Positions 1 through 61,176 of a stretch of 61,176 nucleotides of DNA are shown here, piece by piece (the first letter of the stretch is position 1; the number at the start of each line of letters is the position of its first letter). Both the position numbers and the translations under genes were made by a program. The stretch spans positions 1-61,176 of the forward strand of contig VBLC01000050.1 in assembly GCA_005879315.1 (NCBI GenBank). Direction: 5' to 3'. The stretch is from Deltaproteobacteria bacterium (GTDB lineage Bacteria; Myxococcota; Myxococcia; Myxococcales; 40CM-4-68-19). The notes under the pieces were generated by a model. The model searched no databases, was not told the DNA's origin, and saw only the letters and a list, made by a program, of their open reading frames with translations.

Positions 1-1545
1 CATGTAGGCGAGAAGGCTCTGGCTCTCCTTGTCGAGGATCTCCGCATAGCTGAGCGACCGGCCCCAGTACGAGCCATAGATGGCGTTGTATTCAGCGGTC
101 CACTCGGCAGGAGTGGAGACGTTGTAGAAAAGATTCGTCGGCCGCCGCGGGAGGAAGAGAATCGCGGGCTGGATGGCGCTGCGGATCCCGACGTTGGGCG
201 CCGGATTGCCCCAGCCGGGTTTCGAGCTGTCGCTCACCATGTATTTGACCCCGGCATCCCTCGCCGCCAGAAGGACGTTGGCGTTCGAGAGGCCCGACAT
301 CTCCGGAGTGATCACATTCGCCGCGCTGAAATTCTTGAACGCCTGCCCTCTGGCGAACTGGTTGTTCTTGTCGAGCTCCGCGAAGGCGGCCGCATAGTCG
401 GCGCCGTCGAGAAAGGCATGGTCGAAAGTATTGTTGATGAAGGAATAGTCGCCGTTGAATGTCGCAGCCGTGGTGGTGAGGGTATCGAGAGCGCTGCTGC
501 CCGCGCCGTTGAAGGCGAGCGCGAACCGGAAGCCCGGGTTGCCGTTGACGGTCTGCTGCGTGGTCTGCCAGGTGTGCGCCGCCGTCAGGTCGGCGGAGCT
601 CGAGCGATAGTTGCCGCCGCCATAGATGTCGTCGGTCGAGTAGAAGTAATCGACCTGCGGCGTCAGATAAGAGCGGAACTCGCCGAGATAGATGCCTTTG
701 GTCAGCCACTCGATGAATCCATGGGCCAGCACCAGCTCGTGCAGCAAATACGGGTTCGAATCGAAAGTGATGGCCATCGTCTCGCGCCCATCCGAGGTCA
801 CGCGCGTGGAGACGAGCGCGTTGCCGGCGCTATCGACAAGCAGCGGCGTGACGCTCGCGTCCGACGGCGTCGCCAGATACGTCCACGCCATCGAGATACC
901 GAGGGGGTTCGCAGCATTGATCGAAGCGAAAGCAGTCTTTCCCGCGGAAGTCAGCGTTGCATTGATCGGGTTCGCGCTGGTGTCGACGCCGGCGGAGGGC
1001 CAATTCAAACCCTGGTCGGGGGTCGGATAGACGTACCAGGAGATCTCGCGGACGTGAAAGGCGCTCTCGTAGCTGCGGAGCGTCTGCCATTCGGTCGCAT
1101 TGAGCCCCGAAAGCCAGGTCGCGCCACCGTCCGGCGAATACGCGAGATTGCCGGTGGTGAGAACGATGCCCTGATAATTTCCCGCGCATCCATTGGCGAG
1201 CTTGTCCGAGCTGAGGAGCCCGGGGTTCTGGGACGCGATCCAGACTGCGAATGGAACGCCGTGATAGCCCAGGGCCGTCTCGATCGCCTGCAGATCCGCT
1301 TCCTTTCCGTCGGCGGAGAGCACCAGCACTTTCATCGCCAGGCTGTAGCTCGCGCAGCCGAGCAAGGCCGCGCGGCGCCAGACCTCGGCTGCAGGCGCCG
1401 GCGGCGGAGCGGTCGGCCCGAGCGGCAGCGAGCGAATCACTGGAGGCGCAGGCGGCGCCAGCGCGAGCTTTTGCCAACTGTTCGAAGACTCCCCGCACGC
1501 GGCAAGAATTGCAAAGGCGGACATCACCGCGTTCCACTTGCCCAT
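1..1545 (-). CDS. Agd3-like polysaccharide deacetylase lipoprotein, paralog 6 of 6 (3' end outside window; probably impaired)
   Basis: This is the most downstream visible member of the deacetylase array. The frame is open from an ATG at 1545 to the window edge (515 codons). AGGGAGA about 8 nt upstream supports that start. The N-terminus is a lipoprotein signal ending in a lipobox LAAC at about residue 16, followed by the family's repeats of the type LGPxAPP. The body aligns with its neighbours throughout and is cut after the conserved segment YAEILDKES. Two differences stand out. The first metal motif reads FYSTDD instead of LFIDDD, and the second reads N-T-F-D-H (codons at 418-432), where the other five have H-T-x-x-H. 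One expected metal-binding His is therefore Asn. Function as a deacetylase is inferred from the paralogs, and this copy may be a pseudoenzyme. It lacks the CxGPxC motif found in the others. Confidence 0.8.
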   Translation of the reverse strand, partial: MGKWNAVMSAFAILAACGESSNSWQKLALAPPAPPVIRSLPLGPTAPPPAPAAEVWRRAALLGCASYSLAMKVLVLSADGKEADLQAIETALGYHGVPFAVWIASQNPGLLSSDKLANGCAGNYQGIVLTTGNLAYSPDGGATWLSGLNATEWQTLRSYESAFHVREISWYVYPTPDQGLNWPSAGVDTSANPINATLTSAGKTAFASINAANPLGISMAWTYLATPSDASVTPLLVDSAGNALVSTRVTSDGRETMAITFDSNPYLLHELVLAHGFIEWLTKGIYLGEFRSYLTPQVDYFYSTDDIYGGGNYRSSSADLTAAHTWQTTQQTVNGNPGFRFALAFNGAGSSALDTLTTTAATFNGDYSFINNTFDHAFLDGADYAAAFAELDKNNQFARGQAFKNFSAANVITPEMSGLSNANVLLAARDAGVKYMVSDSSKPGWGNPAPNVGIRSAIQPAILFLPRRPTNLFYNVSTPAEWTAEYNAIYGSYWGRSLSYAEILDKESQSLLAYM

Positions 1546-1559
1546 CACCGTTGTCTCCC

Positions 1560-3578
1560 TCATTGCACCGGCAGGGTTACCGTCCCCCCGGCCGTCACGT
1601 GGACCGGCGTGATGCATTTGCCGGCATAATTCTCCGAGCCGGTGGTGCAGACGCCGCTCACCGCGAACTGCACGTCCACCGGACTGCTGAAGCTCACGCT
1701 CACTCCAGGCGTCAGCGTCGCCGTCAGGCCGGAAGCATTGCGCGCCATCGTGCTCGCGATGCGCGCGCCGGCCACCTGCATGTCCGGACTCATCACCGGC
1801 AGCGTCGATGACTTACGGAACTTCTGGAACGTCAGGTCGAGCAGATCGCCCAGCAGAGTATGGACTCCGTCGTACGCTCGCAGGTTCGGCTGGTGATACA
1901 TGTGCGGATCGATCTCGCCCTCCAGCATGTAGAGGAGGACGTTCTGGCTCTCCTTGTCGAGGACCTCCGCATAGGAGAGCGCTCGACCCCAATAGGTGGC
2001 GTAGAGAGAGTTGTACTCGGCCGTCCATTCGTCCGGCGTCGAGACGTTGTAGAAGAGGTTCGTCGGCCGCCGGGGGATGATGAGGATCGACGGCTCGATG
2101 CTGCTGTAGATCCCGATGTTGGGCGCCGGATTGCTCCAGCCTGGCTGTGAGGTGTCGCTCACCGTGTACTTGACCCCGGTATCCCTCATCGCTGCCAGGG
2201 CGTTCGGATTCGTGAGGCCCGAGACGTCGGGTGAGATGAAATTTGCCGTGGTGAAGTTCTGGAACTGGCCGATCGCGAACTGGTTGTTCTGGTCGATCTG
2301 CGAAAAGGCAAAGGCGTAGTCAGCGTTGTCCAGGTTTTGGTGATCCCAGGTATGGTTGAGGAAGAGATAGTCGGCGTTGGTCGCGAGCACGGCACTCGTG
2401 AGCGGATCGTCCCCGCTCGTATCCGCGCCAATGGCATTGAAGGCCATCGCGAGCCGGAAGCCCGAGTTGCCCGGGTTCGCCTGCTGGCCGACCTGCCAGG
2501 AGTGCGCGGCGTTGTAATCGTCGGCGGTGATGCGGTAGACGCCGCCGGTGAACATGTCGTCATCGATGAAGAGGTCGTCCGACTGCGGCGTGAGATAGGC
2601 GCGGAATTCACCCAGGTAGATTCCGGTCGTCAGCCACTCGACAAGCCCATGGGCGAGCACGAGGTCGTGCACCAGGTTCGGATTCGAGTCGAAGGTGAGC
2701 GCCATCGTCTCGCGCCCATCTGAGGTCAGCCTGCGGGAGACGAGAGCGTGGTTGTCTTTGTCGACGAGCAGCGGCGTGACGTTCGGATCCGAAGGGGTCG
2801 TCAGATACGCCCACGCCTGCGAGATGGTGATCGGGTTCGCGCTGTTGACGTAGGGGAAGACGGTCTTGCCCGCCGCAGTCAGCGTCCCATCGATGGGAGA
2901 GGTGGTGGTGTCGACCGATGCGGACGCAGGATTCAATCCCTGGTCGGCGCTCGGATTCACGTACCAGGAGATCTCGCGGACGTGAAAGCTCGCCTCATAG
3001 TTGCGCAGCGCCTGCCACTCCGCGCTGGTGAGCGCGGAGCGGAACGAAGCGCCGCCGTCGGTCGAGTAGAGGAGCCCGCCGGTGGTCAGGATGATGCCCT
3101 GGTACTTCCCCGCGCAGCCCGCCGAGAGCTTGTCGGCGGTGAGGAGCCCGGGATTTTGCGCGGCGGTCCAGGTCGAGAACGGAATGGTGTGATAGCCCAG
3201 CGCCTGCTGGATCGCGGGCAGATCGTTTTCCTTTCCGTCGGTGGCGATGACCAGCACCTGCATTCCAAGGGAATAGCTGCTGCAGCCGGGCGGAGGAGTC
3301 GCAAGGGCCGTAGCCCTCGAGGGACGCTCGAGCGCCGTCGGATGGGCCAGGGCAGGAGCGCCGGGCGGACCCAGCCACTGCGATCGGATGACCGGCGGCG
3401 CGACTGGCCCGAGCGTGAGGTTCTCCACTGGCAGACCCAGACAGGCGGGCCCGGCGCAGACCTGGAGCAAGTCGAGAAAGATCGGCCCGTCCAACTCGTG
3501 GTTGCTGCTCGATCCGGGTGAGCCGCACCCGGTGAGGATTGCGGCGATGACGAGGATGGGGGCCTCGCGGCGAATCAT
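1560..3578 (-). CDS. Agd3-like polysaccharide deacetylase lipoprotein, paralog 5
   Basis: About 672 residues. It has a lipoprotein signal (lipobox LTGC at about residue 18), a short Pro-rich stretch with CAGPAC and LGPVAPP, then a long conserved body. The NodB-type metal residues are intact: LFIDDD and N-H-T-W-D-H. The product is expected to sit on the membrane facing the periplasm or cell surface and to remove N-acetyl groups from an alpha-1,4-GalNAc polymer. That role is inferred from resemblance to fungal Agd3 (CE18) and from the Pel operon context. The start is uncertain. The ATG at 3590 overlaps the upstream stop (ATGA). The ATG at 3578, preceded by TGAGAAG at the same spacing as the other paralogs' ribosome sites, gives the tidier signal peptide and is used here. 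Only 14 nt separate its stop from the next gene. Confidence 0.82.
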   Translation of the reverse strand: MIRREAPILVIAAILTGCGSPGSSSNHELDGPIFLDLLQVCAGPACLGLPVENLTLGPVAPPVIRSQWLGPPGAPALAHPTALERPSRATALATPPPGCSSYSLGMQVLVIATDGKENDLPAIQQALGYHTIPFSTWTAAQNPGLLTADKLSAGCAGKYQGIILTTGGLLYSTDGGASFRSALTSAEWQALRNYEASFHVREISWYVNPSADQGLNPASASVDTTTSPIDGTLTAAGKTVFPYVNSANPITISQAWAYLTTPSDPNVTPLLVDKDNHALVSRRLTSDGRETMALTFDSNPNLVHDLVLAHGLVEWLTTGIYLGEFRAYLTPQSDDLFIDDDMFTGGVYRITADDYNAAHSWQVGQQANPGNSGFRLAMAFNAIGADTSGDDPLTSAVLATNADYLFLNHTWDHQNLDNADYAFAFSQIDQNNQFAIGQFQNFTTANFISPDVSGLTNPNALAAMRDTGVKYTVSDTSQPGWSNPAPNIGIYSSIEPSILIIPRRPTNLFYNVSTPDEWTAEYNSLYATYWGRALSYAEVLDKESQNVLLYMLEGEIDPHMYHQPNLRAYDGVHTLLGDLLDLTFQKFRKSSTLPVMSPDMQVAGARIASTMARNASGLTATLTPGVSVSFSSPVDVQFAVSGVCTTGSENYAGKCITPVHVTAGGTVTLPVQ

Positions 3579-3586
3579 GGCGCTTC

Positions 3587-5707
3587 TCATTGCAGCGGCA
3601 TCGTCACCGTCTGGCCGGCGGCGACGTCGACGATGGTGATGCATCTGTTGGCATAGATCTCGGAATCGACCGTGCAGACGCCGCTGACGACGAATTCGAC
3701 GGTGACGGGACTGGTAAAGCTGACGCTCACGCCGGGCGTGAGCGTGGCGGTGAGCCCGGAGGCATTGCGCGCCATGGTGTTCCCGACGCGCCAGCCGGAG
3801 TCGTCCATGTTCGGGCTGAGGACGGGCAGCGTCAAATACTTGCGAAACTTCCGGAACGCCGCGTCGTGCAGATCCCCGATGAGCGTGTGCGTGCCGTCAT
3901 ACGCGCGCAGATTGGGCTGGTGATACATCTGCGCGTCGAGGTCGCCCCTCAACATGTAGATGAAGAGCATCTGGCTTTCTTTGTCGAGCACCTCGCTGTA
4001 GCTGAGGTTGCGGCCCCAGAACTTGTTGTAGAAGGAGTTGTATTCGGCGACCCATTCCGAGGGTGCGGTGACGTTGTAGTAGAGGTTCGTCGGCCGGCGC
4101 GGAAGGAAGAGGATGCCCGGCTGGATGGTGCTGTAGAGGCCGATGTTCGGCGCCGGATTGCCCCAGCTCGGTTGGCCCTGACCCGATTCCTTCGAGGTGT
4201 CGCTCACCATGAATTGCACGCCGTCGTCCGAGGCGGCCTGGAGGACGTCCGGATTGGTGAGGCCCGAGACGTCGGGCGAGACCAGATTCGAGACGCTATA
4301 GGCGGTGAATGCGTCGGCGACGGCGAGCTGGTTGTCCTGATCGAACTCGGCGTACGCGGCGTCATAGCCCATGCTGTCGAGGTTCTCGTGATCCCAGGTG
4401 TGGTCGATGAAGGAATAGTTCGCCTGCAGCGCCGTCACCGTGTCGGTGAGTGGATCGCCGCTGCTCGCGCCCACACCGTTGAAAACGAGCGCGAGACGGA
4501 ACGCCGAGTTGCCGGCCTGCGCCTGTGTCGCGCTCTGCCAGGAGTCGGTCGCCCTGAAATCCACGTCGGTGATGCGATAGACGCCGCCGCCGTAGATGTC
4601 GTCGTCGATGAAGAGGTCGTCGACCTGCGGCGTGAGATACGTGCGGAATTCACCGAGGTAGATGCCGTTGGTCACCCACTCGACCAGCCCGTGCGCCAGC
4701 AAAAGGTCGTGGATCAGATTGGGGTTCGAGTCGAAGGTGAGAGCCATCGTCTCGCGGCCGTCGGCGGTCACGCGCGTCGAGATGAGCGAATGGTTCCCGC
4801 TGTCGACGAGGAGCGGCGTGACCTTCGGGTCCGAAGGCGTGGACAGATAAGTCCACGCCATCGAGATGGGGATCGAATTCGCCGTGTTGATGTACGGGAA
4901 GACGTTGCGGCCCGCCGCCGTCAGCGTCGCGTTGATCGGCGTCTTGCTGGTGTCGACCGCGGAGGAGGGCGGATTGAGCCCTTGATCTGCGCCCGGATAG
5001 ACGTACCAGGAGATCTCGCGGGCGTGGAAGCTCGCCTCGTAGCTGCGCAGCGTCAGCCATTCGGTGTTGGTCAGCGCCGAACGCCAGGTCGCGCCGCCGT
5101 CCGGCGAATAGGTGAGCGCGCCAGTGGTAAGGATGACGCCCTGGTATTTTCCCGCGCATCCGCTGGCGAGCTTGTCGGCGGTGAGGGCGCCTGGATTTTG
5201 CGTGGCGATCCAGACCGAGTACGGGATGGTGTGGTAGCCGAGGGCGTCCTTGATGGCCGGCAGGTCGACTTCGTTTCCGTTGGTCGAGATCACCAGCACT
5301 TGCATCCCGACCGTGTAGCTGGTGCAGGCGGAAGTCGCGGCCGAAGGCGTAGGCGGCGCGCGCGTCGGTCCGAGCGGCTGCGACTGGATCAGGGGAGGTG
5401 CGGGTGGCGCCAGTGTCATTTCACGCGCGGCATGGGCAACCAGTGCAGTCGGAGCGTCCGTCGGGAGAGGCGGCGGATCGATCGGTCCCAGCGGCAACGA
5501 AACGATGTCCGGAGGTGCGGGCGGACCCAGCCGGAGCGTCTCCAGGAGCTTGCCGACACAAATGGGGCCGATGCAGATGCCGCTCGTATCGAGAATGATG
5601 ATGTCGTGCTGGCGACCGTTGTCGTTGACGTGTCTCGAGGGCGGCGACGACTCGCCGCATCCGAGGAGGAGGGCCACTGCGATCGCAAAGGGGAATCTGG
5701 CGGTCAC
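3587..5707 (-). CDS. Agd3-like polysaccharide deacetylase lipoprotein, paralog 4
   Basis: 706 residues from the GTG at 5707, chosen because AGGAGT lies 6-7 nt upstream and it gives a clean lipoprotein signal with lipobox LLGC. The frame is open further upstream but without a ribosome site. After CIGPIC the linker contains the LGPxxPP motif twice, an internal duplication that makes this N-terminus the longest of the family. The metal motifs LFIDDD and D-H-T-W-D-H are intact. The N-terminal half (CTSYTVGMQVLVIST onwards) has the alternating strand pattern shared by all six and may be a carbohydrate-binding or Rossmann-like module. The predicted role is de-N-acetylation of the Pel-type polymer. 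Stop and downstream start overlap or lie within 9 nt. Confidence 0.82.
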   Translation of the reverse strand: MTARFPFAIAVALLLGCGESSPPSRHVNDNGRQHDIIILDTSGICIGPICVGKLLETLRLGPPAPPDIVSLPLGPIDPPPLPTDAPTALVAHAAREMTLAPPAPPLIQSQPLGPTRAPPTPSAATSACTSYTVGMQVLVISTNGNEVDLPAIKDALGYHTIPYSVWIATQNPGALTADKLASGCAGKYQGVILTTGALTYSPDGGATWRSALTNTEWLTLRSYEASFHAREISWYVYPGADQGLNPPSSAVDTSKTPINATLTAAGRNVFPYINTANSIPISMAWTYLSTPSDPKVTPLLVDSGNHSLISTRVTADGRETMALTFDSNPNLIHDLLLAHGLVEWVTNGIYLGEFRTYLTPQVDDLFIDDDIYGGGVYRITDVDFRATDSWQSATQAQAGNSAFRLALVFNGVGASSGDPLTDTVTALQANYSFIDHTWDHENLDSMGYDAAYAEFDQDNQLAVADAFTAYSVSNLVSPDVSGLTNPDVLQAASDDGVQFMVSDTSKESGQGQPSWGNPAPNIGLYSTIQPGILFLPRRPTNLYYNVTAPSEWVAEYNSFYNKFWGRNLSYSEVLDKESQMLFIYMLRGDLDAQMYHQPNLRAYDGTHTLIGDLHDAAFRKFRKYLTLPVLSPNMDDSGWRVGNTMARNASGLTATLTPGVSVSFTSPVTVEFVVSGVCTVDSEIYANRCITIVDVAAGQTVTMPLQ

Positions 5708-5741
5708 GAACAACTCCTGCGTGATCCCCTCCGCGAGGTCC

Positions 5742-7721
5742 TCAGTGGTTGACAAAAATGACCGTCTGGCCAGCGCCGACGCTCACGTTGGTGATGCATT
5801 TCCCCGCGTACATCTCGGAGGTGCTGGTGCAGAGGCCGCTGACCGCGAACTGCACGGCCACCGGGCTGCTGAAGCTGACGCTCACGCCTGGCGTGATGGT
5901 GGCGGTGAGTCCGGCCTTGTTCCGGGCCATGGTGTTGGCCATCCGCGCGCCCGCCACGTGCTCGTCCGGGCTCATGATGGGAAGCGTCGAGTACCGACGG
6001 AACTTCTGGAAAGCGGTGTCGAGGAGATCGCCGAGCAGGGTGTGGACCCCGTCGTACGCCCGGGTGTTGGGCTGGTGGTACATCGTCGGATCGATGTTCC
6101 CCTGCAGCAGGTAGATGAGGAGGTTCTGGCTTTCTTTGTCGAGGACCTCGTTGTAGGCGAGCGCGCGTCCCCAGAAGGTCGTGTAGAAGGAGTTGTACTC
6201 GGCGGTCCATTCGTCCGGCGTCGACACGTTGTAGAAGAGGTTGGTCGGCTTGCGCGGGAGGATGAAGATGCCCGGCTGGAGCGCGCTGTAGATGCCGATG
6301 TTCGGCGCCGGGTTGTCCCAGCCCGCCCGCGACGTGTCGCTGATGGTGAAGCGGATGCCCAGGTCCCAGGCCGCCTGGAGCACCGCGGCGTTGTTGAGGC
6401 CCGACACGTCCGGGGTCACCAGGTTCTGCGGGAAGAAGTTCTTGAACCCCCTCGCCTGAGCGAGCTTGATGTTCTGGTCGAACTCGGCGAACGCGGTTGG
6501 GTAGTCCATCAGGTCGAGGTTCTCGTGATCCCAGGTGTGGCTGATCCACTGGAAGTCGCCGCTGTTGGTGATGGCGGCGATGGTCAGCGAGTCGGTGTCG
6601 CTGGCGCCGAATCCGTTGAACGCCCAGGCGATGCGGAAATCCGGGTTCCCCGCCGTGAGCTTCGCTCCGGCCTGCCAGGTGCGGGTGGCGTTGAAGTCGT
6701 CCCCCGTCATGCGGAACACGCCGCCGGTGTACATGTCGTCATCGATGAAGAGGTCGTCGTTCTGCGCCTCGGTGTACGCCCGAAACTCGCCGAGATAGAG
6801 GCCCTTGGTCACCCACTCCAAAAGCCCGTGGGCGAGCACCAGGTCGTGGATGAGGAAGGGATTCGAGTCGAAGGTCAGGGCCATCGTCTCCCGGCTGTCG
6901 GCATTCACCCGGGTCGAGATGAGCGCGTGCCCGGCCGCGTCCACCAGGAGCGGCGTGACCGTCGGATCCGCCGGCGTGGTGAGATAGGTCCACGCCATCG
7001 AGATCGTCACCGGGTTCGCGGCGTTCACGTAGGGGAAGACCTTCACGCCCGCTGCGGTCAGGGTGGCGTCAATCGGCGTGATGCTGGTGTCCACTCCCGA
7101 CGTCGTGGGGTTGAGGCCCTGGTCGGCGCCGGGGAAGACGTACCAGGAAATCTCCCGAACCTTGAAGCTGGCCTCGTAGCTACGCAGCGCCAGCCATTCC
7201 GCCGGCGTCAGCGCCGACACGTAGGTCACGCCGCCGTCCGGCGAGTAAGTCAGGCTTCCCGTCGCCAGGATGATGCCCTGGTACTTGCCGTCACAGCCCG
7301 TGGCGAGCTTGTCGGCGGTGAGCATTGCGGGGTTCTGGGTGGCGACCCAGGTGGTAAAGGGCACCGTGTGATAGCCGAGCGCCTGCTGGATGGCCTGCAG
7401 CGACGGCTCGCTGCCGGTGGCCGAGATCACCAGCACGTTCATGGCCACCGTGGTGACGGCGCAGATGTTCGGCAGCGGCACGGGGAGGGGAGGCGCAGGG
7501 ACGGGGCCGAGAGGCGAGGTAGGAATGACCGGAGGAGCAACCGGGCCGAGGGTGAGGGTCTCGAGGTTTCCCCCGGCGCACACGGGCCCGACGCAGGTGC
7601 TGAGGGGCCCGACCGTGAGCTGGTTGCTCCGCGTCGCCGTCTGGTTCGAGCCGGACGCGCGCTCGCAGGCGCAAAGCACGGCAACTGCTGCAATCGCCAA
7701 GATGACTCTAGGTGCTTTCAC
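5742..7721 (-). CDS. Agd3-like polysaccharide deacetylase lipoprotein, paralog 3
   Basis: 659 residues from the GTG at 7721, which has AAGGAG 7 nt upstream. The signal peptide ends in lipobox LCAC. CVGPVC and LTLGPVAPP follow, then the conserved catalytic region with LFIDDD and S-H-T-W-D-H. A conserved block near two thirds of the length (PRKPTNLFYNVSTPDEW) and a C-terminal beta-rich tail (TPGVSVSFSSPV, then a Cys pair GLC...GKC) are shared with every paralog. The tail may be a substrate-binding sandwich. Spacing to the next gene is 34 nt. The deacetylase assignment rests on the Asp-Asp and HxxxH signature. The CE18/Agd3 affiliation is my recognition of the overall layout and is less certain than the fold. 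Confidence 0.82.
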   Translation of the reverse strand: MKAPRVILAIAAVAVLCACERASGSNQTATRSNQLTVGPLSTCVGPVCAGGNLETLTLGPVAPPVIPTSPLGPVPAPPLPVPLPNICAVTTVAMNVLVISATGSEPSLQAIQQALGYHTVPFTTWVATQNPAMLTADKLATGCDGKYQGIILATGSLTYSPDGGVTYVSALTPAEWLALRSYEASFKVREISWYVFPGADQGLNPTTSGVDTSITPIDATLTAAGVKVFPYVNAANPVTISMAWTYLTTPADPTVTPLLVDAAGHALISTRVNADSRETMALTFDSNPFLIHDLVLAHGLLEWVTKGLYLGEFRAYTEAQNDDLFIDDDMYTGGVFRMTGDDFNATRTWQAGAKLTAGNPDFRIAWAFNGFGASDTDSLTIAAITNSGDFQWISHTWDHENLDLMDYPTAFAEFDQNIKLAQARGFKNFFPQNLVTPDVSGLNNAAVLQAAWDLGIRFTISDTSRAGWDNPAPNIGIYSALQPGIFILPRKPTNLFYNVSTPDEWTAEYNSFYTTFWGRALAYNEVLDKESQNLLIYLLQGNIDPTMYHQPNTRAYDGVHTLLGDLLDTAFQKFRRYSTLPIMSPDEHVAGARMANTMARNKAGLTATITPGVSVSFSSPVAVQFAVSGLCTSTSEMYAGKCITNVSVGAGQTVIFVNH

Positions 7722-7773
7722 GAAAGGACTCCTTGTTGGGCGAGAGAATTGGTTCGTGGACAAAAGGCGCTCC

Positions 7774-9870
7774 TCATTGGACGGGCAGTGTCAACGTCCC
7801 GCCCGCAGGCAGGTACAGACTGGAGATGCAGCGTCCGGCATAGCGCTCGGCGGTGAGGTTGCAGACACCGCTGGCGTTGAACCAGACCTCGTTCGGCGTG
7901 GTGAATCTGGCGCTGGTGCCGTTCACGATCGCGCCGGTGACGCCCGACCAGTTGCGGCCCATGGTGTCGGCCATGCGCGATCCGATGTCTTCCAGCCGCA
8001 GGCTCTTGATCGGCAGCGTCGAATACCTCCGGAACTTGGCGAAGGCCATGTCGAGCAGATCGCCGAACAGCGAATGCGTGCCGTCGTACGCGCGCAGATT
8101 CGTCTGGTGATACATGTGCGGGTCGAGATCGCCCTGCAGCATGTAGACGAGGAGGTTCTGGCTCTCTTTGTCGAGGATCTCCTGATAGGTCAGATTCCGG
8201 CCCCAGAACGTGGCGTAGATGGCGTTGTATTCGGCCGTCCATTCGTCCGGCGTCGAGACGTTGTAGAAGAGGTTGGTGGGGTGTCGAGGCGCGAAGAGGA
8301 TCATCGGCTGGATCGTGCTGTAGATCCCGATGTTCGGCGCCGGGTTGTTCCAGCCCGGGGTCCCCTTGCCCGACTCTTTCGAGGTGTCGCTGATCATGAA
8401 GCGGATGCCGTTGTCGAATGCCGCCGAGAGGGCAGCCGGGTTGGTGAGCCCGGAGACATCGGGGGTCACCAGGGACTGCGTGCTGTAATCGGGGATTCCC
8501 AGGCTCAATGCGAACTGGTTGTTGTTGTTGATCTCCGCGTAGGCCGTGTTGTAATCGACCGGAGGATCCAGGTTCGCGTGCGTATAGGTGTGGTTGCAGA
8601 AGAAGTAATCGCCCCAGGAATCCTTGACCGCCAAGGTAAGCGGATCATTCGCTCCGGCGAGGTCGCTCCCCTCGCCGTTGAAGGCGAGCAGGACCCTGAA
8701 GTCGGCATTGCCCGGTTGCGCCTGCTGCGCCATCCACCAGTTGTGGGACTTGTTGAAGTCGTCCGACGAGATGCGGAAGACGCCGCCGGCATAGGCGCTG
8801 GCGTTGTACATGTCGTCGTCGATGAAGAGGTCGTCGACCTGCGGCTGCAGGTACGAGCGGAACTCGCCCAGGTAGGCGCCCTTCGTCACCCATTCGATGA
8901 GGCCGTGCTGCAGCACCAGGTCATGGATGAGGTACGGGTTCGAGTCGAAGGTCATGGCCAATGTCTCGCGGCCGTCGGAGGTCAGGCGCTTGGAAACGAG
9001 CGCGTGGTTGCCGCTGTCGACGGCCAGCACCGTGACGTTGGGGTCCGAGGCCGTGGCCTGATACGTCCAGGCATTCTGGATGGGGATCGGATTCGACGCG
9101 TTGACGTAGGGGAAGACCGTCTGGCCCGCCGCCGTCAACGTCATGTTGATCGGGGTCGTCGTCGTATCCATGCCCGACGAAGGCGGATTGAGACCCTGAT
9201 CCGCGCCCGGATAGACGTACCAGGAGATCTCGCGGACGTGGAAGTTGGCCTCATACGTCCGCAAAGTCATCCATTCCGTGCTGCTCAACGCCGACTTCCA
9301 GGTGACGCCGCCGTCGGGGGAATAGGCGAGCGCGCCGGTGGTGAGAATGACGCCTTGGTAATTTCCCGCGCAGCCGGTCGCGAGCTTGTCGGCGGTGAGC
9401 GCCCCTGGAGTCTGGGTCGCGATCCAGGTCGTGTACTGGATGGTATGGAAGCCGAGCGCCTGCTGGATGGCGCCGAGGTCCGCTTCCTTGCCGTCGGTGG
9501 AAATGACCAGCACCTGCATCCCCACCGACCAGTTGATGCAGCCCGGCGGCGGCGTCGTGGCCGCACTTGCGCCGGGCGTCGCGGCGAGGCGGAGCGAGCT
9601 CGAGGAGGAGCGCTTGAGCGCGACGCCCGGCGCCGGCAAGGGCAGCGGGAGGGGCGGCGGATCGACCGGTCCCAGCGGCTTCGTGGCAATGAACGGCGGG
9701 GCAGGTGGCGCCACGCCGGGGTTCGGCGCGCTGCAGCCCGGACCGACACAGGGTGGAGTGACGAGGGAGTGCTGATGGCCGGCGGGCACCGGAGCCTCCT
9801 CACTCGAGCTACCCGAGCCGCATCCGATGATGAGAGCTGCTGCGATCGCGATGAAGATTCTGGATGCCAC
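7774..9870 (-). CDS. Agd3-like polysaccharide deacetylase lipoprotein, paralog 2
   Basis: 698 residues, GTG start at 9870 with AAGGAG upstream. The signal has lipobox IIGC. The linker contains CVGPGC and LGPVDPPPLP. The metal motif LFIDDD is present, but the second motif is N-H-T-Y-T-H: it keeps HxxxH while replacing the Trp-Asp found in the other active copies. An insertion of a few residues (SAYAGG region) follows the IDDD motif. These are the largest active-site differences among the five copies with complete ligands, so this one may differ in substrate pattern. It lies 52 nt upstream of the next paralog and 39 nt downstream of the previous one, on the same strand as the pel genes. Confidence 0.82.
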   Translation of the reverse strand: MASRIFIAIAAALIIGCGSGSSSEEAPVPAGHQHSLVTPPCVGPGCSAPNPGVAPPAPPFIATKPLGPVDPPPLPLPLPAPGVALKRSSSSSLRLAATPGASAATTPPPGCINWSVGMQVLVISTDGKEADLGAIQQALGFHTIQYTTWIATQTPGALTADKLATGCAGNYQGVILTTGALAYSPDGGVTWKSALSSTEWMTLRTYEANFHVREISWYVYPGADQGLNPPSSGMDTTTTPINMTLTAAGQTVFPYVNASNPIPIQNAWTYQATASDPNVTVLAVDSGNHALVSKRLTSDGRETLAMTFDSNPYLIHDLVLQHGLIEWVTKGAYLGEFRSYLQPQVDDLFIDDDMYNASAYAGGVFRISSDDFNKSHNWWMAQQAQPGNADFRVLLAFNGEGSDLAGANDPLTLAVKDSWGDYFFCNHTYTHANLDPPVDYNTAYAEINNNNQFALSLGIPDYSTQSLVTPDVSGLTNPAALSAAFDNGIRFMISDTSKESGKGTPGWNNPAPNIGIYSTIQPMILFAPRHPTNLFYNVSTPDEWTAEYNAIYATFWGRNLTYQEILDKESQNLLVYMLQGDLDPHMYHQTNLRAYDGTHSLFGDLLDMAFAKFRRYSTLPIKSLRLEDIGSRMADTMGRNWSGVTGAIVNGTSARFTTPNEVWFNASGVCNLTAERYAGRCISSLYLPAGGTLTLPVQ

Positions 9871-9909
9871 GGCGAACTCCTTGGTTTTGCGAAAGCGGAT
9901 TGCGGGTCC

Positions 9910-11898
9910 TCAGAAGTTGACGAAGGTGATCGGCTGGCCGGCGTCGACATGGACGTTGGTGATGCACTTGCCGGCGTATCGCTCGGAGCTGGAGGTGCAG
10001 AGGCCGGTGACGGCGAAGTCGACGGTCACGGAGCTGCTGAAGCTGACGCTGACTCCCGGGGTGACCTTCGCCACCAGCCCAGCGCCGTTGCGCGCCATGG
10101 TGTTCTGCATCCGCGCACCGATCTCGTGCTGGTGCGGGCTCATGATCGGGAGCGTCGAGTACTTGCGGAATTTCTTGAAAGCGACATCGAGCAGGTCGCC
10201 CAGGATCGTGTGCACGCCGTCGTAAGCCCTGGCGTTGGACTGGTGGTACATGGTCGGGTCGATGTTTCCCTGGAGCAGATAGACGAGGAGGTTCTGGCTC
10301 TCCTTGTCGAGGATCTCGGCGTAGCTGAGCGCCCGGCCCCAGTACTTGGTGTAGAGATAGTTGTACTCGGCCATCCACTCGGCCGGGGTCGAGACGTTGT
10401 AGAAGAGGTTGGTCGGCTTGCGGGGAACGAAGAACATCCCCGGCTGGACGTCGCTATAGATGCCGATGTTCGGCGCCGGGTTGTCCCAGCCGGCGCGCGA
10501 GGTGTCACTCAGCATGTAGCGCACGCCGCTGTCCCAAGCCGCGGACAGAACGTCGGCGTTGGTCAATCCCGAGATCTCGGGACTGACCAGATTGAGTGTG
10601 CTGTAGTTCGCGTATCCCTGGGCCTGCGCGAACTGGTTGTTCTGATCGAACTCGGCGAAGGCCTGGTCGTAGTTCATCGGGTCGAGGTTGGTGTGATCCC
10701 AGGTGTGGTTCAGCCAATTGAAGTCGCCGCTCCCCGCGGCGCAGGCGATGGTGAGCGGATCGGTGTCACTCGCGCCGAAGGCGTTGAACGCCCAGGCGAG
10801 CCGGAAGTTCGCGTTGCCCGCCTTCTGCTGCTGCCCGCTCTGCCAGGCGCGGGTGGCGTTGAAGTCCGCGTCCGTCATCCGATACGCGCCGCCGCCGTAG
10901 ATGTCGTCGTCGATGAGGAGGTCGTCGAGCTGCGGCTCGGAATAGGCGCGGAACTCGCCGAGGTAGAGGCCCTTCGTCAGCCACTCGACCAGCCCGTGTT
11001 GCAGCTCGAGCCCGTGGATGAGCCAGGGGTTGGAGTCGAAGGTGAGGGCCAAGGTCTCGCGGCCGTCGGCGTTCACCCGCGTGCTGCCGAGCACATGACC
11101 TGCGCCATCGACGAGCAGCGGAGTGACGCTCGCGTCCGCCGCCTTGGTCAGGTACGTCCAGGCCATCGAGATGGTGACCGGATTCGCGGCGTTGATGTAG
11201 GGGAAGACCTTCTGGCCGGCGGCCGTCAGCGTCGCGTTGATCGGCGCTGCGCTGGTGTCCACCCCGGCGCTGGGCGGATTGAGCCCCTGGTCGCTGCCCG
11301 GATAGACGTACCAGGAGATCTCGCGGACCTTGAAGGCCGCCTCGTAGCTGCGGAGCGCCAGCCACTCGGTGGCGGTGAGGCCGGAGACGTAGGTCAAGCC
11401 GCCGTTGGGCGAGTAGGCCAGGTTGCCGGTCGAGAGGATGATTCCCTGATAGTTGCCATCGCAGTTGGTGGCGAGCTTATCGGCGGTGAGCATCCCCGGG
11501 TTCTTGGTCGCGATCCAGGTGGTGAACGGCACCGTGTGGAAGCCCAGCGCTTGCTGGATCGACTGCAGCGACGGCTCGGTGCCGTCGGCAGAGATGACCA
11601 GCACCTGCATCGCCACGGTGGTGACCGGGCAGAGGTTCGGGATGGTGATGGGGAGCGGAGGAGCTGGCGTCGGTCCAAGCGGGACGGTCGGCATCGTCGG
11701 CGGCGCGACGGGCCCGAGCGTGACCGAGTCGATCGACTGCCCCACGCAAACGGGACCCACGCAGGTAGGAGCCACGGGTAGGGGCAGGGGGGTGCCGAGT
11801 AGCGCGTGGCTGCTCGCGGGTTCGTTTGCCTCGGGTGGGCGCCCGCAGGCGACGAGGGCGATGATGGAGAGAGCGAAGGCGGATCGCGATGTGGTCAC
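9910..11898 (-). CDS. Agd3-like polysaccharide deacetylase lipoprotein, paralog 1 (translationally coupled to pelG)
   Basis: 662 residues from the GTG at 11898. AAGGAG stands 7-8 nt upstream, and GTGA overlaps the pelG stop codon, so the two genes are very likely co-translated. An in-frame open region further upstream is antisense-like or out-of-frame pelG sequence and was rejected as coding. The signal peptide ends in lipobox LVAC. CVGPVC and LGPVAPP follow. The active-site motifs are LLIDDD and N-H-T-W-D-H. The coupling is the strongest evidence that the deacetylase family serves the Pel polymer. Pel is a partly deacetylated GalNAc polysaccharide in Pseudomonas, and Agd3 acts on the related fungal galactosaminogalactan. 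Confidence 0.85.
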   Translation of the reverse strand: MTTSRSAFALSIIALVACGRPPEANEPASSHALLGTPLPLPVAPTCVGPVCVGQSIDSVTLGPVAPPTMPTVPLGPTPAPPLPITIPNLCPVTTVAMQVLVISADGTEPSLQSIQQALGFHTVPFTTWIATKNPGMLTADKLATNCDGNYQGIILSTGNLAYSPNGGLTYVSGLTATEWLALRSYEAAFKVREISWYVYPGSDQGLNPPSAGVDTSAAPINATLTAAGQKVFPYINAANPVTISMAWTYLTKAADASVTPLLVDGAGHVLGSTRVNADGRETLALTFDSNPWLIHGLELQHGLVEWLTKGLYLGEFRAYSEPQLDDLLIDDDIYGGGAYRMTDADFNATRAWQSGQQQKAGNANFRLAWAFNAFGASDTDPLTIACAAGSGDFNWLNHTWDHTNLDPMNYDQAFAEFDQNNQFAQAQGYANYSTLNLVSPEISGLTNADVLSAAWDSGVRYMLSDTSRAGWDNPAPNIGIYSDVQPGMFFVPRKPTNLFYNVSTPAEWMAEYNYLYTKYWGRALSYAEILDKESQNLLVYLLQGNIDPTMYHQSNARAYDGVHTILGDLLDVAFKKFRKYSTLPIMSPHQHEIGARMQNTMARNGAGLVAKVTPGVSVSFSSSVTVDFAVTGLCTSSSERYAGKCITNVHVDAGQPITFVNF

Positions 11899-13334
11899 GT
11901 ACGAACTCCTTGGCGCAAGAGAATGGGTTTTCCGTCCCCTGAAGCACGGCGGGCTTCTGGCCAGAGCGGCTGCAGCATGAAGGTGTCGCGCTCGAGCCGC
12001 TCCAGCTTCCGCGAGAGGATCGGCAGCCCCACCGCCCAGGCGATCAGCGCCGAGGCCGCGAATCCGAAGCCGTACCATCCGGGGCCGAGCCGCTGGGTGA
12101 GGAGCGTGAGAGCGAGATTTCCGGCGGCGAAGATGGCGCTGAGGATCAACGCCGTCTTTCGCTGATCGAGATAGAAGAGGACGTTGAGGACCGCGAGGAA
12201 CAACACCTGAAGGCTGACCGCCGCGACGTCGATGTAGAGGAGCCGCAGGTAGAGCGGCGAGATGCCCGCGGCGCGCAGCATGGCGGGACCGGCGGCGAAG
12301 ACGACGACGAGCGCCACGCCTTGCACCTTGACGATCTCGATCAGTCCGCGACGGACGCAGTCGACCATGCCGCGCTTGATCTCCTCGAGCTGGTGGAGCG
12401 GCGCTCCCGCGCGCACCGATTCGAAGAAGCTCTGGCAGCGGTCGGCGAAGTCCGCCTCGAGCCGGAGGAAGAACGCGGCCATCGCCGGGATCGCCGAGAG
12501 GTAGGCGAAGAAGAGGGGCAGGTCGTAGATGACCGAGTAGCGCAGCGGCCCGACGACCTGCGCCGAGGTGCTCGGGTTGAGCCAGAAGACCGCCTTGTCC
12601 GCCCAGACGCCGAGGTAGAAGATGGCGCCCACCGCGGCGAGGTCGTAATGGGCCAGGCGCGGATCGAGGAAGTCGAAGTCGACTCGCTTCTCGCCGGGGA
12701 AGGCGCGCACGACCAGCGCGAGCATTCCGAAGAGGGCGGCGGCCTGTCCGAGCAAGAAGCCGGCGAGAAGCCCATCGAGCCCGAAGGGCCGCAGCGCCGC
12801 TGCCGCTCCGACGGAGACGAGGTACGCGGCGAGGAAAAGGCCGGCGACGGTCTTGTAGGCCTTGACGCCCGAGAGCAAGACGACCAGGACCCAGCCGTCG
12901 CAGAGCACGACGAAATTCGCGACCAGGAGCGCGCGGCAAGAGAGCGATTCATCGAAGGAGGGAAAGACGAGAAGCGAGGCGAGCACGCCGCTCACCAAGG
13001 TGGTGACCTGCAACGCGCCGAGAAGGTTGGGCAGGATGCGCTCGCGGCGCTCCTCGTAGATGCGGTCGGCGACGAACCGCGCGAAGAGCAGCTGCAGCGG
13101 ACCGGTGAGGATGAGCGAGCAGGCCATCAGCCAGGTGATGGAGACGAGGAATTGCGTCACGCGGTAGGCCGGCTCGACCGCGCCTTTGGCGAGAAGGCCG
13201 ATGGCGAGCACGCCGCCGATCGAGACGACCCACGGCCCGCTCGAGGCGAGGCCCGCGTAGCCGTAGGCGCCGAGCAGGCCGGTGTAGCTGTCGCGCGCGA
13301 GAAGCTTGCGCAGCTCGAAGCCTATGCCCGCCAT
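11895..13334 (-). CDS. pelG: PelG, Pel polysaccharide inner-membrane translocase
   Basis: 479 residues starting MAGIGFELRKLL, the diagnostic PelG beginning. About twelve hydrophobic segments run the full length, as expected for this MOP/MATE-like flippase-type family. In Pseudomonas aeruginosa PelG forms the inner-membrane synthase complex with PelD, PelE and PelF and moves the GalNAc polymer across the membrane while it is being made. The start at 13334 lies 13 nt inside the end of pelF. The stop overlaps the GTG of the first deacetylase gene. No truncation is visible, and length matches the family. Confidence 0.96.
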   Translation of the reverse strand: MAGIGFELRKLLARDSYTGLLGAYGYAGLASSGPWVVSIGGVLAIGLLAKGAVEPAYRVTQFLVSITWLMACSLILTGPLQLLFARFVADRIYEERRERILPNLLGALQVTTLVSGVLASLLVFPSFDESLSCRALLVANFVVLCDGWVLVVLLSGVKAYKTVAGLFLAAYLVSVGAAAALRPFGLDGLLAGFLLGQAAALFGMLALVVRAFPGEKRVDFDFLDPRLAHYDLAAVGAIFYLGVWADKAVFWLNPSTSAQVVGPLRYSVIYDLPLFFAYLSAIPAMAAFFLRLEADFADRCQSFFESVRAGAPLHQLEEIKRGMVDCVRRGLIEIVKVQGVALVVVFAAGPAMLRAAGISPLYLRLLYIDVAAVSLQVLFLAVLNVLFYLDQRKTALILSAIFAAGNLALTLLTQRLGPGWYGFGFAASALIAWAVGLPILSRKLERLERDTFMLQPLWPEARRASGDGKPILLRQGVRT

Positions 13335-14746
13335 GACGCCGCCTCCCGATAGATCTGCCGGTACGCTTCGATCATTTGCGGTTCGGTGTAGTGGGCCTCG
13401 ACGCGGCGGATGGCCGCTCGTTGCGCGGTTCGCCACCGCGCCGGGTCGCGCAACAGCGCAAGCGCCGCTCGCGCGGCGGCACCCGAATCGGCGATCGACA
13501 CGACGGCTCCCGCCGCTCCGAGCGCTCGATCTTCCGCCGTCCTGCCCTCGACCAGCTCGCGGCAGGCGCCCACGTCGGTGGTGAGCACCGGCAAGCCGCT
13601 GGCGAATGCTTCGAGCACGACCAGCGGCAGCGCCTCGCTGATGGAGGTCAGCACGAGCAGGCCGAGCCGATGGAGAATCTCCTCCGGCTTCTGGAAGCCG
13701 AGGAACTTGACGTTGCTCTCGAGGCCGAGGCTTGCGACCAGCTGCCGGCACTCGGCGGCGTAGGCCTCGTCCTCGGAAGTGGGACCGATGATCCAGCCCT
13801 CGACCTCGGGGCGCTCGGCGACGATCGCCTTCATCGCCCGGATGAAGGTCTTGACGTCCTTGATGGGAACCACGCGGCCGATGAAGCCGATCACCGGAGG
13901 CGGCGAGGGCGGCCGCAGCGCGCGCAGCTTGCGGAAGCGGTCGACTTCGACGCCGTTGGGGATGATGCGCGTGTGCGCCGGCTCGGCGCCGTCCTCGATC
14001 TGCCGTTTCCGGTTGCCGTTGTAGAGCGCGATGATCGGGTTGGCCGAGGAGTAGGCGATCTTGCCCAGACCCTGGAAGAGCTGCATCCAGAGGCGGCGGC
14101 CCACCGCCTCGCCTTCTGCGCCATCGCCGGGGAAGGAGTCGGCGCTGGCGAGGTCGATCATCCGCTCTTTGGTGTAGATGCCGTGCTCGGTGAGGACGAG
14201 CGGCCGCCCCTGCCGCTTCTGCAGCAGCGCGCCGAGCAGGCCGGCATAGCCGGTGGAGAGCGAGTGGTAGAAGCGGGCCGGGGGCAGCTGCGCCGCGATC
14301 TCCGCCACCGCGAAGAGCGGAAGGTGCGTGGCACGCATCGTCCAGAAGAAATCGGTGAACGAGGCCGCGGGGCAGTCCTGCCGGTAGCGCTCGCAGATGC
14401 GCTGCCAGGAAGCGTCGCCGCGGAGGAAGCTCTCGCGAGAGAGGACTTGCCCGAAGGTGGCCGCCATCTGCTCGAGCAGGGCCGAGTCGATGACGCAGTC
14501 CTTGCGGCGCGGCCTCTCCTCCCGCTCGAAGAGGTAGTGGCGCTCGAAGTGCACCACGTTGCGCGGCAGCTGGTAGGCCGGCGCCGAGTGGTCGGAGCGG
14601 CGGCCGCCGAGGAAGACGAGGGAGAACCGGAGCTCGGGCAGCGCCTCGATCAGATGATGCACCCAGGCCGAGACCCCGCCGCGCACGAACGGGTACGTGC
14701 CTTCCAGGAGCAGCGCCACGTCGGCCTCGCGGAGCGGCGCGGTCAT
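13322..14746 (-). CDS. pelF: PelF, cytoplasmic GT4 glycosyltransferase of Pel synthesis
   Basis: 474 residues. The N-terminus contains EGTYPFVRGGVSAW, typical of PelF. The C-terminal Rossmann half contains IGRVVPIKDVKTFI and the GT4 E-x7-E element (SEALPLVVLEAF). PelF polymerises GalNAc from UDP-GalNAc and is recruited to the membrane by PelD/PelE/PelG. The ATG at 14746 overlaps the pelE stop (ATGA), with GAGG upstream. It ends in TAG within the start region of pelG. Length is near that of the P. aeruginosa protein. Confidence 0.96.
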   Translation of the reverse strand: MTAPLREADVALLLEGTYPFVRGGVSAWVHHLIEALPELRFSLVFLGGRRSDHSAPAYQLPRNVVHFERHYLFEREERPRRKDCVIDSALLEQMAATFGQVLSRESFLRGDASWQRICERYRQDCPAASFTDFFWTMRATHLPLFAVAEIAAQLPPARFYHSLSTGYAGLLGALLQKRQGRPLVLTEHGIYTKERMIDLASADSFPGDGAEGEAVGRRLWMQLFQGLGKIAYSSANPIIALYNGNRKRQIEDGAEPAHTRIIPNGVEVDRFRKLRALRPPSPPPVIGFIGRVVPIKDVKTFIRAMKAIVAERPEVEGWIIGPTSEDEAYAAECRQLVASLGLESNVKFLGFQKPEEILHRLGLLVLTSISEALPLVVLEAFASGLPVLTTDVGACRELVEGRTAEDRALGAAGAVVSIADSGAAARAALALLRDPARWRTAQRAAIRRVEAHYTEPQMIEAYRQIYREAASWRA

Positions 14747-15660
14747 GTCCAGTACCTCTGCAGCCGGTCGACGGTCTCGACGGCGAGAGCAGGTTGCGCG
14801 AGCCGTTGCTTGACCAGATCGAACCTCCGCCGGAGGAAGGCGGCCTCGGCGAGGTACGGCCGGAGCAGCACCGCGGGCATGCCTTGTTCCGCGGCGCGAG
14901 CGAGCTCGGCCTCCGCTTTGTCCGCCCCGCCAAGGCGCAGGTCGATCCTGCCGAGGAGGAAATGGAGCGAGGCCGACGCCGGATCCGCCTCGAGAGCGAG
15001 ATCGGTGTGCCGGCGCGCCTCGCGCAGGGTGTGCTCGAGGCATTCTCCCTGCGCGAGGCCGAGCCAGGCCACCTCCCAATGCTGGAAGGCGAGGCGGCGG
15101 TGCAGCGCTCCACGGCGAGCGGTGGGCGTCTTTTCCAGCTCGCAGGTGGTTTCGTGGATGCGCCGGTACGCCGCCCTGCTCTTCGACTCCAGAAGCGCAT
15201 GGGCGAGCAGCCTCACTTCTTCTTCGGAGTCCTCCAGCGCGCGCCGGAGCATCGCGACGGAAGCGGCGTCGGTGCGACCGCGCACTTTCGCCAGGGCTTC
15301 CATTCGCGCCCGGCGGCCACCGGAGGGCCGCGGGACGATCGGCGGCTGCGCGGTCGCGGGCGGCTCGGGAATGGGAGTCCGAACGAGCTCGGGCTCCGAC
15401 GATTCCCGTAGCCCGCGCGTGGCGAGACCGACGGCAACGAGCCCGAGAAGGCCGAGGACGGGAACGAAGAACGCTCCGGCGAAGACGAGCGCGAAGCTCT
15501 GCCGGGGTCGACCTTCGAGCAAGCGGCGGTGCAAGAGGGCGGCGCCGCAGCAGCATCCCGCGGCATGAAGGCCGAGCGCAGCGGCGCCGGCGCCGCGGAG
15601 CACCGCGAACAGAGCGAGCGCTTCGAAGGCCCCTGCAGCGATGCCGCGCAACCAGATCAT
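14743..15660 (-). CDS. pelE: PelE, membrane TPR scaffold of the Pel synthase
   Basis: 305 residues. The N-terminal third is hydrophobic with two or three membrane segments (residues about 5-85). The rest is helical, with HEAT/TPR-like repeats (for example ALEADPASASLHFLLGRID). This is the PelE layout, and its position between pelD and pelF fits exactly. It tethers the synthase complex at the inner membrane. The ATG at 15660 overlaps the pelD stop (ATGA). Sequence conservation of PelE is generally low, so the call leans on synteny as well as architecture. Confidence 0.88.
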   Translation of the reverse strand: MIWLRGIAAGAFEALALFAVLRGAGAAALGLHAAGCCCGAALLHRRLLEGRPRQSFALVFAGAFFVPVLGLLGLVAVGLATRGLRESSEPELVRTPIPEPPATAQPPIVPRPSGGRRARMEALAKVRGRTDAASVAMLRRALEDSEEEVRLLAHALLESKSRAAYRRIHETTCELEKTPTARRGALHRRLAFQHWEVAWLGLAQGECLEHTLREARRHTDLALEADPASASLHFLLGRIDLRLGGADKAEAELARAAEQGMPAVLLRPYLAEAAFLRRRFDLVKQRLAQPALAVETVDRLQRYWT

Positions 15661-16664
15661 GAGGCGCTCTCCACGCTCGCTGGAGCCACCGCGACCAGCT
15701 CACTGCGCGGCGCCCGAGCGGCCTGCGGCGCCTGCACCAGCGCCTGCGAGAGGAAGTCGCCGAGCCGGCCGCCCAGCGTGGCGAGCAGCTCGAGCGTCTC
15801 GCCATGCAAGGCGACAAACGGCATGTCGCGGATCGCGACGACCGCGTGCACCCGACACTTGAAATCGACGAGCGGCACCGCGGCGAGCACTTGCGCTCCT
15901 TCGGTGCCGTCGCGGACGCTCGTCGTCACTCCTTGCCGCGCGGCCTTGTGCACGAGCGGATCGCTTTCGCCTGTGGAGGCCGGCCCGAGAGTGGCGATCG
16001 CCGCACCCGGCTGCCCCTTGGCATCGACCGGGTGCAGCGTCGCCACGTGCACGAAGGCGTGCTCCGCGAAGAGCGCGAGGATGAGATCGCCCAACGATTC
16101 GAGCGAGGCGGAGTCGGAGCGGCCAGCCAGAGCGCGCTGGAAGGAGGCGAGCGCGTCGCGCAAGCTGGCCGGCCTTCCCGGCCCCTCGCGTTCCAGCTCG
16201 TCGTGCGAGACCTTGAGGGCGAGATAAGCGCGGCCGAGACTCGTCAAGCGCGTGCGCAGGCGCTCGCTGGAAGCCTCGACGCGGCGGATGCGCCGCTGCC
16301 AGGCGTCGTGGAATTCTCCGGCGAGAAGACCGGCAGCGAGCCAGCCGAGCACGACTTGCGCGATGGAATCGGGCACCGAAGTGATGCCCGCTTTCCAGGC
16401 GATCGCCAGCGCCAGCGCCTGCGCTGCTCCGCACAAGAGGCCGTGGCTCGCGCCGTACTGCAATCCCGCCAGAAGCGGCGCGAGGATGAACCAGGAAAAC
16501 TCGCGGCGCACCAGGAATGGATCGTGCGCGTCGATCAGCCCGCCGACGGCGAGCAGCGCGCCCACCAGACCCGCGATCTCCAGCCAGGACTGCCAGGTGG
16601 GGGCAGCTTCGCGCCGCTCGATCTCGTTCGTCTCCGGGAGTTGCTCGAGTTTCATGGGTTTCAC
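15657..16664 (-). CDS. pelD: PelD, truncated form: membrane region plus GAF, no GGDEF domain
   Basis: 335 residues. It has four predicted membrane helices between about residues 27 and 125, a short coiled coil, and a GAF-like domain (about 160-310, with FVHVATLHPVD and MPFVALHGETLELLATL). The protein ends about 20 residues after the GAF domain. P. aeruginosa PelD is about 455 residues and carries a degenerate GGDEF domain whose RxxD site binds c-di-GMP to switch on the synthase. That whole domain is absent here, and the sequence reads straight into pelE with no sign of a frameshift. The GTG start at 16664 overlaps the pelB stop (GTGA). An ATG at 16655 is an alternative. Confidence 0.93.
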   Translation of the reverse strand: MKPMKLEQLPETNEIERREAAPTWQSWLEIAGLVGALLAVGGLIDAHDPFLVRREFSWFILAPLLAGLQYGASHGLLCGAAQALALAIAWKAGITSVPDSIAQVVLGWLAAGLLAGEFHDAWQRRIRRVEASSERLRTRLTSLGRAYLALKVSHDELEREGPGRPASLRDALASFQRALAGRSDSASLESLGDLILALFAEHAFVHVATLHPVDAKGQPGAAIATLGPASTGESDPLVHKAARQGVTTSVRDGTEGAQVLAAVPLVDFKCRVHAVVAIRDMPFVALHGETLELLATLGGRLGDFLSQALVQAPQAARAPRSELVAVAPASVESAS

Positions 16665-19552
16665 AATCCGAAGCGGTGGGTCAGCGAAAGGGTGACGCCG
16701 AAGTTGCCGCCGCTCGTCCAGCGGTCGTTCGCGGCGAAGGCGGAGAGCGCGAGGTCGGCATTGCTGAAGGGAGCGACCGCGATTCCGGTCTGCACCCGGA
16801 ACGCAGGACGGGCAGGAGGTCCGACCCAGCCGAGCCAGGCGTCGCCCATCAGCCGCGCCGGACCGAGAGACACCCGCGCAGCGCCCACGCCCAGGCCGAG
16901 CAGCGCCAGCTCGGCCGGAAGCACAGGCGCTCCGGGAGCGAAGGCGGCGATCGCGGCAGGGACGAGGCCGGGCGCGACCGAGTTGCGCTGATATCCGCCC
17001 TGCAGGCGGATGCTCAGGTCCGGCTCGGCGCGCAGCCGCCAGCCGATCTCGACATTGCTCGATCCGCCGGTTCCGAGCGCAATGCCCGAACGCGTCGACC
17101 AGCTCTTCCAGTCGAAGGCGAGGCGATGCCAGGTGGGACCGGCGGAGATCGCCACTGCGCCGCCGGCCCGCCTCCGCAATGCCTCGACCCGCAGGGCGGC
17201 GGACTCGTCGGCGGGCTCGTTGAACGACGCCTCGACTCGCGCTTCACCGAACGAGGCGAGGGCCTGCGAGCGCGCGACCGCCAGCTGCAGGACATTTCCG
17301 TCGGCGCGCAAGCTCATCCCTGCGGCCACTTCGGTCCGGCCGCCCAATCCCGGGGCGGCGGCGCGCAGGAGCACTCTTTTTTCCAGGTCGGGCAGCGGTA
17401 CCGCGCCGTCCCTGGCGATGAATCCGATGACGCCGGCCCGGGCCTCGAGCTCCGCGCCGGAGAGCTCGGTCTTGACGAAGACGCGCTGCTGCTCGAAGAG
17501 GATGTTGCCGACCGTCTCTGCTCCGACATCGGCGCCGGCCAGCGATGGCCATGGGGCAGATTGCTGGGCGACCCAGGTCTGCGCGAGCGAGAGATTGCCC
17601 GAGTCCCGCTGGTAGAAGGCGAGCGCTTCGCGCGACCGGCCCAGCTCTTCCAGACCGGCGCCGTAGGCGCGCCACAGGCCGGGCTCGCTCGGCGCGTCTG
17701 CTCTCCACGCATCGAGGCACTCCGCGAGAGCATGCCGGTCGTGCACGCCGGCCAGGAGCCAGATCAGCCCCGAGCGCGCCGCGGCCGACTTCGGATCCGC
17801 CGCCAGCGCTTTGCGATAGGCCTCGCTCGCCGCGGAGATCTTGCCGCTCTGCTCCTCGAGGCGCGCGCGCAGCAACCAGTACGCTGGCTGGCTGGCGAAG
17901 ACATCGCCGGCTGCCTCTGCCTCGCCGGCCAGCCGCTCGAGCTCGGCCCACTGCCCTGCTCTTGCCGCCTCGTCCATCGCCAGGAGAAGGAGGCGCGGCT
18001 GGTGGAGGCGAGCCCAGCTGTCGCGGCCGAGATGGATCACCTCGTCGCTGCGACCTGCCGAGCGGCTGAGGAGGAGCAATCGCTCGGCGGCCATCGCGTC
18101 GCTGCGGCCTTGCTCCCAAAGAGCCGTGTACGCCCGGCGCGCGAGGGCGTCCGCTTCCTGCCGCCAGGCGAGATCGGCGAGCAGCTCCCAGTAACCGGAA
18201 TCGGGCTCGCGCGCGGAGTCGATGAAGCGCTCCAGCTCTCGCAGCGCCCCGCCGGCGTCGCCGACGGCCCAACGCAGACGCGCCACCCGGATGGAGTTGG
18301 CCAAGCTGGCGCCGAACCTTCGTTCCATCTCCGTCCGGGTGGCGAGGGCGTCGGTGAAGTCGCGCCTTCTTTCCTGCGCCTCGGCGAGGCTCTCCCAGGC
18401 GGCCGCGGTGCGGGAATGAACGGCGGCGTAGCGCTCGAGAACGAGCGCGGCGCTCCGCGGCGGGCCGCTGCTGTCGAGCGCATCCGCCAGCTCGGCGAGA
18501 GACGCAGGGGGAAGGGAGCCGCTCCGCGACTGCAGCGTCAAGAGCTGGGCGACGGCCCCTTCGTCGCCTACGCCTCTGGCGAGCGGCAGCGCCTGGCCGA
18601 TGGCGTCGGGAGCGCCGTGCCGCGCCAGCCAGGTCCAGTGGCGCAGCGCAAGGTCCGCGCGGCCGGCCCAGCCCGCGACTCGTGCGGCCGTGAGCCGGGC
18701 GCGTGGATCTTCTGGCGATCTCGCCGCGAGGAGCTCGGTCACTTGCACCGCTGCGGCCAGGTCGCCGGCGGCGAGGTCGAGGTCGAGCTGCCTCGCCAAA
18801 GAGACTGGATCGACGGCGCCGATCCACATGAGATTCGCGCCGAACCGCCGGGCACGCTCCACATCGCTCTGGGCCAAGGCGGCCGCCTCCGCCCTCTCCA
18901 GGACGGTGCGCTCCGCTGGGAAGCGCTCGACCAGCATGTCGGCCAGGCGCAGCGCCTCGGCGCCCTGCCCCGCGGCGCGATACGCATCGAGCGCCTGCAG
19001 CCCGAGCGCCATCGCTTGCTGCGGATCGCCGGCCTGCGCTGCGGCGCGCTCGTGCGCGTGCGCGGCGACGTCGGGCCGGCCGAGCTCCTCGGCGACGGCG
19101 GCGGCGCGGGCGAGATCGTCGAGCTCGTTTCGCGCGAGAAGCCACTCGACGCGAGCGAGTGCTCTCGCTTCCGCGGCGCCGCGGTCGGCCGACCCGAGAG
19201 GCGCGGCTCGCCAGGCGCCGACTGCAACGTCGAGCAGGAGCAGTGCGACCTCGCGCTGCGCCGATTCTTCGAAAGGAGCCAGCGTCCGCTCGGCATCCTC
19301 ATGCAGTCCAAGCGCCAGCTGCTCGCGCGCCAGCCGGCAGCGCATCTCGACATTGGCGGGATGGCGATCGACATCGGCGCGGAGGAGCGCCACCGCGAGC
19401 GCGTCGCCGATGGCATTCGCGGGGAGCTGCGATCGATCGCCAACCCAGAGGTGAAGGGCGCTCAGGCCGCCCACCGACATCGCCGCGAGTGCGGCTGAAC
19501 GCAACGGCCCGATCAGTCGCTCGCGGCGAGTCTGGTGGGGGGCCCGGGACAT
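16661..19552 (-). CDS. pelB: PelB, outer-membrane export channel with TPR domain
   Basis: About 963 residues. It begins with an inner-membrane or signal helix (residues about 18-35), followed by a long alpha-helical TPR region (about 45-600, many A/L-rich 34-residue repeats) and a C-terminal beta-barrel of alternating amphipathic strands ending THRFGL. In P. aeruginosa PelB, the TPR part binds PelA and the barrel exports the polymer through the outer membrane. This copy is somewhat shorter than the P. aeruginosa protein (about 1190), the loss being mainly in the TPR part. Two adjacent ATGs (19555, 19552) follow GGAGA. The second has the better spacing and shares one base with the pelA stop. 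Confidence 0.93.
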   Translation of the reverse strand: MSRAPHQTRRERLIGPLRSAALAAMSVGGLSALHLWVGDRSQLPANAIGDALAVALLRADVDRHPANVEMRCRLAREQLALGLHEDAERTLAPFEESAQREVALLLLDVAVGAWRAAPLGSADRGAAEARALARVEWLLARNELDDLARAAAVAEELGRPDVAAHAHERAAAQAGDPQQAMALGLQALDAYRAAGQGAEALRLADMLVERFPAERTVLERAEAAALAQSDVERARRFGANLMWIGAVDPVSLARQLDLDLAAGDLAAAVQVTELLAARSPEDPRARLTAARVAGWAGRADLALRHWTWLARHGAPDAIGQALPLARGVGDEGAVAQLLTLQSRSGSLPPASLAELADALDSSGPPRSAALVLERYAAVHSRTAAAWESLAEAQERRRDFTDALATRTEMERRFGASLANSIRVARLRWAVGDAGGALRELERFIDSAREPDSGYWELLADLAWRQEADALARRAYTALWEQGRSDAMAAERLLLLSRSAGRSDEVIHLGRDSWARLHQPRLLLLAMDEAARAGQWAELERLAGEAEAAGDVFASQPAYWLLRARLEEQSGKISAASEAYRKALAADPKSAAARSGLIWLLAGVHDRHALAECLDAWRADAPSEPGLWRAYGAGLEELGRSREALAFYQRDSGNLSLAQTWVAQQSAPWPSLAGADVGAETVGNILFEQQRVFVKTELSGAELEARAGVIGFIARDGAVPLPDLEKRVLLRAAAPGLGGRTEVAAGMSLRADGNVLQLAVARSQALASFGEARVEASFNEPADESAALRVEALRRRAGGAVAISAGPTWHRLAFDWKSWSTRSGIALGTGGSSNVEIGWRLRAEPDLSIRLQGGYQRNSVAPGLVPAAIAAFAPGAPVLPAELALLGLGVGAARVSLGPARLMGDAWLGWVGPPARPAFRVQTGIAVAPFSNADLALSAFAANDRWTSGGNFGVTLSLTHRFGL

Positions 19553-22029
19553 CATTCTCTCCTGCACTCGAGCCGCGCCTCGCCGGTGTCGGCTTGCGCG
19601 AAGGAGAAGGTGAGAAGGCCCGCCGCGCGCGCCGGCCGGATCCATCTGCCGTGCGCCTGCAGCGTGCAGTCGTCAGCCCCGGCGATGGCGAAGCGCACCG
19701 GGGCGTGTCCCTTGAGCCGCAGGAAGAGGGAGTGGCCGTTCGAAGACCAGCGCTCGAGCGGAGCATTTGCCCAGGCGAGATGTGCGCCCTCCATCGGCTC
19801 TTCCGAGAGCGCAAGGGCAGGCTGCCCTTCGGGAGCGAAACTGACGTACCGCCATTCGCCGACCTCGCGGACCGCAGCGACGCCGCTCGATCGCGAGAGG
19901 TCCGGCCATCCCGACGCGCGCGGCAGGCGAACGGTCCGCAGCCGGCCGAGGTCGCGGAACTGCCAGCTGCCGTCCAGCCTTCGCGCCATCGAGAGCGAGC
20001 GGAAGTCGAGTACCCGGCGTGCGTACTCGCTAGACCAAATCGGCAGCGCTGCTTGGTCCATTGCCCAGCGCAGCACCTCCTTGAGAGAGTGCAACGCCGC
20101 CGACTTGGTCGCGATGGAGAAGTGGTAGTAGAGCCCGATCGGCTTGAGCCGCCGCGGGCTCTCGGCGCGGTCGATGAGCGCGATGACGTGCTGAGGATCG
20201 AAGCGCCGCGCCTCCCAGGAGCTCGAGACGCCGCTCTCGTTCCAGCCCGGCAAGTAGACTTGGAAGGTGTCGCCGACGGGCAGGCCGCTCGGCGACAGCT
20301 CCGAGAGCGACGGCTCGCCGGCGTCCTGCAGGTTTCCATTCGCCAGCAATCCGCCGAGCTGGCTGACCGGCTCGACGTTCGGGAGCACGGAGACCGCCTG
20401 GCGGAATGCTGGCTGATCGGAGGGGAGCACGACCGTCGTCGGGAGCGGCGCCCCGAGCACTTGACGGAGGATCACGTCGGCCGCGGTGCTGTGGCCCGCC
20501 GGCCGCGAGAATCCTTCGGAGTCGGCGACGACCACGAGCAGCCGTGCCCCATTTTCGGTGGTGAGGTCGGCTACCGGGATGGTCCCCAGCGCGAGCGCTT
20601 TCTCGAGAAACGAGAAGGGATCGACGATCCAGCGCGCGCGATCCTGGTAACCGACCTCTACGGCATACGGCTCGAGAGCCATCCCTCCCCAGGGAGCGGT
20701 GATCACCGGGTCGGTCGGCTGGCCTGAAGCATCCTCGAGACGGAGATGAACGTTGACTTCGGAAGCCGCGGCTCGCCAGCCGAGCAGCCCGCGGCCGCGC
20801 GGTTCCGGCTCGGCCTCGAGGCCGATGAGCCCGTCGCGCCCGGCGATGCGGAGCGGGCGCGACGGCGGGCTTTGCGGAGCCTCGAGCCCGAGCCGGGTGA
20901 GGAAGCTCTTCGACGCGCTGAAGCCGAGGTGACCGAAGATCGCCACCCGTACGCCCGCGTCGATCTGCTCCAAGAGCCACTGCGGATAGCCGAGCGAGTC
21001 CGGCATCTCGTCGTCGGTGAACCAGGTGACGATGCCCGCGTAACGGCCGGCCAGCGGCTCCTTGGGCAGCCCTCGCCGCACGTCGAGGTACTCGGCGATG
21101 CAACCGAAGTATTCGACCGGCAGCGTCGCCAGCCGATGGATCGGGCTCTGCTGCAGACTGGGAGTCTCGGCGCCGTCGTAGAGGAGCAGCATGCGCCGCG
21201 GGATCACTTCGACCGAGCCCACCCCGAGCACATCGAGCGCGGCATTGGAGATCCACGGCACGAAGCCCATCGCCGCGATCCGCCGCGCCGCCTGCTGGGC
21301 TGCCTCACGCCGCGCGGGCGGGAGGTAGTCGACGACGACGATGGGGATGCCGAACCGTTCCTTCACCTTCTGCAGCTGGCCGGCGAGCCACTTGCGGTCG
21401 TCGCCGGAGACTTCGACGTAGCGCTTGGCGTTCGCATCCCAGCCGTAGAGGAGCGATTCGGCGGCGAGGCCGCTGGCGAGCGCTCCGACTTCGTCGAGGA
21501 TTTCGAAGCCGCGGTTGAAGAAGAGCTTCAGCTCGGGATTGCGGCGATGGATGGCGCGGATCAGATCGGCGAGCGCAGCGCCGGCCGCCCGGCGGGCCTC
21601 GCCGCCGTGAAGGACGCGCAGATAGCTATCGAGCGTATCGAGGAAGAGGCCGCGGTATCCGCTCTCCGCGAGAGCGGAGGCCCGATCGAGGATCAGGTTG
21701 CGCCATCCGGCTGCGGCTGGATTGACGACGACGCTGTTCCAGGCCGGGTTCGTTCCCAGGACCCAGCTCCGCTCGACGCCGGGCGCCGCCTCGCCGAGGC
21801 TCAGGTATGCGAAAGCCTGGACGCCGGACGCTTGTAGCTTGCTCAGCTCGCGGGCGTCGACGTTCTCGGGTAGCACGACCGCCCAGTCGAAGTGGCTCAG
21901 CTCGACGATCGGGACCGGCCTGCCATAGAAGAAGGCGACTGCGGGGCTCGTGTGGCGCGCTTCGGCGGGAGCGACAGCAGGTGCTACCAGGGAGAGAAGA
22001 ACCACCGTCAGTCGGCTCCAGGCGCGCAT
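19552..22029 (-). CDS. pelA: PelA: active-looking GH166 hydrolase fused to a degenerate deacetylase domain
   Basis: 825 residues with a signal peptide (to about residue 24), so periplasmic. Residues about 28-275 form the GH166 endo-alpha-1,4-N-acetylgalactosaminidase barrel. FLDTLDSY (130-137) and AESLLYGWD (190-198) keep the acidic catalytic residues. A middle domain (about 280-400) contains WFTDDE. The deacetylase-like domain begins near TTENGARLL (490-498), but its first metal motif reads DSEGF (503-507), not the usual DGDGF. The region that should carry HxxxH (after LPNVE, 549-553) reads PVSQLGG with no His. The later hallmark YYHFSIATK (634-642) remains. No HxxxH occurs anywhere in the protein. 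I infer hydrolase competence but loss of deacetylation, which the downstream lipoproteins may replace. Confidence 0.95.
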   Translation of the reverse strand: MRAWSRLTVVLLSLVAPAVAPAEARHTSPAVAFFYGRPVPIVELSHFDWAVVLPENVDARELSKLQASGVQAFAYLSLGEAAPGVERSWVLGTNPAWNSVVVNPAAAGWRNLILDRASALAESGYRGLFLDTLDSYLRVLHGGEARRAAGAALADLIRAIHRRNPELKLFFNRGFEILDEVGALASGLAAESLLYGWDANAKRYVEVSGDDRKWLAGQLQKVKERFGIPIVVVDYLPPARREAAQQAARRIAAMGFVPWISNAALDVLGVGSVEVIPRRMLLLYDGAETPSLQQSPIHRLATLPVEYFGCIAEYLDVRRGLPKEPLAGRYAGIVTWFTDDEMPDSLGYPQWLLEQIDAGVRVAIFGHLGFSASKSFLTRLGLEAPQSPPSRPLRIAGRDGLIGLEAEPEPRGRGLLGWRAAASEVNVHLRLEDASGQPTDPVITAPWGGMALEPYAVEVGYQDRARWIVDPFSFLEKALALGTIPVADLTTENGARLLVVVADSEGFSRPAGHSTAADVILRQVLGAPLPTTVVLPSDQPAFRQAVSVLPNVEPVSQLGGLLANGNLQDAGEPSLSELSPSGLPVGDTFQVYLPGWNESGVSSSWEARRFDPQHVIALIDRAESPRRLKPIGLYYHFSIATKSAALHSLKEVLRWAMDQAALPIWSSEYARRVLDFRSLSMARRLDGSWQFRDLGRLRTVRLPRASGWPDLSRSSGVAAVREVGEWRYVSFAPEGQPALALSEEPMEGAHLAWANAPLERWSSNGHSLFLRLKGHAPVRFAIAGADDCTLQAHGRWIRPARAAGLLTFSFAQADTGEARLECRRE

Positions 22030-22032
22030 GTA

Positions 22033-22051
22033 CGTACGGAATCTCCGTACG
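22033..22051 (-). promoter_or_regulatory. Inverted repeat just upstream of pelA, enclosing its likely ribosome site
   Basis: CGTACGGA - 3 nt - TCCGTACG is a perfect 8-bp inverted repeat 4-22 nt before the pelA ATG. In the transcript it would fold into a hairpin whose stem contains the only GGAG near the start. It could be an operator for the adjacent regulators or a translational switch. No regulator is shown to bind it. Confidence 0.5.
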
Positions 22052-22157
22052 CGCCGGGCGGATCCAAACTCGGCGAATCGTGCAATTTGACTACATGGGA
22101 TTCCCGAGGCCGATCAGGTAAACACCTGCGTCGTCGGGTCTCGGCCCGATGCCCGGC

Positions 22158-23402
22158 TCAGCGCTCTTGGGAACGAAGCCAGGCCGCGATCGCCTCGGTG
22201 CGGCTATGCAGGCCGTGCTCGCGGAGGAAGCGATCGAGATGGGTGCGCACCGTCCGGTGCGCGAGCCCGAGGCGCGCGGCGATCTGCTTGTCCGACAAGC
22301 CCGAGGCGATCAGCGCCAGCACCTGCGACTGCCGCGGCGTGAGTCGCAGGCGGTTGGACGCTCCTTCGAGACGCCGGTAGGCGACGGAAGCGTTGGTCGC
22401 GAGCGTCGCGAGCAGCCGCCGATCATCGGCGGTGAACGCGCCCGGCCGGAGCGCAGCCAGGTACGTCAAGCCGACGATACGCCCCTCGATCGCCAGCGGA
22501 ACATGGAGCGACGAGCGCAGCGGAGAGCGCGCAGTCGCCGTGGCGATGTCGTCTTCGGTCCAGGGTTCGCCCGCGACGATGCGAAAGAGCGCGAGGGCAC
22601 GCGCCCGTACGACCCGCAGCGTCTCCTCGCCGAAGTCGGACGTCGCGTGCACGTCGACCAGCGGCTCGGATCCCGGCCGGGCGACCACGGCGGCGCCGAC
22701 GTCGAACTCGATGGTGTGCTCGAGAGAGCGCGGCAGGAGCCCCGCGAGGTGCGCATAGGAGCGTGGCTCGCCGATGAGCTCCGAGGGGACAGGAACATTC
22801 GCGGTGCCCGATGCGCCCGTTTGCCTCGACAAGGCGAGCATCGTGCGAATGGCGAGCCCGAGCTCTTTGGCGTCGGCTGCGCCGCGCAAGAGAACGACGG
22901 GTTCGCCGGCGAACTCCACCGCGAGGGGCGCCAGCTCCGGATCAGGCGCGGCGACGACCGCCGGCAGTCCGTGCAGAAGCTCACGGATCCGCCTCGCCGT
23001 CTCCGGCGCCCCCGACCCGGAGGCGACGACGACGTCCGGCGTTCGGGCCGCTACGCTCTGCGCCGCCCGCTCGGGAGTGGAGATCCTCTCGACTTCGTGC
23101 TCAGGCTCGAGGCCCGCTTGGAGATCTTGCGCGAGGCCTGGCTCCTCGATCACCAGGAGCACGTAGGGGCGCGCGGCCGGCTCGGCCGAGGGCTGCTCCA
23201 CCGAGCGCTGCTCGGGAAGGAGCGCATCCGTGGCTTCCGCCAGCTCGTCGAGCGCTTTGAGAAAACGTCGGAGCGCCGCCTTGCCCGGAGGTCCGCCGGC
23301 CTGCGCCCCGGCAGCCTCCCAGCTGGCAAGCACGCGCTCCACGCGCGCCCGGACGAAATCGCGGAAGGGAGAACTGCCTGACCCGATGCTCACGGCTTCC
23401 AT
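22158..23402 (-). CDS. LuxR-family transcriptional regulator with receiver-like and GAF domains, upstream of pelA
   Basis: 414 residues. There is an N-terminal helical region (1-75) and a receiver-like fold (about 78-195) in which the usual phospho-Asp position reads PDVVVASG, so it lacks the acceptor Asp. A GAF-like domain (about 225-340) follows. A C-terminal LuxR helix-turn-helix (about 350-412) has LTPRQSQVLALIASGLSDKQIA and RTVRTHLDRFL. It is encoded in the same direction as pelA, with 128 nt between them, and is the obvious candidate regulator of the Pel operon (inference). It may sense a ligand through GAF instead of phosphorylation. It is divergent from the HAMP-array kinase, only 45 nt apart. 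Confidence 0.85.
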   Translation of the reverse strand: MEAVSIGSGSSPFRDFVRARVERVLASWEAAGAQAGGPPGKAALRRFLKALDELAEATDALLPEQRSVEQPSAEPAARPYVLLVIEEPGLAQDLQAGLEPEHEVERISTPERAAQSVAARTPDVVVASGSGAPETARRIRELLHGLPAVVAAPDPELAPLAVEFAGEPVVLLRGAADAKELGLAIRTMLALSRQTGASGTANVPVPSELIGEPRSYAHLAGLLPRSLEHTIEFDVGAAVVARPGSEPLVDVHATSDFGEETLRVVRARALALFRIVAGEPWTEDDIATATARSPLRSSLHVPLAIEGRIVGLTYLAALRPGAFTADDRRLLATLATNASVAYRRLEGASNRLRLTPRQSQVLALIASGLSDKQIAARLGLAHRTVRTHLDRFLREHGLHSRTEAIAAWLRSQER

Positions 23403-23447
23403 CGAATCAATCTTAAGTGCTCGGTCGTATCGGTGCTTGGAGGAACG
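23403..23447. promoter_or_regulatory. Very short divergent intergenic region between LuxR-type regulator and HAMP-array kinase
   Basis: Forty-five bases, more A/T-rich than the surroundings, lie between the two divergent starts. Promoters for both genes must overlap here or reach into coding sequence. I see no confident -35/-10 pair. A GGAGGA ribosome site for the kinase occupies 23439-23444. Confidence 0.4.
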
Positions 23448-26400
23448 GTGGAGCCCATCGAGGCAGCGGATTCAACGGGACTTTCGGCTCGTCTTGGCAA
23501 TGTGCATCAGCAGCTCGAGCGCATCGCCAAAGCGCTCGAGGCCGCCGCCGAAGGCGACTTTCGCCCCCGGCTGCATACAGACGGAGCTGATCCGATCGGC
23601 CGCGTCGCCGGCGCCGCCGGCCGGCTCATCGGCCGCAATGCCGAGCTCGCCCGCGAGATGGAGCGCGTCGCCCGGCGCGTGGCAGAGGAAGGGCACCTCT
23701 CCGAGCGCGCTCAGCCCGCGCTCTTTCCCGGGGCCTACGGAGATTCGCTCTCCTCTTTCAACGACGTCCTCGATCAGCTGACCTGGCACGCCCGCGAGAC
23801 GGCGGCGGTCGCGCACGCGCTCGAGCGGGGCGAGCTGGCCCAGAGCATGCCGCTCTCGACGCCGGACGGGATGCCGCTGCGCGGTCAGGCCCTCCGGGTG
23901 GCGCTGAGCATGAATGCGCTGGTGGCGAGGCTGCGCGCCATCCGCTCCGAGGTGATCCGCATCGCAGGCGAGGTGGGAACGGCAGGAAAGCTCGGCGGAC
24001 AGGCGGAAGTGCGCGGCGCGAGCGGCGCCTGGAAGGAGCTCGTCGAGGCAGTGAACCTGCTTGCCGCAAATCTCACTTCGCAGGTGCGCAACATCGCCCT
24101 CGTCACCACCGCCGTCGCGCGCGGGGATCTGTCGCGCAAGATCACGGTCCCGGCGCAGGGCGAGATCCTCGAGCTGAAGGAGACCGTCAACGAGATGGTC
24201 GACCAGCTGCGCGATTTCGCTGCCGAGGTGACGCGCGTCGCCCGCGAAGTGGGCAGCGAAGGCAAACTCGGCGGCCAGGCCGGCGTGAAAGGCGTGTCGG
24301 GCGTGTGGAAGGACCTGACCGACAACGTCAACTTCATGGCCTCCAACCTGACCACGCAGGTGCGGAGCATCATCCGGGTGGTCACCGCGGTCGCCAACGG
24401 CAACCTCAACGAGAAGCTTCAGGTCAATGCGCGCGGCGAGATCGCGGCGCTGGGCGAGACCCTCAACGCCATGACCACTACGCTTTCCATCCTCGCCCAG
24501 CAGGTGACCAGCGTCGCCCGCACCGTCGGTGTCGAGGGAACGCTCGGCGCGCAGGCGCAGGTCCCCGGCGCTGCCGGCACCTGGAAGGATCTGACCGACA
24601 ACGTCAACCTGCTCGCCAACAACCTGACCGCGCAGGTGCGCAACATCGCGGAGGTGACCACCGCGGTCGCGCGCGGCGATCTCTCCCGGAAGATCACCGT
24701 CGACGCCAAGGGCGAAGTCCTCGAGCTGAAGAGCACCATCAACACCATGGTCGATCAGCTTCGCTCCTTTGCCGCCGAGGTCACTCGCGTCGCCAAAGAG
24801 GTGGGCACCGACGGCAAGCTGGGCGGCCAGGCGGACGTCAAGGGCGTCAGCGGCACCTGGAAGGATCTGACCGACAACGTCAACATCCTCGCGGGAAATC
24901 TCACCGACCAGGTGCGGAACATCGCCAAGGTGACCACCGCGGTGGCCAACGGCGATCTCTCCCAGAAGATCACCGTCGACGTGCGCGGCGAAGTGCTTGC
25001 GCTCAAGAACACCGTCAACACCATGGTCGACCAGCTGCGCTCCTTCGCTTCCGAGGTGACCCGCATCGCCAAGCAGGTCGGCACCGAAGGGAAGCTGGGA
25101 GCGCAAGCCGATGTTCCGGGAGTGGCAGGCGTGTGGAAGGACCTGACCGACAACGTCAACGTCCTCGCCCGCAACCTGACCGACCAGGTGCGGAACATCG
25201 CGCTCGTCACCACCGCCGTGGCGCGCGGAGATCTGTCGCGCAAGATCACCGTCCCCGCGCAGGGCGAAATCCTCGAGCTGAAGGAGACCGTCAACGAGAT
25301 GGTCGACCAGCTGCGCGCTTTCGCGGCCGAGGTGACCCGGGTCGCGCGCGAGGTCGGCACCGAGGGAAAGCTGGGCGGCCAGGCGCAGGTCCCGGGAGTG
25401 GCGGGAACCTGGAAGGACCTGACCGAGAGCGTGAACATGCTCGCCGGCAATCTGACCTCGCAGGTGCGCAACATCGCCCTGGTCACGACGGCAGTGGCGA
25501 ACGGCGAGCTCTCTCGCAAGATCACCGTCCCAGCGAGCGGCGAGATCCTCGATCTCAAGAGCACCGTCAACGGGATGGTCGATCAGCTGCGCGCCTTCAC
25601 CGCCGAGGTCATCCGCGTCACTCGCGAAGTCGGCTCGGAGGGCAAGCTCGGCGGGCAGGCCAACGTGCCCGGCGTGGCGGGAAGCTGGAAGGACCTGACC
25701 GACAGCATCAACAAGATGATCGTCGACCTGCGCGAGAGCACCCAGGCCAACGAGGAGCAGGACTGGCTCAACACCAACCTGGCGCGCATGTCGGGTCTCT
25801 TGCAGGGAAGGCCCAACCTCGAGGAGCTGGGGCGCATCGTGCTGGGCGAGCTGGCGCCGCAGATCTCGGCGCAGTACGGCGCGCTCTTCGTGGCCGAGGC
25901 CGACGGCTCGATGCTGCGCGTCAGCACCTATGGTCATCCGGGCGACGGCACGAGCCATTTCGCGGCGGGCGAAGGGCTGGTCGGGCAATGCGCGCTGGAG
26001 AAGCGCATCCTCACGGTGGACGAGCTGCCGCCCGACTACGTCCGTATCCGCTCGGGCATCGGCCAGACGCCCCCGCGCAGCCTGCTGGTCGTCCCGATGC
26101 TCTTCGAAGGAGAGGCCAAGGGCGTGATCGAGCTCGGCTCCGTGCAGCGGTTCAAGCCGATGCACCGCGTGCTGCTGGAGAAGCTCGCTGAGGGCATCGG
26201 CGTCGTGCTCAACACCATCACGACCACCTCGCGCACCGAGCATCTGCTCGAGGAGCTGAAGGCCTCGAACGCCGAGCTCGCCCGGCGCACCAGCGACCTC
26301 GAAGACAAGGCGCGCCAGCTCGCGCTCGTCTCGCGCTACAAGTCGCAGTTCCTCGCCAACATGTCGCACGAGCTCCGCACGCCTCTCAACAGCGTGCTCA

Positions 26401-27503
26401 TCCTCGCGCGGCTCATGGGCGACAACGCCAAGGGCAAGCAGGACACCGAGCAGGAGGCTTACGCCTCGACCATCTACTCCAGCGGCCAGGACCTGCTCGC
26501 CCTCATCAACCAGATCCTCGACCTCTCCAGGATCGAGTCGGGAAAGCTGCAGATCGAAACGCGGCCGCTGGTGCTCTCCGAGATGTGGACCGAGCTCGAG
26601 CGCATGTTCCGCCCGACGCTCGCGCAGGGGATCGAGTTCACCGTCACGATCGCGCCGCAGGTGCCGGAGATGTTGCTCACCGATCCGCAGCGGATCCGGC
26701 AGGTCCTCAAGAACCTGCTCTCCAACGCCTTCAAGTTCACCCGGCAGGGGCGCGTCGAGTTGTCGATCCGGCTGGAGCCTGGCGGCGCGGGCTTCCACGC
26801 GCCTGCGCTCTGCGCCGCCTCGCAAGTCCTGGCCTTCGCCGTCTCGGACACCGGCATCGGCATCCCGCTGGACAAGCAGGAGCTCGTCTTCGAAGCCTTC
26901 CAGCAGGCTGACCCCTCGACGAGCCGGACCTTCGGCGGCACCGGGCTCGGCCTCACCATCAGCCGCGAGCTGGCCCGCCTGCTCGGCGGCGAAATCCGGC
27001 TGCGGAGCGCGCCCGGCGACGGCAGCACCTTCACGCTCTATGTGCCGGCGCGCTTTCCCGCCCCCGGCCAGCTCGCCACGCCCAAGACGGAGCGCGCGCG
27101 ACCGGTCGACACGGCAGGCCTCCGCGGCCGCAAGGTCTTGCTGGTCGACGACGACGCGCACAATCTCTTCGCCGTCACCAGCTTGCTCGAACGCTACGGG
27201 ATCCGCGTCCTCGCGGCGCACGGAGCGCGCGAATGCTTCGACCTGCTCGACGCGAATGGAGATGTCGATTTGATCTTGATGGACGTGATGATGCCCGAGA
27301 TCGACGGCCTGGAGGCGACGCGGCGCATCCGCCAGCGGACCGAGCTCGCCAGTCTGCCCATCATCGCCCTCACCGCCAAGGCGCTGCCTGGCGACCGGGA
27401 GCGCTGCCTGGAGGCCGGCTACTCCGATTTCGCTACAAAGCCCGTCGTACCTGAGACCCTCATCTCCTTGCTCTCCGAGTGGATTGGGGCGATGAAGTCA
27501 TGA
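23448..27503 (+). CDS. Soluble hybrid histidine kinase with seven-unit HAMP array, GAF, HisKA, HATPase and receiver
   Basis: 1351 residues from the GTG at 23448, which has GGAGGA at the right distance; a GTG 15 nt earlier is less likely. There are no membrane segments, so the kinase is cytosolic. After an N-terminal HAMP-like region, seven near-identical 92-residue units (about 165-760) carry WKDLTDNVN, NLTx[16 protein letters not shown] and [16 protein letters not shown], the poly-HAMP pattern of Nik1/group III kinases. A GAF domain follows (about 790-930), then HisKA with phospho-His in [11 protein letters not shown] (about 974), HATPase_c with SDTGIGIP and [10 protein letters not shown], and a receiver with acceptor Asp in [13 protein letters not shown] (about 1278). 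The architecture resembles osmosensing fungal kinases. Its position next to the Pel operon suggests control of exopolysaccharide, but that is inference. Confidence 0.93.
23950..25740 (+). repeat. Seven tandem 276-bp coding repeats (poly-HAMP units)
   Basis: The TGGAAGGA codons of each unit recur at an exact 276-bp period from about 24030 to 25686, giving seven copies. Several units are nearly identical at DNA level, for example those starting near 24100 and 25200. The periodic reading frame is maintained without indels. Such repeats are prone to copy-number change by recombination. Confidence 0.85.
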
Positions 27504-28633
27504 TGCGCGAGTGGGAACCCGGCAAGATCGTCCCCAGCGTTCTCCTGGTCGACGACCACGAGGTCAACCTGGTCGCGCTGGAGGGGATCCTCAAGCCGCT
27601 CGGCGCGCGCATCGTCAAAGCGCGCTCCGGCGAAGAGGCGCTGCTCAGCCTCTTGCGCGAGACGTTCGCCGTCATCCTGCTCGATGTGCAGATGCCCCGG
27701 CTGGATGGCCTGCAGACTGCAGAGCTGATCAAGCAGCGGGAACAGACCCGGCATATCCCCATCATCTTCATCACTGCGCTCAGCCGCGAGGCCGCTTACG
27801 TCTTCAAGGGCTACGCGCACGGCGCAGTCGATTACCTGCTCAAGCCCATCGACCCTGAAATTCTCCGCGCGAAAGTGCGCGTCTTCTGCGACCTCTACGT
27901 GCGCGGCGAGGAGATCCGCAAGCAGGCGCTCGAGAGCGACGTGAAGGACGTCTTCTTCACCTCGGTCGTGCACGAGCTGCAGACCCCGCTCGCCGCCGCC
28001 AAGGCCCAGGCTCAGCTCGCGCTCCATCAGCTGGGGGAGCAGCGCGGCGAAGCGGGCACCGCGCAGGCGCTGCGGGTCATCTCGCAGCAGATCGACCGGC
28101 TGGCGCAGCTGGTCGGCGATCTGCTCGACGTCAATCGGCTCGAGGCGGGCCAGCTCGAGCTGCAGATGGGAGAATTCGATCTCGGCGCGCTGCTCCAGGA
28201 GGTCGCCTCGCGCATGCAGCCCGAGAGCGGCCTCCATCCCATCGAGGTGCGCGCGCCGCACTCCATCTTGATGACGGGCGACCGCGCGCGCATCGAGCAG
28301 GTGGTGGCGAACCTGCTCTCCAACGCCATCCGCTACTCACCTGAAGGCGGGCCGATCACGGTGAATGCGGAGAAGAACGGCGAGAACGTGCGCATCGCCG
28401 TCAGCGACAGGGGCCTCGGCATCGGGAAGGAGCACCAGCAGCTCGTCTTCGAGCGCTTCGGACGGGCGCACGGCCCGACGCTAGGCGGGCTCGGCGTCGG
28501 GCTGACCATCAGCAAGGGAATCGTCCAGCAGCACGGCGGTACCATCTGGGTCGAGTCGACCGGCAGGGCGGGCGAAGGAAGCACTTTTCACGTCCGCCTG
28601 CCGACGCGCGGCAAGCCCGAAGATCAGGGCTGA
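27500..28633 (+). CDS. Receiver-histidine kinase (REC-HisKA-HATPase)
   Basis: 377 residues from the ATG at 27500, which overlaps the stop of the upstream kinase (ATGA); the adjacent ATG at 27503 is an alternative. The N-terminal receiver (about 12-130) has LLVDDHE and acceptor Asp in VILLDVQMPRLDG, with the switch Lys in LLKPID. HisKA follows, with the phospho-His in SVVHELQTPLA (about 157). HATPase_c has NLLSNAIRYS, DRGLGIG and GVGLTIS. Coupling to the HAMP-array kinase implies a phosphorelay in which the receiver of one protein feeds the other. It ends 10 nt inside the convergent response regulator. There are no membrane segments. Confidence 0.92.
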   Translation: MMREWEPGKIVPSVLLVDDHEVNLVALEGILKPLGARIVKARSGEEALLSLLRETFAVILLDVQMPRLDGLQTAELIKQREQTRHIPIIFITALSREAAYVFKGYAHGAVDYLLKPIDPEILRAKVRVFCDLYVRGEEIRKQALESDVKDVFFTSVVHELQTPLAAAKAQAQLALHQLGEQRGEAGTAQALRVISQQIDRLAQLVGDLLDVNRLEAGQLELQMGEFDLGALLQEVASRMQPESGLHPIEVRAPHSILMTGDRARIEQVVANLLSNAIRYSPEGGPITVNAEKNGENVRIAVSDRGLGIGKEHQQLVFERFGRAHGPTLGGLGVGLTISKGIVQQHGGTIWVESTGRAGEGSTFHVRLPTRGKPEDQG

Positions 28634-29247
28634 ACCAGGCCGCGACGGATTGCGTAGCGCACCAGGCTCGCCGTCTCGTGGATGTCGAGCTTCTGCATCA
28701 GCCTCGCCCGGTGGGACTCGGCGGTCTTGGCGCTGATGCCGAGCATCTTCGCGACGTCCTTGGTCGACTTCCCCTCGCCGACCATCTGCAGCACCTGCCG
28801 CTCCCGCGCGGTGAGCAGATCGGTCGAGAGATCCTTGGTCATGTAGGCCTCGACGACGGAGCGGGAGATGTTCGGACAGAGATAGATCCCGCCGCGCTCG
28901 ACTTGCTCGATGGCCTGGACCAGATCGGTCGCGGCCTGGCTCTTGAGCACGTAGCCTTTCACTCCGGCGCGCAGCGCCTCCGTGACGTACTGCACCTCGT
29001 CGTGTCGGGTGAGCAGGATGCACTTGGTCCTGGTCGTCGCCAGCTGGCGCGCTGCATCGAGACCGTTCAAGACCGGCATGCCGATGTCGAGAACAGCCAC
29101 ATCCGGATTCGTGCTGGCCGCGAGCCGGACCGCCTCCAGCCCGTCGGCAGCTTCGCCGGCGATCTGAAACCCCTCCTGCTCGAGAAGGCGCCTCAGGGCC
29201 TGGCGAACGAGGGCGTGGTCATCGGCGAGGAGTACTCGGATCGGCAT
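28624..29247 (-). CDS. NarL/FixJ-type response regulator
   Basis: 207 residues. The receiver (1-120) has LLADDHALVRQ and acceptor Asp in VAVLDIGMPVLNG, and its switch Lys lies in YVLKSQAA. The LuxR-type helix-turn-helix (about 145-205) contains LTARERQVLQMVGEGKS and AESHRARLMQKL. It binds DNA as a phosphorylated dimer in this family. The ATG at 29247 lies inside the 3' end of its partner kinase gene (55-nt overlap), the usual arrangement for a cognate pair. It converges on the upstream kinase gene with a 10-nt tail overlap. Confidence 0.93.
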   Translation of the reverse strand: MPIRVLLADDHALVRQALRRLLEQEGFQIAGEAADGLEAVRLAASTNPDVAVLDIGMPVLNGLDAARQLATTRTKCILLTRHDEVQYVTEALRAGVKGYVLKSQAATDLVQAIEQVERGGIYLCPNISRSVVEAYMTKDLSTDLLTARERQVLQMVGEGKSTKDVAKMLGISAKTAESHRARLMQKLDIHETASLVRYAIRRGLVQP

Positions 29248-30212
29248 GTTGTTTTCCTCAAGGGTATTTCCACGAGCAGCTCCGTTCCCCGCTGCGGCTC
29301 GGACTTGATCTGCAGGGTCCCGCCCACTGCGGCTGCCCGTTCGCGGACGCCAGCGAGGCCGAGTCCTCGCTGGCCTTTTCCTACGCCGGCGGGATCGAAA
29401 CCCACGCCGTCGTCGCGGATCAGGCATTTCAGCATCGTGTGATCGCGCTGGAGCTCGATGGTCACTTTCTTCGCGTGCGCGTGCTTGACCACGTTGGTGA
29501 GCGCTTCGTGCACGATGCGGTACAAGGCGGTCTCGACCTTCGCGTCCAGCCGATGGTCGACCGAGCCCTCGAACTCGATGGCGATGCCGGTGGTCCGGGA
29601 GACGCGCTCGGCGAGGGATTGCAGCGCCGGTGTCAGACCCAGGTCGTCGAGAATCATCGGCCGCAGCTCGTGGGAGAGCCGCCGCAGACCCTGCTCTGCC
29701 CGGTGGAGCATCGCGCCGATCTCCGCGAGGTGCTGGTGCACCACGGGACTGCTCGCCTCCGCGGCGGTCGCGATCGCCAGATGCACCGCATAGATCAGCT
29801 GACCCGCCTCGTCGTGCACCGCAAGAGCGATCCGCTGGATCTCGCGCTCCATTCTTTCGTTCATCTGGCGGAGAGCCGGAATGGTCTCGCTCGAGCCGCG
29901 ATGAGCTTGCTCGTAGGGCGAGAGAGCCTCGGCCAGGAAGTCCCCTGCACGGCGCAGGCCCTCTTTGCAAGAGACCGACCCGGCGAGGCGGAAAAGGATT
30001 CTTCCCACGCACTCATGGTGCACGGCGACCACTTTCGTCACGCCGATCTCCTGGGCAATGGCCCAGCGCCCGATGTCGCAAGCGCTGTGTTTGGAGTTTT
30101 CCGTTCCATCGGCCAGATGCTCCTCGAGCGCGTCGGTATAGACGAGGCGAAGTTCACGCAGTGCGAGCCTCTTCCCCGAAAGGCCGCTAGTGCTTTTGAG
30201 CGCGTCTTCCAT
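29193..30212 (-). CDS. HisKA_3-type sensor histidine kinase with RsbU-N-like domain
   Basis: 339 residues from the ATG at 30212. The N-terminal 85 residues (ALRELRLVYTDALEEHL, IGVTKVVAVHHECVGRIL) resemble the RsbU N-terminal domain often found on proteobacterial regulators. A dimerisation/phosphotransfer helix follows, with IALAVHDEAGQLIYAVH (HisKA_3). A NarX/UhpB-type ATPase has EALTNVVKHAHA, DDGVGFD and GLGLAGVRERA. It has no membrane segment, so the signal is cytosolic or comes through a partner. The gene is paired with the response regulator at 28624-29247. It is divergent from the GH114 gene, whose expression it may control (inference). Confidence 0.87.
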   Translation of the reverse strand: MEDALKSTSGLSGKRLALRELRLVYTDALEEHLADGTENSKHSACDIGRWAIAQEIGVTKVVAVHHECVGRILFRLAGSVSCKEGLRRAGDFLAEALSPYEQAHRGSSETIPALRQMNERMEREIQRIALAVHDEAGQLIYAVHLAIATAAEASSPVVHQHLAEIGAMLHRAEQGLRRLSHELRPMILDDLGLTPALQSLAERVSRTTGIAIEFEGSVDHRLDAKVETALYRIVHEALTNVVKHAHAKKVTIELQRDHTMLKCLIRDDGVGFDPAGVGKGQRGLGLAGVRERAAAVGGTLQIKSEPQRGTELLVEIPLRKTTCRSEYSSPMTTPSFARP

Positions 30213-30392
30213 CCATGTCCGCGGCCAAAGGGGACTTCCCGCGTCGGTGAAATTGTCTACACATCGCCCCGTACGGAAGTCCCCCTGCGGCCGGGGCGAT
30301 TGCGGACTGCGAGTGGCGTCGTCCGCTTGTAGGTCCAGCGACCATGCGCTGTACCTCGACTCCATCGCCTTCCAGACGCAAGATTCGCGAAG
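30213..30392. promoter_or_regulatory. Divergent intergenic region with a long inverted repeat (30230-30284)
   Basis: GGGGACTTCC at 30230-30239 and its reverse complement GGAAGTCCCC at 30275-30284 flank a 35-nt, more A/T-rich loop that probably contains promoter elements. The right arm overlaps CGTACGGA (30270-30277), the same octamer that forms the arms of the palindrome upstream of pelA. The region separates a sensor kinase (minus) from the GH114 gene (plus). Operator function is inferred. Confidence 0.45.
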
Positions 30393-31193
30393 ATGCGTCC
30401 ACTCGTCGCCTGCATCGCGCTGTTGGCTTGCAGCGGGAACAGCCGGGGAGATCTCGCGGGACCGCCTCCCGACGGCGGCGCGACCGATGGCGGCCCGGCG
30501 GGAAAAGGGGTCTGGCACCCGGCCTCCGGGACTACCTGGCAATGGCAGCTGAGCGGCGCGACCGACACGACCGTCGACGCTGCAATGTTCGACATCGATC
30601 TCTTTGATGCGCCGCAATCGACGCTCGATACGCTGCATGGCAAGGGCCGCGTCGTCGTCTGCTACTTGAGCGCCGGCACCTACGAGAACTGGCGCCCCGA
30701 CGCCTCCAGGTTTCCCAGCGGTGCGCTCGGCAACCCCGTCGCCGGCTGGGCGGGTGAATGGTGGCTCGACACGCGGGACGCGACCGTCCGCTCGATCATG
30801 AAGGCGCGAATGGATCTCGCCGTGCAGAAGAAGTGCGACGGGGTCGAGCCCGACAATGTCGACGGCTATCTGAACAATCCCGGCTTTCCTCTCACAGGCG
30901 ATACGCAGCTCGATTTCAATCGCTTCCTCGCCGGTGAGGCGCACGCCCGCGGACTTTCGGTAGGGCTGAAGAATGACGTCGCTCAAGTCGCTGCGCTCGA
31001 GCCGGGCTTCGACTGGGCGCTCAACGAGGAGTGCTCCAGATACGCCGAGTGCTCCGCCCTGCAGCCCTTCGTCCAGGCGGGAAAAGCGGTGTTCCACGCG
31101 GAGTACAGCACCGCCTGTCCGGCGGCGGTGCCAGGGCACTCGCTCATCCTCAAGCACCTTGGTCTGGATGCCTGGCGGATGGTCTGCCCGTAA
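30393..31193 (+). CDS. Secreted GH114 endo-alpha-1,4-polygalactosaminidase lipoprotein
   Basis: 266 residues. It has a lipoprotein signal with lipobox LLAC (Cys13), then a Gly/Pro-rich linker. The GH114 TIM barrel runs from about residue 40: WQWQLSG, FDIDLFD, VVCYLSAGTYENWRPD, DGVEPDNVDGY with the likely catalytic Asp, VGLKNDVAQV, and ALNEECSRYAEC with the likely catalytic Glu. GH114 enzymes, including Pseudomonas polygalactosaminidase and Aspergillus Ega3, cut alpha-1,4-linked galactosamine, the deacetylated form of a Pel or galactosaminogalactan chain. Its location beside a Pel operon therefore fits remodelling or release of the polymer. The ribosome site is weak (GCGAAG). Confidence 0.88.
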   Translation: MRPLVACIALLACSGNSRGDLAGPPPDGGATDGGPAGKGVWHPASGTTWQWQLSGATDTTVDAAMFDIDLFDAPQSTLDTLHGKGRVVVCYLSAGTYENWRPDASRFPSGALGNPVAGWAGEWWLDTRDATVRSIMKARMDLAVQKKCDGVEPDNVDGYLNNPGFPLTGDTQLDFNRFLAGEAHARGLSVGLKNDVAQVAALEPGFDWALNEECSRYAECSALQPFVQAGKAVFHAEYSTACPAAVPGHSLILKHLGLDAWRMVCP

Positions 31194-31273
31194 GCCAGGG
31201 GACGGAAATGCCACAGCTACCTCCTTGAAACCCACTCGCGCGCGCAGATACGACAGGCGAGCGGAGGAACGCT

Positions 31274-31924
31274 GTGAATTCAGCGCTGCGCTCAGCTCCC
31301 CGGTACCCGGCCTCGCTGAGGGTCACCCTCTCGGGCGTCGAGGGGCTCCTTGCCGAACAGGTGACGAACATCAGCGCCGGGGGCATTTTCGTCCGCACCG
31401 AGAGGGACCTGCCCATCGGAACCTTGCTCTCGATGGCGCTCGAGCTGCCGGACGGCGATCGACCCGCGCCGGTTCAAGGGAAGGTGGTCCACGCGCGCCC
31501 CTCCCACTCCGAAACGGGCATCGGCGTCCAGTTCGTCAGCGACGACGATGCCTTCCGGGGCCGCGTCGATCGGTACATCAATGAGATCATCCGCACCAGG
31601 ACGCCCGCGGTCAGGCTGCTGTCGATGGCGCGCAATCTGCTGCAGGAGAAAGGCTGGACGCAGCTCACGGGGAAGAGCCCGCGCGGCAGTTACTGCCTGA
31701 GCGGCGCGCTGCTCGAGGCGGCCGGCGACGACGACAGAGCCTATCGCGCGGCCTTGGAGTCGGTGGGGCAGCGCCTGCGAGTCCCTGGCTGCCCGCACGG
31801 GGGCTTCGCCTGCCACTGCGCCATCGTCGGTTGGAACGACAAGGAAGGGCGCACGAAGCAGGAAGTGATCAGGAAGCTCGACGAAGTGATCGGGGCCGAG
31901 CTGGCTTCCGCGCCCGCCGCTTAG
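31274..31924 (+). CDS. PilZ-domain protein with a C-terminal DUF6197-like module
   Basis: 216 residues, GTG start with GGAGGA 6 nt upstream. The first 105 residues are a PilZ beta-barrel with R-x-x-x-R (residues 6-10) and NISAGG (N-x-S-x-x-G), the two c-di-GMP-binding motifs, so binding is plausible. The C-terminal part (about 110-210) has CLSGALLEAAG, a Cys/His patch (CPHGGFACHC) and WNDKEGRTKQEV. This resembles the DUF6197 family, whose function is unknown. Because PelD here lacks its own c-di-GMP domain, this protein is a possible alternative receptor near the locus (speculative). Confidence 0.75.
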   Translation: MNSALRSAPRYPASLRVTLSGVEGLLAEQVTNISAGGIFVRTERDLPIGTLLSMALELPDGDRPAPVQGKVVHARPSHSETGIGVQFVSDDDAFRGRVDRYINEIIRTRTPAVRLLSMARNLLQEKGWTQLTGKSPRGSYCLSGALLEAAGDDDRAYRAALESVGQRLRVPGCPHGGFACHCAIVGWNDKEGRTKQEVIRKLDEVIGAELASAPAA

Positions 31925-32045
31925 AAGCAGCTCAGGACCCCTGCGCCGCCGGGCCTCTCTTCGGCGCGCCACGCTATAGTTGCAGTCGCTATCGTCCCTG
32001 CTCGACGGGGGCGTGGCTTGGGCGTCTTCTTCCCGTGAGGTGATC

Positions 32046-32966
32046 ATGGTCGCCTTGGTGCTGCTCGTCGCGGTCTCGATCCAGGAATTCGACGTGCCCA
32101 CTGCGGATTCGCGCCCGCACGACCCTGCGGCGGCGCCCGATGGCGCCCTCTGGTTCACCGAGCAGAAGGCGAACAAGCTCGGCCGCCTCGACCCGCGCAC
32201 GGGCAGGATCACCGAGTTCTCCCTGCCGCTGCGCGACTCGGGCCCGCACGGTCTCGCCGTCGACCGCGACGGCAACGTCTGGTTCACGGCCAACTACAAG
32301 GGCTATGTCGGCAAGCTCGATGCGAAGAGCGGCACGGTGACGCCGTTCCAGACCGGCGGCGATCCACACACGCCCGTGATCGACGCGAACGGCGTCGTCT
32401 GGTTCACCGAGCAGGAGGCTGATCAGGTGGGCCGCATCGACCCGAAGACGGGCCACGTCGATCTGCGGCGCGTGCCTACTCGCGACGCGAAACCGTACGG
32501 CATGGTGGCATCCCCGCAGGGTCTCATCTTCTGCGAATTCGGCAGCAACAAGCTCGCCCGCATCGATCCCGCGACGCTGAGCATCACCGAGTTTCCCCTG
32601 CCGGAAGGCGCGCGGCCGCGCCGGCTCGCGCTCGCGCCGGATGGCACCATCTACTACTCCGACTTCGCCCGGGGGTACCTCGGCCATTTCGATCCGCGGG
32701 CGGGCAAGTTTCTCGGAGAGTGGCCCTCTCCAGGCGGGCCGCGCTCGCGCCCCTACGGCATCGCCGTGACCTCGGACGGCGCCGTCTGGTACAGCGAATC
32801 GGGAGTGCAGCCCAACACGCTGGTGCGGTTCGATCCCGCGGCGAAATCGTTCTCGCGCACTCCGATTCCGTCCGGCGGCGGCGTCGTGCGCAACATGGTC
32901 GCAACGCCGCAGGATGCGCTCTATCTCGCCTGCAGTGGCGTCAACAAGGTGGCGATCGCGCGCTGA
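32046..32966 (+). CDS. Vgb-like seven-bladed beta-propeller protein
   Basis: About 306 residues from the ATG at 32046 (GAGGTG upstream), with a short hydrophobic signal-like start. Repeats of the form DGxxWFTE and PHxLAVD occur about every 42 residues, as in virginiamycin B lyase (streptogramin lyase) propellers. In the blade aligned with the Vgb catalytic His the sequence reads RPYGIAV, with Tyr in place of His, so true streptogramin lyase activity is doubtful. The protein is more likely an exported propeller of unknown ligand. The hemerythrin gene follows 15 nt later and is probably co-transcribed. Confidence 0.8.
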   Translation: MVALVLLVAVSIQEFDVPTADSRPHDPAAAPDGALWFTEQKANKLGRLDPRTGRITEFSLPLRDSGPHGLAVDRDGNVWFTANYKGYVGKLDAKSGTVTPFQTGGDPHTPVIDANGVVWFTEQEADQVGRIDPKTGHVDLRRVPTRDAKPYGMVASPQGLIFCEFGSNKLARIDPATLSITEFPLPEGARPRRLALAPDGTIYYSDFARGYLGHFDPRAGKFLGEWPSPGGPRSRPYGIAVTSDGAVWYSESGVQPNTLVRFDPAAKSFSRTPIPSGGGVVRNMVATPQDALYLACSGVNKVAIAR

Positions 32967-32981
32967 CAGAGGAGACGCACG

Positions 32982-33665
32982 ATGCACGATCGAGAGCGGC
33001 GGGAAGTGCTGGTCGCTGGCGCAGGACTTCTACTGGTACCGTGGCCCGCCCTTGCCGCGGGCAAGAAGCCGAAGAAGGAAGAGCTGGAGGTCTCGCCGGG
33101 TGAGGACCTGATGCGCGAGCACGGAGTCCTCAATCGCGTCTTGCTCATCTACGAGGAGATCTCGCGCAGGCTGGATGCCGGGCAAGACCCGCACATCGAG
33201 GTGCTCGCTGCTGCGGGGGAGCTGATTCGCCGCTTCATCGAGGGCTATCACGAGAAGCTGGAGGAGACGGAGCTGTTCCCGCGTTTCGAAAAGGCGGGGA
33301 AGCTCGTCGATCTGGTCAGCGTGCTCCGCCAGCAGCACGCGGCCGGTCGCGCCGTCACCGAGGAGATCCTCAAGCTCGCCGCGCCGCGGACGATGGGTAG
33401 CGCGGCCGATCGCGCGCGGTTGGCCGGCTCGCTCCGGGGATTCGTCCGCATGTACCGGCCGCACGAGGCGCGCGAGGACACCGTGCTCTTCCCGGCATTC
33501 CACGAGCTCGTCGGGCAGAAGGAATACGAGCGCATGGGGCGGCAGTTCGAGGACCGGGAGCACGAGCTTCTCGGTGAGGCCGGCTTCGAAAAAGCCGTCG
33601 CCGAAGTGGCACGGCTCGAAGAGTCCCTCGGCATCTTCGATCTCGCGAAGTTCACGCCGCAATGA
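32982..33665 (+). CDS. Exported hemerythrin-domain (HHE) protein
   Basis: 227 residues, GGAG 7 nt before the ATG. A twin-arginine-like signal (RREVLVAGAGLLL) precedes two HHE-type four-helix segments. The metal-ligand candidates are in MREHGVLNRV, GYHEKLEETELFP, LRQQHAAGR and PHEAREDTVLFP. Such proteins bind a di-iron centre and O2 or NO, or repair Fe-S proteins. A cofactor loaded in the cytoplasm would fit Tat export. The stop overlaps the ATG of the ABC ATPase (ATGA). Confidence 0.85.
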   Translation: MHDRERREVLVAGAGLLLVPWPALAAGKKPKKEELEVSPGEDLMREHGVLNRVLLIYEEISRRLDAGQDPHIEVLAAAGELIRRFIEGYHEKLEETELFPRFEKAGKLVDLVSVLRQQHAAGRAVTEEILKLAAPRTMGSAADRARLAGSLRGFVRMYRPHEAREDTVLFPAFHELVGQKEYERMGRQFEDREHELLGEAGFEKAVAEVARLEESLGIFDLAKFTPQ

Positions 33666-34411
33666 GTGACGAAACATGTCCGCCCGAGACGCAACCGAGG
33701 CGTGAGGCTCCGTTGACCGACACAAAGCTGATCGAGCTCGCGGACATCGACAAGGTCTTCCTCGCCGACGAGGTGGAGACGCACGCGCTCGCCAACATCC
33801 ACCTCGAGGTGAAGAAGGGCGAGTGGGTCGCCATCGTCGGCCCTTCCGGGTCGGGCAAGACCACGCTGCTCGCCATCCTCGGCCTGCTCGACACGCCCAG
33901 CTCCGGCCGTTTTCTCCTCGACGGGAACCCGGTGCACGACCTTTCTCCAACGGACCGCGCCCACGTGCGCAACCGGCACATCGGGTTCATCTTCCAGAGC
34001 TTCAACCTGATCGGCGACCTGACGGTATTCGAGAACGTCGAGCTGCCGCTCACCTACCGCGGCACGCCGCCCGCGGAGCGCAAGCAGCGAGTGGAGAATG
34101 CGCTCGCGCGGGTGGGAATGGGCCACCGCGCGCGGCACCTGCCGGGGCAGCTCTCGGGCGGCCAGCAGCAGCGGGTGGCGGTCGCGCGGGCGGTGGCGGG
34201 AGATCCCCTGATCCTGCTCGCCGACGAACCCACCGGAAATCTCGACTCGAAGAACGGCCAGGCGGTGATGAAGCTGCTCTCCGAGCTGCACCATTCGGGG
34301 TCGACTCTGATCATGGTCACCCACGATCCAGCCTATGCCCGCCTGGCGACGCGCGCCGTCTCGCTCTTCGACGGCCGCATCGTCGAAGAGACGGACAGCT
34401 CCGCGGCCTGA
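33662..34411 (+). CDS. MacB/LolD-type ABC transporter ATPase without adjacent permease
   Basis: 249 residues. It has Walker [11 protein letters not shown]-loop [12 protein letters not shown], signature [14 protein letters not shown], Walker [10 protein letters not shown] and H-loop VTHD. These sequences are typical of ATPases that pair with FtsX-like permeases (MacB, LolD). No permease or membrane-fusion gene follows; the next gene is convergent. Partner proteins must be elsewhere, or the gene serves the upstream exported hemerythrin and propeller. It is coupled to the hemerythrin gene by ATGA. Confidence 0.88.
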
Positions 34412-34449
34412 GGCGGACGCCCTGCTCCAGGTTCTCCGCGCCCACGGCT

Positions 34450-36663
34450 TCAGACGACTCCGGCGCGCATCAATGGCAGCTCGCGGATGCGCTGCCCCGT
34501 GAGCGCAAAGATGGCGTTGGCGATGGCGGGCGCGATCGGCGGCACGCCCGGCTCGCCGATCCCGCACGGCGGCCCCTCGCTCTCGACGATCTCGACGTGG
34601 ATGCGCCGCGGCGCCTGCGACATGCGGATCAGCCGGTAGTCGTGGAAGTTGCTTTGCTCGGTGACGCCGCCCTTCATGGTCGCGCCGCCGTAGAAGGCGT
34701 GGCTCATGCCGAAGAGGACGGCGCCTTCCATCTGCGAGCGAGCCCGGTCGACGTTCACCACCGTGCCGGCGTCGGCAGCCACCCAGGCTTCATCGACGGC
34801 GATCTTTCCGGCTCTGTCGCGCACGACGGAGATCACCGCCGCGACGTAACAGAGGAAGCTGCGGTGCGCTGCCAGCCCGAGAGCGCGGGTGGAGCGGTTG
34901 TCCCAGTTCGCCATCTTCGTCGCGCGCTCGATCACGGTGCGCAGCCGCGCGGTATCGATGGGATGTTTCTCCAGGGGCGCGCCGTAATTCCGCAGCTGTG
35001 GAATTCCCAGCTCGGCGAGAGTGACGATGCGGGGCGGCCCGATCACCTCCAGGAGCGACTCGCGCGGGTCCCTCTTGCGCGCGTGCGCCAGCTCGTCGAT
35101 GAACGAGCCTGCCGCGAAGGCGTGGAAGATGTTGTAGACCGAGCGCAGCCAGCCGATGCGCGCGTGCGCCGGCGCGTCGCAGGTTTCGGCGCGCACGTTG
35201 GGCACCGCCAGCGGCAGGTCGGTGACGCCCTGCTGCAGATCGCCCTCGCGCGGGCCGGCCACGCTGGCGTCGAAGGTCGTGGCGATCGGGGGAAATGCGG
35301 TGCGCTGCCGCCAGGCGATGACCTTGCCCTCGGAGTCGAGCCCCGCGGTGAGGAGCTGCGTGTTGACGGCGTTGTAGTAGTCGTGGCGCACGTCGTCCTC
35401 GCGCGTCCATTGCACACGCACCGGAACGCGGGCCTCGCGCGCGAGGAAGGCGGCTTCGGAAACGAAATCGGCCTTCGACTTCCGGCCGAACGCACCGCCC
35501 AGGAAAGTGACGTGGCAGGTCGTCTTCTCCTCGGGGATGCCGAGCACCCGCGCAATCTCGGTACGCGCGGCCTGCGGATTTTGCGTGGGCGCCCACACTT
35601 CGCACGCTCCATCGCCGAAGCGCGCCAGCGCCGCGGGTGGCTCCATCGGCACGTGCGCCAGATGGGGCACGTGGTACTCGGCTTCGACCAGGCGCGCCGC
35701 CTTGGCCAGCGCCGACTCGACGTCCCCAACGTTGCGGGCGGGCTTGCCGGGCTTGTGCACCGAGGCGCTCAGGTCGCCGCGGTATCGATCGGAGTCGTAC
35801 GAGGCGTTCGCGCCCGGGTCCCACTCGATCTGCAGCGCCTCCCGCCCGCGCATCGCCGCCCAGGTATTCTCGGCCAGCACCGCGACGCCGCCCCAAGGCT
35901 GGAAGCCGACCGCTCCCTGCGGCTGGGGCATCTGGATGACCCGCTTCACGCCGGGCACCGCGAGCGCGCGTTTCGGATCGAAGCGCACCACCTTTCCGCC
36001 CACGACCGGCGGACGCGCGATCACAGCGACCAGCATGCCCTCCAGCCGCAGGTCGGCGCCGAACTTCGCCGCGCCGTTGACGATGGCCGGCCCGTCGACG
36101 AGCGGCAGCGCCCGGAAGACGTGCTTCATCTCGCTGCGCGGGCGGAGCTTGATCTCCTCCGGCTTCGGAACCGGCAGCTTTCCGGCGGCGTCGGCCAATT
36201 CCCCGAAGCCGAGCGATCGTTTCCCGTTCCAGACCGCATGGTCGCGCGCCTGCAATGAGTCCGCGGGCACGCCCCATTTCTTCGCAGCCGCCGCGATCAA
36301 CATCGCGCGCGCGGCGGCCGCGACGCGCCGCAGCTCCTCGTAGCGATTGCGGATGCTGCTCGATCCATCGGTGTTCTGGTCGCCGTACTTCTTGTCGCCG
36401 TCGGCCTGGTCGATGCGCACCCTTTGCGGATCGGCGCCCAGCTCGTCTGCCAGAAGCGCGGGAAGTGTGCTGCGGACGCCCTGGCCCATCTCCGATCGGT
36501 GGCAGACGATGGTGACCGCGCCGTCCGGCGCAACGTGCACGAAGACGTTCGGCGTCAGGCCCGCGCCGCTCGAAGCCTGCGCGAGCCGCGTGCGCGCCAG
36601 CACGCGCCCAGCCGCCAAGGAGATGAGAAGACCGCCGACGAATTCACGCCGCGTGATGGCCAT
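34450..36663 (-). CDS. Xanthine dehydrogenase-family molybdopterin-binding subunit (IorB-like)
   Basis: 737 residues with a Tat signal (TRREFVGG), so periplasmic. The molybdopterin-binding pattern includes [17 protein letters not shown] near the N-terminus and the catalytic-Glu loop [12 protein letters not shown] near the C-terminus. The closest recognised type is the large subunit of isoquinoline 1-oxidoreductase and related aldehyde or N-heterocycle hydroxylases. The real substrate cannot be read from sequence. It is encoded directly after the 2Fe-2S subunit (3 nt gap) and a diheme cytochrome, giving a complete electron path to the respiratory chain. Confidence 0.9.
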
Positions 36664-36666
36664 GGC

Positions 36667-37125
36667 TCACTCCTCCGCCATGCCGGCCGCGCGCTTGATG
36701 GCGGCGCGGATGCGCCCGTACGTCCCGCAGCGGCAGAGGTTGCCGGCGAGCGAGTGATCGATCTCCTCGTCGCGCGGCTTCGGGCTTTTCGCCAGGAGCG
36801 CCGCGGCGGTCATGATCTGCCCGGCCTGACAGAATCCGCACTGCGGTACGGCGAGATCGCACCAGGCCTTCTGCAGCGGATGACTCCCGTCGGGCGAGAG
36901 GCCCTCGATGGTGATCACCGAGCGCCCCTGCGCGCGCCCCACCGGCGTCACGCAGGAGCGGACCACCTCGCCATCCAGATGCACGGTGCAGGCGCCGCAG
37001 AGCGCCTGGCCGCAGCCATACTTGGTGCCGGTGAGGCCGAGCACGTCGCGCAGCGCCCAGAGCAGCGGCATCTCCGGATCGACGTCCAGCTCGCGGTTCG
37101 CGCCGTTCACTTGCAGGCGGATCAT
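36667..37125 (-). CDS. (2Fe-2S)-binding subunit of molybdenum hydroxylase (IorA-like)
   Basis: 152 residues. The first cluster motif is [11 protein letters not shown], with a further Cys downstream (RSCVTP). The second, all-helical cluster domain has [11 protein letters not shown] and [11 protein letters not shown]. This is the standard small subunit of two-component molybdenum hydroxylases, transferring electrons from the molybdenum centre. The ATG at 37125 has AAGGAG 8 nt upstream and overlaps the end of the cytochrome gene. Confidence 0.93.
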
Positions 37126-37691
37126 GGCCGCGCTCCTTCCGCGGGGCATTCGGCCCCGCTCTCGACCCAGGCGGCGACCAGCTTGCCCAGCTCTTCCTGC
37201 GTGCCAGGCGCCGGCTCGCGGCCGTGGCCCGGGGACCAACCCCAGGCGACCAGCTTGTCGTGTGCGTTGTGCTCGACGATCTGGGAGAGCGTCCGGCTGC
37301 CGTTGCGCTGCGGGTCTTTCATCTGCTCGCAGATCTGCCGCGGCGATTTCCCTTCCCAGGCCATGAAACGCGGCGCGAGGTGCCAGTGCGGCGCGCCGGG
37401 CACGCGCGCCAGCTCGAGGTTGTGCTCCTGGTGGCAACTGTCGCAGCGCATCCCCACCACGCCTTCGTCGGCGACGCCGCGCAAGACCGGCGGATCGTGG
37501 AGACGAGCTTCCATGCCTTGATGGGGCGAGTCGCCGTCGGGGTGGCAGTTGACGCAGCGGGGATGGAGGAAGACGCGGCTCGCCTGCAGGAAGAGCGCGC
37601 GCGATCGCTCGGCGCGATCCTGCGCGGGCGGCGGCTGCTCCGGCCGCGGCGACGCGCAGGCGACCAGGAGAAGCAGGAGGCCCCGGCGCAC
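37122..37691 (-). CDS. Diheme c-type cytochrome lipoprotein, likely electron acceptor of the molybdenum hydroxylase
   Basis: 189 residues from the GTG at 37691 (GAGG 8 nt upstream); a TTG at 37709 in the same frame is possible. The lipoprotein signal ends LVAC. Two haem c sites are visible: CVNCH and CDSCH, with possible distal ligands among several His and Met residues (HWHLAPRFM). It is encoded first in a three-gene set with the 2Fe-2S and molybdopterin subunits (ATG overlap), consistent with periplasmic electron transfer. Confidence 0.85.
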
Positions 37692-37739
37692 GCCGGGAAC
37701 CTCGATCAACGCAAGACGAATCTCAACTGTCCTCGCGAC

Positions 37740-39962
37740 TCAGAGTCCGATTTTCTCGTGCGCCTTGGCGTCGGCCTTGCGGATGGCCTGCGCGTAGCGT
37801 GGGTCGCCGCGCAGGTTGTCGAGGTCGTCGTCGGAGCGGATTTGCGCAGCAGCGTCGAAGCCCGCCTCGATGGCCTCGTCGAGATAGCGGAAGGCCTCGT
37901 TCTTGTCGCCGCGGCGCGCCTCGACGCAGGCGAGGTTGTAGAGCGCAGATCCGCGGCGGTAGCCGAGTTCGAGTGCGCGCGAAAAGGCGCGCGACGCAGC
38001 ATCGAACTCGTCCAGCTGCAAACGCGCGAGACCAAGCGCGTACTGCGCCCGTCCGCTGCTGCGGTGCCTGCGCCCGAATGCCTCGTACCGCTGGGCCGCT
38101 TCTCGCCAGGCATCGGCCGCGCCCGCCCTGCTCCAGATGCCGACGAACCCGACCTTGGGCATGGTCAGCTGCTCGGCCATCTGCTGCAGCTCGGCGAAGC
38201 GGGGCTCGCCGTGGAGCGAGCCGAGATCGTCGTCGCGCGCCATCAACCCCGGATCATCGAAGCCGCTCTCGAGCGCCTGCTCCAGGGAGTCGAGCGCGGC
38301 GCGGTTGTCGCCCTTGCGCGCCAGCGCGCAGGCGGTGTTGTAGATCGAGCTGGCCGGCTTCGAGCTGCGCCGGGCTGCCTCCTGGAAGGCGCGCGCGGCG
38401 CGATGGTATTCGCCGACGCGGAGCAGATCCTTGCCGATCGAAGACCAGGGATCGGCGGAGCGCGGCTGCCGCTCCATCATGGCGTCGAATCGCGCCGCCT
38501 CGCTGCGCCCCACCCCGAGCCGCGCGCGCAATTCCTTGAACCGGGCGTCGCCGCGGAGTGAGTCGAGATCGTCGTCGTGGCCCAGATATTTTTCCAGCTC
38601 GAAACCCGACTCCAAGGCTTTCTCCAGCCATTCGAAGGCGCGGTCGCTGTCGCCCAGCCGGGCGTAGCCGCAGGCGATGTTGTAGCTGGCAGCCTGCTCG
38701 CGGCGCCCTTCTTCGATGGCTTTCCCGAACGCCTCGATCGCCTGCCGGTAGTTGCCCTTGCGGTGCAGCTGCATGCCGCGGCTGTACCAGTCGTCCTCGC
38801 CCGCGATCTCGTGGGCGATGCTGGCGAGCTTGTTCGCCATCCCGGCGAACCTGGATTTGACGGCCGAAGGGTCTCCCTCGCTGTTCGGAGAATCCGCGGA
38901 CGCCTTCGAGGCGAGTTGCACGTCCGGCTCGGCCGCGACGATGGGGCGCACCACGGCCAAGGCCAGCGCGGCGCCTGCCAGCCCCGCGCAGAGCACGCGC
39001 CCCGAGGCTGAAGCCGGAGTGCGACTGCGCTGATCGAGCAGCGCGCGCAGGCGGCCCTCGAGATCGGAGGAACGCGCCATCGGCATCGCGGCCACCGCGG
39101 CGAGCGGAGTTCGCAGCGAGCGGGCGATCTCGACGAGGTGGCGCGCATAGACGCTCGGCTTCTCCCCTGCGGAGAGGACGAGGTCGTCGGCGGCCTTTTC
39201 CGCTTCGAGGCGCGCGCTGCGCAGCGCAACCCAAGCGAGCGGGTGGAACCACCACACTGCCGCAGCGACCTCGGAGACCAGGAGCGACAGCCAGTCGAGG
39301 CGCTTGACGTGCGCGAGCTCGTGGAGAAGCACCAGCCGCCGCCGCTCCGGCGTCCAGGCGCGCGCAGCACCGGGAAGAACGACGACCGGCTCGAACGCTC
39401 CAGCCGTCATCGGCACCGACACCTGCTCGCTGCGCACCAGCCGCACCAGGCGGCGCAAGCGCAGCACTGCGCTGCAGCGGGCAACCTCGGCCATGGCCTC
39501 GGTGTCCGGCGCAGCGGCTTGGGCGATGCGCGAGAAGCGCAGCATCCCCGCCCCGAGCCGGAGCGTGAGAAGCGCAGCCATCAGCGCCCAGGCCCCGGCC
39601 GCCCAGGCGACGACCGCGAGCTGCAGCGTTCGCCGCGCACGCTCGAAGAAGTGAGGACGCGCCAGAGGCTCTAGAGCAGCGAACGCAGGAGGCGGCGCAG
39701 GAAGCGGTGCCGCTTGCGGCGAGGCAAGCTCGGCCTTCATCGAAAGATGCTTCGCCGGGAGGACCGGCAGTTGCAGGCCTGGCAGAGCGCCGCTCATGAG
39801 CGGCAGGGCGAGAGCGCCCGCGAGCCCCGCCACCGCGACGAGATGGCGCGTCGACGCCGTCGCGCGGCGAAGCGCGAAGAGCGCCAGCCCGGTCAGCGCC
39901 AACAGCAGGGTGACACGCGCTCCCAAGGAGAGGGCTGTCTCCAGCAGATCACCGGCGTTCAT
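37740..39962 (-). CDS. BlaR1/M56-family membrane metallopeptidase with C-terminal TPR-like repeats
   Basis: 740 residues. Membrane helices are at about 12-32, 42-60, 112-135 and 325-345. The M56 zinc motif HELAH lies in the cytoplasmic loop, followed by EAEKAADD. BlaR1-type proteins cut or trigger loss of the BlaI repressor. Instead of a penicillin-binding sensor, the part after the last helix contains TPR-type repeats, each closing with DDDLxSLxGDxRF (three copies). The stimulus is therefore probably not a beta-lactam. It directly follows the BlaI-type gene with one shared base (TGATG). Confidence 0.88.
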   Translation of the reverse strand: MNAGDLLETALSLGARVTLLLALTGLALFALRRATASTRHLVAVAGLAGALALPLMSGALPGLQLPVLPAKHLSMKAELASPQAAPLPAPPPAFAALEPLARPHFFERARRTLQLAVVAWAAGAWALMAALLTLRLGAGMLRFSRIAQAAAPDTEAMAEVARCSAVLRLRRLVRLVRSEQVSVPMTAGAFEPVVVLPGAARAWTPERRRLVLLHELAHVKRLDWLSLLVSEVAAAVWWFHPLAWVALRSARLEAEKAADDLVLSAGEKPSVYARHLVEIARSLRTPLAAVAAMPMARSSDLEGRLRALLDQRSRTPASASGRVLCAGLAGAALALAVVRPIVAAEPDVQLASKASADSPNSEGDPSAVKSRFAGMANKLASIAHEIAGEDDWYSRGMQLHRKGNYRQAIEAFGKAIEEGRREQAASYNIACGYARLGDSDRAFEWLEKALESGFELEKYLGHDDDLDSLRGDARFKELRARLGVGRSEAARFDAMMERQPRSADPWSSIGKDLLRVGEYHRAARAFQEAARRSSKPASSIYNTACALARKGDNRAALDSLEQALESGFDDPGLMARDDDLGSLHGEPRFAELQQMAEQLTMPKVGFVGIWSRAGAADAWREAAQRYEAFGRRHRSSGRAQYALGLARLQLDEFDAASRAFSRALELGYRRGSALYNLACVEARRGDKNEAFRYLDEAIEAGFDAAAQIRSDDDLDNLRGDPRYAQAIRKADAKAHEKIGL

Positions 39963-40345
39963 CAGCGTCCCTCCTTCCGCGTCTGCTCGATGAGGGCGGA
40001 GAGCCGCGCCAGATCCTCTTCCGAGAGGTTGTCGCGATCGAGCAGCGCCGCCACCACCTTCTCGGTCGAACCTTCGAAGAAAGTATCGACCACGTTCTGC
40101 AGCGCAGACTTGCGTGCGCTCTGCTTGGGCAGCGTGGGGAGGTAGAGGTAGCGGGTGCCGTCGTCCTCGTGCCGCAGGTGACCTTTGCTCTCGAGAATGC
40201 GGAGCAAGGCGCGCACGGCGGAGTAGCTGGGCGGGTCGGGCATGCGCTCCAGTACTTCGGCGGCGGTGACGCGGCCGTCGCGGTAGACGACTTCCATGAT
40301 CTGGCGCTCGCGGCGGCTCAGATCGGCGAGGCGTTGCTTCCTCAA
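39962..40345 (-). CDS. BlaI/MecI/CopY-family transcriptional repressor
   Basis: 127 residues from the TTG at 40345, chosen because GGAGG lies 5 nt upstream and the resulting length matches the family; the frame stays open 24 codons further. The winged-helix region has LSRRERQIMEVVYRDG, PSYSAVRALLRILESKGHL and TRYLYLP, as in BlaI. The C-terminal helix mediates dimerisation. It is expected to bind the palindromes overlapping its own promoter and to be released when the M56 partner cleaves it. Confidence 0.92.
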   Translation of the reverse strand: MRKQRLADLSRRERQIMEVVYRDGRVTAAEVLERMPDPPSYSAVRALLRILESKGHLRHEDDGTRYLYLPTLPKQSARKSALQNVVDTFFEGSTEKVVAALLDRDNLSEEDLARLSALIEQTRKEGR

Positions 40346-40361
40346 GCCACCCTCCACTGCC

Positions 40362-40417
40362 GCTGCTAAAAAAGCAGCATGTGCTAAGGAACTAGCAGCA
40401 GGTGGTGGCCTTGTCAA
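40362..40417 (-). promoter_or_regulatory. Promoter and two operator-like palindromes of the BlaI-M56 operon
   Basis: On the minus strand a perfect TTGACA (40412-40417) is followed after 17 nt by TAGTTC (near 40389-40394). The -10 sits inside TGCTA-6nt-TAGCA (40382-40397). A second inverted repeat, GCTGCT-5nt-AGCAGC (40362-40378), lies between promoter and start codon. Such placement is typical of autorepression by BlaI-type dimers; binding is inferred. Confidence 0.65.
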
Positions 40418-40440
40418 CTCGACGACGGCGCTGAGCGCCG

Positions 40441-41106
40441 CTAGGCGGTCTTCAGCCGGGCAGCGAGCAGGTTGTCCACGCAGAGGTCGATCCGCTCGCG
40501 GAATGCGTCGTCAGCGCCGATGAATTGCAGACCTGCGCCGGCGTGGCCGCTGTTGTGATCCTGCGGCAGCACCCGCTGTACGACCTCCGCTTGGGTGAGC
40601 ACGGCGCCGAGGCCATCGGGCAGGCTGAGCTGCAGCTCGACGACCTCGTGCAGGGCCGGCGGCTGGGGCGTGGCGATGAACACTCCTCCGCGGCTGATGT
40701 TCTCCGAATGAGCGACGACGCCGGTCGACATTCCCCGCAATTGGACTTCCCTGCAGAGCGGAGCGCGCGGGAAAGCGCGGCGGGCCAGCGACACGACCGC
40801 TGCGTTCCTTCCTTTGAGGAAGCGACCGATCCGGCGGCGCGAGGCCACCGGCAAGGGGCGAAAGCGCGTCCAGAATCCGACCTCGCTCCTCGTCTCCGGC
40901 GGGACGCGCTCACCGACCACGCCCTCGACTTCCTCGGGAGTGGCCTCGCCCGGCAGCGCGATGCGCAGGGCGATGGCGGTTCCCTTCGGCGGCGCCTCCA
41001 GACCGCGGATGAAGACGGCCTCGAGAGAAAGCCAGCCACTGGTAGTCTGCGCGACCAGCCCGCTCGCCGCGAAGCGCACGGGCACGACGATCGGAATCCC
41101 CTCCAT
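40441..41106 (-). CDS. Tandem PilZ-domain protein
   Basis: 221 residues. Two PilZ-like barrels are visible: residues about 5-95 (degenerate, no RxxxR/NxSxxG) and about 112-210, which has NISRGGVF (N-x-S-x-x-G) and a plausible Arg-containing lead-in (CREVQLRG). The second half is of the type common in Myxococcota, and c-di-GMP binding is possible but not certain. There is no operon partner. The gene is flanked by the BlaI promoter region and an alpha/beta hydrolase. Confidence 0.75.
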   Translation of the reverse strand: MEGIPIVVPVRFAASGLVAQTTSGWLSLEAVFIRGLEAPPKGTAIALRIALPGEATPEEVEGVVGERVPPETRSEVGFWTRFRPLPVASRRRIGRFLKGRNAAVVSLARRAFPRAPLCREVQLRGMSTGVVAHSENISRGGVFIATPQPPALHEVVELQLSLPDGLGAVLTQAEVVQRVLPQDHNSGHAGAGLQFIGADDAFRERIDLCVDNLLAARLKTA

Positions 41107-41185
41107 GCTGGGAGACTACCCCCGCGATCGCCGCGAGCAAGTTCTTGGCGCCGATCCTGCGCAGGGCGGCGAAGCGGATCGACGA

Positions 41186-41986
41186 TCAGAGGCCCTTCTG
41201 CTTCAACCAACCGAGGCTGTACTCGGCAAGCTCGCGCCAGCCGCTGTCGATGGTCAGGGAGTGGCCGCGCGCCGGGAATTCCTTGAGCTCCGTGATCGCC
41301 TGCGACTTGCTGTATGCCCGGAGCGTGCTCCGGACCAGGACTGGCGGAACGGTATTGTCCTTTTCGCCGGCGATCAGCAGAAGCGGGCCGCGCGACGCGT
41401 TCTCGAGGTTGACCCTGGTTGCCGACTTCGGGTTCAAGGTCGCGGTCGCCGCCTGGAAGATCGGCCGCCCCGGGCCCGGCATGGCGTACTTCGCGTAGAG
41501 CTCTTTCGCCTCCGGCTCGGGCACTGCATTGGTGAAGCCGAATCGGAACTGATGCTCCGTCAGCGCGACCGAGCGCTTGAAATTCAGCGGGTTTGCCAGC
41601 ACCGGGAAAGATGACTTGAGCGCGCTGAGCGGCAGCTCGCGCACTCCCTTGACCGGCGCGGGGTCGATGGCGATGGCGGCCGCCGCGAGATCGCGGCCCA
41701 AGAGATTTTGCGCCAGCAGGCCTCCGAACGAGTGTCCGATGACCACAGGCTTCCGGCTGAACGCCTTCAGCTGCCCAGCGATGTGATCGGCGATCTCCGC
41801 CACACCGAAGCCGGCGACCGCTGCAGCGTTCTTGCGCGTGGCCTCGGTGGTCGCCGAGTCGCCGGGCCAGCTGGCGGCGACTGCCTCGTAGCCGCTCTCG
41901 CGAAAGAGCTGCAGCCACTTGTTCCACGATTCAGCGTGCAGCCACAGACCATGGACGAACACCACTGCTGGTTTGGAGGTCGTCAT
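41186..41986 (-). CDS. Alpha/beta hydrolase, cytosolic
   Basis: 266 residues, AAGGAAG upstream of the ATG. The fold shows VFVHGLWLH (oxyanion loop), nucleophile elbow VIGHSFGG, probable Asp in GEKDNTVPP and His in ARGHSLTI. No signal peptide. The pattern resembles small esterases and haloperoxidase-like or lysophospholipase-like hydrolases; the substrate is unknown. It is transcribed alone, with a degenerate tRNA fragment just upstream. Confidence 0.88.
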   Translation of the reverse strand: MTTSKPAVVFVHGLWLHAESWNKWLQLFRESGYEAVAASWPGDSATTEATRKNAAAVAGFGVAEIADHIAGQLKAFSRKPVVIGHSFGGLLAQNLLGRDLAAAAIAIDPAPVKGVRELPLSALKSSFPVLANPLNFKRSVALTEHQFRFGFTNAVPEPEAKELYAKYAMPGPGRPIFQAATATLNPKSATRVNLENASRGPLLLIAGEKDNTVPPVLVRSTLRAYSKSQAITELKEFPARGHSLTIDSGWRELAEYSLGWLKQKGL

Positions 41987-42013
41987 TTTTGCTTCCTTTC
42001 CGGGAAGGTCGAA

Positions 42014-42061
42014 GCGCCCAGGGCGGAAATCGAACCACCGACACGGGGATTTTCAGTCCGC
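42014..42061 (-). pseudogene. Degenerate 3' fragment of a tRNA-Phe(GAA) gene
   Basis: The stretch reads like the 3' two thirds of bacterial tRNA-Phe: GCGGACTGAAAATCC (anticodon arm with GAA), the variable segment CGTGTC, GGTGGTTCGATTTCCGCC (T arm with one extra loop base) and then CTGGGCGC where the acceptor strand should be. There is no matching 5' half or D arm, and CCA is missing. The octamer GGTCGAAG occurs on both sides (42007-42014, 42083-42090). It is probably a relic of element integration or excision at a tRNA gene. Confidence 0.6.
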
Positions 42062-42210
42062 CCCGGGGAGCACGCCTTTGCCGGTCGAAGGGCGGTTCGT
42101 CCCCACAAGCAGTCCGCAGGGAAGCTGCCGCTCGTCGCAGCTCATACCGCCTGTCCGGCCGCGCCGCAAGCGCTGGATCGGCTCAGCAGCCGCCCGCCAT
42201 CGAGCTCGCC

Positions 42211-42230
42211 TTCGCGATGTCCATCGCGAA
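42211..42230. promoter_or_regulatory. Near-perfect palindrome in a gene-free stretch, next to a -10-like TAATAC
   Basis: TTCGCGATG-TC-CATCGCGAA has 9-bp arms with a 2-nt centre, immediately followed by TAATAC (42232-42237). It could be an operator within the promoter of the downstream lipoprotein gene, or a hairpin. The rest of 42062-42312 shows no coding signal. Confidence 0.45.
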
Positions 42231-42312
42231 ATAATACTGACCATCAAGGTCTACTCGCGACCGCGACAATGACTAGCCTCTGAGCCGCCAGGCACCGCTT
42301 GGAGGCTCGTCC

Positions 42313-42825
42313 ATGAGAGAAGTGTCGCTTTGGGTCGCCCTCTTGCTCTCGGCATGCGGCGGCGGCAACAGAGTCAGTGGCACCGTCCAAGGAACATCAC
42401 TCGCGGCCCATGATGCGTTGGCTCGCGTCGTCCGCCAGCCCTGTGGATCCCTGAACATCCTCATCACGAGCATCTCGCCCGTCTGCGCCCCTGCAGTGAA
42501 CGCGAAGAACGCCACGTCGCTCACTCTGCTCCTCGCCGTCGTCTCATCCGGCAATTCCCCATGCACCAGCGCCGTGCCCAGCGGGCTGGGCACGTTCGCG
42601 CTGAAGGACAGCGGGCAGGGAAACGTCCTCGTCGCTGCGATCTTCGACGACTTCAACGCTTCCTGCGAGTCGAGAAGTCAGTGGGCGAACACCGGCACCG
42701 TCACCTTGAGCGGGCTGAATCCCTACTCGGGAACGTTCGACCTGACGTTCGACAGCGACCACCTGACGGGCAGCTTCACCGCGCCGGAATGCACCGCGGC
42801 CGTGGAGCAGAACAGCTGCTTGTGA
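42313..42825 (+). CDS. Small Cys-containing lipoprotein of unknown function
   Basis: 170 residues, GGAGG 7 nt before the ATG. The signal peptide ends in lipobox LSAC, followed by a Gly/Asn linker. The mature part is beta-rich with six further Cys (QPCG, PVCA, SPCT, ASCE, PECT, NSCL), probably three disulfides. The C-terminal half (GTVTLSGLNPYSGTFDLTF, DHLTGSF) looks like an edge-strand-rich sandwich of the kind seen in myxobacterial surface lipoproteins. No enzymatic motif. I do not recognise the family. Confidence 0.75.
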   Translation: MREVSLWVALLLSACGGGNRVSGTVQGTSLAAHDALARVVRQPCGSLNILITSISPVCAPAVNAKNATSLTLLLAVVSSGNSPCTSAVPSGLGTFALKDSGQGNVLVAAIFDDFNASCESRSQWANTGTVTLSGLNPYSGTFDLTFDSDHLTGSFTAPECTAAVEQNSCL

Positions 42826-42891
42826 GAGCCACGAGCATCACGGCAACGGATACGACGGCTGGCCGGACCGTACTCGCAATCGATCCCATGG

Positions 42892-43278
42892 CTATCGGTG
42901 GATCAGGGTGTTGACGATGAGCTCGACTTCTTCCGGCGTGCAGGGCTTCTCGAGGGCCATGTCCGCGCCGGCGTCGATGGCGGCCGCACGCGCCTTTTCG
43001 CCGGTCATCGCGGAGAGCGTGACGAGCGGCATTCGCCTGGTCTTGGCGTAGCTCCTGAGTGTCATGATGACGCTCAGCCCGTCGAGCTTCGGCAACCCGA
43101 TGTCGATGATCGCGATGTCGAAGTTTTCATTCACCGCGCGGGCGATCGCCTCTTCGCCGTCGCTCGCGGTCGCGACGTCGTAGCCGTTCCGAGACAAGTA
43201 TTCCCTGTACAGCTCGACGTTGTCGATTGCGTCGTCCACCAGAAGGACGCGCGGGCGGCGCTCATGCTCCACGGCCAT
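42892..43278 (-). CDS. Stand-alone receiver-domain response regulator
   Basis: 128 residues forming a single CheY-like receiver: acidic pair in LLVDDAIDN, acceptor Asp in IAIIDIGLPKLDG, Thr/Ser switch TLSAM and Lys in LEKPC. There is no output domain, so it acts through a partner. The upstream gene on the same strand (59 nt away) is a CHASE3 membrane sensor without kinase domain. The two may form parts of one split pathway. Confidence 0.92.
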   Translation of the reverse strand: MAVEHERRPRVLLVDDAIDNVELYREYLSRNGYDVATASDGEEAIARAVNENFDIAIIDIGLPKLDGLSVIMTLRSYAKTRRMPLVTLSAMTGEKARAAAIDAGADMALEKPCTPEEVELIVNTLIHR

Positions 43279-43337
43279 ACCGCGCCCATACTACGACCTG
43301 CGTCGGTGGAACAGTCACCAGGAGTGGGGTTGTCGTT

Positions 43338-44027
43338 TCAGCGGCGCGGGACCGCCGGGCCGGGATGGTCCCTCCATGTGCCCGAGCGGGGAAAGACGCG
43401 CACGGCGCGCGAGTACGCGATCCACTCGAGCAAGAGAAGAAGGGCGAAGGAGATGGCGGTCGTCAGCTCCATGGTGCGGATGCTCCGCTGCATCCCTTGC
43501 AGACGCAGCTCGAGCAGGCGCCGCTCCTCGTCGATCGGATCGCCGGTCACGACCCGCAGCGTGTCGTCCATCTTGCTCTCGCTGGCCATGCGCGCCTCTG
43601 TGTCGCGCTCCGGCCCCAATCGCCGCCGGGCGATCAGCTCATCCTGGAAGCGGAAGAGATCGGCCATGCGCTGCTCGAGGCGCGGCGCGCTGGCGACCTG
43701 CCGCGGGTTGTCGGCGGTCAGCTCCTTGAAGTGCCAGACCTCGCGCCAGGCCGCCTTCACCGACGCCTGGTAGGAGGCGAGGATGCCTTCGTCGCTGGTC
43801 CGGAGGAACGCGTGCAGCGCAATGACTGACTGGCGCAGCGCCGCGCGCGCCGAGTAGAGCGACTCGAGCACTTCGTTGCTGTGCGCGAGCAGCTTGCTGT
43901 CCGCGCTCAGTCGCGAGCTCGTCCAGAAGATGGGCGCGGCCACGAGCGGCATGATGACGAACACGATCGCCAGTCGCCGGCGCTCGGATTGGCCGGCTTC
44001 ACTCCCTGGGATGGGATGCTCGTTCAC
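43338..44027 (-). CDS. CHASE3-domain membrane sensor protein without output domain
   Basis: 229 residues from the GTG at 44027 (GGAGGA 6 nt upstream). A membrane helix (about 20-38) is followed by a long helical extracytoplasmic region (about 40-185, SLYSARAALRQSVIALHAFL) typical of CHASE3, then a second helix (about 190-210) and a short basic tail. Full CHASE3 proteins continue into kinase or cyclase domains. Here the reading frame stops soon after the second helix. Function may depend on a separate partner, such as the adjacent lone receiver. Confidence 0.75.
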   Translation of the reverse strand: MNEHPIPGSEAGQSERRRLAIVFVIMPLVAAPIFWTSSRLSADSKLLAHSNEVLESLYSARAALRQSVIALHAFLRTSDEGILASYQASVKAAWREVWHFKELTADNPRQVASAPRLEQRMADLFRFQDELIARRRLGPERDTEARMASESKMDDTLRVVTGDPIDEERRLLELRLQGMQRSIRTMELTTAISFALLLLLEWIAYSRAVRVFPRSGTWRDHPGPAVPRR

Positions 44028-44122
44028 GCCATTCCTCCGACGAACGGCACCTTGGTAGACGCTCGACCGCGCGCGAGCAGAAGATATCAAGCGCCGCCCT
44101 TGACCGGTGTATCCTTCGTGCG

Positions 44123-46081
44123 GTGGAAGCGCCGCGGAGGGGCCCTCGTTGGACCGAGTCCCAGCTCTTTCTCGCGGCGTTGATCGCGCCCATCCTCGTC
44201 TACGACATCGTCCTGCAGTCGTCGCGGCTCTTGCTGCGCTTTGCCGACATGGTCGATCCGCCGCACGCGGGCTGGTTCTCCGGAGTGGCGCTCTCGGTCT
44301 TCTGGCTGCTCGGCGACATCGCCTTCGCGCTTTTCTCGGCGGTGCTGCTCCTGGTGCGCGACCAGCACGGCAAGCTCTGGATGACGGTCGCGATCGCGCT
44401 GCAGGCTGCCGCATTCCTCCTGGGGATGATCAACACCGCATCCTACGTCTATTTCATGCAGACGGTCGACGCCCTCGACTGGCCGCTGTTGCGCCACATG
44501 CTGGAGCAGCCGAGCGACCTCGGCCTGGTGATGGCGGGCGAGGTGACGGCGGGCCAGTGGCTCTTGCTCGGTCTCGTCTTCGTGCTGGCGATGGCCGGGC
44601 CCTGGCTGGTGCGCGCCTTGGCAATCCGCGCGCGGCGGCCACCGCTCTACCTCGGGCGCGAGCGGCGTTCGCGGCGCAAGCCGGCGGCGGCGGTTCTCCT
44701 CGCGGTGCCGGCGTTCACGCTGGCGCTGCTGCCACCGCCCATCGCGGCCCGGGACGTTGCGCTCGTCCGCAGTCCCCTCGCCTACATCGCCCAGACCTGG
44801 GCGTCGGCCGAGAGCGGCGTCGATCCGGCGGTCGACCAGGTGGTGGCGGAAACACGCTTCTTCGAACCTGGGCGACTGACCATCGAGCGAGTCTCCACGG
44901 AGCCGCTGCGCAACCTGGTCGTCATCGTTCTCGAGTCGACGCGCGCGCGCGCCGTCACGCCCTATGAGCCTTCGCTGCAGACCACGCCGTTTCTCGCCTC
45001 ACTGGCTGCGCAGAGCCTGCAGGTGGACAAGGCCTACGCCGTCATCCCCAGCACGGCGAAATCGCTGACCGCCATTTTCTGCAGCCTTTATCCGGCGACC
45101 TCGCTCGCGCCGCGCGCGCTCACGGCCGGCCTTCTCGGCCGCTGCCTGCCGCGGCTGCTCGGCGAGCAGGGCTATCAGACCGTCTACCTGCAAACGGCGA
45201 ACGCCCGGTTCGAAAACCGATTGCAGGCCGTGCCCAACATGGGCTTCGCAACCTTCATCAAGCCCGACGACATGCCGACGGCCGGCTTCCAGGAGGCCAA
45301 CTTTCTCGGCTTCGAGGATGACCAGATGCTCGGCCCGAGCGAGGCCTGGCTCCTCGCCCATCGCGACAAGCCCTTCTTCAGCGCCTACCTCACCGTGGAT
45401 GCGCACCACGACTACAACCGCCTCACCCGGCACGGCGTCTACCACTTCGCTCCGGCGGACGACATGCTCGACCGCTACCTCAACAACGTCCGCGCCACCG
45501 ACGTCTTCCTCGAGCAGCTTTTCGCCCAGTACAAGCGGGCCGGCGTCTACGAGAAGACGCTGTTCGTCATCGTCGGCGATCATGGAGAGGCCTTCGGCGA
45601 GCACGGCCGGCGCGCGCACAACACCGTCCCTTACGAAGAGGGGTTGCGGGTCCCGCTCCTCATCCACGACCCGACCGGCAAGCTGGTTGCTCCGAGCCAT
45701 CTGCCCGGGCCCATCAGCCAGCTCGACATCATGCCCACCGTGCTGGGCCTGCTCGGCTTCCGGGTGACGAGCGGCGCGCTCCACGGGATCTCGATGTTCG
45801 ATTCCCCGCGCGATCGAGTGCTGATCACTTCCTGCCTGGGCAGCTGCGCCACGCGGGTGACTGCCACCGAGGCGTTCATCCACCACTTCGGCCGGCGCGA
45901 GGACGAGCTCTACGACCTGCGCACCGATCCGCTCGAGCGCGAGGATCTCGCCCGGTCGTATCCGCAGCTGGTCCAGAAGCGGTCCGCGGAAGTGCTCGTC
46001 TTCCAACGGCGGATCGCGTCCTTCTATTATTTGCACACGCTGCACGCCATGCAGCCTCAGCATGCCGGCCGATCTCCCTGA
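44123..46081 (+). CDS. LtaS/sulfatase-superfamily membrane enzyme
   Basis: 652 residues. Five hydrophobic helices occupy the first ~240 residues, then an extracytoplasmic alkaline-phosphatase-like domain. The metal and catalytic motifs are VIVLESTRAR, PSTAKSLTAIFCSLYP (nucleophile Thr/Ser region), VDAHHDY, FVIVGDHGEAFGEHG and a C-terminal DELYDLRTDP. This matches phosphoglycerol/phosphoethanolamine transferases and membrane sulfatases. DELYDLRTDP is the typical sulfatase tail, so sulfatase is as likely as lipoteichoic-type transfer. The GTG start at 44123 lacks a convincing ribosome site. Confidence 0.83.
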   Translation: MEAPRRGPRWTESQLFLAALIAPILVYDIVLQSSRLLLRFADMVDPPHAGWFSGVALSVFWLLGDIAFALFSAVLLLVRDQHGKLWMTVAIALQAAAFLLGMINTASYVYFMQTVDALDWPLLRHMLEQPSDLGLVMAGEVTAGQWLLLGLVFVLAMAGPWLVRALAIRARRPPLYLGRERRSRRKPAAAVLLAVPAFTLALLPPPIAARDVALVRSPLAYIAQTWASAESGVDPAVDQVVAETRFFEPGRLTIERVSTEPLRNLVVIVLESTRARAVTPYEPSLQTTPFLASLAAQSLQVDKAYAVIPSTAKSLTAIFCSLYPATSLAPRALTAGLLGRCLPRLLGEQGYQTVYLQTANARFENRLQAVPNMGFATFIKPDDMPTAGFQEANFLGFEDDQMLGPSEAWLLAHRDKPFFSAYLTVDAHHDYNRLTRHGVYHFAPADDMLDRYLNNVRATDVFLEQLFAQYKRAGVYEKTLFVIVGDHGEAFGEHGRRAHNTVPYEEGLRVPLLIHDPTGKLVAPSHLPGPISQLDIMPTVLGLLGFRVTSGALHGISMFDSPRDRVLITSCLGSCATRVTATEAFIHHFGRREDELYDLRTDPLEREDLARSYPQLVQKRSAEVLVFQRRIASFYYLHTLHAMQPQHAGRSP

Positions 46082-46086
46082 GTATC

Positions 46087-46107
46087 CGATCGGCTTTCAG
46101 CCGATCG
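46087..46107. terminator. Stem-loop between convergent genes
   Basis: CGATCGGCT-TTC-AGCCGATCG is a 9-bp perfect hairpin with a 3-nt loop lying between the stop codons of two convergent genes. There is no U-tract, so intrinsic termination is uncertain. Position and stem suggest a bidirectional terminator. Confidence 0.5.
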
Positions 46108-46113
46108 AGAACG

Positions 46114-46488
46114 TCAGGGGGAGATGTTGATCGTCGCCCCCAGCTGCAGCCCTTGGGCGAGCGCGCCGCACTCAAGAATGGCAGAGGCCGCCGCAGCTCC
46201 CGGCTGGAAAGTTCCGTTGACCTGGACGGCGACCACTTGCCGAGCGCCTGTCGAGGTGATGGGCGCCGTGCTCGCGCCTGTGTAATTGCCCTGTCCGACC
46301 TGTACGGTCAGCGTCGCTGTGCTGGCGCCCGCGCCGCAGTCCAAAACGACGTAGACGAGGACGCCGGTGGCATCCAGCGTCGCCTGCTGCTGGATGGAGA
46401 GGGTCGGTGGGTCGGCAAGCGCGGCCTTGGAATACCCCAGGGCGAGCGCGACGACGGCAAGCACGGAGAGCGAGAATCGTCGGAGCAT
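46114..46488 (-). CDS. Small secreted protein of unknown function
   Basis: 124 residues, GGGAG 7 nt before the ATG. A clear signal peptide with AxA-type cleavage (AALADPP, about residue 25) is followed by a compact beta-rich, Thr/Ala/Gly-rich domain containing two Cys (LDCGAG, LECGAL) that may pair. Repeated TLTVQVGQGNYTG-like strands suggest a small sandwich. No family recognised. The gene stands alone between the sulfatase-like gene (convergent) and the metal-uptake operon. Confidence 0.72.
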   Translation of the reverse strand: MLRRFSLSVLAVVALALGYSKAALADPPTLSIQQQATLDATGVLVYVVLDCGAGASTATLTVQVGQGNYTGASTAPITSTGARQVVAVQVNGTFQPGAAAASAILECGALAQGLQLGATINISP

Positions 46489-46633
46489 TGTCTGTCTCCC
46501 TCGCAGGCAGGGCGAGCCGCGAGGGATGGCCGGCTCGCTGTTCGAGACTGCTGGAGGAAGGTGGACACGTCGGACACCTGCGGCAAGCGCTCCTCCGCGT
46601 GCCCGTCTGGCGGATCCGGCTGGGAGCCAGGCG

Positions 46634-47491
46634 CTATGCCGCGGCGGCAAGCTGCTTGAGCACGGCCTCCACCAGCGTGACCCAGTCGGTGATGCTCGGC
46701 TCGGCTCGAACGTCGGTGGGCAGGACGAGGAGCTTCGCTCCAGCCTTCTCGGCCACCAGCGACGCGACCGACTTGTTGTAGAAATTCTCCATCAAGAGCA
46801 GGCGCGCTCCCTCCTCCTTCATCGCCGCGATGAGCCGCACCAGGTGCTGGGGGTCCGGAGGGATTCCCGGCTTCGGCTCCACGTAGCCGATCTCCTCCAT
46901 TCCCAGCCACTGTGACAGGTACGTCCAGCTCTTGTGGTACGTCGCGATCTTCATCCCCCGCAGCTTGGCAGCGATCCCGCCCCACTCCTTTTCCTTCCGC
47001 GCGACGCGCGCCTCGAACGCCGCCAGGTTCTTCTGGTACGCCGCGCGCCCGTCAGGGTCGAGCAGCACCAGACGTTCCTCGATCTCGCGGGCGATGATGC
47101 GAGCGTTTTGCGGCGGCAGCCAGTAGTGCGGATTGCCGAGAGGATGGATGTCGCCCATGGCGCGGGTCACCCGCACGGTGGGCACGTCCAGCACCGGGAT
47201 CTGCTGCGAGCAGTCGAGATTGCCGGGCTCGCCGACCTGGATCTTGGGGTTGCGCGAGCCGAGAACGAGAGGAGGCAGCCAGCCGATCTCGAGCTCCAGT
47301 CCGACGTACACGAGGAGATCGGCGCGGTTCAGCACCAGCATGAGGTTCGGCTTGGCCTCGACGAAATGCGGGTCCTGGTAGCCCTTGGCGAGCGACTCCA
47401 CCTCGATGCGATCGCCGCCCACCTCCTTGGCGAGCGAGCCCAGCGTCTGGATCGACGACACGACGTGCAACACGGCGATCAAGGCGATCAT
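46634..47491 (-). CDS. znuA: Zinc/manganese ABC transporter substrate-binding protein
   Basis: 285 residues, AGGAG 6-7 nt before the ATG, with a short signal-like N-terminus. The cluster A-I metal-binding pattern is visible: His in QDPHFVE, His in GNPHYWLPP and His in ATYHKSWTYL, with an acidic residue near the C-terminus. There is no His-rich loop, so zinc versus manganese cannot be decided. It is last in an operon with the ATPase, permease and an outer-membrane protein, with 8 nt to the preceding gene. Confidence 0.88.
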   Translation of the reverse strand: MIALIAVLHVVSSIQTLGSLAKEVGGDRIEVESLAKGYQDPHFVEAKPNLMLVLNRADLLVYVGLELEIGWLPPLVLGSRNPKIQVGEPGNLDCSQQIPVLDVPTVRVTRAMGDIHPLGNPHYWLPPQNARIIAREIEERLVLLDPDGRAAYQKNLAAFEARVARKEKEWGGIAAKLRGMKIATYHKSWTYLSQWLGMEEIGYVEPKPGIPPDPQHLVRLIAAMKEEGARLLLMENFYNKSVASLVAEKAGAKLLVLPTDVRAEPSITDWVTLVEAVLKQLAAAA

Positions 47492-47499
47492 GAAAGCTC

Positions 47500-48810
47500 C
47501 TAGAACGGATGTGCGCCGTGGGCGCCGATGGAAATCTCCAGTTGGAAGAACAGGGCCGGGGCCCACGAGGGCTGCACCGCGGGCAGAAGCATGCCCACAG
47601 ACTGATCTGCAAAGGAGATGTTGCCCTTCTCCAGTTCGGCGTAGGCGCGGATGCGCATGAACTCGCTCCCCTGGAACGTCAGGTCGACCGCGCCGCGGGC
47701 GGTGCGAGCCGTCACGGAGCTGGCGGGCAAGCCGATCAAGTCGCCGCGCGCGCCCACGAACCAGCGCCGGGCGAATTGCACCACCGCCTGTCCGTAGGCG
47801 CCGCCGTCCCAGTCGTCCGCCAGGCCGTCGCCCGCGGCGAGATGGCGCACGACGACCTCCGCCTGGAACGCAACCGAGCCGTAGGTCTGCGCCACGTTGG
47901 CCGGCTTCCATTTCACGTACACGTCGGCGCCGAAGAGCTGCGTCTGCCGGCCGGCGCCCATCGTTCCGCCGGACGCGACCGAGAGACCCGGCGACTCGCC
48001 GCTGGCGAAATTGAGCCCGCCATAGAGCGACCACTCCTCACCGAAAGGCAGGAAGAACTTCGCCTCGGCTGTCAGGGTCGGCCGCTGGGCGACGTTGGCG
48101 CCGAAGCTTTTCACCGGCTCGGGCAGCGGCCCGTCGATGGACGCCGGGGCGTTGCTCACCGAGAGGGCCTCCGCGTAGAACGTGAGAAAGAAGGGCAGCG
48201 GCGCGAGCCAGCTCACCTGCGCGCCCGGCCCGCGCAAGCCGTCGTCGCCGAGGAACGCCGCGTTGATCAGCGGTCTGCGCGTGAAGTCCTGTACGTGCAA
48301 ATGCTGTCCGTTCTGCCGCCCGAACGCGCTGCGGAAGCTCCCCGCCTTCACTTGCAGGTTCCAGGGCAGCGAGGTGCTGGTGGCGAAGGCTTCCTCCACC
48401 TCGAGGCCGCTGAGGTTGGCGATGGTCAGGTAGACCTCGCCCTTGAAGTACGGATCGACGACGGCGCTCGCCGCGACCTCCACCTCCTGCGCGGTGAACC
48501 CCAGCGCGTGGGCGGTATCGCCGTGCAGGTTGGGGTCGTCGCCGTTGAGGAACTGCGGCGCGCGCCGTTGCCAGCCCATGGTAGCGTCGAGGATGGCGCT
48601 GATGTCAGGGTTCAGCGACTGAGCGCCGCGCATGAGGGTCTGCGGCACGGTGCCGGTCGAACCGGTCACCGCCGCCGGTGGCGCCGGCGGGTTCGCTGGT
48701 TGGCCCTGCTGGGTTTGCTGCTGATCGGCCTGGATGGCCTTCTCCAACTGCTTCTGCAGCTCCTGATCAGCTTGCGACTGCGCGAGAAGGCAGAGAGCGA
48801 GCAGGATCAT
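47500..48810 (-). CDS. Outer-membrane beta-barrel protein inside the metal-uptake operon
   Basis: 436 residues. After a signal peptide (MILLALCLLAQSQA) comes a Gln-rich coiled coil (about 17-45), a Pro-rich linker, and then about 350 residues of alternating beta-strands typical of a porin-like barrel ending LEISIGAHGAHPF. It lies between permease and binding protein (7 and 8 nt gaps), so it is almost certainly co-expressed with metal import and probably supplies the outer-membrane path for the metal. No plug domain, so TonB-independent. Confidence 0.75.
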   Translation of the reverse strand: MILLALCLLAQSQADQELQKQLEKAIQADQQQTQQGQPANPPAPPAAVTGSTGTVPQTLMRGAQSLNPDISAILDATMGWQRRAPQFLNGDDPNLHGDTAHALGFTAQEVEVAASAVVDPYFKGEVYLTIANLSGLEVEEAFATSTSLPWNLQVKAGSFRSAFGRQNGQHLHVQDFTRRPLINAAFLGDDGLRGPGAQVSWLAPLPFFLTFYAEALSVSNAPASIDGPLPEPVKSFGANVAQRPTLTAEAKFFLPFGEEWSLYGGLNFASGESPGLSVASGGTMGAGRQTQLFGADVYVKWKPANVAQTYGSVAFQAEVVVRHLAAGDGLADDWDGGAYGQAVVQFARRWFVGARGDLIGLPASSVTARTARGAVDLTFQGSEFMRIRAYAELEKGNISFADQSVGMLLPAVQPSWAPALFFQLEISIGAHGAHPF

Positions 48811-48817
48811 CGGCCCC

Positions 48818-49693
48818 TCAGATTGTGCTGCGGCGCAAGATCTTCAACAGCCCCGGCAAGAGGAAGAACGACGCGACGACGACCATCGACGCGCCGGTGG
48901 GCAGCTGCTCGACCCAGCTCACGTAGTACCCGATCGCCGCGGAGACTATGCCGAAGCCCACCGAGAGCGCGATGGTGTAGCGCATCCTCTCGGTGATCAT
49001 CAGGGCGGCAGCCGCGGGGATCACGGTGAAGGCGAAGACAGGCAGCGCGCCCACCGCGCGGGTCGCCACCGAGATGACCACCGCGATGACAAGATTGAGC
49101 ATGAGCTCATAGCGGAACACGCCCACGCCCTGCACCAGCGCCGTCTCCGGATCGTAGCTGACGAAGAGCAACTCCTTGAAGAAGAGCACGTTCACCACCA
49201 TCGCGGCGAAGCTGGCGGCGAAGAGCACCCAGATCTGCGCGCGCGGTACGGTGACTGCGTTGCCGAAGAGGATGTCGCCCACCGCATGCGCCTCCTGGGC
49301 GATGCGCGGGCTGTTGAGGATGGCCAGTACCAGGGCGCTCGCGACGATGTAGCCGAGCCCGACGATGGTCTCCGGCGCGAGCTTCCGGTGCCCGGGGCGC
49401 AAGGAGAAGAGGAACGCGGCGAAGCAGCCAAACAAGAGCGAGAACCAGGTGGGCTCGAGCAGCAGCGGCACCGCACCATGCTGGTGCGGGTCGATGCCCA
49501 CCAGCGACCCGACGTAGAATGCGAATGCCACGCCCACTCCGGAGATCTCCGAGAGCGCGGCCGAGACGAACACCATGCGCTTGAGCACCACGAAGACGCC
49601 GAGGTAGCCGAGGATGGCTCCGGCGAGGAGCCCGGCGATCATCGGCTCGACCCACAGATCGCGGCCGGCCCAGAAATCGAGAAAGCCGCTCAT
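48818..49693 (-). CDS. znuB: Zinc/manganese ABC transporter permease
   Basis: 291 residues with about eight membrane helices of the ABC-3 family: GAILGYLGVFVVLKRMVFVSAALSE near the start and the conserved GDILFGNAV loop in the middle. It pairs with the ATPase encoded immediately upstream (ATGA overlap). The later GALPVFAFTVIPAAAALM segment is characteristic of ZnuB/MntB-type permeases. Confidence 0.92.
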   Translation of the reverse strand: MSGFLDFWAGRDLWVEPMIAGLLAGAILGYLGVFVVLKRMVFVSAALSEISGVGVAFAFYVGSLVGIDPHQHGAVPLLLEPTWFSLLFGCFAAFLFSLRPGHRKLAPETIVGLGYIVASALVLAILNSPRIAQEAHAVGDILFGNAVTVPRAQIWVLFAASFAAMVVNVLFFKELLFVSYDPETALVQGVGVFRYELMLNLVIAVVISVATRAVGALPVFAFTVIPAAAALMITERMRYTIALSVGFGIVSAAIGYYVSWVEQLPTGASMVVVASFFLLPGLLKILRRSTI

Positions 49694-50436
49694 TTGACGA
49701 CCACGGCGGTGTGACCGTCGAGTTGCGCCACGCGCACTTCGCGGCCGTAGAGGCGTCCAAGGCGCTGCGGATCGATCATCTCCGCTGCCGGACCCACCTC
49801 GAAGAGCTGGCGCTCGCGGTCCACCACCGCCACTTCGGTGGCGAACCCGGCGACCGCGGTGAGCTGGTGGGTCGCCAGCACGACGCTGAGGTTGTGCGCC
49901 TGCTTCAGCCGCTGCACCAGCTCGAGCAGGATGCGCTCGGCGGCGGGGTCCATCGCGCTCGTCGGCTCGTCGAGCACCAGCAGCTCCGGCTCGGCTGCCA
50001 GAGCCCGCGCGATGAGCACTTTCTGGTGCTGCCCGCCGGAAAGCGCGTAGAGCGGCCGGTCGGCGAGATCCCCGATGCCGATCTCGCCGAGCGCATCGCG
50101 CGCCGCCTTGCGGTCCATCGCCGAATAGGGCCGCCCCGGCCCGGCCAGGCGCGCGCGGCCCATCAGCACCACGTCGAGCACGGTGAACGGCCAGCTCATG
50201 TCGAGCCGGTCACGCTGCGGCACGTATCCGATCCGCGGCGCGCGCGAGAGCGGCAGCACCCGCCGCCCTGCGATCAGCGGCAAGAGCCCGAGCAGCGACT
50301 TGAGCAGCGCGGTCTTGCCCGCGCCGTTGGGCCCGAGCACGCCGAGCGTGGTCCCTGCGCGCACGGCCAGATCGAGCGGCGGCAGGAGCGGCTGGCGATA
50401 CCCGATGACCGCGTGTTCGAGTCGGACCAACTCCAA
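49690..50436 (-). CDS. znuC: Zinc/manganese ABC transporter ATPase
   Basis: 248 residues. Walker A GPNGAGKT, Q-loop YVPQRDRLD, signature LSGGQHQKV, Walker B LLVLDEPTSAMD and H-loop ATHQL are present. ABC-3 metal-transporter ATPases share the VPQRxxxD segment. The start is a TTG at 50436 without a clear ribosome site; a TTG at 50430 is possible, and no ATG or GTG is in frame upstream nearby. It is the first gene of the four-gene uptake operon. Confidence 0.9.
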   Translation of the reverse strand: MELVRLEHAVIGYRQPLLPPLDLAVRAGTTLGVLGPNGAGKTALLKSLLGLLPLIAGRRVLPLSRAPRIGYVPQRDRLDMSWPFTVLDVVLMGRARLAGPGRPYSAMDRKAARDALGEIGIGDLADRPLYALSGGQHQKVLIARALAAEPELLVLDEPTSAMDPAAERILLELVQRLKQAHNLSVVLATHQLTAVAGFATEVAVVDRERQLFEVGPAAEMIDPQRLGRLYGREVRVAQLDGHTAVVVK

Positions 50437-50546
50437 GCGCGCAGTCGCTACCAGAGCAGTGACGGGCTGTCCATGACCTTCCTGTCCTGACGTTGGCCAT
50501 GCCGGGCTTTTGAATTAAATGCCCCACCGAACATCCAATCGCCCGC
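50437..50546. promoter_or_regulatory. Divergent promoter region of the metal-uptake locus
   Basis: Between the ATPase gene (minus) and the small His-rich gene (plus) lies an A/T-rich island TTTTGAATTAAAT (50508-50520), unusual in this GC-rich window and probably promoter DNA. A Zur/Fur-type operator would be expected, but I cannot identify a convincing box. Confidence 0.4.
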
Positions 50547-50825
50547 ATGGCCTTGAGGTCAGTCCTGCTCCAGCGCGCCGTCGCCATCGGGATGGCGCTC
50601 GCGCTTCTCTTGCTGGCTGGCCAGCAGCATCACCACGCGACCTTCGAGAAGAGCAGGTGCGTGGCCTGCGCCGTTCGCGTGCAAGCCTCGAAGCCGCCCG
50701 CAACGGCCGTACTCCTCACGGCGCCGGTGCTTCTCGCCCTCGATCTGTTCCCTGAGAAAGAGGAGCAACCCCCTCCGCACCTTCCGCCTCCGACTCCACG
50801 CGCACAAGGACCGCCTTCGGCCTGA
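50547..50825 (+). CDS. Small membrane or exported protein with His and Cys motifs, upstream of TonB receptor
   Basis: 92 residues. A hydrophobic N-terminal helix (about 10-25) is followed by QQHHHATF and CVACA, plausible metal ligands, a second hydrophobic stretch and a Pro-rich tail. Similar small proteins with a His/Cys patch (DUF2946-like) often accompany TonB receptors for metals. The match here is by layout only. Separated by about 105 nt from the receptor gene. Confidence 0.55.
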   Translation: MALRSVLLQRAVAIGMALALLLLAGQQHHHATFEKSRCVACAVRVQASKPPATAVLLTAPVLLALDLFPEKEEQPPPHLPPPTPRAQGPPSA

Positions 50826-50931
50826 ACGCCGCATTTCGCGAACAGGTCGATGTTGCAGTCCCACGAGCCGCAGGGCGCCCAGCGCGCCCGGCACTCATGC
50901 TTGCCCGGCCACATTGGCAGGAGTCCGTTCC

Positions 50932-53310
50932 ATGAAGCGCATCACCGCATTGCTGGTCTTCGCCTTTCCCCTCGCCGCGTCTGCCGCAAACCTCGGCATC
51001 GTCGATGGTTCCGTCCGCGACTACGACGGGCAATTCCTCTCCAATGTCACCGTGCTCCTCCTCCGCGACGGCCGCCGTGTGGATGAGCACCTCACCGACA
51101 AGGATGGCCATTTCGAGTTCGAGCAGGTGCCTTTCGGCAACTACCGGATCAAGGCCACCGACGCTCAGGGCCGCAGTGAGCAGCAGGACGTCCGCGTCGC
51201 TTCCGGGTCGGTGACCGCGGTCGAGATCTTCCTGCCCATCATGGGCCAGGAGGTCCAGATCGTGGCCGAGAGGCCGAAAGCGCCGCTCCCCTCGAACACG
51301 CCCTCCTCGACGTCGACGCTGGAGCGCGAGGAGATCAAGAACCTGCCGCGCGGGGACACGGCCTCCGTCAACGAGATCCTCTCCACGCAGCCGGGCTTCG
51401 TCTACGACGCGATGGGCAACCTTTTCGCCCGCGGGAACCACGCCAACATCCAGTACCAGATCGACGGCGTTCCTCTGCCGGACTCGGTCAGCGGCCTGTT
51501 CGGGAGCTTCCTCTCACCCAAGCTGGTCGAGAACATGGAGGTCATCACCGGGGGTCTCGACGCGGAGTACGGCGAGCGGCTCGCCGCCGTCGTGAACCTC
51601 AACTCCCGCAAGCCAAGCGCCGCGGGCGAGGGCCAGATCGAGTTGATGGGCGGCTCGTACCAGACGCTGAGCCCGAGCATCGTCTACGGCAAGAAGTTCG
51701 GCGCGCTCTCCATGGTCGCCGGCGGCAGCTATCGCACTACCCAGCGCGCCCTCGATCCCGAAGTCTTCGAGGACCTCTCCCACAACGGTGGCGACGAGGA
51801 GCGCGGCTTCCTGCGCCTCGATTACGACCCCGACGAGCACACGCACTGGTCCGCGCTCGGCAGCTTCGCCCACAACTTCTACCGGCTGCCGATCGATACA
51901 TCGGTGCCGCAGTTCGACTCCAGCCAGCCGAACGGCGGGCGCACGCCGGACCAGTACGGAAACGCGCCCTCGCCGTTTTTTCCTCGCAACACCAACCAGA
52001 CCGAGAACGAGCGCGACGCCTTCGCCATGCTCTCGTTCCGCCACGACTTCGACCCCCGCTCCTCCTTCCGCGCAGCGGCCACCTATCGCCACTCGTACGG
52101 GTTCCTCTTCGGGGACCCGCAGAACGCGCTCGGCCCCACCGCCGACCCGTGCATGACCGACGCTCAGGGAAACACCACCTGTTCCACCACCAGCGACGTC
52201 GGGCGAACCGCCGATCACCTCGGCGCCAATGCCGAGCAGCTTCTCCGACTCGGGGAGCAAGACGTCCTCAAGATCGGCGGCCAGGTGGATCGGTTGTTCG
52301 GGTCCACCGATTTCACCAGCTACACGCGCAGCGACAGCTTGCAGGGTCCCGACCCGGCGCTGACCGTGCGGGGGACCGACACCTCGCGGGCGACCACCGG
52401 CGGACTCTACCTCCAGGATCGCGCGACGCTGGGCCGCTTCGTCATCAATGCGGGCGTGCGTCTCGACTTCCAGCGCGTCACCTTCGTGGGAGCGCCCGAG
52501 CAGGCGACCCAGGTCGGCGTCGGCCCGAGGCTGGGCGTTGCCTACGCCTTCTCGGAGGCGACCATCGCTCACGCCTTCGCCGGACTTCTCTGGCAGCCGC
52601 CCGCCGTGCTCGATGCGCCCGCCGCCGCCCGCATCCTCGGCCTCGTGCCGCCGGACCAGGTCATCCCCTACGACCTGCTCGCGGAAAAGGACCGTTACGC
52701 AGAAGTGGGCATCGAGTCGCGCGTCGTCCCCGCGCTCACCTTGAAGCTCAACATCTGGGGGCGGCTGTCGTCAGATCAGATCGATGACGTCGGCGTCGGC
52801 GGCACGAATCTCGTCAGTCCCTACAACTTCCGCGACGGCCGGGCGGGTGGCGTCGAAGGAGGAGCGGTGCTGGTGGTGGGAAGCCGTTTCAGCGCCTTCG
52901 CCAACGTCTCGCTGGAACAGGCGCAGGGCAGGGGCATCGAGACGGCGCAGTATTTGTTCTCGCCCGACAATTTGGCCAGGACCGACTGGCAGACCCTCGA
53001 CCACGTCCAGACCTGGACCGCCAACGCGGGCGCCACCGTGAAGGACGGCTATACGCGGCTTTCCGGGCTGGCCGAGTATGGCAGCGGGCTGCGGACGGGC
53101 GCGAACAACGACCAGCATGTGCCCGACCACCTCCGCGTGGACCTGACGCTCTCGCACCAGTTCTTCGACCTCCCGAGCAAGCCGAGCATCGCTGTCGACG
53201 TCGTCAATCTCTTCGACGCGCACTACGCCTATCGCATCGCGAACGGCTTCAATGGCAGCCATTGGGCTCCGGGCAGGGGGATCTTCCTGCGGATCGCGTC
53301 GGAGTTCTAA
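50932..53310 (+). CDS. TonB-dependent receptor with N-terminal carboxypeptidase-regulatory-like domain
   Basis: 792 residues from the ATG at 50932 (AGGAG 9 nt upstream); an in-frame start 18 nt earlier is less likely. After a signal peptide, an Ig-like CarboxypepD_reg domain (about 25-105) precedes the plug (IQYQIDGVPLPDS, VITGGLDAEYGERLAAVVNL) and a large barrel ending FLRIASEF. It imports a substrate through the outer membrane using TonB. Location opposite the znu operon suggests a metal complex, but the substrate is not readable. There is no TonB box I can assign with certainty. Confidence 0.9.
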   Translation: MKRITALLVFAFPLAASAANLGIVDGSVRDYDGQFLSNVTVLLLRDGRRVDEHLTDKDGHFEFEQVPFGNYRIKATDAQGRSEQQDVRVASGSVTAVEIFLPIMGQEVQIVAERPKAPLPSNTPSSTSTLEREEIKNLPRGDTASVNEILSTQPGFVYDAMGNLFARGNHANIQYQIDGVPLPDSVSGLFGSFLSPKLVENMEVITGGLDAEYGERLAAVVNLNSRKPSAAGEGQIELMGGSYQTLSPSIVYGKKFGALSMVAGGSYRTTQRALDPEVFEDLSHNGGDEERGFLRLDYDPDEHTHWSALGSFAHNFYRLPIDTSVPQFDSSQPNGGRTPDQYGNAPSPFFPRNTNQTENERDAFAMLSFRHDFDPRSSFRAAATYRHSYGFLFGDPQNALGPTADPCMTDAQGNTTCSTTSDVGRTADHLGANAEQLLRLGEQDVLKIGGQVDRLFGSTDFTSYTRSDSLQGPDPALTVRGTDTSRATTGGLYLQDRATLGRFVINAGVRLDFQRVTFVGAPEQATQVGVGPRLGVAYAFSEATIAHAFAGLLWQPPAVLDAPAAARILGLVPPDQVIPYDLLAEKDRYAEVGIESRVVPALTLKLNIWGRLSSDQIDDVGVGGTNLVSPYNFRDGRAGGVEGGAVLVVGSRFSAFANVSLEQAQGRGIETAQYLFSPDNLARTDWQTLDHVQTWTANAGATVKDGYTRLSGLAEYGSGLRTGANNDQHVPDHLRVDLTLSHQFFDLPSKPSIAVDVVNLFDAHYAYRIANGFNGSHWAPGRGIFLRIASEF

Positions 53311-53330
53311 GTTAGGATGATCGCGGTTTC

Positions 53331-54107
53331 ATGACGAACGAGAGTGCCACGCGCGACGACGGCACACCTCCGGCATTCGTTGCCTGCGTGTGGTTTGGCG
53401 TATTCCTGCTCGCGACGATCGGGATCCTGGCGGCCACGGGGCGAGCTGCCTTTCCCGCGGACTTCGCCACTCGCGCCGAGCCTTGGCGGGAGCAGCTGCT
53501 GCGTGCGTTTCATCGCGAAGATCCTTTCATGCTGCAGCGGGCAGCGGAGCTCGAGCTGGTCGACGGCCGGTTTGCCGGCCACCCATTCGCGACCCTGCTC
53601 CATGTTCTCGCAGGCATCGTCTTTCTCCTGCTCGCACCGCTGCAATTTTCATCGTGGATCCGCAACCGGCACCTGGGCTTTCATCGCTGGTCCGGACGCT
53701 TCCTTGTGGTGACTGCGTTCGTGGCGACCTTTGCCGGCCTGTATTTCGGCTTGCTCTTGCCGTACGGCGGCCCGCTCGAGATGGCAGCCATCGTTTTCTT
53801 CGGCGGAATGTTCCTGACCGCCATTTCCATCGCAGTCGTCGCCATTCGGCGACGTCAGGTCGCTCGTCATCGGAAATGGATGATTCGCGCTCTGGCAGTG
53901 GCTCTCGGCATCTCGACGGTTCGCATGGTCGCGCCGGTGCTGGACGTCGTGCTCACCCAAAGCGGCGTCGGGCCCCGGTTGATCTTCGGTCTCTCGCTCT
54001 GGACGGGATGGGCCATCACCATCGGCGCGGCGGAACTATGGATCGCGTCTACGCGCTTCCGTGCTCCGTCGCTGGCCGTGTCGGTGAGCCCGAGCACCAC
54101 CGCGTGA
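53331..54107 (+). CDS. DUF2306-like integral membrane protein
   Basis: 258 residues, six or seven membrane helices. Conserved features are HPFATLLHVLAG, LQFSSWIRNRHLGFHRWSGR and VARHRKWMIRALAVALGIST, including His residues within helices that could bind haem or metal, as in DUF2306/cytochrome b561-like membrane proteins. Function unknown. It lies 20 nt after the TonB receptor and 40 nt before a metallo-beta-lactamase gene, all on plus, so co-transcription is possible. Confidence 0.75.
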   Translation: MTNESATRDDGTPPAFVACVWFGVFLLATIGILAATGRAAFPADFATRAEPWREQLLRAFHREDPFMLQRAAELELVDGRFAGHPFATLLHVLAGIVFLLLAPLQFSSWIRNRHLGFHRWSGRFLVVTAFVATFAGLYFGLLLPYGGPLEMAAIVFFGGMFLTAISIAVVAIRRRQVARHRKWMIRALAVALGISTVRMVAPVLDVVLTQSGVGPRLIFGLSLWTGWAITIGAAELWIASTRFRAPSLAVSVSPSTTA

Positions 54108-54147
54108 ACCAAGCTGTTAGCAATTCCGGTTCTTGCCCGAGGGCCTC

Positions 54148-55023
54148 ATGCGGACCACCTGGATGATGTCGCTCCTGATGTTCGGATGCCTCGCGCTTGC
54201 CTCGCCGGGTCTCGCGCAGACCGACCCGGATTGGACCCGCCGGTTTCCGCCCTTTCGCATCATCGGGAACATCTACTGGGTCGGTTCGTACGATTTGTCC
54301 ACGTATCTGATCACCACGCCGCAAGGACACATCCTGATCAACACCGGCGTGGGCGATACGGCAAAGCAGATCAAAGCGAACGTGGAGCAGCTCGGGTTCA
54401 ACCTCGCCAACACGAAGATCCTGACCGCCACGCACGGACACTTCGACCACGTCGCGGGCCTGGCAGAGTTGAAACGAATGACCGGCGCACGGCTCATCGT
54501 ATCGGAACTGGAAAAGGAGCTGCTCGAATCCGGCGGCAAGCTGGACTTCCGGTTCGGCGACACGCCGGACGCGCGGTTCGAGCCGGTCAGAGTCGATGGC
54601 ACGTTCAAGGACGGCGATACCATCGCGCTCGGCGGGACGATCCTCACCGCACATCATCATCCTGGCCACACCAAAGGCGCGACGAGCTTCACGCTGAACG
54701 TACAGGAGAGCGGAAAGACGTATCGCGTGCTGATCGCCAACATGCCGTCGATCAATCCTGGTGTGACCGTCAGCGGCATGCCGAAGTACCCCGGCATCGC
54801 CGAGGATTACGCGCGAACGTTCAAGGCGCAGAAAGAAATGCAGATCGATGTCTGGCTCGCCTCACACGCATCGCAATTCAACATGCACGAGAAGTACAAG
54901 CCCGGCGACCCCTTCGATCCCGATCGGTTCGTCGATCCGCAGGGCTTCAAAGCGTCTGTCGCGCAGCTGGAAAAGACGTACCAGGAACAGCTGGCGCGGG
55001 AGCGCCGCCGAGTAAATCAATGA
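54148..55023 (+). CDS. Subclass B3 metallo-beta-lactamase
   Basis: 291 residues from the ATG at 54148 (GAGGG upstream), with a signal peptide ending near SPGLAQ. Zinc ligands: HGHFDH (H-x-H-x-D-H), His in HHHPGHTKGATSF and His in WLASHASQF, the full B3 set. The conserved IKANVEQLGF helix is also B3-like, while the usual LDGG turn reads LINTG. It is expected to hydrolyse beta-lactams in the periplasm. Whether this environmental copy confers resistance is not known from sequence. Confidence 0.9.
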   Translation: MRTTWMMSLLMFGCLALASPGLAQTDPDWTRRFPPFRIIGNIYWVGSYDLSTYLITTPQGHILINTGVGDTAKQIKANVEQLGFNLANTKILTATHGHFDHVAGLAELKRMTGARLIVSELEKELLESGGKLDFRFGDTPDARFEPVRVDGTFKDGDTIALGGTILTAHHHPGHTKGATSFTLNVQESGKTYRVLIANMPSINPGVTVSGMPKYPGIAEDYARTFKAQKEMQIDVWLASHASQFNMHEKYKPGDPFDPDRFVDPQGFKASVAQLEKTYQEQLARERRRVNQ

Positions 55024-55212
55024 CTACGGCAGAAGTTCTTCAGTCCGTCAGCGAATGCACCGCGACGATGACCAGAACGGAGCCGCGGTCAGTGTTGCCG
55101 TGACGACGAGAACATCGAGAGGTGCGCACGTACCGCAGCGAGGATCTGACCGCAGTCTGGCAAAGTTCCGCGCGAGCGGACTACACTCCATCGCGCACGG
55201 AGGAATCGGACC

Positions 55213-55641
55213 ATGAGCCAGACATTGACGCACCAGCCGCTCTCCGCCATCCACGTAGACGAGCAGGAATGGGAGACGCTGCGTTGGCCCGGGCAGCGGA
55301 GCAAGATGCTCTTCCATCCGCGCACCGAGGCACCCACGGAGCCCAACGCCGGGCTCGTGCGCTACGACCCCGGTTCTCATCATCCGTTCCACAAGCACGA
55401 CTTCGCGCAGGTCTGGTACATCCTCGAGGGCACCTTCACCATCGGCGAGGCAACTTACGGTCCCGGCACGATGCTCTATTACCCCGACCCGCATTTCGAG
55501 CCGCCGCTCATCACCGAGACTGGCGGGCTCATGCTCTTCGTCCAGTACCAGGGGCCGACGACCGGGGCGCGCCCCGTTTACGACGGCCGGTTCAACCTGA
55601 CCGTGCGCCGGCCGATCAGCGAGGAGAACGTCGAGCGCTGA
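55213..55641 (+). CDS. Cupin-domain protein
   Basis: 142 residues, GGAGGA before the ATG. A single cupin barrel: motif 1 HHPFHKHDFAQVWYILEG (His, His, Glu metal-ligand pattern) and motif 2 around GPGTMLYYPDPHFEPPL. No signal peptide. Members bind a metal and act as small dioxygenases, isomerases or sensors; the substrate cannot be stated. The preceding 55024-55212 has no gene. A TACACT -10-like element near 55180 may be its promoter. Confidence 0.82.
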   Translation: MSQTLTHQPLSAIHVDEQEWETLRWPGQRSKMLFHPRTEAPTEPNAGLVRYDPGSHHPFHKHDFAQVWYILEGTFTIGEATYGPGTMLYYPDPHFEPPLITETGGLMLFVQYQGPTTGARPVYDGRFNLTVRRPISEENVER

Positions 55642-55945
55642 TCAGCGCCGTTCTGGCCCGGCCGCACGGTTGAAAAATAAGTCGCGGAGCCGTTGCGCGA
55701 ATGCTTGCCGTCTGCACCGTTGCCGGCGCGTGGATCTTGGCAAGAGCGAACTGGCCAGATTGAGCGCATAAGATCCGCTGGTCACGCATCTATATAGATA
55801 TGCGTCGATCCCTGCCTCGGCCTTCGAGGTGGTGAAGCTCAGCCCGGTGGTGCGCGGTTTCTAGAGTTGGACTTCAGAACAAACCGAACACCGCACGCCG
55901 TTCGACGAAGATGCTCCGGCGCCAGTGACTGGAAGGGGGAACGAA
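55642..55945. other. Gene-free stretch with an A/T-rich palindrome
   Basis: No coding signal is seen on either strand. ATCTATATAGAT (55788-55799) is a perfect 12-bp palindrome in an A/T-rich patch, possibly a promoter or protein-binding site for the following hydrolase gene. Confidence 0.4.
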
Positions 55946-56785
55946 ATGACGAACCGCCCTCTCCTGGCTTCGGTGGCGGCGCTTGCGGGCTGCGCGGCGA
56001 CACAGAAGGCGCCTCCCGGCGCTCGGGAGATCTCGTTCGTGCAGGGCGATGCCGGGAAGTTGCGCGTCTCCGACGGCGGCAGCGGCGAACCGGCCGTCGT
56101 GCTCATTCACGGCCTCGGCGGCACCCTCGATGTCTGGCGCGAAGAGCTTGCCCACCTGCGCGCGACGCACCGCGCGGTGGCGCTCGATCTGCGCGGCCAC
56201 GGCCTGTCCGACGCGCCGCCGGACACGAGCGGGTACTCCATCGACGGGCTGGCCGCGGACGTGGAGGCAGTCATGCGCGCCCTCTCCCTCGGCCGCGTGG
56301 TGCTGGTCGGCCACAGCATGGCAGGAGCCGCGATGACCCGCCTTGCCGCGCTTCATCCCCATCAGGTGGAGAGACTGGTCTACGTCGACGCGATCGGCGA
56401 CATGCACAGGCTGCCGCCCGACGTTTTCGCGCACGTTGTCCAGGGCGTTGGCGCGATCGACGACAAGTACAAATGGGCCGACGATTACATGGTCGGCAAG
56501 GCCAGAGCAGCCACTCGAGAGGAGGTGCACCGTGAACTCGGCTATCTCCGCCCCGGCGCGTTCCAGGCACTGCTGCAGGCGATGATGGGCTATGACGCGA
56601 GTGCCGATGCAGAGAAGTATTCAGGGGCAGCCGACTGCATCGACGCCGGCGCCGATTCGCAGGTGTTCGCGTACGCGATGGTTCCGCGCTGCCGCAGAAC
56701 GAGCCTCAAAGGCGTGTCGCACTGGCTGATGGCCGACGATCCGCAGGCGTTCGCCGCCGCCCTGGACGCAGCACTCGCGAAGTGA
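55946..56785 (+). CDS. Lipoprotein alpha/beta hydrolase
   Basis: 279 residues from the ATG at 55946 (GGGGGA 7 nt upstream). Lipoprotein signal with lipobox LAGC. The fold is complete at the front: LIHGLGGTLDVW, LRGHGLSD and nucleophile elbow VGHSMAGAA. The cap region is short, and the C-terminal SHWLMADDP carries the catalytic His. Resembles small esterases and haloperoxidase-like enzymes. Transcribed alone. Confidence 0.85.
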   Translation: MTNRPLLASVAALAGCAATQKAPPGAREISFVQGDAGKLRVSDGGSGEPAVVLIHGLGGTLDVWREELAHLRATHRAVALDLRGHGLSDAPPDTSGYSIDGLAADVEAVMRALSLGRVVLVGHSMAGAAMTRLAALHPHQVERLVYVDAIGDMHRLPPDVFAHVVQGVGAIDDKYKWADDYMVGKARAATREEVHRELGYLRPGAFQALLQAMMGYDASADAEKYSGAADCIDAGADSQVFAYAMVPRCRRTSLKGVSHWLMADDPQAFAAALDAALAK

Positions 56786-56908
56786 CGCCGCCGTGACGAT
56801 GGTCGGCTAACGCGAGTAGCAGAAGACGGTGTTGGCGATGACGGCCCCGAGCTTGACATTCGGGTGCTCCGAGCGCTTCGATCGCCCCGCGGCAGGGGGG
56901 GTACCCAC

Positions 56909-58498
56909 ATGAGCGCTCGGATTCCGGCGGCTCTATCCGCTTGCGTACGCTTTTCCCCGGACCGGCGGGTCATCGCGGTGCTTCTCGCTGCGTTGCTGAG
57001 CGCTCCCGCCACGGCGACGATCCTGGTGCCGGTGGTCCAGACCGCCGACGCCGATGCCGCCAACCACAACCTGTTCATCAGCGGCCAGAACCTCGGCACG
57101 ACGATTCCGAGCGTGGTCCTCGGCGGCATCCAGCTCAGCGTCATCTCGTATTCGCCGACCAACCTGGTCGCGGCGCTGCCCAAGGATATCGCGCCGGCCT
57201 CCTATCTCCTGGTCGTGACGCCGCAAGGAAATATTCCAGCAGTTTTTTGGGTAACCATCGGAGCCGTGGGTCCTGCCGGCGCGCAAGGCCCGACGGGTCC
57301 GACGGGTCAGACCGGCGCCACGGGCCCGCAGGGGCCCCCCGGGCCTACGGGAGCCACCGGTGCCACGGGCCTTCGGGGCAATCCCGGGGTATCCGTCAGC
57401 GGGGTCTCGCTGCCAGTGGGCGACTCGAACTGCCCCTTCGGCGGCTACAACCTGACCTCGGCGAGTGGAACTACATTCGTCTGCAACGGCGCGCCGGGCG
57501 CCACCGGTGCGACCGGTCCCACCGGACCGGCAGGTCAAGGCTTCACGTCCTGGAGCCTCTACACGCGCTCTGCCTTGCTGCTGTTTCCCCCCGGAACGCC
57601 GCTGACGCCGCTCTCGGTGGAGTGCTCCGCCGCCGCCGACGTGATGCTCGGCTGCAACTGCTATCCCGGCGACCAGACCGCCTACCAGAACGAGTCCCTC
57701 GCGGCGGTCAACGTCCTTTCACTCGTCAAGCACCCCGGAGGAAGCAGTCCCGATCGCTGCGTCTGCATGCTGACCGGGGCCTCCGTCGCCTCCGATTCGC
57801 GGGCCCTGTTCGGGGTCGCGCGCTGCACGGCGCCGGCGTCGGTCTGCGGCGGCTCCGCGCCGGCGGACTTCGGCAGCCCCTGCGGCACCTGCGGCGGGAC
57901 CGTGCAGTGCAGCGGGACTTGCAGCCACCCCAACCCCGACAACCTCGATGGAAGCTGCGGCTCTTGCGGCGGCCGCGTGCGCTGCGACGGATCGTGTAGC
58001 GTGGCGACGCCCGCCGGCTACGGCGGCAGCTGCAGCGCCTGCGGCACCGTCCAGTGCGACGGGTCCTGCAGCCCGACGACTCCCCCGAGTCTCGGCCAGA
58101 GCTGCAACCAGTGCAGCGGGACCATCCAGTGCGACGGCTCATGCAGCCCCGCCGTCCCGTCCTATGTCGGCACGGCGTGCAACCGATGCGGCGGGACTTG
58201 GCAATGCAACGGCTATTGCTCTTCACAGGACCCGTACAACCTCTTTCAGAGTTGCAACCAATGCGGTGGGATCATCCAGTGCAACGGGCAGTGCTCTCCC
58301 GGCGCTCCGTACAACGTCGGCGCACAGTGCAATGCCTGCTTCGGAACCATTCGCTGCGACGGCTCCTGCAATCCCCCTCAGCCCTCGAATTACGGACAGC
58401 AGTGCGTCGTCGGGTCTTACAGTTGCAATTGCGATTTCTTCGGGTGCGATAGCTGCCCGGTGTACGGTCGGATCAACTGCAACGGGGGCTGCCAGTGA
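56909..58498 (+). CDS. Secreted collagen-like protein with Cys-rich tandem repeats
   Basis: 529 residues from the ATG at 56909 (poly-G ribosome site). After a signal peptide, an IPT/TIG-like domain (about 35-115) is followed by a collagen-like stretch of Gly-X-Y triplets (GPTGPTGQTGATGPQGPPG region) and, after a 35-residue interruption, a second short triplet block. A central globular part with many Cys follows, then seven 25-residue repeats of the type CNQCxGTIQCDGSCSPxxP and a final Cys cluster. It is probably an extracellular fibrous or adhesin-like structural protein. Disulfides would make the repeats rigid. Confidence 0.85.
   Translation: MSARIPAALSACVRFSPDRRVIAVLLAALLSAPATATILVPVVQTADADAANHNLFISGQNLGTTIPSVVLGGIQLSVISYSPTNLVAALPKDIAPASYLLVVTPQGNIPAVFWVTIGAVGPAGAQGPTGPTGQTGATGPQGPPGPTGATGATGLRGNPGVSVSGVSLPVGDSNCPFGGYNLTSASGTTFVCNGAPGATGATGPTGPAGQGFTSWSLYTRSALLLFPPGTPLTPLSVECSAAADVMLGCNCYPGDQTAYQNESLAAVNVLSLVKHPGGSSPDRCVCMLTGASVASDSRALFGVARCTAPASVCGGSAPADFGSPCGTCGGTVQCSGTCSHPNPDNLDGSCGSCGGRVRCDGSCSVATPAGYGGSCSACGTVQCDGSCSPTTPPSLGQSCNQCSGTIQCDGSCSPAVPSYVGTACNRCGGTWQCNGYCSSQDPYNLFQSCNQCGGIIQCNGQCSPGAPYNVGAQCNACFGTIRCDGSCNPPQPSNYGQQCVVGSYSCNCDFFGCDSCPVYGRINCNGGCQ
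57881..58402 (+). repeat. Seven tandem 75-bp Cys-rich coding repeats
   Basis: CxxC-initiated units begin at 57881, 57956, 58031, 58103, 58178, 58253 and 58328: a 75-bp period with one 72-bp unit. Each encodes four Cys and a Pro/Ser linker. The regular period suggests expansion by unequal recombination. Confidence 0.8.
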
Positions 58499-58544
58499 GG
58501 GCTCGGGCTCGTTCGCCCGTTCGCCGCGAAGCTGACCGCCGGCT

Positions 58545-58740
58545 GACATCGCCGAGCACGTCTTCACCGTGTCCTTCGGCGCCAACGGCCTGAAGCAGCT
58601 GACCGCGACGGATAGCGTCAGCTCGACGCTCACCTGCTCGCAGCAGGTGATGGTCGAGCCGCTGGTCCACTACCTGATGGGGCCGCCTGCTGACGCGAAC
58701 GTCGGCGTGCCGACCAGCGTCACCCCGCGAGCCGCAGGAG
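58545..58740 (+). pseudogene. Decayed fragment of an Ig-like repeat protein
   Basis: In frame the segment reads HVFTVSFGANGLKQLTATDS, then SSTLTCSQQVMVEP. This resembles the end of bacterial Ig-like domains (xxFSVTFxxAGxQxLTATD). There is no start, and the domain is incomplete. The remainder of 58499-58808 shows nothing else. It may be a remnant of a larger surface protein gene. Confidence 0.45.
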
Positions 58741-58808
58741 AGCCCTGCGCAGAAGCCTCACTGCCCTCGTGCTATGCTCGCGCTCGCGAGAACAAATCGA
58801 GTCGAGCC

Positions 58809-61176
58809 ATGCAAGCACGTTCGCAGTTCTGCTGGTCGATCTGCGCAGCCCTGCTGCTGGGCGCTTGCAGCAGCGGGGGCGGCGGCTCATCGAACCCGAC
58901 TTTGGACGGAGGCACGACTCCTGCGGATAGCGGCACGCCCGCGCCCTCGGACGGCGGCACGCCCGCGGATGGCGGCGATCAGTTCGGCTCCGGGCCCGAT
59001 CCAGTGCCCGATCCGACCGGCAATCCCACCAGCTACAACCTGATCGACGCCGCGCAGACGGCCGGCACCATCAGCGAAGAGCAGGCGTTGCTTTACAAGC
59101 TCTACGTCGGGTTCGCCGATCCCGCCTTGCCCGCGGCCTACCAGGGTGACGATACCGGAATCATCGAAGTCGACGGGCATGAGCAAGTGGTCGCCTATCT
59201 CGACAGGGTTGGGCTGGCCAATGTCCCGGCCGCGACCCTCGATTCGTTCTGGCCCTTCTTCGTGCCGGCGTATTACCAAGGGAGCTGGTGGCACCAGCTG
59301 CATCCCGCCGCCCAATTGGCGGGCGGCGCCGTCCCCGCGGCGGCAAACCCCAACTGCCGGGCGTGGGAGAGCTCATGTCCCTTGCTCGCAGACTGGAAGA
59401 ACGTCGCCGGGACGCACGTGGTGGTCTGGTATCTGACGGCGAACGAGATCGTCGATGCTCCGCGCGCAAACATCTTGCTGCAAGAGTTTGAAAACACCAT
59501 CTGGCCCAAGCTCACCACCCTGATGGGCCGCACGCCCCTCAGCGACGCAGGCACCGGATTGGTTTCCGAGACCGACGGCCGCCTCGACATCTTGCTGGTC
59601 GACCTGCCGAAGAACATGGAGGGCCAGACCGCCACCTCGACCTTGGGCAAGTGCAAGGCCGTCCCGGCCCATATCTATCTCAATCGCAATCTCGGCTATC
59701 AGGGGATGATCGCCCAGGCCGCGCACGAGTTCATGCACGCCATCGAATTCTCCTACGACGTAGCCTCGAGCTGCGTAAAGGACTACTACACCACGCTCGA
59801 GGCTACTGCCGTCTGGGCCACGAACTACGTCTATCCCACCAATGATTGGGAGCATAAATACGCCAAGAGCTATCTTGGCAATATCGCGCTCGCCTATGAC
59901 GACAAGGGCGCGCCACCGCTCTTCCGCTACGGCGCCTATCTGCTCCCGCTCTTTCTCGAATCGCGCTTCGGCTCGGCCATCGTCAAGGAGATCTGGGACA
60001 AGACGCTGGTCTATTCGGGGGAGCTCATCGCCATCGACAGCGCGCTGGGAGGCCGGGGCTCTTCGTTCTCGCAGGAGTGGCCCAGGTTCGTTGCCGCGAA
60101 CTGGAATCGTGACGCCATCGCCGGCAACAATTATCTCCATCTCGACCGCGTGGCCGACGTGCCAGGCCTGGAGAGCGACGACACCTTTCAAATGCCCGCC
60201 GCCGGACTGGGCAGCTTGACGAACCCGGTGTCGCTCCCGCACGCCTCGTCGGCTTACTATCGCGTCACCTTCGGCGACGCCGCCTCGCGCAGCGTCCTGG
60301 TGGTCAATGGCTTGTCGTTCATGGCGGATGCGCTGGACCTGACGGGCTCCGGCAACATGATGACGTTCACCGGTCTGGAGGTGGTCCAGCGATCCGGGGC
60401 GAGCATGCAGGCATATCTCAAGGTCAACGGCGCATGGCAGAGCGCGCCGCTCGACATTTCGAACGCGATGGGCTTCATGTTCTGCCGCGACGATCCGGCC
60501 GGCAATGTCGAACAGATTGTCTTCATGTATGGCAACGCCGAGATCAGCACGACATTGCCCAACTATCCGGCATTGGTTCCGCGCGCCAAGCCGCCCGGCG
60601 TGCTGGTCACCAACATCGGCTGCCGCGACTGGACCGGCAGCCTGAGCATGACCAAGCCGTTGCACAGCGGCCAGGAAACGCTGACGGTGAGCAACATCGT
60701 CTTGAAGAATCAGTTGCCGACGGCTGCGCCATTGCCGGGCTCCGACCCCACCACCTATCCCTTGCCTGTCGGCACTACCAATCAGATATCGCTGGGATTT
60801 GGATTCGTCTACGCCAATGCTTCGGGCACCGCGGTATGGTCCTATAACGACACGACGGGCAGCGGGAGCTCGACTTGCACGTATGCCGGCGGCAAGACGT
60901 TTTCCATCGCCAGCACGACGCCGAAATATCAATTCAGCAACTGGACGCCGCCGGGGACGGCCGCGCACGGCGTCAACCTGCTCGGCGTCCTCGATGCCAC
61001 GCTGTCCTCACAGCTCTCGTATGTGGAGACTTGCACGGGGTCTCCGGCGACCACCGTCATCGCCGGGACCCAGCTCGACGTGGCCGTGCTCATCTTCGAT
61101 CCGGCCACTCGCATTTCGACCACCGGTCTTTCGCTGAGCGGCACCGGAGCACAAACCACCGACCCGCTCCACGCGA
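58809..61176 (+). CDS. Lipoprotein with HExxH metallopeptidase-like domain (3' end outside window)
   Basis: An ATG at 58809 begins an open frame of 789 codons to the window edge. Lipoprotein signal with lipobox LGAC, then a Gly/Asp/Pro-rich linker with DGGT repeats. Residues about 75-400 form a zinc-peptidase-like domain with AAHEFMHAIEF (HExxH) and a downstream LEATAVW whose Glu could be the third ligand, as in gluzincins. The region after about 450 is beta-rich (SLPHASSAYYRVTF onwards) and may contain carbohydrate- or protein-binding sandwiches. Substrate unknown. Similar lipoprotein proteases occur in myxobacteria. Confidence 0.8.
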   Translation, partial: MQARSQFCWSICAALLLGACSSGGGGSSNPTLDGGTTPADSGTPAPSDGGTPADGGDQFGSGPDPVPDPTGNPTSYNLIDAAQTAGTISEEQALLYKLYVGFADPALPAAYQGDDTGIIEVDGHEQVVAYLDRVGLANVPAATLDSFWPFFVPAYYQGSWWHQLHPAAQLAGGAVPAAANPNCRAWESSCPLLADWKNVAGTHVVVWYLTANEIVDAPRANILLQEFENTIWPKLTTLMGRTPLSDAGTGLVSETDGRLDILLVDLPKNMEGQTATSTLGKCKAVPAHIYLNRNLGYQGMIAQAAHEFMHAIEFSYDVASSCVKDYYTTLEATAVWATNYVYPTNDWEHKYAKSYLGNIALAYDDKGAPPLFRYGAYLLPLFLESRFGSAIVKEIWDKTLVYSGELIAIDSALGGRGSSFSQEWPRFVAANWNRDAIAGNNYLHLDRVADVPGLESDDTFQMPAAGLGSLTNPVSLPHASSAYYRVTFGDAASRSVLVVNGLSFMADALDLTGSGNMMTFTGLEVVQRSGASMQAYLKVNGAWQSAPLDISNAMGFMFCRDDPAGNVEQIVFMYGNAEISTTLPNYPALVPRAKPPGVLVTNIGCRDWTGSLSMTKPLHSGQETLTVSNIVLKNQLPTAAPLPGSDPTTYPLPVGTTNQISLGFGFVYANASGTAVWSYNDTTGSGSSTCTYAGGKTFSIASTTPKYQFSNWTPPGTAAHGVNLLGVLDATLSSQLSYVETCTGSPATTVIAGTQLDVAVLIFDPATRISTTGLSLSGTGAQTTDPLHA

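Follow-up and report, generated by a model that had tools for sequence, protein, structure and literature searches.

A Pel operon in which deacetylation has probably moved from PelA to a row of Agd3-type putative lipoproteins

What is a row of six deacetylase-like genes doing at the end of a Pel operon? Pseudomonas aeruginosa lacking PelA deacetylase activity makes no extracellular Pel (PMC10269871), and the conserved active sites of PelA have been taken as showing that the deacetylase of full-length PelA is essential in any working pel operon (PMC10269871, PMC12022489). The original prediction read the six genes as adding to the deacetylase that PelA already provides. The answer depends on what the genes are, what has become of PelA, and how closely the two go together in other genomes.

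The window, by which I mean the whole stretch of DNA analysed, is a contig of 61,176 bases. Its minus strand carries pelA-B-D-E-F-G and then, with no interruption, six homologues of Agd3. The first gene, pelA (19552..22029), encodes a protein similar to PelA of 9cgy (phmmer, E 2e-136) with a Pfam GH114 match (E 4e-11), and it is followed by pelB (16661..19552), which encodes TPRs (TPR_15, E 5e-47) and an outer-membrane barrel (B-barrel_PelB_C, E 2e-30). Next come pelD (15657..16664), a membrane protein with a GAF-like part, identified by tblastn and blastp to pelD of relatives and of proteobacteria and by C-terminal alignment, and pelE (14743..15660), placed by blastp to the pelE position of other pel operons and by a weak TPR match. 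The glycosyltransferase gene pelF (13322..14746; NCBIfam NF038011, E 1e-191) and the transporter gene pelG (11895..13334; Pfam PelG PF16933, E 7e-142) complete the set. PelF and PelG are thus found, together with the PelB barrel and the PelA hydrolase, as befits a genuine Pel operon. There is no pelC between pelB and pelD, where the stop of one overlaps the start of the other, and the pel operons of relatives have no space for the gene either. C-terminal alignment shows that PelD lacks its GGDEF domain, the site for c-di-GMP, in the window and in three relatives (G005, G057 and G141), while G073 and G079 retain it.

The array begins with agd1 (9910..11898), which overlaps pelG by 4 bases (GTGA), and continues through agd2 (7774..9870), agd3 (5742..7721), agd4 (3587..5707), agd5 (1560..3578) and agd6 (1..1545). 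The contig starts within agd6, so this last gene is open at the contig end; its remainder, or a longer array, was sought elsewhere in the assembly and not found. The remaining gaps, given the start codons chosen, are 39, 52, 34, 8 and 14 nt, most of the genes are preceded by an AGGAG-like site, and matches resembling terminators or promoters are not in excess within the array. The original prediction of six paralogues, five of them complete, on the same strand after pelG was correct in order, strand and coordinates.

Are the six proteins really related to Agd3? All exceed the Pfam cut-off for Agd3_CE (PF25115), with 62-116 bits against a cut-off of 27.6 (E 7e-28, 2e-33, 4e-30, 8e-26, 2e-27 and 5e-17 for agd1 to agd6), and likewise that for CBM87_Agd3 (PF25116), with 56-70 bits (E 1e-15 for agd1, 3e-19 for agd6). 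A search of the PDB with a profile of the six returns Agd3 (6nwz) as its sole match (E 4e-46). The profile search that had been suggested as a check thus bears out, for all six, the claim that the genes are Agd3-like: they encode putative lipoproteins with CE18 and CBM87 domains. The product of agd1 consists of a lipobox signal, a Pro-rich linker, CBM87 and CE18, with a complete motif set (DD at 325-326, HTWDH at 398, R at 493 and H at 552), and the putative lipoproteins encoded by agd2 to agd5 each have a complete set as well. The AlphaFold2 models of agd2 and PelA are poor and are excluded from the evidence. That of agd2, built from a shallow alignment of 7 sequences, reaches a pLDDT of 42, and its best Foldseek matches, to the N-deacetylase/N-sulfotransferase NDST1, come from a model too poor to count.

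The metal motifs had been claimed for the entire array, and this holds for agd1 to agd5, where the Asp-Asp of CM1 and the HxxxH of CM2 are intact, but not for agd6. There the CM1 region reads QVDYFYSTDD against Q-DDL-IDDD in the other five, DY replacing DD, and the CM2 region reads NNTFDH against -HTxxH. The Arg of CM3 (PRxPTN) is present in all six; the His of CM4 (MYHQ) is present in the first five and would fall past the contig end in agd6. The notion that every copy is active is rejected for agd6 on this comparison of motifs. With D changed to Y and H to N, agd6 retains one of the three metal ligands and so probably encodes a pseudoenzyme, a member of the family likely to be without catalytic activity.

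PelA has fared differently in its two halves. The hydrolase domain, of the GH166/GH114 type, is retained with its motifs FLDTLDS and AES. The alignment with 9cgy is split by phmmer into two segments, 30-511 and 567-822, and a deletion of about 100 residues in the CE21 domain takes out HxxxH. HxDxD is degraded to VADSEG, with the metal Asp and the His preceding it replaced. The deacetylase domain of this PelA is, so far as its sequence can tell, catalytically lost. The same deletion is common to all six PelG-bearing Myxococcota genomes, one of which is a closed chromosome of 10.26 Mb, and HxDxD is incomplete in the PelA of every Myxococcota relative. The six may go back to a single ancestral loss and hence not be independent events. 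Could PelA still deacetylate through a rearranged site, leaving the Agd3 proteins as accessories? In its favor, the window and four relatives still have the Asp that is the putative catalytic base (ADSEG, ADG-G, IDGEG), and the YYH acid motif is kept in the window as YYHF. Against it, HxxxH and the residues around it are deleted in every case, the window PelA has neither the metal Asp nor the His before it, and the acid motif is gone from most relatives. I regard this idea as very improbable. Since the CE21 site is lost, replacement of the PelA deacetylase fits better than the addition that was first supposed.

Then there is the distribution of these genes. In a survey of Myxococcota, PelG, Agd3_CE and CBM87 occur together in the same 6 of 195 genomes and in no other, a coincidence with a chance of 1 in 7e10 if genomes are considered independent. 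All three are missing from five congeners. It follows that they were gained or lost jointly. A genome-wide peptide-pattern scan gave one relative only, Anaeromyxobacter RBG_16_69_14. Agd3 adjoins pel genes in G057, G073, G079 and G141, and Stigmatella has a complete pel operon with one Agd3 gene adjoining pelA. In plasmids from Deinococcus, Thermus, Kocuria and Streptomyces its neighbor is pelF; the pelF clusters of Deinococcota and Actinomycetota contain Agd3 and a stand-alone hydrolase without a deacetylase of the PelA type. The proteobacterial and Gram-positive controls were plasmid records, and none of ten proteobacterial PelA proteins, all with intact CE21, shares its replicon with Agd3. 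The family, which according to the original prediction might have proved to occur mainly away from pel genes, is instead tied to them.

The tie is not a strict one. PelA-like proteins of Paracoccus and Cereibacter (Rhodobacterales) have no CE21 motifs, and their plasmids have no Agd3. This breaks any rule that loss of CE21 entails the presence of Agd3: the swap is not universal, and the loss needs no Agd3. In Burkholderia stagnalis, Agd3 homologues are located apart from pel genes. Such cases favor a view in which PelA-type deacetylation was dispensable in this lineage and the Agd3 proteins, merely sharing an operon with pel, act on another polymer, such as fungal galactosaminogalactan or the matrix of the prey of a predatory bacterium. 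Lipoproteins facing outward are possible, as that view would have it. The surface location and the setting of a charge pattern put forward in the original prediction are conjectural, and the predicted anchoring would suit the periplasm just as well as the surface. However, it would leave unexplained the perfect co-occurrence of Agd3 with PelG, the coupling of agd1 to pelG through overlapping reading frames, and the fact that Agd3 neighbors pel genes or pelF in Myxococcota, Deinococcota and Actinomycetota, three phyla in all. I consider it unlikely.

If the Agd3 proteins have replaced half of PelA, why are there six? Between paralogues, protein identity is 57-73% and DNA identity 65-75%, too low for duplicates made by assembly; this DNA identity, with six profile matches, rules out chance or artefact. 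The ratio dN/dS among them is about 0.25-0.46, the linkers are strongly divergent (40% identity), and the array, as its sequences read, is kept under purifying selection. The gene agd2 has an orthologue in G005, agd3 groups with agd1, and the two copy types common to the window and G005 are older than the split from the congener. G005 carries two Agd3 pieces, of one gene or two, at ends of contigs adjoining its pel operon. One explanation is dosage: tandem duplication boosts the amount of a single deacetylase, agd6 is decaying, and there is no division of labor. It agrees with replacement of CE21 and differs only on the reason for six copies. Adjacent copies with identical domain order, short gaps and similar sites of the AGGAG type are what it would lead one to expect, as are an expansion limited to one genus and the lost metal site of agd6. 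What speaks against it is that the copies have diverged, strongly so in their linkers, with reading frames conserved and types shared with G005, and so have long been maintained as distinct versions. Dosage is a serious possibility, though on balance a doubtful one.

I propose, as a probable account of the whole, that this is a Pel operon in which deacetylation has moved from PelA to stand-alone lipoproteins with CE18 and CBM87. PelF and PelG would synthesize and transport Pel, a polymer of alpha-1,4-GalNAc, with PelA retaining its endo-hydrolase and probably a function as scaffold at PelB. Five enzymes, predicted to be anchored in a membrane, would de-N-acetylate the chain, each gripping it through its own CBM87, and the product of agd6 would probably do no more than bind polymer. 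A gene for a stand-alone GH114 protein on the plus strand (30393..31193; Pfam GH114, E 3e-82), resembling the endo-alpha-1,4-galactosaminidase Ega3, probably encodes a partner outside the operon. The CE18 lipoproteins would have taken over from the PelA deacetylase first, one genus amplifying the copies later. A more speculative extension, rather unlikely as it stands, is a relay, in which five active enzymes with differing preferences for the chain, and a dead member that still bears its CBM, are strung along the export path of Pel and set the degree and pattern of deacetylation in place of the CE21 half of Myxococcota PelA.

A lineage that has lost the PelA site and carries enzymes of the Agd3 type instead bears on the question of whether the PelA deacetylase is essential. 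A mirror case exists: Paraburkholderia and B. cenocepacia have PelA with a degraded hydrolase and intact CE21, and a stand-alone polygalactosaminidase after pelG. The two cases together suggest that the modification of Pel is modular. The system offers a way to find out directly if CE18 and CE21 can substitute for each other on Pel, and the array raises the question of whether several deacetylases tune one polymer.

How does the locus compare with what is known? The original prediction was not aware of the arrangement having been described, but the association with pel has been: Bamford et al. 2020 reported bacterial homologues of Agd3, with Stigmatella mentioned by name, and operons in Gram-negative bacteria that contain counterparts of the outer-membrane components of Pel (PMC7229062, section 13). 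Those operons resemble this one in having an Agd3 homologue adjoining Pel genes; their description mentions neither arrays nor loss of the PelA deacetylase site, whereas here six homologues stand in line. The array, the pseudoenzyme and the loss in PelA were not found in the literature searched. Agd3 of Aspergillus fumigatus, the galactosaminogalactan deacetylase (PMC7229062), has the same order of CBM87 and then CE18, the motifs CM1-CM4 seen here in five copies, and a nearby GH114 partner, but here the proteins are bacterial, putative lipoproteins with a Pro-rich linker, and a Pel operon encodes six of them, of which one has no metal site. P. aeruginosa pelABCDEFG, with its bifunctional PelA of GH166 and CE21 (PMC12022489), shares the order pelA, B, D, E, F, G, the PelA hydrolase, PelF and PelG; it differs in that here pelC is absent, PelD has no GGDEF, the CE21 site is deleted, and CE18 genes follow pelG. 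The Deinococcus aquaticus pelF cluster (L078) also has tandem Agd3 paralogues, but only two, and no Pel outer-membrane genes were seen there. A parallel substitution is that in Bacillus cereus pelDEADAFG, where PelADA, with CE26 and CBM114 (PMC13254593), is likewise a stand-alone CBM and deacetylase in place of the PelA domain, though it belongs to another enzyme family, comes from a Gram-positive bacterium, and is present in a single copy.

The first 22 kb of the contig (G000:C6, the whole of the window; 61,176 bases, 67% GC, in a 4.4 Mb draft genome) carries on the minus strand pelA, pelB, pelD, pelE, pelF, and pelG, followed directly, as originally predicted, by six tandem paralogues, agd1 to agd6. 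PelF (NF038011, E 1e-191) and PelG (PF16933, E 7e-142) were identified by profile, PelB from its barrel domain, and PelA by its match to a solved PelA structure (E 2e-136). The supposed likeness of the paralogues to Agd3 is confirmed by profile search: 6/6 score above the Pfam thresholds for both Agd3_CE and CBM87_Agd3, and a profile of the six matches a single protein in the PDB, Agd3 (E 4e-46). The rest of the draft genome yielded no other member of the family.

What has become of PelA may explain their presence. Aligned with PtPelA (9cgy), the window's protein falls into two pieces, 156 PtPelA residues standing opposite 56. MAFFT alignment shows that the SHTxSHP segment of the CE21 deacetylase domain, together with about 100 surrounding residues, is absent from every one of the six Myxococcota PelA proteins. 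HxDxD is altered too (VADSEG in the window), while the hydrolase domain keeps its FLDTLDS and AES motifs. The six losses may represent a single event. All CE21 motifs are intact in 10 proteobacterial PelA proteins (two each from Caballeronia, Cupriavidus, and Azospirillum, one each from Azonexus, Paraburkholderia, Burkholderia cenocepacia, and Pseudoalteromonas), and no Agd3 match was found on their replicons; the comparison loci outside Myxococcota are plasmid records. Paraburkholderia graminis (L070 11620-14661) and B. cenocepacia (L073 11266-14088) present the mirror image: their PelA has an intact CE21 and degraded hydrolase motifs, and a separate polygalactosaminidase gene immediately follows pelG.

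Amongst 195 Myxococcota genomes, PelG, Agd3_CE, and CBM87 each exceed their cut-offs in six, the identical six, as does PelF (6/146). The probability of such a coincidence is 1.4e-11 if genomes are treated as independent and 4e-7 if counted by genus (4/90), both figures being weakened by relatedness. Five congeners of the window have neither PelG nor Agd3. Outside the phylum, Agd3 adjoins pelF, along with stand-alone hydrolases, in 4/4 Deinococcus records (PelF of D. grandis assigned by blastp match, not annotation), Thermus, Kocuria, and Streptomyces. The family is thus not found mainly away from pel, although the Agd3 genes of Burkholderia stagnalis do lie elsewhere. Another exception is provided by Paracoccus and Cereibacter, whose PelA-like proteins have lost CE21 (L094 171-2408, L095 5878-8172); their pel plasmids carry no Agd3, nor any recognised deacetylase among the neighbours scanned.

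Pel of Pseudomonas is alpha-1,4-GalNAc, partially de-N-acetylated, and a point mutant in the PelA deacetylase produces no extracellular Pel (PMC10269871). If the operon works, then, a PelA lacking this activity must be complemented by a different deacetylase. Agd3 has GalNAc stretches of fungal galactosaminogalactan as its substrate (PMC7229062). I propose, as the most economical account, that CE18 lipoproteins took over from CE21 and that their genes were then amplified.

Each paralogue begins with a signal peptide and a lipobox-like end (LVAC, IIGC, LCAC, LLGC, LTGC, LAAC), from which lipidation is predicted, followed by a variable proline-rich linker, CBM87, CE18, and a C-terminal beta part (mean identities 40%, 70%, 62%, and 59%). 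The expectation that all would retain metal motifs holds for agd1 to agd5, which have the complete catalytic set of Agd3 (Asp-Asp, HxxxH, Arg, His; PMC7229062), and fails for agd6, where Tyr replaces the metal Asp and Asn the first metal His, substitutions found in 0/22 other sequences compared. Since its 515 codons are open, GC3 is 0.82, and dN/dS against its siblings is much as among them, the incomplete agd6 fits a retained pseudoenzyme better than a decaying gene. Its role might be binding.

An IQ-TREE phylogeny built from 23 proteins places the array together with both copies of a congener, G005, in a single clade (100/99). One G005 copy groups with agd1 and agd3, the other with agd2 (both 100/100), so the array expanded in this genus lineage, before the two species diverged. 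The six copies may serve dosage or a division of labour. The two Anaeromyxobacter copies (G057) are sisters; in Anaeromyxobacter RBG_16_69_14 (L020 ~7900-9900) a secreted lipoprotein-like protein resembling Ig-like and beta-propeller repeats lies between pelG and Agd3. Two Stigmatella-like genomes (G073, G079) and a further Myxococcota genome (G141) have one Agd3 gene each, adjoining pelA in divergent orientation. Deinococcus aquaticus has two tandem paralogues in its pelF cluster (L078 8542-13272), an independent, smaller duplication.

The window lacks pelC, as do its Myxococcota relatives, and pelB and pelD overlap (16661-16664). PelC is a component of the Pseudomonas export ring. PelD (15657-16664, minus strand) is without the C-terminal GGDEF domain, which binds c-di-GMP in Pseudomonas; the domain is also missing from G005, Anaeromyxobacter, and G141, whereas G073 and G079 retain it. 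In the window's lineage PelD has probably ceased to place Pel under c-di-GMP control. Possible replacement control lies in the regulatory and hydrolase genes beside the operon (22158-31924): a GAF-LuxR regulator (22158-23402, minus), a seven-HAMP hybrid histidine kinase (23433-27503, plus), a receiver-histidine kinase (27479-28633, plus), a receiver-LuxR regulator (28624-30012, minus), a stand-alone GH114 hydrolase (30393-31193, plus), and a PilZ-DUF6197 protein (31274-31924, plus).

The arrangement had been thought undescribed. A link between bacterial Agd3 homologues and Pel-like operons is already published, with Stigmatella named (PMC7229062); in the open-access literature searched there is no account of an Agd3 array, of a pseudoenzyme in the Agd3 family, or of CE21 loss from Myxococcota PelA. 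PelA active sites are reported to be conserved among full-length homologues (PMC12022489), and the coverage filters used there would likely miss the shortened Myxococcota type. In Bacillus cereus, the part proposed here for the CE18 lipoproteins is played by a stand-alone deacetylase, PelADA, which belongs to a family other than that of Agd3 (PMC13254593).
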